From: Baffinella frigidus
Taxonomy: Eukaryota > Cryptophyceae > Cryptomonadales > Baffinellaceae
Assembly (NCBI GenBank): GCA_026770585.1
Contig: MU646621.1
Span: forward strand, 258,683-281,112
DNA length: 22,430 nucleotides
Reading direction: 5' to 3'
Shown: piece after piece, positions 1 to 22,430 of the stretch
How the letters are laid out: each line of letters begins with the position of its first letter
How positions within the stretch are numbered: position 1 is the stretch's first letter
Position numbers and translations under genes: made by a program
The notes under the pieces: model-generated
What the model was told of the DNA's origin: nothing
Databases searched by the model: none
Seen by the model: only the letters and a program-made list of their open reading frames with translations

Positions 1-143
1 GGGGGCCTGGGACTGAGCGTGGGCGATGAGCTGGCCACCACCCCCCCCTCCCCCGTCCGCTCCACCGAGCCTGAGTGGGGGAAGGCGCCGTGTCAACTCA
101 AACCATGCAAAATAATTCACTTGAGAGGACTGGGCGGTAACCC

Positions 144-360
144 CACTCGAGACTGGAAGAGGGAGTATTTTAAATGTGAGGTTCTGAAATTTTGCACCAG
201 TCACGGGCGGGCTTGGTCACGACCCCGCTCGAATTCGAGCGGGGAAGTGACCAAACGCCCCTCTTGTACGAAAATTACTACACCCCTTTTTTTCTTCTTC
301 ACTTGTCAAGGACTTGTAAAGTTAAACCTTTTAAAATAGTCCCTCTTCCAGTCTCGAGTG
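144..360. repeat. Large foldback element with nested central palindrome
   Basis: The ends form a terminal inverted repeat of about 30 bp (144-174 against 330-360, CACTCGAGACTGGAAGAGGG at each tip). The middle holds a perfect 22-bp palindrome at 223-244 centred on GAATTC, extended outward by a TTGGTCAC / GTGACCAA pair. Both flanks are runs of C, so a CCCC target duplication is possible but cannot be separated from low complexity. The right arm carries half of the CGAAAATTACTACAC element found elsewhere in the window. No transposase is visible, so this is a non-autonomous foldback. It abuts a decayed module at 365-385 (reverse strand, FIEAEGG) related to the copies at 637-682 and 903-982. Confidence 0.75.
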
Positions 361-407
361 CCCCCCCCCTCGGCCTCGATGAAGGTGAATGGTCCAGGTT
401 TCAGGTT

Positions 408-632
408 TCAGGGTTTAGGGTTTAGGGTTTAGGGTTTGGGGTTGAGGGTTTAGGGTTGAGGGTTTAGGGTTTAGGGTTTAGGGTTCGGGGTTTAGGGTTT
501 AGGGTATAGGGTTTAGGGTTTAGGGTTTAGGGTTTAGGGTTTAGGGTTTAGGGTTTAGGGTTCAGGGTGTACGACGAGGGCTTTTAGGGTTTAGGGTTTA
601 GGGTTTAGGGTTTAGGGTTTAGGGTTTGGGAG
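408..632 (+). repeat. Interstitial telomere-like array (TTTAGGG)n
   Basis: Long runs of TTTAGGG are mixed with single-base variants (TTGAGGG, TTCGGGG, TATAGGG). The cleanest stretches are about 513-562 and 585-628. A non-repeat scrap (GTACGACGAGGGC) sits near 568-583. TTTAGGG is the telomere unit of plants and many protists. The array is internal and directly borders a minus-strand exon-like module at 637, so it may be intronic on the minus strand, where it reads CCCTAAA. Confidence 0.95.
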
Positions 633-636
633 GTAC

Positions 637-682
637 CCCCCGGCGGCCTCGATGAGAAGCTTGCCGGCGCGGCGTTCGCTAC
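637..682 (-). CDS. Exon-like module, LLIEAAGG family, copy 2
   Basis: On the minus strand this reads AERRAGKLLIEAAGG and is followed by GTACCTCCCAAACCC, a plausible 5' splice site leading into a CCCTAAA-type spacer. The sister copy at 903-982 shares LLIEAAGG and the following CCTCCCAAACCC, so the match covers the exon end and the start of the intron. The upstream side runs into the 28-bp tandem array, and no acceptor is clear. Function is not recognised. It may be a live exon or a relic. Confidence 0.45.
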
Positions 683-794
683 CGTACACCAAACAGCGTT
701 CTTCGAAGACCGTACACCAAACAGCGTTCTTCGAAGACCGTACACCAAACAGCGTTCTTCGAAGATCGTACACCAAACAGCGTTCTTCGAAGAT
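683..794. repeat. 28-bp tandem repeat, four units
   Basis: Four head-to-tail units of exactly 28 bp begin CGTACACCAAACAGCG and end in TTCTTCGAAGAC or GAT. Units 1-2 and 3-4 differ only at the last base. Each contains a near-palindrome around TTCGAA. There are no unique spacers, so it is not a CRISPR. The next bases (CGCGGTACTAA at about 809-819) resemble the sequence after the 22-bp array at 8839-8920, which suggests a shared flank. Confidence 0.95.
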
Positions 795-902
795 CGGTCC
801 ATTAATTTTCGCGGTACTAATTAACAACCGCGCGGTACAAAGACATGTTATTCACCACAATTTCGATGAGATTCAATTATCTCTCTAGGGTTTGGGAGGC
901 AC

Positions 903-982
903 CCTCCGGCGGCCTCGATGAGGAGCTGGTTGGTCGGCGCGGTGTTTGCTTTCTCCATCTTCTTCCGGTTGTACGCCGCCAC
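903..982 (-). CDS. Exon-like module VAAYNRKKMEKANTAPTNQ + LLIEAAGG
   Basis: The minus-strand 3' splice site is CCCTAG and is supplied by the telomere-like spacer itself. The open frame then reads VAAYNRKKMEKANTAPTNQ followed by LLIEAAGG, and ends before GTGCCTCCC. The 80-bp length assumes the GTGCCT donor. The lysine/glutamate-rich start is coiled-coil-like. LLIEAAGG recurs at 637-682 and, decayed, near 365-385. The copy is intact and both borders are plausible. The parent protein is not recognised. Confidence 0.55.
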
Positions 983-1260
983 CTAGGGTTAAGGGTTTAG
1001 GGTTTCGGGTTTCGGGTTTCGGGTTTCGGGTTTAGGGTGTAGGGTGTAGGGTGTAGGGTTTAGGGTTTGGGGTTTGGGGTTTAGGGTTTAGGGTTTAGGG
1101 TTTAGGGTTTAGGGTTCATGGTACGTGGGTTGGGGGCTGGGGTTAAGTGTGTAGTGCTCAGGGTTTAGTGTTTAGGGGTGAGGAGGTAGGGTTTAGGGGT
1201 TAGGGGTCAGAGGTCAGGGGTTAGGGTTTAGGGTTTAGGGGCTAGGGTTTAGGGGTTAGG
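983..1260 (+). repeat. Degenerate telomere-like spacer with variant sub-arrays
   Basis: Variants are locally homogenised: (TTTCGGG)n around 1003-1031, (GTGTAGGG)n around 1032-1060, then (TTTAGGG)n around 1080-1115, followed by looser TTAGGGG/GTTAGGG text. Such local blocks indicate slippage or unequal exchange after the repeats became interstitial. The stretch separates two minus-strand modules (903-982 and 1268-1306), so it would be one intron if they belong to the same gene. Similar text continues at 1314-1355. Confidence 0.85.
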
Positions 1261-1267
1261 GCAGTAC

Positions 1268-1306
1268 CTTCCAGACGTCGCCCTTCTTGTCGCAGTCGTC
1301 CAACAC
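1268..1306 (-). CDS. 39-bp exon-like module VLDDCDKKGDVWK
   Basis: On the minus strand the order is AACCCGAATCAG, then 13 whole codons (VLDDCDKKGDVWK), then GTACTGCC. The exon is phase 0 and divisible by three. The end GDVWK followed by GT resembles the end of the large exon at 18615-18932 (GDKWYK followed by GT). The acidic DxCDKKGD core recalls a calcium-loop motif, but it is too short to call an EF-hand. It is likely one exon of a multi-exon gene. Confidence 0.55.
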
Positions 1307-1356
1307 CTGATTCGGGTTTAGGGTTTAGGGGTCAGGGTTTAGGGTTTAGGGTTTCG

Positions 1357-1700
1357 GCCGGAGGACTGAGAACGGTTCTGTGTGTGTGCCCATGTTCGCC
1401 CTGTCGCCTGTTTTAGTCGTAAAACTCCTGGAAAGTTGGGTAGTTTCTCCTACGGCATTGCCTAGGACCTCATACCGTAGGCCAAAATCCCAGGATATTT
1501 TGGTCATAGGAGCCCTATCACCTGTATCGCAACAGCCCTGGTTGTTCGGCTGGTTCATGTGCCGCAGGCTCTATCCCCCCCCCACCCGGAAGCGACCTTC
1601 ATCTGCGGAGGCTCATCCTTGCAAAACTGTGTTCATGTGCAGGCGATGAGGGGTGATTTAATGCGGAAATCGTTTTAATTTTAATTCAAACCCATTGGAT
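1357..1700. other. Stretch without recognised gene
   Basis: After the last TTTAGGG units the sequence becomes mixed composition. Weak ORFs of 70-89 codons exist on both strands but show no motif, splice context or duplicated copy that would favour one. It ends in AT-rich sequence leading to the small element at 1702-1770. Nothing is assigned here. Confidence 0.4.
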
Positions 1701-1701
1701 T

Positions 1702-1770
1702 CAATAAAAATTACTACACGGATGCTTTAATATTACTAGTAAAACTCATTGTGTGTAGTAAATTTTATTG
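1702..1770. mobile_element. Mini foldback, ACTACAC family, copy 1
   Basis: The 18-bp ends CAATAAAAATTACTACAC and their inverse match at 17 of 18 positions and enclose about 33 bp. The same TIR core (AACGAAAATTACTACAC type) bounds elements at 2357-2417, 3046-3116 and 6825-6903, and half copies lie near 268-284, 7869-7885 and 22324-22333. At 61-79 bp these are among the smallest MITE-like elements one could expect. No target duplication is evident at this copy. Confidence 0.75.
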
Positions 1771-1837
1771 GAACGTTTTAGATTAAAACCGTTTCCCTAT
1801 GAGATTGGTCAGAGGCGAGCGGCGAGAGGGGGCAGGC

Positions 1838-1985
1838 GCACGGACCACCAGCCATCCCAAGTGGCTCAAATAGTGCCCTGGAAGGTCTTCGATTTTACCT
1901 TGGATCGGGGTCGGATCCGACCCCGATCCACGGCAAATCTCAAAGGTTCCAGAGCACTATTTGAGCCACCTCGGAGGGCTAGTGG
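1838..1985. repeat. Foldback centred on a 30-bp perfect palindrome
   Basis: The core 1901-1930 is a perfect palindrome around GGATCC. Arms of about 55 bp extend to 1861 and 1969 (GTGGCTCAAATAGTGC...), with weaker pairing out to CCACCAGCC / GGCTAGTGG. The right tip GGAGGGCTAG resembles the tip of the element at 6015-6146, which suggests a related family. An element of this symmetry is a cruciform candidate. Confidence 0.8.
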
Positions 1986-2037
1986 GAGGAGAGAGGTCGA
2001 GAAGCGCACGCGAGAGGAGTGTCATCGAGAACGCGGG

Positions 2038-2166
2038 TGTAGTCCGAAGTGGACTACATCAAGAATCTGGCGATCTGGGTTTCAGGCGGGGTGCTGAGCC
2101 ATTCACTCCAAATTCGGGGGAAATGGCTCAGGCCACATCCTTGATTTGGTCCGCTTCGGAGGGCTA
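2038..2166. mobile_element. MITE, CTAGCCCTCCGAAG family, decayed copy
   Basis: This is a close copy of the element at 6015-6146. Shared text includes ACTACATCAAGAATCTG, CGATCTGGGTT, CCAAATTCGGGGGAAATG and CTTGATTTGGTCCGCTTCGG. The right end is intact (CTTCGGAGGGCTAG), while the left end has lost three bases (TAGTCCGAAG). No flanking duplication is clear here, unlike at the sister copy. Confidence 0.8.
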
Positions 2167-2202
2167 GACAGGCGCGCGGAGGAGAGTGTAAGATCGAGGA
2201 CA

Positions 2203-2262
2203 AGAGTGAGGTGGGCGTGGCCTTCGATGTGAGTGTAATACAAAGCACCAAAGCACCAAAGC
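2203..2262. repeat. Dispersed repeat, copy 1 (GCACCAAA motif)
   Basis: About 60 bp match 16097-16158: AAGAGTGAGGTGGGC, GTGGCCTTCGATGTGAGTG and a tandem AAAGCACCAAAGCACCAAAG. Both copies also have GAGCTCATCCGTAGAT nearby, but downstream here and upstream there, so segments were rearranged. The origin is unknown. Confidence 0.7.
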
Positions 2263-2302
2263 ACCTCGGATGGGCGGAGTCGAGGAGCTCATCCGTAGAT
2301 CT

Positions 2303-2452
2303 CATCCCGGCGAGTATTTCTGAGAAATACGATTTCGGGGATCTCCGATTCGATTTGCAACGAAAATTACTACACGGACGTGACTGAAAATGTCCGGTGT
2401 GTAGTAATTTTCGTTGCCAGGATCGTATTTCTCAGAAATACTACCCAGGATG
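2303..2452. mobile_element. Foldback, CATCCGGACGAG family, copy 1 with nested element
   Basis: The ends read CATCCCGGCGAGTATT... and the inverse. Each arm carries its own small palindrome, GTATTTCTGAGAAATAC, identical in both arms (2314-2330 and 2425-2441). Flanks AGATCT (2297-2302) and AGATCG (2453-2458) look like a 6-bp target duplication with one change. A second foldback (2357-2417) sits inside. Sister copies are at 2566-2723 and 3002-3170. Confidence 0.75.
2357..2417. mobile_element. Mini foldback, ACTACAC family, copy 2 (nested)
   Basis: This 61-bp element has perfect 19-bp terminal inverted repeats GCAACGAAAATTACTACAC. It lies inside the larger foldback at 2303-2452 and interrupts its right arm. 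The arms extend further through GGAC / GTCC. Confidence 0.85.
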
Positions 2453-2543
2453 AGATCGTGCCCGTGCCCTCAGAGGCACCGCACAGGCGAACATGAACGA
2501 AACAGCGGCAAAATTGGACGGTTTATGAGATGGGGGGAAGCAC

Positions 2544-2748
2544 CTTCTCGGAATCCTCGAGATCTCATCCGGACGAGTATTCATAATGAATACGATTTTG
2601 GTGTATCTTAAGGGGTGTAAATAAGACAGTCGTCTATCTAGACTTCATTTAGAGCCTCAAGATACACCAAAATCGAATCGGAGATCCCCGAAATCGTATT
2701 CATTATGAATACTCGTCCGGATGAGATCTTCCTCGCGCGTGCGGCAGG
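2544..2748 (-). pseudogene. 90-bp exon copy split by a foldback insertion
   Basis: Read on the minus strand, 2748-2730 matches the middle of the 90-bp module at 3870-3959 (GCACGCGCGAGGAA, coding TREE) and 2559-2544 matches its end (LEDSEK followed by GTGCTT, a donor). Between them lies the foldback 2566-2723 flanked by a perfect AGATCT duplication. Uninterrupted relatives read CTCGAGGTCTTCCTCG (plus strand, 3548-3628), which provides a near-empty site. The 5' part of the exon is missing or decayed. This is a clear broken copy. Confidence 0.7.
2566..2723. mobile_element. Foldback, CATCCGGACGAG family, copy 2, with target duplication
   Basis: The ends are perfect: CATCCGGACGAGTATTCATA and its inverse. 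Both arms contain the palindrome GTATTCATAATGAATAC, identical between arms but different from those of the other copies. Perfect 6-bp direct repeats AGATCT flank it (2560-2565 and 2724-2729). It is inserted in a copy of the 90-bp exon. A further inner inverted repeat ATACACCAAAATCG pairs around 2592 with 2661. It encodes no protein. Confidence 0.85.
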
Positions 2749-2756
2749 CGGGGATT

Positions 2757-2908
2757 CATCCGGGAACATGTTTAATCTGAAAGAAAATGGCCTATCAAAC
2801 CGGATTCTGGCCCTAATTAAATGTACTTAGGGCCCTAATGAACCTGCGGTCAACTCCTATGAACAAAGAGGGATTCGTTTTCTTTGAAATTAAACATGTC
2901 CCCGGATT
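2757..2908. mobile_element. Foldback, ATCCGGGAACATGTTTAAT family, copy 1
   Basis: The ends CATCCGGGAACATGTTTAAT and TTAAACATGTCCCCGGAT are inverse. The interior holds GGCCCTAATTAA and GGGCCCTAA blocks shared with 9057-9208 and 11002-11155. Relative to them, part of the interior appears in inverse order, so the centre may have flipped. No coding content. Confidence 0.8.
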
Positions 2909-2923
2909 AGGATGGGGGCGGAG

Positions 2924-2990
2924 AACCACCCGCCCTCAGCAGTGAACCAAATCGCGACATGGAGAGTTGTGGGCAATTCCCCTGGGTACC
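2924..2990. repeat. Solo right arm of the CCCTCAGAAGTGAACC foldback
   Basis: The text CCGCCCTCAGCAGTGAACCAAATCG and the following 40 bases resemble the right arm of the complete element at 3243-3440. No left arm is present nearby, so this is a truncated copy. Confidence 0.5.
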
Positions 2991-3001
2991 CAGGAAAATC
3001 T

Positions 3002-3170
3002 CATCCGGACGAGTATTTTCCAAAAATACGATTTTAAAAGTATGTTCAACGAAAATTACCACACAATTTGCCTGTACTTTTTAAAAGGGTCACGTCCGTG
3101 TAGTAATTTTTGTTGCAAATCGGATCGGAGATCCCCGAAATCGTATTTTCGGAAAATACTCGCCGCGATT
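3002..3170. mobile_element. Foldback, CATCCGGACGAG family, copy 3 with nested element
   Basis: The left end is CATCCGGACGAGTATTTTCC. The right end is decayed (CTCGCCGCGATT). The arm palindromes are TATTTTCCAAAAATA and TATTTTCGGAAAATA, matched except for one base and again unique to this copy. Flanks AAATCT (2996-3001) and AAATCA (3171-3176) resemble a 6-bp duplication. It contains the ACTACAC-family element 3046-3116. Confidence 0.7.
3046..3116. mobile_element. Mini foldback, ACTACAC family, copy 3 (nested)
   Basis: TCAACGAAAATTACCACAC on the left pairs with GTGTAGTAATTTTTGTTGC on the right with a few mismatches. It sits inside the CATCCGGACGAG element at 3002-3170, as copy 2 does inside its own host, though not at the same arm position. 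Confidence 0.7.
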
Positions 3171-3215
3171 AAATCAGGTGGGAAAGGCTTAAATGCGGGG
3201 TTCTCGCAGACTGCT

Positions 3216-3244
3216 GGGTGGTAAATCCGGAGCATTTACCACCC
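3216..3244. repeat. Perfect 11-bp-stem hairpin
   Basis: GGGTGGTAAAT pairs with ATTTACCACCC across a 7-base loop. It lies immediately outside the left end of the foldback at 3243-3440. No protein context supports a regulatory role. Confidence 0.6.
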
Positions 3245-3440
3245 GGGGGAAACCAACGTTTGCGATCGTTCGATTTGGGTCACTTCTGAGGGCTGGTAGG
3301 AGGTGCACTTGCAGGCGTCAAGAACGTCGTTCCGGACGGAGTTTGGCTATCTTAGGGATGGGTTTTGAGCTATGGGAAAGCTCCACCAGCCCTCAGAAGT
3401 GAACCAAATCGAACGATCGCAAACGTTGATTTCCCCCGGG
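3243..3440. mobile_element. Foldback with about 55-bp near-perfect arms
   Basis: Left arm 3243-3298 and right arm 3384-3440 (CCCGGGGGAAA.CAACGTTTG, then CGATCGTTCGATTTGG.TCAC) match with about two changes. The loop is about 85 bp. The inner arm end GAGGGCTGGT resembles other GAGGGCTAG tips in the window. No transposase and no clear target duplication. Confidence 0.8.
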
Positions 3441-3547
3441 TGACCCCGCACCTCGGCGGGGTCTTCGAGATCTCGAAACCTTGACAAACGTGGACGATAC
3501 TGATGCTAACCTGTCAACTTTGATCGCATTGTTGCATGTGTTTTCAC

Positions 3548-3628
3548 CTTCTCGGAGTCCTCGAGGTCTTCCTCGGAAGGTGCGCTTGTCGACCTCCTTC
3601 CAGTACGAGAGATGCCCCTCCCGCGAAC
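3548..3628 (-). pseudogene. Copy of the 90-bp SYWKEVDKRT exon with frameshift
   Basis: The minus strand reads SREGHLSYWKEVDKRT, then after one extra base (CACCTTCCGAGG in place of CACGCGCGAGG) the frame for EEDLEDSEK, then GTGAAAACA as donor. The 5' end diverges before SREGH and there is no TGCAG acceptor. Compared with the intact copy at 3870-3959 it is frameshifted and truncated at the start, hence a relic. Confidence 0.7.
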
Positions 3629-3869
3629 CCGTTTCGACACAACAAAGAAGCAAATCATGGCAAAAGTGGACGATGCGGGCTTATGGTTGAGGGTTTGGGG
3701 CACTGAACCGTGAAACGTTTGCCATTGTTTGAGTGTTTTCGCGGCCAAGAGATGCGGAAACATTCGTGTGTTTTCACATCGTGGCAAACGTTGACAATGC
3801 TGGTGCTAAACCGTTAACTTTTGCCATTACTACGCGGTGAACTTTCACTATCATTGTATGCACGTTCAC

Positions 3870-3959
3870 CTTCTCGGAGTCCTCGAGGTCCTCCTCGCGC
3901 GTGCGCTTGTCGACCTCCTTCCAATACGAGGGATGCCCCTCCCGCCAGTCGGGCACCGT
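3870..3959 (-). CDS. 90-bp exon TVPDWREGHPSYWKEVDKRT + REEDLEDSEK
   Basis: On the minus strand a pyrimidine tract CCCCCCTCCCTCCTGCAG forms an excellent 3' splice site. Exactly 30 codons follow (TVPDWREGHPSYWKEVDKRT then REEDLEDSEK), and then GTGAACGTGC as donor. It is phase 0 and divisible by three, so it can be duplicated or skipped without a frame change. The charged second half is coiled-coil-like. Four other copies exist nearby (2544-2748, 3548-3628, 4216-4264, 5121-5333), all broken in some way. The sequence before the acceptor (ETGTQQRV if translated) is also duplicated at 4270-4310. The protein family is not recognised. Confidence 0.65.
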
Positions 3960-4215
3960 CTGCAGGAGGGAGGGGGGTGGCACACGCTGTTGAGTACCAG
4001 TTTCGTGCCCTCCTCGTATTTTCATCGTTTGGGCACCATCCGCCAACGCGTGGTAAAACCGCCCATTATTATTATGGGGGGAACCCGCCGGAAATTGTGG
4101 GGGGAAACGCCGATTATTGTGTGGGGCGCGCCGGTTATGGAAGCAGCGTGCACTAAGTCGGCCACGGAAGTAGCAAACGTTGACGGTGCTGGTGCAAAGA
4201 CGTTAACTGTGCGCG

Positions 4216-4264
4216 TGTGCATCTTCAAGCACGAGTGATGCACCTCGCGCCAGTCGGGCACCGT
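4216..4264 (-). pseudogene. Truncated copy of the 90-bp exon
   Basis: The same CCTCCCTCCTGCAG acceptor is followed by TVPDWREVHHSCLKMHTR. It matches the parent for about 14 codons and then departs into CACACGCGCACAGTTAACG, next to a GTTGAC-type hairpin at 4170-4205. The upstream 50 bp match those before the intact copy, so the duplication unit includes intron sequence. Confidence 0.6.
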
Positions 4265-4371
4265 CTGCAGGAGGGAGGGGGGTGGCACACGCTGTTGAGT
4301 ACCAGTTTCATGTCCACTAGAAGTAGAGACAAGGGCCGCGCACGGGACTGTGTCCCCAGAGTGATCGAGAA

Positions 4372-4411
4372 AAGTTGACCGTTTTGTACCGGAACCGTCA
4401 ACTTTTGCCAC
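4372..4411. repeat. GTTGAC stem-loop (AAAAGTTGAC...GTCAACTTTT)
   Basis: The arms AAAAGTTGACCG and CGGTCAACTTTT-like sequence pair around TTTTGTACCGG. Related stem-loops occur near 5335-5382, 6300-6345 and 6437-6478, and weaker relatives near 3480, 3785, 4170, 7355 and 9650. At 6300 and 6437 they sit directly between exon copies, so they are probably intronic. Confidence 0.7.
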
Positions 4412-4444
4412 TTTCGTGACTGAATTAGTACCGGCGGTGAATAG

Positions 4445-4548
4445 GAGGACGCTCGGCGCGAGGCCAAGTACCAGACGCTGGAGGACTATTCGGACTCTGT
4501 GGAGAGAGAGAGCTGGAGGAGCTACGCCAGAAGCGTGGCGGCTGTGCT
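4445..4548 (+). pseudogene. Plus-strand copy of the 108-bp coiled-coil exon, frameshifted
   Basis: GAATAG then EDARREAKYQTLEDYSDSV matches the minus-strand exon at 6153-6260 almost base for base. A two-base AG expansion in the GAGAGAGAG run breaks the frame before LEELRQKR. The upstream spacer (hairpin 4372-4411 plus GAATTAGTACCGGCGG) also matches that region. It is therefore an inverted duplicate about 1.7 kb away, and it goes against the prevailing coding direction. Confidence 0.75.
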
Positions 4549-4559
4549 GTTCTGCAGTC

Positions 4560-4640
4560 GAGCCTGCCGGCGGGGCTGCAGTGTTGCCGGCGGGGCTGCA
4601 GTGTTTCACGAGCCAGCCCCGCCGGCAGGCTCGTAAACGG
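4560..4640. repeat. Inverted and tandem CGGCGGGGCTGCAGTGTT segment
   Basis: GCCGGCGGGGCTGCAGTG occurs twice in tandem (about 4567-4601). AGCCTGCCGGCGGGGCTG at 4561-4577 pairs with CAGCCCCGCCGGCAGGCT at 4614-4631, forming a long GC-rich hairpin. It separates two partial plus-strand copies of the LEELRQKR exon end. Confidence 0.7.
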
Positions 4641-4695
4641 ACGCCGAAGCCAGACGGTCGGTCGTGACTGCCTTGCGTGTTCCTAGTTCCTGGGT

Positions 4696-4752
4696 GCAGA
4701 GAGAGAGCTGGAGGAGCTACGCCAGAAGCGCGGCGGCTGTGCTGTTCTGCAA
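4696..4752 (+). pseudogene. Second plus-strand fragment of the 108-bp exon end
   Basis: The bases AGAGAGAGCTGGAGGAGCTA and the next 30 repeat the end of the copy at 4500-4555, including GCGGCTGTGCTGTTCTGC beyond the exon end. Only the ELEELRQKR part is present. It is a tandem partial duplicate and probably not functional. Confidence 0.65.
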
Positions 4753-4944
4753 ATTCTTGTGGGTGTGGCCTATATATGATAGATGGACGGCTTATTTGGC
4801 GTGCCGTCGCTCTCGCGTGCAGCCTTCTCGTATTTTAATCGGTTTGCACCCCGATTCACGTTTTCTCTGTGTGCAGAGGGGGGAAGAAAAAGTCGGCGTC
4901 GGGGCGTTAGGAGTGTTGGAGTGTTCCGAGGGTGAGGGGGGGGG

Positions 4945-5110
4945 GTGTTCGAGGGTTAGAGGGTGAGAGTATTCGAGGGTTAGGGGGTGAGAGGGTTGGG
5001 GGGTTGGAGGGTGAGAGTGTTCGAGGGTTAGCGGGTGAGAGTGTTCGAGGGTTAGAGGGTGAGAGTGTTCGAGGGTTAGAGGGTGAGAGTGTTCGAGGGT
5101 TAGAGGGTCA
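4945..5110 (+). repeat. 24-bp minisatellite, seven units
   Basis: Units of GTGTTCGAGGGTTAGAGGGT + GAGA begin at 4945, 4969, 4993, 5017, 5041, 5065 and 5089. As 24 is divisible by three, the plus strand is open through the array and would spell an octapeptide VRGLEGES repeat. No start context or splice evidence supports translation. On the minus strand it immediately follows the interrupted exon copy at 5121-5333 and is C-rich like the other spacers, so I read it as intron-type minisatellite. Confidence 0.8.
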
Positions 5111-5120
5111 GCGGCTCTTC

Positions 5121-5333
5121 GTGAGTGCGTTTGTCAACCTCTTTCCAGTACGAAGCCACGCAGGATCCTTCGTGGGGGTATTTCGTGGCTGGCATTTGAG
5201 CCATTGGCTCGCATTTGAGCCATTTTCAAATATAAAAAATGACTTTTGATATTTTCCCCCAACAAATTAACTTTTGAAATACCCCCCCCAACAATCCTGG
5301 GTGAGGGTGCTCCTCCCGCCAGTCGGGCACCGT
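5121..5333 (-). pseudogene. 90-bp exon copy interrupted by a foldback
   Basis: Minus strand: TTTTGCAG, then TVPDWREEHPH (5333-5300), then a foldback, then SYWKEVDKRT (5153-5121). The two parts join at the place expected from the intact copy at 3870-3959. The acidic LEDSEK end is lost where the 24-bp minisatellite begins. It is broken by insertion and truncation. Confidence 0.7.
5158..5304. mobile_element. Foldback inserted in an exon copy
   Basis: The ends CGCAGGATCCTTCGTGGGGG and CCCCCCCCAACAATCCTGGG are imperfect inverse repeats, followed by TATTTCG / TGAAATA. The interior has a direct repeat of CATTTGAGCCATT. Exact borders and target duplication are unclear. The interrupted exon gives the approximate empty site. 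Confidence 0.65.
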
Positions 5334-5334
5334 C

Positions 5335-5382
5335 TGCAAAAGTTGACAGCATTTTGTATCAGAGCCGTGTCAACTTTTGTCG
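5335..5382. repeat. GTTGAC stem-loop
   Basis: GCAAAAGTTGACA pairs with TGTCAACTTTTGT around about 22 bases. On the minus strand it lies directly upstream of the acceptor of the interrupted exon copy and supplies its TTTTGCAG 3' splice site. Confidence 0.7.
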
Positions 5383-6000
5383 ACTACTTTAGTGACCGGA
5401 CTAGGGCCGGTCGGGAACAGTCTGAAAAGGGGGGTGACCACGGGTTATTGGGGGGGACCGGACAGGAGCTTACCTGGGGTCAAATGCTGAATAACCCTTT
5501 ATCGCAAAAGTTGACACGTTTGTACCACTATAATACTTGTAAGGCCATTTAGTACCAGAATCCATTCATCACGGGCGATCAGATTTTGATCGCCCTGTGG
5601 GCAAAATAATCTTAAGTTGCCAAATTTGCCTTGGGGTGCGCTCTTGTCCGGGGGGCCGTTAATGGAAGCACCGTCTGCTACAGCGCAGTGATTCAGTTCC
5701 GGGCGCGTTCAGAGAGATTGATAATTTACTGCCAAACAGTCAGCGTCAGTGTCGCACATGCTACGCATTGTGCCATTACTGTACCCCGTGTCGGCCGCTC
5801 ATTCGAGCATTTTACGGATGGATTCTAACTCCACCTCTTACATGCGGGCGCGTTCAAGGTTTGGAAGAAGCAAGCGTCGGCGTCGGATAACCAGGAGGGT
5901 CAGCGGGGTTGCTGGGAGGGTAAGCGGGTTTCAGGGTTGGCGGATTTGCAGTGTGGATACATGGCGGCCGTGGTGGCATCAATAAAGGTTTTCTCGCTCT
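5383..6000. other. Mostly unassigned stretch with one perfect hairpin
   Basis: It holds a 9-bp perfect stem-loop at 5573-5595 (GGGCGATCA / TGATCGCCC), a half GTTGAC stem at 5507-5517, and CGGCCGTGGTGGCATCAATAAA at about 5967-5988. That last motif recurs inverted in variants near 15950 and 17940. Short ORFs of 65-92 codons on the plus strand have no supporting motif. No gene is called. Confidence 0.45.
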
Positions 6001-6014
6001 GGTGGGACTGACCA

Positions 6015-6146
6015 CTAGCCCTCCGAAGTAAACTACATCAAGAATCTGTCGATCTGGGTTCCAGGCGGGCTGCTAAGCCATTCCCTCCAAATTCGGGGGA
6101 AATGACTCACGCCACATCCTTGATTTGGTCCGCTTCGGAGGGCTAG
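6015..6146. mobile_element. 132-bp MITE with perfect 8-bp target duplication
   Basis: The terminal inverted repeats begin CTAGCCCTCCGAAG (14 perfect bases, about 80% over 34). The element is bounded by perfect direct repeats ACTGACCA at 6007-6014 and 6147-6154. An 8-bp duplication is typical of hAT-type transposition, although the TIR sequence alone does not prove that family. A decayed sister is at 2038-2166. The left duplicate overlaps the donor-like GTCAGT of the exon at 6153-6260. No transposase is present. Confidence 0.9.
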
Positions 6147-6152
6147 ACTGAC

Positions 6153-6260
6153 CAGGCCGATGGTGTCGCCGCGCTTCTGGCGTAGCTCCTCCAGCTCTCT
6201 CTCCACAGAGTCCGAATAGTCCTCCAGCGTCTGGTACTTGGCCTCGCGCCGAGCGTCCTC
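6153..6260 (-). CDS. 108-bp coiled-coil exon EDARREAKYQTLEDYSDSV...
   Basis: The minus strand reads GGCGAATAG as 3' splice site, then exactly 36 codons starting EDARREAKYQTLEDYSDSV, continuing ERELEELRQKRGDTIGL, then GTCAGT as donor. It is phase 0 and divisible by three, with a strong heptad-like acidic/basic pattern as in a coiled coil. Two degenerate tandem copies follow at 6340-6401 and 6482-6538 and two inverted copies lie at 4445-4548 and 4696-4752. The MITE at 6015-6146 landed at its donor. The parent gene is not recognised. Confidence 0.65.
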
Positions 6261-6545
6261 CTATTCGCCGCCGGTACTAATTCAGTCGCGAAAGTGGCAA
6301 AAGTTGACGGTTCCGGTACAAAAAGGTCAACTTTTCTCGATCCATAGAGTCTGAATAGTCCTGGAGTCACCGGTATACATGGCCTCGCGACAAGCGTCCT
6401 CCTAAGCGCCACCGGTACAAATTCAGTCGCGAAAGTGGCAAAAGTTGACGGTCCCAGTACAAAAACGTTCAACTTTTCCCGATCCGTGGATTCGGAGAAG
6501 TCGTCCAGCGTCTGGCACTTGGCGGCACGAGCGTTCTCCGCTATC
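6261..6545 (-). repeat. Tandem exon-plus-hairpin units (about 140 bp) of the 108-bp exon
   Basis: Exon starts are at 6260, 6401 and 6538, so the period is 141 and 137 bp. Each unit holds part of the exon, a GTTGAC stem-loop, the text TGCCACTTTCGCGACTGAAT and a short acceptor region. The middle copy (EDACREAMY, 6340-6401) has an indel. The upstream copy (ENARAAKCQTLDDFSESTDR, 6482-6538) keeps frame but its acceptor reads GCGGAG instead of TAGGAG. Both lack the LEELRQKR half, replaced by the stem-loop. Confidence 0.75.
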
Positions 6546-6820
6546 GAGGCACCCGGGGGTTCGTGTAAAAAGTCGAGGCCAGAATCCGGCCTCAGCTTTT
6601 TCATTTTAAAAGTCCATTTCCCTTACGATGCAGGTGAAAGTTTTTAAACCCCTTTAAAATTGAATGACGGCCTCGCTCGGCAGCGGCTAAGCGTCTGGTA
6701 ACTGTTTTTTGTTCAGGAAAGAACCTCACGAGTGCGGTCACGATTCCAGCTGCGGAAACAATCGTTCCTCTTGCAAGTGGAACCTCTGTTAACTTAAGAA
6801 GTAACAGTGGAAAACTATTG
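6546..6820. other. Unassigned stretch
   Basis: A short hairpin GAGGCC / GGCCTC lies at about 6575-6594. Weak minus-strand ORFs cross the region with no motif, copy or splice context. Composition becomes AT-richer toward 6640. Nothing else is seen. Confidence 0.4.
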
Positions 6821-6824
6821 CTCT

Positions 6825-6903
6825 CTGGCAACGAAATTTACCACACAATTGGGTCCTACCAGTAAGTAATAGTAAAGCATCTGTGTAGTAATTTCATTGC
6901 CAG
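6825..6903. mobile_element. Mini foldback, ACTACAC family, copy 4
   Basis: CTGGCAACGAAATTTACCACAC on the left pairs with GTGTAGTAATTTCATTGCCAG on the right. This is the longest TIR of the family and defines its outer end as CTGGCAACG. The same CTGGCAACGAA end stands alone at 22324-22333, next to the terminal telomeric array. Confidence 0.75.
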
Positions 6904-6963
6904 GAAAGTAATATTTGCCACCGTTTCCGTAGTTGAGATCCCGCCACTTAGTCCCAGCACCAA

Positions 6964-7110
6964 ATATAATTAATCTCAGGCATGTCCTTCTAAACGAAGA
7001 TTTGTACCAAGAACTTTTAGGGGTTTAAAATATTCGTACTTTTAGGGCTTTATAATATCTGGATTTGTACCAAGAATCGTTTAGAAGGACATTTCCCGAG
7101 ATTAATTCTA
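6964..7110. mobile_element. Foldback with 32-bp arms (TAATCTC.GG...CCTTCTAAACGA)
   Basis: AATTAATCTCAGGCATGTCC then TTCTAAACGA (6968-6997) pairs with the inverse at 7077-7107, with one base gained. Inside, TTTGTACCAAGAA appears twice in direct orientation near both arms. No coding content and no clear target duplication. Confidence 0.75.
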
Positions 7111-7179
7111 TTCTGGATCGCGATGAAACTGGTACCAGGGCAAGGATAGGCGTGGGGGCACCTCTTCGTATTTTCATCA

Positions 7180-7258
7180 GTGCACAGTCACGAGGTTGGA
7201 ACACCCTATCCTGGTACATGTTTTTACAGCCTCACATTTAAATAGCACTCTCGAGAGG
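7180..7258. repeat. Dispersed repeat, copy 1 (TATCCTGGTACA)
   Basis: CACAGTCACGAGGTTGG, TATCCTGGTACATGTTTTTA, CCTCACAT and CTCTCGAG occur in the same order as at 7918-8035. On the minus strand at about 7147-7170 the text ATGAAAATACGAAGAG followed by GTGCC is a decayed copy of the YMKINEE exon end (7270-7314). Confidence 0.65.
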
Positions 7259-7269
7259 TGGGGGGGCAC

Positions 7270-7314
7270 CTCCTCGTTGATTTTCATGTACTCCAGCCGC
7301 ATCTGATGCTCCAC
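7270..7314 (-). CDS. 45-bp exon VEHQMRLEYMKINEE
   Basis: On the minus strand CAAACCCTCGGCAG is the acceptor, exactly 15 codons follow, and GTGCCCCCC is the donor. Phase 0. MKI(R/N)-type copies with the same following donor text lie near 7150 and 4005-4025, so this exon family has also spread. Charged and helical in character; function not recognised. Confidence 0.55.
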
Positions 7315-7482
7315 CTGCCGAGGGTTTGCTCATCACACTGCGAATCCGGAGAGTTTGTAAAAGTCAACACCCCCACAAATCTGTCAACTTTCGAAACGAG
7401 ATGCACGTTCGGTGTACTTTGGTTTTCGATTTCCGCCTTGAGTTGACTCATACAAAAACGTCACCCTGGCAGTGCACTAAGC

Positions 7483-7592
7483 AAGAGCTTCTTCAAGTGA
7501 AGAAGAAGTACTCTGAGCTGGGACTACATAAACCCCCAGACCTGTACTGTAGCCCGTACGGACTACCTACGCGGCATGACCCCCCACTGTAG
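7483..7592 (+). other. Short plus-strand open segment before the 26-bp array
   Basis: One plus frame reads QELLQVKKKYSELGLHKPPD and ends at the TAG inside the first array unit. CTGAGCTGGGACTACA at 7513-7528 is the inverse of the array unit below, so this segment and the array form an inverted pair. The open frame may be chance. Confidence 0.25.
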
Positions 7593-7765
7593 TCCCAGCT
7601 CAGTGTGGGTTTCTGTAGTCCCAGCTCAGTCTGCTTTTCTGTAGTCCCAGCTCAGTGTGATTTTCTGTAGTCCCGGCTCAGTTTGCTGTTCTGTAGTCCC
7701 AGCTCAGTCTGCTTTTCTGTAGTCCAAGCTCAGTGTGATTTTCTGTAGTCCCAGCTCAGTGTTGC
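7587..7765. repeat. 26-bp tandem repeat, about seven units
   Basis: Units CTGTAGTCCCAGCTCAGTNT + GNTTTT start at 7587, 7613, 7639, 7665, 7691, 7717 and 7743. Differences concentrate in the last eight bases and alternate between GTGTGATTTT and TCTGCTTTT types, implying duplication of two-unit blocks. An inverse half unit lies upstream at 7513-7528. Confidence 0.9.
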
Positions 7766-7917
7766 CCAGCCCCGAGCCCGCCTGCAGCAGCGTCTTGAGA
7801 GGCGCCGGCTCACCACACGGGAATGCCAAAGGGACCTAATTAAAACCGGCTGCTTTTACAAGTGGGCGTTTGTGTAGTAACTTTCGTGAGGTTGGTCACG
7901 TAACTCTGCGAAATTAG

Positions 7918-8035
7918 CACAGTCACGAGGTTTGGTCACGTTATCCTGGTACACATTTTTACAACCGTTATCCTGGTACACATTTTTACAACCCCACATG
8001 TAAAAAGGGTCCTCCAGCATTCTCGAGTGGCACGA
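7918..8035. repeat. Dispersed repeat, copy 2, with a 27-bp internal duplication
   Basis: It matches 7180-7258. Inside, GTTATCCTGGTACACATTTT + TACAACC is present twice exactly (7940-7966 and 7967-7993). GTGTAGTAACTTTCGTG at 7869-7885, just upstream, is a half end of the ACTACAC element family. Confidence 0.75.
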
Positions 8036-8127
8036 GTTAATGAAGACTGCATTTTGTTGAGAATGGATAAGAGAGACCTTTGCGTCAGCTGTGGGAACGG
8101 ATGGCATCGTGTTTGCTCCATTTATTT

Positions 8128-8315
8128 AGGGTTCAGGGTTCAGGGTTTAGGGTTTGGTGGTTGGGGATTAGGGGTTAGGGATCAGGGTTTGGGGGTCAGT
8201 TTTTAGGGTTTATGGACCAGGGTGTAGGGTTCAGGGATCAGGGTTTGGGGTGCAGCGTTGAAGGCGTGGGGTTCAAATCCCGGTGGTCAGGGTGTAGGGT
8301 TTGAGAGTCAGCCCC
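8128..8315 (+). repeat. Degenerate telomere-like spacer
   Basis: Loosely repeated GGGTTCAGGGTTTAGGG-type text becomes heavily mutated toward 8290. At 8269-8283 GGGGTTCAAATCCC looks like a tRNA T-arm or B-box, but the same block occurs as TTGGGGGTCAAACCCCGGTGG at about 8538-8556, directly after another exon copy, so it belongs to the duplicated intron start. Confidence 0.7.
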
Positions 8316-8322
8316 CGGTGAC

Positions 8323-8367
8323 CTGCTCCTCAGCACCAACCTCAACCTGGGCCCCCTTATCCTCCAG
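8323..8367 (-). CDS. 45-bp exon-like module LEDKGAQVEVGAEEQ
   Basis: On the minus strand it follows CCCAAAACCCAAG and precedes GTCACCGGGG. It has 15 codons in phase 0. Its second half (VEVGAEEQ) is duplicated at 8559-8582 as VEVDAEEQ, and LEDK also occurs in the 60-bp exon at 8746-8805. It is acidic and helix-like. The acceptor AAG is weaker than the CAG seen elsewhere; an alternative start is CAG followed by VEVGAEEQ. Confidence 0.5.
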
Positions 8368-8396
8368 CTTGGGTTTTGGGTGGAGGGATCTAAGCC

Positions 8397-8513
8397 CGGC
8401 GAGTGTTTAATTTCAATACCCCTCCCATAGGGAGTTGGAGATTTCCCTCGAGAAATTAGGCCGAAAGCTGCAACTCCATACGGGTGGGGAGTGTTTCAAT
8501 TAAATAGTTGCCC
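8397..8513. mobile_element. Foldback with about 33-bp imperfect arms
   Basis: TTTAATTTCAATACCCCTCC then CATAGGGAGTTG pairs with CAACTCCATACGGGTGGGGA then GTGTTTCAATTAAA. A small hairpin ATTTCCCTCGAGAAAT lies in the loop. It sits between two copies of the AEEQ module, so it is probably intronic. Confidence 0.6.
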
Positions 8514-8558
8514 CGATTAGATCAGGGGTGTAGGATTTGGGGGTCAAACCCCGGTGGC

Positions 8559-8582
8559 CTGCTCCTCGGCGTCAACTTCAAC
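8559..8582 (-). CDS. 24-bp exon-like module VEVDAEEQ
   Basis: Minus strand: CCCTAAATCAG, then eight codons VEVDAEEQ, then GCCACCGGGG. The sister copy reads GTCACCGGGG at the same place, so the donor has either changed from GT to GC or this copy is dead. The acceptor is formed directly by the end of the CCCTAAA spacer. Confidence 0.5.
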
Positions 8583-8584
8583 CT

Positions 8585-8740
8585 GATTTAGGGTTTAGGG
8601 TTTAGGGTCTAGGGGTTAGGGTTTAGGGTTGAGGGTTGAGGGTGTAGGGTTGAGGGTTTGGGGTTTAGGGTTTGGGGTTTGGGGTGTAGGGTTTAGGGTG
8701 TAGGGTGTAGGGTGTAGGGTGTAGGGTTTAGGAGTTGGGG
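8585..8740 (+). repeat. Telomere-like spacer with GTGTAGGG block
   Basis: TTTAGGG, TTGAGGG and TTTGGGG variants end in a homogenised (GTGTAGGG)n run around 8693-8728. It lies exactly between the exon modules 8559-8582 and 8746-8805. Confidence 0.85.
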
Positions 8741-8745
8741 TTTAC

Positions 8746-8805
8746 CTGGATCTCCTTATCCTCTAGCTCCTTGAGCCGCCGGCGATCCATGTCCTTTTGC
8801 AGCAC
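8746..8805 (-). CDS. 60-bp exon VLQKDMDRRRLKELEDKEIQ
   Basis: On the minus strand CCGTGGACACAG is the acceptor. Exactly 20 codons follow (VLQKDMDRRRLKELEDKEIQ), then GTAAACCCC, the best donor in the window. Phase 0, divisible by three, with the charge pattern of a coiled coil. The intron that begins here is the telomere-like spacer 8585-8740. Family not recognised. Confidence 0.65.
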
Positions 8806-8838
8806 CTGTGTCCACGGCAGGCGATTAGTCAACATTTT

Positions 8839-8920
8839 AGGACGCAACGGTTCGGATTTCAGGACGCAACGGTTCGGATTTCAGGACGCAACGGTTCGGA
8901 TTTTAGGATGCAACGGTTCG
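8839..8920. repeat. 22-bp tandem repeat, 3.7 units
   Basis: Units AGGACGCAACGGTTCGGATT + TC start at 8839, 8861, 8883 and 8905, the last cut short and followed by TTTCGCGGTACTAA. The same flank (TTCGCGGTACTAATT) follows the 28-bp array near 807-821. Confidence 0.9.
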
Positions 8921-9056
8921 TTTCGCGGTACTAAATGGAACGTAGCCACCCAGCGACACGCAACTACTCGTCCTGTGTGAGGGCGTAGGGTTTAGCGTGT
9001 AGCGTAAGGTTCAGCGATTAGGATTCCAAGGTTTAGGGCGTGGGGTATAGGGGTTT

Positions 9057-9208
9057 CATCCGGGAACATGTTTCATTTAGAATAGAATGGATCCCTATGT
9101 GTTCATAGGAGTTGGATGAAGGTTAATAAGGGCCCTAAATCAATTTAATTAGGGCCAGAATCCCGTCTGATGGTCCGTTTTATTTTAAATTAAAGCTGTT
9201 TGCGGATG
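9057..9208. mobile_element. Foldback, ATCCGGGAACATGTTTAAT family, copy 2
   Basis: The left end is CATCCGGGAACATGTTTCAT and the right end TTAAAGCTGTTTGCGGATG. The interior (GGATCCCTATGTGTTCATAG, GAAGGTTAAT, GGGCCCTAA) matches 11002-11155 closely. It lies just beside the exon-like copy at 9222-9262. Target duplication is ambiguous. Confidence 0.8.
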
Positions 9209-9221
9209 AGTTTAGAGGTTA

Positions 9222-9262
9222 ATGGTACGCCTTGAGCGACTCCGCCGTGTACATCGCCTCAT
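9222..9262 (-). pseudogene. AMYTAESLKA module, short copy 1
   Basis: Minus strand: CGATGAG then GCGATGTACACGGCGGAGTC, coding EAMYTAESLKA, then GTACCATTAACC. The RKxxRNNRGQRK part found in the longer copies (9531-9592, 10408-10480, 10757-10848) is absent. It may be a truncated exon; a GTACCA donor is possible. Confidence 0.5.
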
Positions 9263-9364
9263 CGCGGTATTATAGTAGTATTAAGTTGATCACTTTTCAA
9301 AAGGCTGGGGGGCCTCTCTCGAGGTCTCCTTGGTGCACACCATGTGAGGGTAATAAAGAAGAAG

Positions 9365-9530
9365 AAGAAGTACATCGCCTTAGGGCTCATGGTTTCTGGT
9401 TTAGGGCCTAGGGTGTAGGGTTGGTTTGCCATGCGGGTTTAGGGCTGAGGGTTTAGCGTTTAGGGCTCAGATGGGGTAGGTTTAGGGTTGAGGTTTTCGG
9501 GTTAAGGGTTAAGGGTTTAGGGTTTAGGGG
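9365..9530 (+). repeat. Degenerate telomere-like spacer
   Basis: TTTAGGG and AGGGCTC/AGGGTTG variants. ACATCGCCTTAGGG at its left edge is a scrap of the AMYT module. The GAAGAAGAAGAAG run at 9357-9371 precedes it. Confidence 0.75.
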
Positions 9531-9592
9531 GTTGCCTTGCGCGACTCCGCCGTGTACCTGGCTTTGCGCTGCCCATGGTTGTTCCTCCTCAC
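9531..9592 (-). pseudogene. AMYTAESLKA module, copy 2 (RRNNHGQRKARYTAESRKAT)
   Basis: The minus strand is open and matches the full-length copy at 10757-10848 over RNNxGQRKAxYTAESxKA. M to R and L to R changes suggest relaxed constraint. It is embedded between telomere-like spacers and the palindromic element at 9613-9769. Confidence 0.55.
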
Positions 9593-9612
9593 TCGGGTTG
9601 CCCGACTATTCT

Positions 9613-9769
9613 ATCTCACGCAATGTATTTATTAATTGGTTTTAGAACGTCAACTCCCCCACAAAAAATGTCAACTTAATATTTTAATTCATAATAGTAA
9701 AAAATAAGTTGACGATTTTGTGGGGGGGGTGACTTTCTAAAACCAATTAATAAATACATTGTGTGAGAT
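9613..9769. mobile_element. 157-bp palindromic foldback with about 66-bp arms
   Basis: ATCTCACGCAATGTATTTAT and 45 further bases pair with the inverse, with a loop of only about 20 bases. The arms include the GTCAACTTA / TAAGTTGAC motif and a CCCCC(A)CAAAA stretch. Flanks ACTATTCT (9605-9612) and CATATTCT (9770-9777) match at 6 of 8. The interrupted host is the dispersed repeat whose intact copy at 11334-11448 reads ACTATTCTCCAGTTGAC, which provides an empty site. Confidence 0.85.
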
Positions 9770-10047
9770 CATATTCTCAAGTTGCCATGGCGGGCTCGCA
9801 GTACAAACCCATCAACTTTGGAGCGGGGAAGAGCCTGGGCCCACCACACTCTAGCTCCGTTTCACTCGGGTTGACTAAATCGATTGTGTCCTTTTATTCG
9901 ACCCAAATCGTCAAAAGTCTACTTTTTCAAGGGAATTTATCAACTTTTGGCAAACCGTTGCGATTTGGGCTCACCATTTTGGTGGGCCCGATTCAAGTGG
10001 AGCAGAGCTAGACACTGGTGAGCCCAAATAGACTTGAGACAGAGCTA
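9770..10047 (+). repeat. Dispersed repeat R, interrupted and rearranged copy
   Basis: CAAGTTGCCATGGCGGGCTC, GTACAAACCCATCAACTTTG and GAGCGGGGAAGAGCCTGGGC match the R unit (11334-11448; inverse at 19180-19296 and 20831-20938). The tail GCCCAAATAGACTTGAGACAG + AGCTA reappears at 10022-10047. In between lies an inverted pair of GGGCCCACC / GGTGGGCCC. A weak plus-strand frame of 82 codons crosses it, but repeat identity is the better explanation. Confidence 0.6.
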
Positions 10048-10049
10048 GC

Positions 10050-10217
10050 TACGGGGGAGGGCTGGGTGGTTTCTTGGAGCCCTTTTGGGGCATATCCTGC
10101 GGTTACTTTTCCGTCAAAGTCAATTATTTGTGGGCATTTTCGGCAACTGTTGCCGATTTCAAGGGAAAATAATAGATGGACGCAGGGCGTAAAATGACAT
10201 GTAGCTCTCCCGCGTAG
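10050..10217. repeat. Foldback centred on TCGGCAACTGTTGCCGA
   Basis: The centre at 10140-10156 is a perfect palindrome with one central base. The arms GTCAATTATTTGTGGGCATT and the inverse GGAAAATAATAGATGGAC pair loosely, and tips CTACGGGGGAG / CTCTCCCGCGTAG complete it. It is diverged compared with other foldbacks. Confidence 0.5.
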
Positions 10218-10232
10218 AGGTGTAGGGCTTAG

Positions 10233-10273
10233 GAAGTTGCTTTGAGCGACTCCACCGTGTACATAGCCTCAGA
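10233..10273 (-). pseudogene. AMYTAESLKA module, short copy 3 (EAMYTVESLKA)
   Basis: Minus strand: AAATCTGAG then GCTATGTACACGGTGGAGTC. Wobble changes (GCT, AAA) and one A to V change relative to the others. It starts at the same internal point as the short copy at 9222-9262, which suggests a real shared 5' boundary after GAG. Confidence 0.5.
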
Positions 10274-10407
10274 TTTTAGGGTTCAGGGTTTAGGGTTTAG
10301 GGCGTAGGGTGCAGGGTTTGCCTTGCGGGTTTAGGACTGAGGGTTGAGGATGTAGCACTTAGGGTGCAGGGTTGAGGGCTTAGGGCTCAGGGTTTAGGGT
10401 CGAGGGT
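10274..10407 (+). repeat. Degenerate telomere-like spacer
   Basis: TTTAGGG, GCGTAGGG, TTGAGGG and AGGGCTC variants lie between two AMYTAESLKA copies, matching the intron-spacer pattern seen throughout the left 20 kb. Confidence 0.8.
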
Positions 10408-10480
10408 TGGCCTCGAGCGACTCCGCCGTGTACATGGCCTTGCGCTGCCCGCGGCTGTTCTTCCTAAATCGGTTCAGGTG
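10408..10480 (-). CDS. AMYTAESLKA module, copy 4 (RFRKNSRGQRKAMYTAESLE)
   Basis: Open on the minus strand as HLNRFRKNSRGQRKAMYTAE then SLEANP. It runs into a telomere-like spacer at 10375-10407. A perfect 9-bp hairpin GGACGTCGG / CCGACGTCC (10484-10504) stands just upstream. It is basic and helical, with a nuclear-localisation-like KxxRGQRK stretch that is too weak to assign. Copy number argues for exon duplication. Confidence 0.5.
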
Positions 10481-10756
10481 AGGGGACGTCGGAACCCGAC
10501 GTCCTTGGCCCAACTCGTACCAGAACATAGAAGGACATAAGTGATTTGAGCTTTCTGTGCTACGAGGAACCACTGGATGGCAACCGACAAGGATAAGGGT
10601 CCGATATTGGACCCCTGTCAAAAGTCATCATACCCGAGAAACAAATCGATTTTTCTCCACAAGTGGCCAATTTGTGGGGAACAATTGTGAACTGACCGCA
10701 ATTCCCGAATTCTAGACAGTCGTTCCGCGTAGTGAGGACTGGTGGAGGGTTTAGGG

Positions 10757-10848
10757 AGTTGCCTTGAGCGACTCCGCCGTGTACATGGCCTTGCGCTGCC
10801 CGCGGTTGTTCCTGATCGACGCCTTCCGCTTGAACCGGTGATGCTCCC
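10757..10848 (-). CDS. AMYTAESLKA module, longest copy (EHHRFKRKASIRNNRGQRKA...)
   Basis: Minus strand: open as EHHRFKRKASIRNNRGQRKA then MYTAESLKATP and a stop in the spacer. The first part EHHRFKRKA is present a second time at 10973-11000 with four codon changes, all synonymous (CAT/CAC, CAC/CAT, CGG/AGG, GCG/GCT). That pattern indicates the peptide has been selected. Exon borders are not certain; GGCAACTCCCTAAACCC follows. Confidence 0.6.
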
Positions 10849-10888
10849 CCTGTTTCGAAGCCAGTCAGAAGGAGCATGCGGCAGCGGT

Positions 10889-11001
10889 CAGACTGAGGTG
10901 TTTAACAGGCCGGTCAAACGGGGGCGGTACTCAAACAGTAGGGGCACCATCAGAAAACCCTCTGAGTAGTTCACAGCCTTCCTCTTGAACCGATGGTGCT
11001 C
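10889..11001 (-). CDS. EHHRFKRKA module, second form (…VNYSEGFLMVPLLFEYRP)
   Basis: From 11001 the minus strand is open as EHHRFKRKA followed by VNYSEGFLMVPLLFEYRPRL. A related open segment at about 11225-11296 reads VNCSEGFLTATLRFAYRP. The module is cut at its start by the foldback 11002-11155, which duplicated GCTC (GAGC on this strand). The intact relative at 10840 gives the empty site GGGGGAGCATCACC. The continuation differs from the AMYTAESLKA form, so the common block was joined to two different downstream sequences. Confidence 0.5.
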
Positions 11002-11155
11002 TTATCCGGGGACATGTTTAATTTAAAAGAAAATGGATCCCTATTTGTTCATAGGAGTTGGACGAAGGTTAATTAGGGCCCTAAGTAAATCTAATTAGGA
11101 CCAGAACCCGGTTTGATAGGCCATTTTCATTTAAATTAAACATGTTCCCGGATAA
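11002..11155. mobile_element. Foldback, ATCCGGG..ACATGTTTAAT family, copy 3, with target duplication
   Basis: Near-perfect ends TTATCCGGGGACATGTTTAA and the inverse TTAAACATGTTCCCGGATAA. Direct repeats GCTC flank it (10998-11001 and 11156-11159). It interrupts a copy of the EHHRFKRKA module, and the uninterrupted sister at 10757-10860 shows a single GCTC at this point. This fixes borders and a 4-bp duplication for the family (sisters 2757-2908 and 9057-9208). Confidence 0.9.
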
Positions 11156-11291
11156 GCTCCCCCTCGGGTTCAGGAGGGTTGCAGGGTGTAGGTTGTAGGG
11201 TTGAGGGTTTCAGGGTCTAGGGGTTGGCCACTGTGTGTGCAGGGACGGTATGCAAACCTTAGGGTCGCCGTTAGAAAACCCTCGGAGCAGT

Positions 11292-12104
11292 TCACAGTAG
11301 TGAGAGTATAGCTGGGCCTGACTCAGGGTGACTGACTATTCTCCAGTTGACATGCTGTGTTCGCGGTGCAAATCCGTCAATTTTGGAGCAGAAAACCGCC
11401 CGGGCTCGCCAAAATGGGCGATCCCAAACAGACAGAGACAGAGCTAGGGAGGGTGGGTGGACCTGATCCTTCCACGAACGCGGCTTCACGCGCTTCGTTT
11501 TCGCCCCGCCCCGAAGCCGCCCCAGCTCCTTCCAGCCCCCGATCATCCCATGCCGACCCCCCCCTCCCCAGCCCTTGCCCGTCCTGCTCTGCTCGCTGGC
11601 GTCCAGCCTTCCTGCTCGGAGAGACCTCGCCAGACCGCTCTCGTGCGGCGCGCTTGTTTGGGACCCGCCCCCCATCAGACCCGCGCGGAGCCGACACGCC
11701 CCTCCAAACAGTGCTACCCTTTCGCTCATCCCATCGCGTGGCGCAACGGGATCGATCTCTTCCCCAAAAGCGAAGCCGGGTCCTTGCCATGGTGCCCTAC
11801 AGGACGCGCGAGCGACATCGCTTGGCACCGACGCGCCCCCATCGCTGCTGCCGATGGTGCACGGCACCACCACGAGGAGTAATGTCCTGAGAACGCCAGG
11901 CGTGGCCCGGAAGTTGCCCATTCCGCCCGCCCTCCTCTCAAACGCCGACTCCCAGCCACCCCTCACCCGAAGTTTGTGGCTCTCCCAAAAGTTGACCTCC
12001 AGTAAACTTTGCAAAGGAATCAGGACTGAACGCTTCCAACGTGTAAAGTCACTCACATGGCCTTCTGTGTAAAGGTCCTTCGGAAGGGCGTGTCGTTGGG
12101 CCAT
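11292..12104 (-). CDS. 270-codon open frame across a GC-rich block, doubtful
   Basis: This is the longest open frame in the window. It begins MAQRHALPKDLY and ends within dispersed repeat R. The block 11450-11960 is GC-rich and open in at least five frames, a usual by-product of base composition. The predicted protein is R/G/S-rich with no recognisable domain, signal peptide or membrane segment. A plus-strand frame ending in ARHHHEE at 11882 is equally plausible. Its start lies in the 12-kb repeat unit and its end in repeat R, both of which are multi-copy. I consider a real gene possible but unproven. Confidence 0.2.
   Translation of the reverse strand: MAQRHALPKDLYTEGHVSDFTRWKRSVLIPLQSLLEVNFWESHKLRVRGGWESAFERRAGGMGNFRATPGVLRTLLLVVVPCTIGSSDGGASVPSDVARASCRAPWQGPGFAFGEEIDPVAPRDGMSERVALFGGACRLRAGLMGGGSQTSAPHESGLARSLRAGRLDASEQSRTGKGWGGGGRHGMIGGWKELGRLRGGAKTKRVKPRSWKDQVHPPSLALSLSVWDRPFWRARAVFCSKIDGFAPRTQHVNWRIVSHPESGPAILSLL
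11334..11448 (+). repeat. Dispersed repeat R, intact copy
   Basis: GACTATTCTCCAGTTGACAT, GTGCAAATCCGTCAATTTTG, GAGCAGAAAACC, GGGCTCGCCAAAATGGGCGA and AGACAGAGACAGAGCTA occur in the same order (inverted) at 19180-19296 and 20831-20938 and, interrupted, at 9603-10047. The ends ACTATTCT and GAGCTA are shared. Nature unknown; it contains a loose GTTGAC / GTCAA inverted pair. Confidence 0.7.
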
Positions 12105-12770
12105 GTTGGGAGAAATTAAAACCTAAAGGACCTAAATAACGCAGATCCCTTCTACGGAACGGCGTGTCGTTGGCATATGTTGGGAGAAATTAAAACCTAA
12201 AGGACCTAAAGGACGGAAGCCTTTCGACAGAACAATTTCCGGTGTCCGCCTATGTTGAGAGCTCGTAGAACCTAAAGGACCTAAAGGCCTTTCTGAACCA
12301 GTCGGTATACCTTCACCCAACCCAAGAGAACCACCCGTTATCTCATCTTCACAAGCCGCTGCACAGGAGAGCGAAATGCGATCCGAAAGCAAAAATGCTT
12401 TCTTTGCAGATCCTTTCTACGGAAGGGCGTGGCGTTGGGCTATGTTGGGAGCATTTAAAACCTCAAGGACCTAATGAAGAACAGGAAGCATGGCCTTTCT
12501 ACAGAACAAGTTCCGGTGTCCGCCTATCTTGGGAGCTCGAAGAACCTAAAGGACCTGAAGGACCTACCCACGCACCTAAAGGACCCACAAAGAACTCACC
12601 CTCTATCCCCTCTTCACGAGCCTCTGTACTGGAGAGCTCAATGCGATCCGAAAGCAGAAATGCTTTTTCTGCAGATCTTTTCTACGGAAAAGCGTGTCGT
12701 TGGGCTATCCGCCCCCGGAGGCGAAAAGGTCTACGTTTCGCGAAGACATTATTTATGTCTTGGTGAAACG
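12068..12770 (+). repeat. Long-unit repeat array (CCTAAAGGACCTAAA / MRSESKNAF units)
   Basis: Blocks recur in order: TTCTACGGAAGGGCGTGTCG, TTGGGCTATGTTGGGAG, AAAACCTAAAGGACCTAAAG, CTTTCTACAGAACCAGTTCC, GGTGTCCGCCTATNTTGGGA, GAACTCACCCTCTATC, and GCGATCCGAAAGCA. Copies or parts start near 12075, 12153, 12230, 12370, 12413, 12490, 12590 and 12680, continue at 13245-13410 and 13660-13735, and appear inverted at 13900-13995. Plus frames read MRSESKNAFFADPFYGRA in three copies with mixed changes, so coding is undecided. The homopeptide-like KGPK reading is just CCTAAAGGA repetition. Confidence 0.75.
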
Positions 12771-12950
12771 TTGCGTTTTTTAATAAAAAGCGGCGAAATT
12801 TCGCGAAATTGACAGAACTTGTCGAAAAGAGCCCAAATCTGAATCAAATTTGAGGTCACGTCCGAAATGAAGATACGAATTTAAAAGGACGTAGACCTGT
12901 TGGTATCCGGGTGCGGTTCGGGAGCGTTCAAACCCTCAAGGACCTACAGG

Positions 12951-13095
12951 ACCAAAACCCAACCCCCAAACCCCAAATCCCAAACCCCCAACCCTCAACC
13001 CCAAACCCCAAACCCCAAACCCCAAACCCCAAACCCCAAACCCCAAACCCCTAGCCCCAAACCCCACACCCCAAACCCCAAACCCCACCTCTCAC
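12951..13095 (-). repeat. TTTGGGG-type array in reversed polarity
   Basis: On the plus strand the run reads CCCCAAACCCCAAACCCC, with a homogeneous core at about 12998-13052. It is the TTTGGGG variant of the telomere-like repeat and lies on the opposite strand to every other array between 0.4 and 20.4 kb. It is embedded in the long-unit repeat array and would give a low-complexity P/N/K/Q frame if translated. Confidence 0.9.
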
Positions 13096-13239
13096 CTTTT
13101 GGAATTATGTTCCCTCTTAACATCTGAGGTATCCGTGGTTGGAGCTCTTATACCTCAACCATGGGATATCATGAGCCTCATCAAGGCTGACTTGCGGTTC
13201 GGTGTGTGTGCGAGCTTGTACCTTTTTTGGTCTAACTCA

Positions 13240-13410
13240 AATACCCCACAAAGAACTCACCCTCTATCTCCTCTTCACGAGCTTCTGCACAGGAAAGCGA
13301 AATGCGATCCGAAAGCAAACATGCTTTTCCTGCAGATCTTTTCTACGAAAAAACGTGTCGTTGGGCTATGTTGGGAGCGTTCAAAACCTAAAGAACCTAA
13401 CGGACGCCAT
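13240..13410 (+). repeat. Third long unit of the CCTAAAGGA array
   Basis: CACAAAGAACTCACCCTCTA, CTTCACGAGCTTCTGCACAG, GCGATCCGAAAGCAAAC, CTGCAGATCTTTTCTACG and GGGCTATGTTGGGAGCGTTC repeat 12588-12720 with about 85-90% identity by eye. It is separated from the main array by the TTTGGGG block. Confidence 0.75.
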
Positions 13411-13739
13411 GCCACAAGTGGGAATTTCATACACACTCGTTCGCAATAGATGGCTTATCCTGGTACAAATTCTTTTTTAAAAAATATCAACGGCAAAGAG
13501 TTCCAATTTCCCACACTTTTGGCGTGTTTCCCGGGTAGAATCAACTTTACTTGAAGATCATGTAGTAAAAATGAAATATCGACTTATGACCTAGCGTGGC
13601 CTTTAGCCGGTTTCTGCCGCGATCCTCTGTACAGGGGGGCTTCATGTGATCCGAAAGGAAGCATGGCCTTTCTACAAAACCAGTTCCGGTGTCCGCCTAT
13701 GTTGGGAGCTCAAAGAACCTCACGGATCTAAAGGCTAGA
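13411..13739. other. Unassigned stretch with repeat scraps
   Basis: 13440-13655 shows no repeat or ORF I can support. 13660-13735 is another copy of the segment AAGCATGGCCTTTCTACA...GTCCGCCTATGTTGGGAGCT from the long-unit array. Confidence 0.45.
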
Positions 13740-13850
13740 AGTACTCCTCATAAGAAAGCGCCTCCTCTTGGGACCGTACAGTAGGAATGCGCCTAGGGCC
13801 CTACGGAGGTCCTGGGGGGGGGGCAGTTTCTTATAAGCGAGGTACCCCTG
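13740..13850. mobile_element. MITE family P (CAGGGGTACCTCGCTCATAA), copy 1
   Basis: The right end TTCTTATAAGCGAGGTACCC + CTG is followed by TA. The left end is decayed (CTCCTCATAAGAAAG). The interior carries the CCTAGGGCCCTA block typical of the family. Confidence 0.7.
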
Positions 13851-13899
13851 TAAAGAGGCCCGCACCGGGACTCCGTGCTTCAGCGCATCCTTTAGGTTC

Positions 13900-13995
13900 T
13901 TTAGGTTTTAATTTCTCCTAACATATGCCAACGACACGCCGTTCCGTAGAAGGGATCTGCAGAGAAGGCATTTTTGCTTTCGGATCGCGTGTGAG
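13900..13995 (-). repeat. Inverted copy of the CCTAAAGGA long unit
   Basis: TTTAGGTTTTAATTTCTCCT, ATGCCAACGACACGCCGTTC and GAAGGGATCTGCAGAGAAGG are the reverse complement of 12145-12215 and of the GCGATCCGAAAGC segment. It is the only inverted unit seen. Confidence 0.75.
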
Positions 13996-14074
13996 ACGGC
14001 CTTAATCACAGGTTTTGAGCCTGAGCGCGTGTGAGACTCTGGGAGAGCCCCGCCGCGGGGCGTCTGGGGGCCTG

Positions 14075-14175
14075 TCCCTCAAGTGGCCAGTAAGCTCATA
14101 CGCCCTACCGTAGGGCCCTAGGACCTGCCTAGGACCTCTTGGCGGTCAGATTTGACCGCCTGTCCACTTAAGGGA
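14075..14175. mobile_element. MITE family Q (TCCCTTAAGTGGCCAGTAGG), copy 1
   Basis: The ends TCCCTCAAGTGGCCAGTAAG and GTCCACTTAAGGGA are inverse. The core holds CGCCCTACCGTAGGGCCCTA, GGACCTGCCTAGGACC and a GGCGGTCAGATTTGACCGCC palindrome. Flanks are G and GA here, so no TA duplication is left at this copy. Confidence 0.7.
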
Positions 14176-14540
14176 GAAGGGGGTGTACACATCTCGGCCG
14201 TGTTTGCATTAATCAAGGACCCACTGACCCACTGCCGGGGTCTAGGGGGGGGGGGGTTATCATAAGCGACGTACTCCTGTGTTTGATGTCAAGTGGATAG
14301 ACCAAAGGCTCCAGAGGGGTCGCTGACGCACGGTGCTGATTTGGTGCTCTAGTGCTTTGGTGCTAATACAGGTCTCGACCGCTGCAGGGTTCTAGGGAGG
14401 GGGCGAGTTTTCAGGAGAGACAAACACAGGTGCCCCTGCATTTGTTGGCAAGTGAACACGGTCGCCATGCGTGCACCCCCACCGAGGCTATGTCGGAGTA
14501 GGACCTAGAGAGAGGTCGTGTGAACTCTACACGTTTGATG
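14176..14540. other. Stretch of element fragments, no gene
   Basis: It contains a right-end scrap of family P (about 14245-14280), a GCTTTGGTGCTAATAC scrap inverse to the GCACCAAA repeat, and GTCGCCATGCGTGCACCCCC + ACCGAGG at about 14461-14487, which reappears at 15955-15980 as GTCATGTATGCACCCCCTCG + GATG. No ORF is supported. Confidence 0.45.
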
Positions 14541-14541
14541 T

Positions 14542-14580
14542 GCAGGGGTACCTCACTCACAAGAACCCCCCCCCCCTAGG
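14542..14580. mobile_element. MITE family P, left-end fragment
   Basis: GCAGGGGTACCTCACTCACA + AGAA and a C run plus CCTAGGA match the left half of the family. The right half is missing, replaced by the next copy at 14592. Confidence 0.55.
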
Positions 14581-14591
14581 ACGCTCCAGTA

Positions 14592-14708
14592 CATGTCTAC
14601 CTCGCTCATAAGAAACGCCCTCACCGCTAGGACCACCATAGGGCCCTAGGCATAAGGCTACTGTAGGGCCCTAGGAGTAGGGCGTTTCTTATGAGCGAGG
14701 TACCACTG
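14592..14708. mobile_element. MITE family P, copy 2
   Basis: CTACCTCGCTCATAAGAAAC + GCCC pairs with GGGCGTTTCTTATGAGCGAG + GTACCACTG. The interior is CCACCATAGGGCCCTAGGCA + TAAGGCTACTGTAGGGCCCTAGG. TA follows on the right. The left tip is damaged (CATGTCTACC). Confidence 0.75.
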
Positions 14709-14710
14709 TA

Positions 14711-14837
14711 CCTCACTCGCAAGAACACGCCTCTCCCCCCGACGCTACAGTAGGCCTACCCCGAGCAACCTGTCGTATCAGTGAGGAATCCGGCGAGGTC
14801 CTAGCGGGGTGGCAGTTTCTGATGAATGAGGCATCCC
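14711..14837. mobile_element. MITE family P, diverged copy 3
   Basis: It starts directly after copy 2: CCTCACTCGCAAGAACACGC ... GGCAGTTTCTGATGAATGAG + GCATCCCCTG followed by TA. The interior is scrambled compared with the others. Confidence 0.5.
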
Positions 14838-14839
14838 CT

Positions 14840-15200
14840 GTATTCATCGCGAAGCACACCGTCATAGGGGAAACGCGTTTTCTTATCAGCGAGTGGCTCC
14901 AACCCAACCGGACCTCAGGCGGGGTTGGGAAATCCTAAAACCTGGACCCCATCCCGCGTAGTAGGATTCTAGGTGTGTGTGGGTTCTTGTATTTCAGCGA
15001 GATAACTCTTGAAGCCTCTGAGGGGGGCATGCGGCGCGGGCATTTTCGTACCGATACAGGGGTTACTCGTGAATGAGGACGCACACCGTCCTAGGCTCCT
15101 ACAGGAGGGCTAGTCCCAGGAGCATAGGACCACCCCAGTCATACACAGAAAGCTTACGTTAGATGAGGACTTATTTGGACGCGACTCCGTACAAAATCTA
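14840..15200. other. Unassigned stretch
   Basis: It has mixed composition with CCTAGG-type scraps (about 15085-15130). The segment CACCCCAGTCATACACAG...GATGAGGACTT...GACTCCGTACAAA at 15133-15195 resembles 21020-21105, where the same pieces occur in a different order. No ORF or complete element. Confidence 0.4.
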
Positions 15201-15294
15201 TCGCTTTAGTGCCCAGTAGGCCCATACGCCCTACAGTAGGGCCCTAGGACCTGCCTAGGACCTCTTGGCCGTCAGATTTGACCACTTAAGGGAT
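15201..15294. mobile_element. MITE family Q, copy 2 with damaged left end
   Basis: GTGCCCAGTAGGCCCATACG, CCCTACAGTAGGGCCCTAGG, ACCTGCCTAGGACCTCTTGG and the right end CCACTTAAGGGAT are present. The first bases are altered (CGCTTTAGTG). No TA duplication remains. Confidence 0.7.
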
Positions 15295-15550
15295 CATGCA
15301 AAACACTCTATGGCTTTAAAAATCCTGGAAATGCTTTTAAAATCGTTTTAGTACTGACACGTCCCCTTTCCTCTCTTCCTAGTCGCTATGTCTCGAGGCA
15401 GTGAATTCACTGTAAAATCAGTAAATCCACACCAAAATGAGGCCTGGTCAAATGGTCCAGACGTACAGCCACTAGGGACGGCGCGTGTCCTTATTTTCGA
15501 GTAAACCCTGTAAGGTTTTACGAGCAGCAGCGTCGGGGGGTGCACTCCCG
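15295..15550. other. Unassigned stretch before microsatellite
   Basis: 15295-15550 shows GTAAACCCTGTAAGGTTTTA + CGAGCAGCAGCGTC, a decayed relative of the GGTTTCGCGAGGAGCAGCGT module found at 16621 and beyond. Otherwise nothing is recognised. Confidence 0.4.
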
Positions 15551-15552
15551 CG

Positions 15553-15579
15553 AGAGAGAGAGACAGAGAGATAGAGAGC

Positions 15580-15645
<66 letters not shown>

Positions 15646-15765
15646 TTGTTTGTGTATGTGTGTGTGATGGAAAGGGTGAGAGAGCGAGAGAGCGAGAGAG
15701 ATAGAGAGAAAGAGATTGTGTGAGAGAGAAAGGGCGAGAGAGCGAGAGAGCGAGACAGAGAGAGC

Positions 15766-15809
<44 letters not shown>

Positions 15810-15930
15810 GCGTGTGTGTGTGAGAGAGAAAGAGCGATAGAGCGAGCGAGAGAGAGAGAGAGAGAGATAGACCCACCCACCCACCCACACCCACCCACAC
15901 CCACAGAGACCTCTTTAATAAATTCAGTAA
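15553..15930. repeat. (GT)n, (GAGA)n microsatellites with CACCCACCC tail
   Basis: (GT)n spans about 15583-15640, then purine (GAGA/GAGC)n blocks broken by GTGTGTGTG runs to about 15868, then ACCCACCCACCCACCCACAC and ACAGAGACCTCTTTAATAA. The order (GA)n, CACCC run, ACAGAGACCTNTTTA repeats at 20640-20745, so this is a composite dispersed unit. Long frames here translate into S/L/T/H runs and are not genes. Confidence 0.9.
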
Positions 15931-16096
15931 TCAACGTTTATCAATACCAACACGGCCGTCATGTATGCACCCCCTCGGATGCTCTGTCTGTGCAGGGGCG
16001 CAGCGAGAGGTCACACTCACAAAGGGGGAAAGGTGACTCGGTCCAGCCCGAGTAGGTAGGACCGGGGAGCTCATCCGTAGATTACTCCCATCTCCT

Positions 16097-16158
16097 CAAG
16101 AGTGAGGTGGGCTGTGGCCTTCGATGTGAGTGTAAATAAAAGCACCAAAGCACCAAAG
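16097..16158. repeat. Dispersed repeat, copy 2 (GCACCAAA motif)
   Basis: It matches 2203-2262 through GTGAGGTGGGCTGTGGCCTT, CGATGTGAGTGTAAATAAAA and GCACCAAAGCACCAAAG. GGAGCTCATCCGTAGAT precedes it. Confidence 0.7.
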
Positions 16159-16259
16159 GGGCGCCGCGAGAGGTCACATACATGTACACTCTTCCCCAGT
16201 GTGAGGACTTCGCAGTCCATCTACCCTCTCAACTAATACCCTCTCAACTATTACTAATA

Positions 16260-16376
16260 CAGGGGTACCTCGCTCATAAGAAACGCCCACCCCCCTAGGA
16301 CCTCCATAGGACCCTAGGCATGGTCCTACTGTAGGGTCCTAGGGGGGGGCGGTTTCTTATGAGCGAGGTACCCCTG
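16260..16376. mobile_element. MITE family P, intact copy with TA duplication
   Basis: A 117-bp palindromic element: CAGGGGTACCTCGCTCATAA + GAAACGCCC pairs with the inverse, and the loop is CCTCCATAGGACCCTAGGCA + TGG. It is flanked by TA at 16258-16259 and 16377-16378, as expected for Tc1/mariner-type integration. The length is identical to that of 17563-17679. No transposase. Confidence 0.85.
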
Positions 16377-16431
16377 TACACGCGGAAAGGAAGCACGGCC
16401 TTTCTACAGAACCAGTTCCGGTGTCCGCCTA

Positions 16432-16531
16432 TCCCTTAAGTGGCCATAGGGTGAATATTCGCCCTAACTCGCCCTAGGCAGGTCCTAGGGACCTACGGTA
16501 GGGCGTATGCGCCTACTGGCCACTTGAGGGA
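16432..16531. mobile_element. MITE family Q, copy 3, with TA duplication and empty sites
   Basis: A 100-bp element with ends TCCCTTAAGTGGCC and GGCCACTTGAGGGA flanked by TA on both sides. It splits GTGTCCGCCTA from TTGGGAGCTCGAA. Uninterrupted forms of that host (GTCCGCCTATCTTGGGAGCT, 12518-12537; GTCCGCCTATGTTGGGAGCT, about 13690) stand elsewhere in the window as empty sites. Confidence 0.9.
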
Positions 16532-16620
16532 TATTGGGAGCTCGAAAAACCTGAAGAGCTTAAAGGGATAGGCCCGCCTCGGGAGCTATTGGAGCCCTTG
16601 GATTGGGAATTCCCTCGCAA

Positions 16621-16672
16621 GGTTTCGCGAGGAGCAGCGTTTCTAGCGTCGGCGGGGCCCACTCCTCATACT
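16621..16672 (-). CDS. EEWAPPTLETLLLAKP module, copy 1 (partial)
   Basis: Minus strand: EEWAPPTLETLLLAKPCEG, cut at its start where family-Q and CATATATAC sequence begins. Together with 16550-16620 it belongs to a segment duplicated at 17305-17455. Confidence 0.5.
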
Positions 16673-16698
16673 ACTCATATACTACTCGTCCGCATATA

Positions 16699-16798
16699 TC
16701 CCTTAAGTGACCAGTAGGCTCATATGCCCTACCGTAGGGCCCTAGGACCTGCCTAGGGCTTTCACGGGCGATTATTCACCCGTTGGTCACTTAAGGGA
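16699..16798. mobile_element. MITE family Q, copy 4 with TA duplication
   Basis: TA then TCCCTTAAGTGACCAGTAGG ... CGTTGGTCACTTAAGGGA then TA. The core CGGGCGATTATTCACCCG differs from the GTCAGATTTGAC core of other copies. Confidence 0.85.
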
Positions 16799-16809
16799 TA
16801 CTCCTCATA

Positions 16810-16910
16810 TCCCTTAAGTGGCGAGTAGGCTCATACGCCCTACGGTAGGGTCCTAGGACCTGCCTAGGACCTCTTGCGGGTCAAATCTGACCAGCTCGCC
16901 ACTTCAGGGA
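16810..16910. mobile_element. MITE family Q, copy 5 with TA duplication
   Basis: TA then TCCCTTAAGTGGCGAGTAGG ... CAGCTCGCCACTTCAGGGA then TA. It sits only 9 bp from copy 4, in the same orientation. Confidence 0.85.
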
Positions 16911-16921
16911 TACTACCCCTA

Positions 16922-16990
16922 GGGTTTCGCGAGGAGCAACGATTCTAACGTTGGCGGGGCCCACTCCTCGTCCCTGCACTGCTTCACGCG
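16922..16990 (-). CDS. YRDEEWAPPTLETLLLAKP module, copy 2
   Basis: Minus strand: KQCRDEEWAPPTLESLLLAKP in two blocks (KQCRDEEWAPP, TLESLLLAKP), preceded by GTGAAGCAG as a possible acceptor. Relative to the copy at 17386-17495, about eight base changes are synonymous and two change an amino acid, so the peptide appears conserved. Its parent gene is not recognised. Confidence 0.6.
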
Positions 16991-17027
16991 GACCATATAC
17001 TAGTACTCATATACTAGTATACGAGTA

Positions 17028-17128
17028 TCCCTTAAGTGCCCATGCCTCCAAATTTGGCGGCCAAGAGGTCCTAGGCAGGTCCTAGGGCTCTACGGTAGGG
17101 CGTATGAGCCTACTGGCCACTTAAGGGA
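17028..17128. mobile_element. MITE family Q, copy 6 with TA duplication (opposite orientation)
   Basis: TA then TCCCTTAAGTGCCCATGCCT ... GTAGGGCGTATGAGCCTACT + GGCCACTTAAGGGA then TA. The GTAGGGCGTATG block is inverted compared with copies 4 and 5. Just upstream lies the palindrome ATACTAGTAT. Confidence 0.85.
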
Positions 17129-17160
17129 TACGACACTCACTCATATATGACACCCCTTAT

Positions 17161-17229
17161 GGGTTCGCGAGAAGCAACGTTTCTAACGTCGGCGGGGCCC
17201 ATTCCTCGTCGCGGTACTGTTTCGCGCGC
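17161..17229 (-). CDS. YRDEEWAPPTLETLLLAKP module, copy 3
   Basis: Minus strand: KQYRDEEWAPPTLETLLLANP (read as KQYRDEEWAPP + TLETLLLANP). Against 17386-17495 there are seven synonymous base changes and one replacement (K to N). GCGAAACAG stands at the possible acceptor. Confidence 0.6.
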
Positions 17230-17296
17230 TAACTCGCCCGAGGCAGGTCCTAGGGCCCTACGGTAGGGCGTATGCGCCTACTGGCCACTTAAGGGA
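17229..17296. mobile_element. MITE family Q, right half only
   Basis: CTAACTCGCCCGAGGCAGGT, CGGTAGGGCGTATGCGCCTA and CTGGCCACTTAAGGGA match the right half of copy 3 (16432-16531). The following TTGGGAGCTCGAAAAACCT also matches. The left half is replaced by the module copy at 17161-17229, so the duplication breakpoint lies at about 17229. Confidence 0.75.
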
Positions 17297-17385
17297 TGTT
17301 GGGAGCTCGAAAAACCTCAAGGACCTAAAGGGATAGGCCCGCCTCGGGAGCTATTGGAGCCATTGGATTGGGAATTCCCTCGTAA

Positions 17386-17495
17386 GGTTTCGCGAGGAGC
17401 AGCGTTTCTAGCGTCGGCGGGGCCCATTCTTCGTCTCTATACTGTTTCGCGCGGTTCTTGGAGACCTCTAGGTCCGCCTGCGCGTCTTGTAACGC
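17386..17495 (-). CDS. Exon ALQDAQADLEVSKNRAKQ + YRDEEWAPPTLETLLLAKP
   Basis: Minus strand: TTCGTCATGCAG as acceptor, then ALQDAQADLEVSKNRAKQ continuing in frame into YRDEEWAPPTLETLLLAKP + YEGIPNP. This is the only place where the ALQDAQ module (39 bp, copies at 17702, 17871 and 18091) is joined to the YRDEEW module (copies at 16621, 16922 and 17161). GAAACAG between them resembles the acceptors of the other YRDEEW copies, so the join may contain a hidden boundary. It is helical and charged at the start and hydrophobic later. Function unknown. Confidence 0.6.
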
Positions 17496-17562
17496 CTGCA
17501 TGACGAAATGTGTTAGATGCCCATAGGGCTTAGGGTTAGGCGGAGAGAGAGGGAGCGGCATA

Positions 17563-17679
17563 CACGGGTACCTCGCTCACAAGAAACCGCCGCCCCCCTA
17601 GGACCACCATAGGGCCCTAGGCATAGGGCTACTGTAGGGTCCCAGGGGGGGGCGGTTTCTTATGAGCGGGGTACCCCTG
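17563..17679. mobile_element. MITE family P, second intact copy with TA duplication
   Basis: A 117-bp palindrome: CACGGGTACCTCGCTCACAA + GAAACCGCC pairs with GGCGGTTTCTTATGAGCGGG + GTACCCCTG. TA flanks both sides (17561-17562 and 17680-17681). The interior CCACCATAGGGCCCTAGGCA is as in 14592-14708. Confidence 0.85.
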
Positions 17680-17701
17680 TAGAGTGTTTAGTATTTAGTA
17701 T

Positions 17702-17740
17702 TTTGGAGACCTCGATGTCCGCCTGCGCGTCTTGTAGCGC
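17702..17740 (-). CDS. 39-bp ALQDAQ exon, copy 2 (ALQDAQADIEVSK)
   Basis: Minus strand: CAATCGACAG then 13 codons ALQDAQADIEVSK. It has a synonymous TTA/CTA change and L to I against 17457-17495. The sequence after it (AATACTAAATACT) has no GT donor, so it may be dead or use another border. Confidence 0.5.
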
Positions 17741-17759
17741 CTGTCGATTGTCTGGGGTT

Positions 17760-17870
17760 GAGGGTTTACGGTTCGGGATTTAGGGTTGAGAGAGAGAGTT
17801 CTATTACTACCAACGCGGCCTTTATGGTTTATGGTTTATGGTTTATGGTTTATGGTTAATCGTTTAGGGT
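17760..17870 (+). repeat. Telomere-like spacer with (TTTATGG)n block
   Basis: TTGAGGG and TTTAGGG variants, then five or more units of TTTATGG at about 17821-17857, a locally expanded mutant unit. GTTCTATTACTACCAACGCG + GCCTTTATGG at about 17798-17826 resembles the ACGGCCGCCATGTAT motif seen at 5960 and 17965. Confidence 0.8.
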
Positions 17871-17909
17871 CTTGGAGACCTCTAGGTCCGGCTGCGCGTC
17901 TTGTAACGC
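17871..17909 (-). CDS. 39-bp ALQDAQ exon, copy 3 (ALQDAQPDLEVSK)
   Basis: Minus strand: AACCTCAACAG then ALQDAQPDLEVSK then ACCCTAAACG. The acceptor is made from the telomere-like spacer. If the donor is GA (AA followed by GACCCTAAAC) it would be non-canonical. Confidence 0.5.
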
Positions 17910-17934
17910 CTGTTGAGGTTCGAGGGTTAGGGAG

Positions 17935-18090
17935 AACAGTGCGTTTATTACGGATCGAAACCACCATGGCCGCCATGTATTCCCTTCCGCGATTAAGGTT
18001 CACAGTTTAGGGTTTAGGGTTCAGGGTTTGGGGTTTAGTGGTTATGGTTTACGGTTTATGTGTTATGGTTTATGGTTTATTGTCAAGGGT
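17935..18090 (+). repeat. Spacer with ACCATGGCCGCCATGTAT scrap and TTTATGG variants
   Basis: CGTTTATTACGGATCGAAAC + CACCATGGCCGCCATGTATT is a member of the dispersed motif also at 5960 (inverse) and 15945. The rest is TTTAGGG and TTTATGG text. Confidence 0.65.
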
Positions 18091-18129
18091 CTTGAAGTCC
18101 TCAAGGTTCGTCTGCGCGTCTTGTAACGC
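18091..18129 (-). CDS. 39-bp ALQDAQ exon, copy 4 (ALQDAQTNLEDFK)
   Basis: Minus strand: GACCCTCGACAG then ALQDAQTNLEDFK then ACCCTTGAC. It is the most diverged of the four copies, but length and frame are kept. Spacing between the four acceptors is 245, 169 and 220 bp. Confidence 0.5.
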
Positions 18130-18169
18130 CTGTCGAGGGTCACGATAAAACGTATTAGATACCCTTAGG

Positions 18170-18365
18170 GTTTAAGTTCCAGGTTTTAGGGTGTAGGGTT
18201 TAGGGTTTAGGGTTCAGGGTTCAGGGTTCAGGGTTTAGAGTTCAGGGTCTAGGGTTTAGGATTCAGGGTTTAGTGTTTAGTGTTTAGTGTTTAGGGATTA
18301 GGGTTCAGGATTGAAGGCTTAGGATTTAGGGTTTAGGATTTAGGGTTTAGGGTTTAGGGTTGAGT
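18170..18365 (+). repeat. Degenerate telomere-like spacer
   Basis: Continuous 6-8-bp units of TTTAGGG, TTCAGGG, TTTAGTG and TTTAGGA. It lies between the ALQDAQ array and the exon at 18385-18432. Confidence 0.85.
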
Positions 18366-18384
18366 GTTGACGGTTTGATTTTAC

Positions 18385-18432
18385 CAGCCTGGCCTTTCGC
18401 GCCGCGTCCTGGAACTTGGCCACGTCTGGCAC
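18385..18432 (-). CDS. 48-bp exon VPDVAKFQDAARKARL
   Basis: Minus strand: AAACCCTCAACCAG, then 16 codons VPDVAKFQDAARKARL, then GTAAAATC as a good donor. Phase 0, divisible by three. Amphipathic and basic. Only one copy is seen. Family not recognised. Confidence 0.6.
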
Positions 18433-18606
18433 CTGGTTGAGGGTTTCGGGTTTCGTGTTTCGTGTTTCGGGGTTAGGGTTTCGGGTTTCGGGTTTTAGGG
18501 TTTCGTGTTTCGTGATCCGGGTTCAGGGTTCAGGGCGTAGGGGTTCAGTGCAGCACCTTGTACCATTTTAGGGTGTAGGGTTCATGGTTTATGGTTTAGG
18601 GTTTAG
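18433..18606 (+). repeat. Telomere-like spacer with TTTCGGG/TTTCGTG block and a KWYK scrap
   Basis: A local block of TTTCGGG and TTTCGTG units (about 18445-18515). At 18551-18570 the minus strand reads AAATGGTACAAG followed by GTGCTGCAC, a duplicate of the WYK-donor end of the next exon. Confidence 0.75.
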
Positions 18607-18614
18607 GCTTTCAC

Positions 18615-18932
18615 CTTGTACCACTTATCCCCCGTCTGGATATGCTTGAGCTGGTGCCACTTGAGCGGCGCCGCCCCGGCACCCGACGCGCCTCCTCCTG
18701 ACGCCCCCCCTGACGCTCCTCCTGACGCTCCTCCAGCTGCCGCGCCGCCGACTCCTGACGCACCGGGGGCTGACGCGCCCGCGGGTGCGTTGGGGGCGAG
18801 GCGCGTTGGGGACGCGGTGCGCGACGAGGACGGGGGGCGAGTTGGGGACCCGCCCCGAGACGAGTCGAGTAAGGCGCGCAGCCGTGCGATCTCGGCGTCT
18901 TTGGATGAACTGTCGTCTTGCACTGCGCGGAT
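18615..18932 (-). CDS. 318-bp exon with coiled-coil start, Ser/Pro and Gly/Ala linker, GDKWYK end
   Basis: Minus strand: CTCTCCCCTCTACCCCGGCAG is a textbook acceptor (pyrimidine tract), then 106 codons, then GTGAAAGCC as donor. Order of the protein: IRAVQDDSSSKDAEIARLRA (coiled coil, residues 1-24), a Ser/Pro/Arg-rich linker with GGSPTRPPSSSRTASPTRLA (about 28-50), an Ala/Gly-rich low-complexity tract with ASGG repeats (about 51-83), and PLKWHQLKHIQTGDKWYK (about 89-106). Phase 0. This is the largest confident exon in the window. The linker resembles disordered tails of cytoskeletal proteins (inference only). A second copy of its acceptor region lies at 19293-19330. Confidence 0.7.
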
Positions 18933-19179
18933 CTGCCGGGGTAGAGGGGAGAGCGTTCCAGGGTAAGTGTAAGCCGCGGAATTCTCCCAGACAAACGAAC
19001 ATGTCTCTGGCAAATCCACAATGTTTCTCCGACCGAAAATTATTTCCCTCAAGAATTCAAAGCCCGTCAAGGCCTCTCCAAAACCGTCGCCAGATCCATG
19101 GCAATCCCGCAATTTTTCTGTATGGTTGAGGGCCAGCTAGGACATTTGGGAGGCCTGGGAATTTAGGGCAGCCTACAAA

Positions 19180-19296
19180 TAGCTCGGTCCCAGTCTGATT
19201 TGGGGTCACCAATTTGGTGAGACCGGGCAGCTTTTCGCTTGAAAGCTATCGGATTTGTACCGCACACCCAAACTGTCAACTTGAGAATGGTCGGCC
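19180..19296 (-). repeat. Dispersed repeat R, inverted copy
   Basis: TAGCTCGGTCCCAGTCTGAT, TCACCAATTTGGTGAGACCG, GGATTTGTACCGCACACCCA and ACTGTCAACTTGAGAATGGT are the reverse complement of the R unit at 11334-11448. It lies between the 318-bp exon and upstream exons, so is probably intronic. ACCAATTTGGT is a perfect 11-bp palindrome. Confidence 0.7.
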
Positions 19297-19447
19297 AACA
19301 GTGCGCGGATCTGCTGGTGGGAGCGTTCCAGAGTCGGGGAGCCCTCATCTCAGGGAACGCGTTGGGGTGACGAGTCAGTGTTGGATGGAGGCTGCTGGCG
19401 GGTCACAGGGTTGCAGACGGGCGAGAGGGTGCGTGGTGAGAGAGCGC

Positions 19448-19552
19448 ACGCGCCTGCGCTAAGGCGCCTGTAGCTTGCGCCTCCGCCATGCTGGCCTTGC
19501 CTTCCATCATCACAACCGTGTTTGCCAGCTCATCCCTCTCCGCCGCCACGAC
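19448..19552 (-). CDS. Coiled-coil exon VVAAERDELANTVVMMEGKA...
   Basis: Minus strand: GAGGCGTCGCTGGCAG as acceptor, then VVAAERDELANTVVMMEGKA continuing SMAEAQATGALAQARALS. The Ala/Glu heptad pattern is typical of coiled coils. The 3' border is uncertain: no GT lies exactly at a codon edge, and GTGCGC inside the CAGGCGCGTGCGCTC stretch is one option. Confidence 0.5.
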
Positions 19553-19741
19553 CTGCCAGCGACGCCTCTGTCAGACCTGCACCACCCAAATGGCCCACGC
19601 CACGAGCACTCGGGGAGCATCCCACCTCCAGCCTTCACAGTGAGAGGAGGGCTCGCTGGGTAGAGAGTGCAAAACTACTTTGATAAATCCACGCGATCAC
19701 GGTTCCTTCCTCGGGCACGCTGGCCGTGGCTTGCAGCGCAC

Positions 19742-19803
19742 CTCGAGCATCTGCGCAGCGTCCTCGTACTTTTCCTGCCAACTCTCCTCCATCTTGCCCA
19801 AGG
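19742..19803 (-). CDS. Exon LGKMEESWQEKYEDAAQMLE
   Basis: Minus strand: GGGGCACCGCAG as acceptor, then two bases of a split codon, LGKMEESWQEKYEDAAQMLE, then GTGCGCTGC as donor. It is 62 bp, the only good exon here not divisible by three. The K.EESWQEKY pattern recalls the coiled coil after kinesin motor domains, but I cannot confirm that from 20 residues. It precedes the 19448-19552 exon on the same strand. Confidence 0.5.
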
Positions 19804-20041
19804 CTGCGGTGCCCCGCCCCGCCCCAGCCGCAACGGATCCGAAAAATATTTTCAATTTTGCGACACCCCACGCCAGACGCCTCGAGGCAACCCGACGCCT
19901 GACGTCGTTGACTTAAGTATTCAAGGGATTTTTCCTGAATGATGTCAAAAGTGGATGTTTCGAGGCCTCTGGCGTGGCCAACTTTGTGGGGGCCACGAGT
20001 CGAACGACCCAAAGCCCTTCTTTTCTGGGCCACGCGAGAAA
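19804..20041. other. Mixed stretch between divergent coding pieces
   Basis: It includes GAAAAATATTTTC, GACGTCGTTGAC and a near-palindrome ATTCAAGGGATTTTTCCTGA + AT at about 19919-19940. It lies between minus-strand exons (to the left) and the plus-strand signal-peptide frame, so it could hold a bidirectional promoter. No defined motif proves this. Confidence 0.35.
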
Positions 20042-20179
20042 ATGGCGCGCCTCCTCCTCATCCTCCTCCTCGCCATCGCCAACGTTCCGGCCGATGCCTT
20101 CCTGGAGCTCCCGTTCATGCAGGGGCTCAAGTCGTTTGGCACCACGGTAGTGCATCCCTCGGGAAGCACCATCGGATAA
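20042..20179 (+). CDS. Small ORF with signal peptide (45 aa) or first exon of a targeted protein
   Basis: GAAAATGG is a good eukaryotic start context. The protein begins MARLLLILLLAIANVPADAF and continues LELPFMQGLKSFGTTVVHPS + GSTIG before TAA. Residues 4-13 are a strong hydrophobic core, and a signal-peptidase site is likely around PADA followed by F. A phenylalanine just after the cut is known from bipartite plastid pre-sequences of algae with secondary plastids, so a plastid leader is a possibility, not a finding. A donor-like GTAGTG at 20147 may splice it to a later exon, for instance the open frame after TTCAGCAG at 20200 (AAEWAERTFPAPLWREEHAR). It is on the plus strand, opposite to the modules to the left. 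Confidence 0.55.
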   Translation: MARLLLILLLAIANVPADAFLELPFMQGLKSFGTTVVHPSGSTIG

Positions 20180-20317
20180 CAGCATCTGGGATTCAGCAGG
20201 CTGCGGAGTGGGCGGAGAGGACCTTTCCTGCACCACTTTGGAGGGAGGAACACGCGAGGAGGCGGCACGCGACCGCAATGCTGACGACCGCACGCTGCGA
20301 GCCGCTGGAGGGTCTCG

Positions 20318-20370
20318 GGCTTAGGGTTCAGGGTTCAGGGACCTTAGTTCAGGGTTTAGGGTTTAGGGTG
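20318..20370 (+). repeat. Last TTTAGGG-polarity spacer
   Basis: GGGCTTAGGGTTCAGGGTTC and AGTTCAGGGTTTAGGGTTTA are the rightmost telomere-like units in plus G-rich orientation. The next ones, from 20775, are in the opposite orientation. Confidence 0.8.
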
Positions 20371-20380
20371 GAGCGCATAC

Positions 20381-20655
20381 CGTGGTCTCTCGCTCTCTCG
20401 CTCTCTCGCACACACCGACGGCGCGGGAAAGGGGAAAGACCATCTGCCATCCTCACTCTCCAGGGGGGAAATGCACCCGCTGCCCTGCTGCCTTTCCACG
20501 GAAAGAACCCCCCCCTGCGGGATCCGTAACCCTTATAGACCCCGCACAGGTGCACAAGCAGGGCCTGCTCGGCAGTGGGATCACGCGGCTGCGGTCGACG
20601 CTCACTGGGGACGCCTCCGCAACCAAGGCGAGCGAGGGAGAGAGAGGGAGGGAGG

Positions 20656-20705
<50 letters not shown>

Positions 20706-20745
20706 CGCACCCACCTACCCACCCACCCACACAGAGACCTTTATT
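20381..20745. repeat. (GA)n microsatellite unit with CACCC tail, second copy
   Basis: CTCTCGCTCTCTCGCTCTCT at 20388-20409 faces (GAGA)n at 20638-20702, followed by CACCTACCCACCCACCCACA + CAGAGACCTTTATTAATA, the same tail as at 15868-15930. Between the two purine/pyrimidine runs lies about 220 bp of unassigned GC-rich sequence. Long frames here are low complexity. Confidence 0.8.
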
Positions 20746-20774
20746 AATACGCTCACAGGGGACCAAGGCGAGTC

Positions 20775-20828
20775 CTGAACCCTGAACCCTAAACCCTCAA
20801 CCCTAAATCCTCAACCCCAAACAATAAA
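20775..20828 (-). repeat. First CCCTAAA-polarity spacer
   Basis: CTGAACCCTGAACCCTAAAC + CCTCAACCCTAAATCCTCAA on the plus strand. It marks the flip of telomere-like polarity relative to 20318-20370. Confidence 0.9.
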
Positions 20829-20830
20829 AC

Positions 20831-20938
20831 ATAGCTCGGTCTCAGTCTATTTGGGCGATTTGGTGAGCCCGGGGTATGTTCCGCTCCAAAGTTGACGATT
20901 TTGTACCGCACACCCAGCATGTCAACTTGAGGATAGTC
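20831..20938 (-). repeat. Dispersed repeat R, inverted copy 2
   Basis: TAGCTCGGTCTCAGTCTATT, GGGCGATTTGGTGAGCCCGG, CGCTCCAAAGTTGACGATTT and TACCGCACACCCAGCATGTC + AACTTGAGGATAG. This is the best-preserved R copy together with 11334-11448. Confidence 0.75.
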
Positions 20939-21140
20939 TTTCAGGAGGGGTCCTCCTCGAGCAAGGCGAGTCATGCCGAGGACATCTAGCTCTGCCTCAG
21001 TTAATCCGGCCTCGTCATTCAGCACTTTTAGATCAGGACTCCGTACAAACACCCCAGTCCACACAGCATCTAAACGTAATTAACGAAGAGCCCATATTAA
21101 ATGAGGCAGAGCTGGGACCTGTTTCACAATATCATGCAAA
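20939..21140. other. Unassigned stretch
   Basis: A minus-strand frame of 91 codons begins here (MWTGVFVRSPDLKVLNDEAG) and runs into repeat R, so it is doubtful although its first 55 codons look ordinary (VLNDEAGLTEAELDVLGMTR). Pieces of the region recur rearranged at 15133-15195. Confidence 0.35.
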
Positions 21141-21288
21141 AAGCTAACGCCAGCGAGGTACTTAGAGCCTACGGATTGCCTACGGTAGGAGCCCTCCTCC
21201 TACGACTTTTAAAGTCCTTATTGTTTTAAAAGTCGTAGACGGAGGGGGGTTTCCTACCGTATCCTAAGGGGTCCGCTGGCGTTAGCTT
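21141..21288. mobile_element. Foldback with AAGCTAACGCCAGCG ends
   Basis: Perfect 15-bp ends AAGCTAACGCCAGCG and the inverse. Inner arms CCTACGGTAGGAGCCCTCCT + CCTACGACTTTTAAA pair with TTTAAAAGTCGTAGACGGAG + GGGGGTTTCCTACCGTA. The loop is about 12 bases. Outside, ATTAAAT/ATGCAAA-type bases pair weakly. No transposase. Confidence 0.8.
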
Positions 21289-21396
21289 CTGGCATTAAAT
21301 AGGACGAAAACGAAGTACACCAGACTGGCGTCGTACGTGGAAATCTTTCCCCGATTTTTGGCACCCATAAAGTCAAGCGTGGACTGAGTAAAACTG

Positions 21397-21569
21397 CCAC
21401 GCAAGAGTGTAGGGCAGAGTGGCCTGCAGGAGAAATAGCCAGATCTGGCTATGTTCAAATGTTCATAAGTCAACATTCTCCCCAGAGAAAAATCGAAATT
21501 TCGGGAAGTTGATACAAAGTCCGTGTGAACTGACTTGTTTTCCCAGGTCTGTGTTACACTCTTGCGTGG
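21397..21569. mobile_element. Foldback-ended 173-bp element, CCACGCAAGAGTGTA
   Basis: Perfect 15-bp terminal inverted repeats CCACGCAAGAGTGTA. The interior contains the palindrome AGCCAGATCTGGCT (21437-21450). A minus-strand frame of 99 codons (MASPPRKSVTQTWENKSVHT...) spans it without a known domain and is probably fortuitous. Confidence 0.65.
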
Positions 21570-21608
21570 TGGGCTCGCCATAAAGGCATCTTAGTTACCC
21601 TTTTGTAC

Positions 21609-21675
21609 TGGACTTTCTGCTCCAAACGTGTTGTCTAGAGAGCCCAGTTTTACCCAGGCAGAGCAAGAAAGTCCA
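21609..21675. repeat. Stem-loop TGGACTTTCTGCTC / GAGCAAGAAAGTCCA
   Basis: 14-15-bp arms with one extra base, 38-base loop. It could be a small foldback element. From 21676 to 21812 I see no feature. Confidence 0.65.
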
Positions 21676-21812
21676 CTTTTTCGGCGTTGGTTCTCCAATG
21701 TACATGGCGTCCGTTTCGGCCTTAACGCCGGAAGCTCACGTAAGGGAGGAACTTAAGTCGGCTTCTAGCAATGGACTTGGAGCTCCAAACAAATTCATTT
21801 TTTTCCCCTTCA

Positions 21813-21935
21813 CACCCTAAACCCTAAACCCTAAACCCTCAACCTCACACCCTAAACCCTAAACCCTAAACCCTAAACCCTAAACCCTAAACCCTAAACC
21901 CTGAACCCTAACCTCCAAACCCTACGCCCCGACCC
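21813..21935 (-). repeat. Telomere-like array in CCCTAAA polarity
   Basis: Runs of CCCTAAA with CTCAACC, CTGAACC and CTCCAAACC variants; the cleanest part is about 21850-21900. On the plus strand it ends in GACCCCCAAAGATCAG, which serves as an acceptor-like edge for the next module. Confidence 0.95.
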
Positions 21936-21946
21936 CCAAAGATCAG

Positions 21947-21962
21947 GCGAGTAAGCTCAACC
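21947..21962 (+). pseudogene. Scrap of the ASKLTGNWKKVKE module
   Basis: GCGAGTAAGCTCAACC after CCCAAAGATCAG repeats the acceptor and first four codons of the exon at 22030-22068, then dissolves into CCCTCAACCCTGAACC spacer. Confidence 0.55.
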
Positions 21963-22029
21963 TCGCACCCTCAACCCTGAACCCTGAACCCTAACCTCCA
22001 AAACCTCAACCCCGACCCCCAAAGAGCAG

Positions 22030-22068
22030 GCGAGCAAGCTCACGGGGAACTGGAAGAAGGTCAAGGAG
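22030..22068 (+). CDS. 39-bp plus-strand exon ASKLTGNWKKVKE
   Basis: Plus strand: GACCCCCAAAGAGCAG as acceptor, 13 codons ASKLTGNWKKVKE, then GTGAATCTCC as donor. Phase 0 and 39 bp, like modules on the minus strand further left. Its surrounding spacers read CCCTAAA on the same strand, keeping the rule of C-rich sense-strand introns. Basic and helical; not recognised. Confidence 0.6.
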
Positions 22069-22196
22069 GTGAATCTCCTACCCCCACTTTTGAGCAACGC
22101 TCTTTGGGAAATCCCTAGACCCTAATCCCTAAACCCTAAATTCAAACCCGAAACTCGAAACCCTTAACTCTAAAACCAAGCCCCTAAACCCTACAG

Positions 22197-22223
22197 GTGA
22201 ACCAGGAGGAGGCAATGCTTCAG
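22197..22223 (+). CDS. Exon-like start VNQEEAMLQ
   Basis: CCCCTAAACCCTACAG is a spacer-derived acceptor, followed by VNQEEAMLQ. The right border is unclear because no GT follows CAG at 22223. It may extend as PGLTLLTH before a stop. Confidence 0.4.
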
Positions 22224-22239
22224 CCCGGCCTCACTCTAC

Positions 22240-22323
22240 TAACTCACTAAACCCCAGACCCTAACCTGGTTCTGGTTTAGGGTCTAAAACCTAAACCCCT
22301 AAACCCCGAACCCTACTCTTTTC
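22240..22323 (-). repeat. Degenerate telomere-like spacer with a small inversion
   Basis: CTAACCTGGTTCTGGTTTAG + GGTCTAAAACC shows a local switch from C-rich to G-rich and back, forming a short inverted repeat. Other units are CCCTAAA and CCCCGAA variants. Confidence 0.7.
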
Positions 22324-22335
22324 TGGCAACGAACC

Positions 22336-22430
22336 CCCTAAACCCTAAACCCTAAACCCTAAACCCTAAACCCTAAACCCTAAACCCTAAACCCTAAACC
22401 CTAAACCCTAAACCCTAAACCCTAAACCCT
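22336..22430 (-). repeat. Perfect terminal CCCTAAA array (about 13.6 units)
   Basis: 95 bp of error-free CCCTAAA run to the window edge. It is the only perfect array of this length in the window. It is preceded by TTCTGGCAACGAA, the outer end of the ACTACAC element family. A natural telomere at a right-hand end should read TTTAGGG on the plus strand, so this array faces the wrong way for a chromosome terminus here. Confidence 0.95.

Follow-up and report, generated by a model that had tools for sequence, protein, structure and literature searches.

The window, by which we mean the whole stretch of 22,430 nucleotides analysed here, is interior eukaryotic DNA: it lies 258 kb into a contig of 444,683 bases, part of the 382-Mb assembly of a protist-like genome, and is filled with tandem repeats, long palindromes and telomere-type repeats. 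It holds two gene models, one on the minus strand running from about 19.8 to 0.9 kb and one on the plus strand from 20,042, whose first exon has a signal-peptide-like start (Table 1). The ends of several exons of the minus model are uncertain and no homologue of it was found; the four window proteins submitted to Pfam gave no family above the cut-off, matches of window proteins in PDB were low-complexity linkers or weak, and neither a match in Rfam at the gathering cut-off nor a tRNA was found in the window. Viral contigs held no relative of the minus-strand protein; telomere patterns occurred in 39 viral contig stretches, with a long-ORF coverage of 32-100% except in one short piece, and the palindrome patterns of the window had no match in viral or genome contigs.

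Table 1. Gene models, telomere-like arrays and exon copies in the window
Feature	Position	Strand	Remarks
Minus-strand gene model	914-19795	-	Codon usage and AG / GT-GC borders; 13 exons in census
Exons of minus model, 5' part	19742-19795, 19454-19552, 18615-18932, 18385-18432, 17442-17495, 10763-10846, 8746-8805	-	
Exons of minus model, rest	8323-8346, 7270-7314, 6138-6260, 3870-3959, 1268-1306, 914-982	-	
Plus-strand gene model	20042-22223	+	Three joins preserve the frame; of the six frames, the own one scores best
Exons of plus model	20042-20146, 20550-20627, 22030-22068, 22197-22223	+	
Predicted intron, 98% array	983-1267	-	C-rich in sense; GTACTG...CCCTAG
Predicted intron, 97% array	18433-18614	-	C-rich in sense; GTGAAA...CAACCAG
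Predicted intron, 66% array	22069-22196	+	C-rich in sense; 3' end CCCTACAG
Array, TTTAGGG on plus	396-630	-	Outside bounded introns
Array	1311-1357	-	C-rich in sense; adjoins acceptor of exon 1268-1306
Two arrays (8125-8273, 8587-8744)	8125-8744	-	C-rich in sense
Two arrays (9380-9529, 10275-10408)	9380-10408	-	C-rich in sense
Four arrays in a single intron (17755-17790, 17821-17870, 17993-18090, 18165-18376)	17755-18376	-	C-rich in sense
Two arrays (20774-20828, 21814-22023)	20774-22023	+	C-rich in sense
CCCTAAA array, right edge of window	22287-22430	+	Pure from 22336; outside bounded introns
Exception, CCCCAAA-type array on plus	12952-13086	+	In 6.6-kb minus intron; G-rich in sense
Exception, TTTAGGG on plus	20309-20369	-	Intron 1 of plus gene; G-rich in sense
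AMYTAESLK exon, four partial copies (9231-9259, 9536-9586, 10242-10269, 10415-10460)	9225-10460	-	Between arrays
ALQDAQ exon, three partial copies (17703-17736, 17870-17909, 18090-18129)	17703-18129	-	Between arrays
KYQTLEDY exon, inverted copies (4445-4540, with two gaps; 4699-4735)	4445-4735	+	

Coding direction was checked without using the arrays. By leave-one-out codon usage, the own frame scored best of the six in 16/16 exons picked by eye, and codon bias over 17 exons favours AAG over AAA for lysine (33:4) and GAG over GAA for glutamate (36:2), with a GC3 of 0.83. Among the borders of these 17 exons, chosen by eye, 13 follow AG, 10 precede GT and 4 precede GC; the predicted borders carry the GT/GC...AG ends of a U2-type spliceosomal intron, and splicing probably takes place at them. 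A codon model trained solely on other loci recovers several window exons with their strand unchanged; it assigns one GC-rich stretch at 18.7-18.9 kb to the plus strand, and because of that stretch its window census comes to 8 C-rich to 7 G-rich arrays in sense.

Arrays, splice borders and exon copies in the window

Telomere-like heptad arrays number 20 in the window, 15 reading TTTAGGG on the plus strand and five CCCTAAA (exact heptads: TTTAGGG 81, CCCTAAA 30). All of the former lie below 20.4 kb, and the latter comprise the array at 12952-13086 and four above 20.77 kb. The first-pass annotation had described the spacers below 20.4 kb as TTTAGGG on plus, which is right for the 15 arrays but not for 12952-13086, which reads CCCCAAA; it had assigned CCCTAAA spacers and plus-strand modules to the part after 20.77 kb, where the four arrays do lie, but the plus gene model has already begun. 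Its view of the spacers as introns agrees with the models, as arrays lie within predicted introns and fill two of them almost completely. A true terminal telomere was rejected, the window being interior and the right-edge tract reading CCCTAAA on plus, not at a contig end.

Inside predicted introns, 16 of 18 arrays are (CCCTAAA)n in sense and both exceptions are mid-intron, while all seven arrays that come as close as 10 nt to a modelled splice site are C-rich in sense; array 8587-8744 begins 1 nt past the donor of exon 8746-8805, and array 21814-22023 stops 6 nt upstream of the acceptor of exon 22030-22068. Splice-site letters are nearly absent from the C-rich strand itself, with AG and GT counts of 28 and 14 over the window arrays and 259 and 318 on the G-rich strand. 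The spacer had also been said to supply the acceptor often, and the borders quoted in support are present or nearly so (^, border): the acceptors read CCCTAG^GTGGCG at 983, CCCTCAACCAG^GTGCCAG at 18433 and CCCTACAG^GTGAACC at 22196, and two acceptor-like borders, CCTCAACAG^GCGTTAC at 17.91 kb and CCCTAAATCAG^GTTGAAG at 8586, are in exon copies.

Among the splice-flanked modules of the first-pass annotation, several prove to be incomplete copies of exons nearby (AMYTAESLK, ALQDAQ, PDWRE, VEVGAEEQ), some broken and some inverted. Pooled over the copies, differences from the exon number 8 at first, 13 at second and 22 at third codon positions, so the idea that all copies are decayed pseudo-exons was dropped; by this pattern some may be real duplicated exons, and damage is clear only in copies that have gaps, lie inverted or contain stops. 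Direct duplications flank 10/55 arrays versus 26/300 random gaps (p 0.048), and inverted duplications 0/55 versus 7/300 controls. Short direct repeats result from AG^G(T/C) at both borders, for example AG^GCGAG in the plus gene.

Array sense across the genome

The observation is real, and it is confirmed to extend past the window. In three kinesin genes elsewhere, whose direction is fixed by homology, 24/24 arrays are C-rich in sense, and a lower threshold adds two weak opposite-sense tracts in these loci; the polarity holds mid-intron too, with splice sites far off, and one array continues right up to the acceptor of the HIPYRDSKLT exon. AG and GT counts in the kinesin arrays are 37 and 8 on the C-rich strand and 180 and 337 on the G-rich strand. 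A codon-model census of loci outside the window gave 49 C-rich to 18 G-rich arrays in sense, or by locus majority 14:2 with one tie, L060 and L063 being the two with a G-sense majority. This census drops L065-L069, L071, L072, L074 and L075 (all N) and L070 (nearly all N), masks the overlap of L063 with L051 and leaves L040-L047 uncounted as they lie inside L048 and L049; 13 other fetched stretches of the C1 set are partly N. The first-pass claim that array polarity follows the coding strand is supported by these counts, with exceptions, and the equal numbers of both senses that it had named as a refutation were not found where sense could be assigned. Taken as a whole, its interpretation is partly supported.

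Across the genome, (TTTAGGG)3 has 53,120 overlapping matches. An acceptor motif at a distance of up to 25 bases was found 177 times after the C-rich strand and 38 times after the G-rich strand, and a scrambled motif 25 versus 25 times (Fisher p 5.5e-6 on raw counts). RNA copies of the intronic arrays would mostly be of the C-rich strand, often leading into the predicted splice site of the next exon.

Several other tests gave no clear support for selection. Simple adjacency of donors or acceptors to arrays reached significance neither in the window nor in 18 other loci, and the donor pattern showed no overall difference genome-wide (61 vs 68 distinct sites, hand-counted). A>G variants over the three A positions of the repeat number 22:3:5 in the window arrays, in a count that omits 3677-3700 and 12952-13086 and reads 20309-20369 on the C-rich strand though it is G-rich in sense under the plus model; the skew weakens if the unit of counting is the run (Fisher p 0.09) or the array (0.33). 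Elsewhere the ratios are 77:14:11 in C-sense arrays, 8:0:2 in G-sense arrays and 84:7:3 in arrays with no assigned sense; scarcity of AG-making variants was dropped as a sign of selection because it is equally present in the G-sense and unassigned arrays.

Origin and retention of the arrays

We consider it slightly better than an even bet (about 0.55) that the arrays are interstitial telomeric sequences (ITSs) inserted many times and retained in the orientation that splicing tolerates. TTTAGGG-type ITSs would have entered genes of the nuclear genome repeatedly, probably as filler during the repair of DNA breaks, which could also have left pieces of nearby exons copied in direct or inverted orientation; break repair or telomerase is the presumed source of the arrays. 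Transcribed genes would then retain mainly one orientation. Because the CCCTAAA-sense RNA repeat has neither GU nor AG, an array would introduce no false splice sites whatever its length, and a minor change at the array edge could yield a YAG acceptor (as in CCCTAG or CCCTACAG). The TTTAGGG-sense repeat carries one GU and one AG per 7 nt as well as a run of Gs; close to a splice site, an array in this sense would cause mis-splicing and so would not be retained. We infer selection as the cause of the polarity on these grounds. The broader, genome-wide rule that telomeric repeats become or stay splice-competent introns only if the C-rich strand is the sense strand, since it lacks GU and AG and easily furnishes the 3' splice site, telomerase or break repair having helped to make many introns, is offered as tentative.

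Insertion bias could take the place of selection if telomeric repeats entered transcribed genes in one orientation, for example through extension by telomerase of a template strand whose 3' end is free, or through copying of C-rich telomeric RNA into breaks. The mid-intron polarity of the kinesin arrays and a variant spectrum without sign of splicing selection speak for this, but bias alone does not predict the acceptor motif after the C-rich strand, and we regard it as unlikely. The same acceptor coupling goes unpredicted if G-sense arrays were lost during transcription through G-quadruplexes or R-loops, not through splicing; such avoidance of G-rich RNA predicts an identical polarity, and both window exceptions are G-rich in sense far from splice sites, yet we find it improbable. 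Shared orientation by descent, with one ancestral array per gene followed by local duplication, draws on the duplicated exon fragments beside arrays and the excess of direct duplications across them, but is strained because descent within one gene leaves unexplained why the rule is shared, on both strands, by the two genes of the window, the three kinesin genes and most of the remaining loci; its chances are slim. Misassembled chromosome ends or a decayed subtelomeric locus, which the repeats and palindromes filling the window might suggest, are hardly credible given its interior position, the number of genome-wide matches and arrays adjoining homology-defined kinesin exons.

Array sense also offers a cheap coding-strand cue for gene finders in such genomes.

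Comparison with known systems

As in dinoflagellates, whose telomeres are TTTAGGG (TTTGGGG in Amoebophrya A120) and whose donors include GC as well as GT, we find TTTAGGG repeats and both donor types; the excerpted accounts do not describe telomeric introns (PMC11453091, PMC7789003). The arrays here lie at interior sites, and their unit may be the host's own telomere unit. The AG^G(T/C) at both intron ends resembles introns with short direct repeats at their flanks, a general claim on introns that in the abstract leaves telomeric content unmentioned (PMC11782384).

Human and horse ITSs are described as short, inserted at double-strand breaks, accompanied by duplications or inversions of flanking sequence and never in exons; 31% of the human ones are intronic, which was judged compatible with random insertion (PMC7215372). 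Likewise, telomere-type repeats here lie inside chromosomes, and the exon copies suggest duplication and inversion of flanks, but these arrays fill whole introns, hold one sense and reach acceptors. That account, as excerpted, left the effect of ITSs on splicing open (PMC7215372), a question that counting could address here, (TTTAGGG)3 being abundant and the strand rule being linked to acceptors.

Introners, the intron-making transposable elements, also form whole introns up to the splice borders from repeated sequence; the shared sequence here differs in being a heptad of low complexity, in which no element structure was seen (PMC9860276, PMC7789003). An introner family, meaning similar introns that are not of low complexity, was therefore rejected for the array-filled introns. 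Because the broad introner survey, by its excerpted description, filtered out low-complexity families, array introns would escape it (PMC9860276), and telomere-type arrays may be an intron source that this filter removed by design.

Gene models and setting of the arrays

The window lies in a contig interior (C315:258683-281112, contig of 444,683 bases) of an eukaryote-like assembly with 382,457,362 bases in 1364 contigs, and carries 20 telomere-like heptad arrays, 15 of them TTTAGGG and 5 CCCTAAA on plus. No tRNA was found in the window, no Rfam family reached the gathering cut-off there, and no Pfam family exceeded its cut-off for the four window proteins tried. Long inverted repeats are abundant, together with recurring palindromes resembling miniature transposons (Table, from the 25 longest of 38); two of the palindrome patterns had no match in viral contigs or genome contigs.

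Two genes of opposite strand were modelled. The 17 model exons were chosen by eye as open stretches with AG upstream and GT or GC downstream, and were tested afterwards; AG precedes 13 of them, GT follows 10 and GC follows 4, the remaining ends being the putative start or ends that could not be fixed. Where both ends of a model intron could be fixed its phase is 0, and G follows the AG at most acceptors. Over the pooled exons, GC content is 0.65 at the first codon position, 0.44 at the second and 0.83 at the third; codon counts are AAG:AAA 33:4 for lysine, GAG:GAA 36:2 for glutamate and AAC:AAT 12:0 for asparagine. Leave-one-out scoring by codon usage ranked an exon's own frame top of six in 16/16 exons, and the full model returned 25 segments across the window, training exons and a few places scored on both strands included, against a mean of 0.25 and a maximum of 2 in 20 runs of simulated sequence. 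Because the exons were chosen by eye, the independence of this test is incomplete. A second model, with training confined to other loci, recovered several window exons with strand unchanged, and assigned one GC-rich stretch to the opposite strand. The phenylalanine after an ADA site in the first plus-gene exon suggests a likeness to plastid-targeting leaders in algae that carry complex red plastids.

Features of the window
Feature	Position	Strand	Remark
Minus gene	about 19.8 to 0.9 kb	-	model exons
Plus gene	from 20,042	+	four model exons, each length divisible by three
Plus-gene exon 1	20042-20146	+	signal-peptide-like; reads MARLLLILLLAIANVPADAFLELPF
Intron, minus gene	983-1267		98% array
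Intron, minus gene	18433-18614		97% array
Exception to polarity	12952-13086		mid-intron
Exception to polarity	20309-20369		mid-intron
Inverted repeats/palindromes	2297-3174, 3240-3442, 9613-9769, 10990-11167, 14589-14711, 16258-17305, 20988-21300		among the 25 longest of 38

Array polarity and exon copies

Arrays occupy 11 of the 15 introns between model exons; 9 are C-rich in sense only (the RNA copy reads (CCCTAAA)n), 1 is mixed and 1 is G-rich only. The first-pass claim that spacer polarity follows the coding strand stands for 16 of the 18 intronic arrays in the window, including all 7 whose distance from a model splice site is 10 nt or less, but fails for two (Table); two further arrays lie outside model introns. 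Several of the splice-flanked modules counted in that annotation proved to be partial copies of nearby exons, which we name by peptide: AMYTAESLK (four copies), ALQDAQ (three), PDWRE, VEVGAEEQ and KYQTLEDY, the last with inverted copies on plus. Some copies are clearly broken by gaps or inversion; since differences between copy and exon over all compared rows number 8, 13 and 22 at codon positions 1, 2 and 3, others may be genuine duplicated exons. In the kinesin locus L078, 114-227 is a copy of exon 374-493 that runs into a stop.

Of 55 arrays whose flanks could be read, those of the window among them, 10 are spanned by direct duplications; for random gaps the figure is 26/300 (p = 0.048). 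Inverted duplications span 0/55 versus 7/300. These counts hint weakly, if at all, at break repair. A likeness to a target-site duplication is seen at window 18558-18626, where a short array has TGGTACAAGGTG on either side; this sequence is the last part of exon 18615-18932 plus donor.

Polarity and splice sites across the genome

Kinesin motor exons gave 45 Pfam matches in the genome, and three gene stretches (L076, L077 and L078) were sampled. At the standard threshold 24/24 of their arrays are C-rich in sense (6, 4 and 14, in that order), 18 between exon matches and 6 outside or overlapping the outer matches; a lower threshold adds two weak opposite tracts (L076:632-649, L078:225-251). The L076 array 4249-4433 ends ACCAG/GCAACACATCCCGTACCGCGACTCGAAG, straight into the exon with HIPYRDSKLT, and in L078 an array extends to CCCTGCACCAG/GTGATTC. 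We take HIPYRDSKLT and like peptides to be kinesin motifs; the family assignment itself comes from Pfam.

Genome-wide, (TTTAGGG)3 has 25,832 + 27,288 matches versus 13 + 14 for the reversed pattern, overlapping matches counted. A codon-model census covered 18 loci, 17 on another contig, C1, picked around array places, plus L073. By nearest coding segment the C:G ratios were 53:19, 41:14, 38:11, 29:6, 28:3 and 21:2 depending on threshold and distance (49:18 with each locus excluded from training); for arrays with both flanks on one strand they were 13:2, 7:2, 12:2, 7:2, 7:2 and 4:2. By majority in that leave-one-locus-out count, 14 loci were C, two G (L060, L063), one tied and one was without an assigned array. 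Among 20 segments submitted to Pfam, the predicted strand was supported for four: ankyrin and poly-A polymerase head passed the cut-off, and WD40 and TTL stayed below it. No match at E 0.01 was obtained for the remaining 16. Of the three A positions of CCCTAAA, the first is where unit variants concentrate, CCCTGAA and CCCTCAA outnumbering changes at the second and third A; this holds for C-sense arrays and for unassigned ones of the C1 loci and L073, and is perhaps a trace of how arrays arose.

In the whole genome the acceptor motif GCAGGTG is present 3' of the C-strand, at a distance of 25 nt or less, 107 + 70 = 177 times, and likewise 3' of the G-strand 21 + 17 = 38 times, versus 12 + 13 = 25 and 15 + 10 = 25 for the scrambled GACGGTG (Fisher p = 5.5e-6 on raw counts, which overlapping matches inflate; distinct acceptors number 78 among the first 100 C-strand matches listed and 33 among the 38 G-strand matches). 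The donor motif AGGTGMG gave no clear result, with 71 raw matches 5' of the C-strand versus 91 of the G-strand, or 61 versus 68 distinct sites counted by hand. Split after the data were seen, distinct C:G sites are 47:20 for AGGTGCG (p = 0.0013) and 14:48 for AGGTGAG; 30 of these 48 have the sequence AGGTGAGGG, apparently a variant of the repeat. Plain donor or acceptor adjacency to arrays did not differ significantly in the loci examined and the window.

Splicing as a probable explanation, and likenesses

In 18 window arrays (2306 nt, without 3677-3700 and 12952-13086) the C-strand has 28 AG and 14 GT versus 259 and 318 on the G-strand, and kinesin arrays have 37 and 8 in sense versus 180 and 337 in antisense; to the spliceosome a long array is therefore almost invisible in one sense and a series of false sites in the other. 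Splice-site content by strand is the simplest reading of both polarity and acceptor coupling, from which we infer that splicing selection probably left arrays mainly in one sense. The kinesin and acceptor results carry this reading; the exon copies, donor counts and second-model window census do not bear on those. Because AG-making unit variants are as rare in G-sense and unassigned arrays as in C-sense ones, their rarity is no sign of selection. That an insertion bias produced the polarity in place of selection seems unlikely, and avoidance of G-rich RNA more doubtful still. Two other repeats of the minus gene, a GT/GA microsatellite (window 15582-15871) and a minisatellite with a G-rich 24-nt unit (window 4919-5108), also have AG and GT absent or nearly so in sense, like the telomere-like arrays.

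We found no description of telomere-type introns or such a strand rule in the titles and abstract openings listed from open-licence literature. According to one study, 31% of human interstitial telomeric sequences (ITSs) are intronic, compatible with random insertion, and an ITS effect on splicing would be of interest to test (PMC7215372); low-complexity intron families were removed by a filter in another (PMC9860276). For dinoflagellates, TTTAGGG telomeres and unusual introns are described (PMC11453091, PMC7789003). Pure CCCTAAA arrays also lie between genes of five phage-like IMG/VR contigs (L001, L002, L005, L006 and L008; e.g., L006:10178-10290), and in five stretches of such contigs the array is CCCTAAA on the coding strand, directly before ATG.
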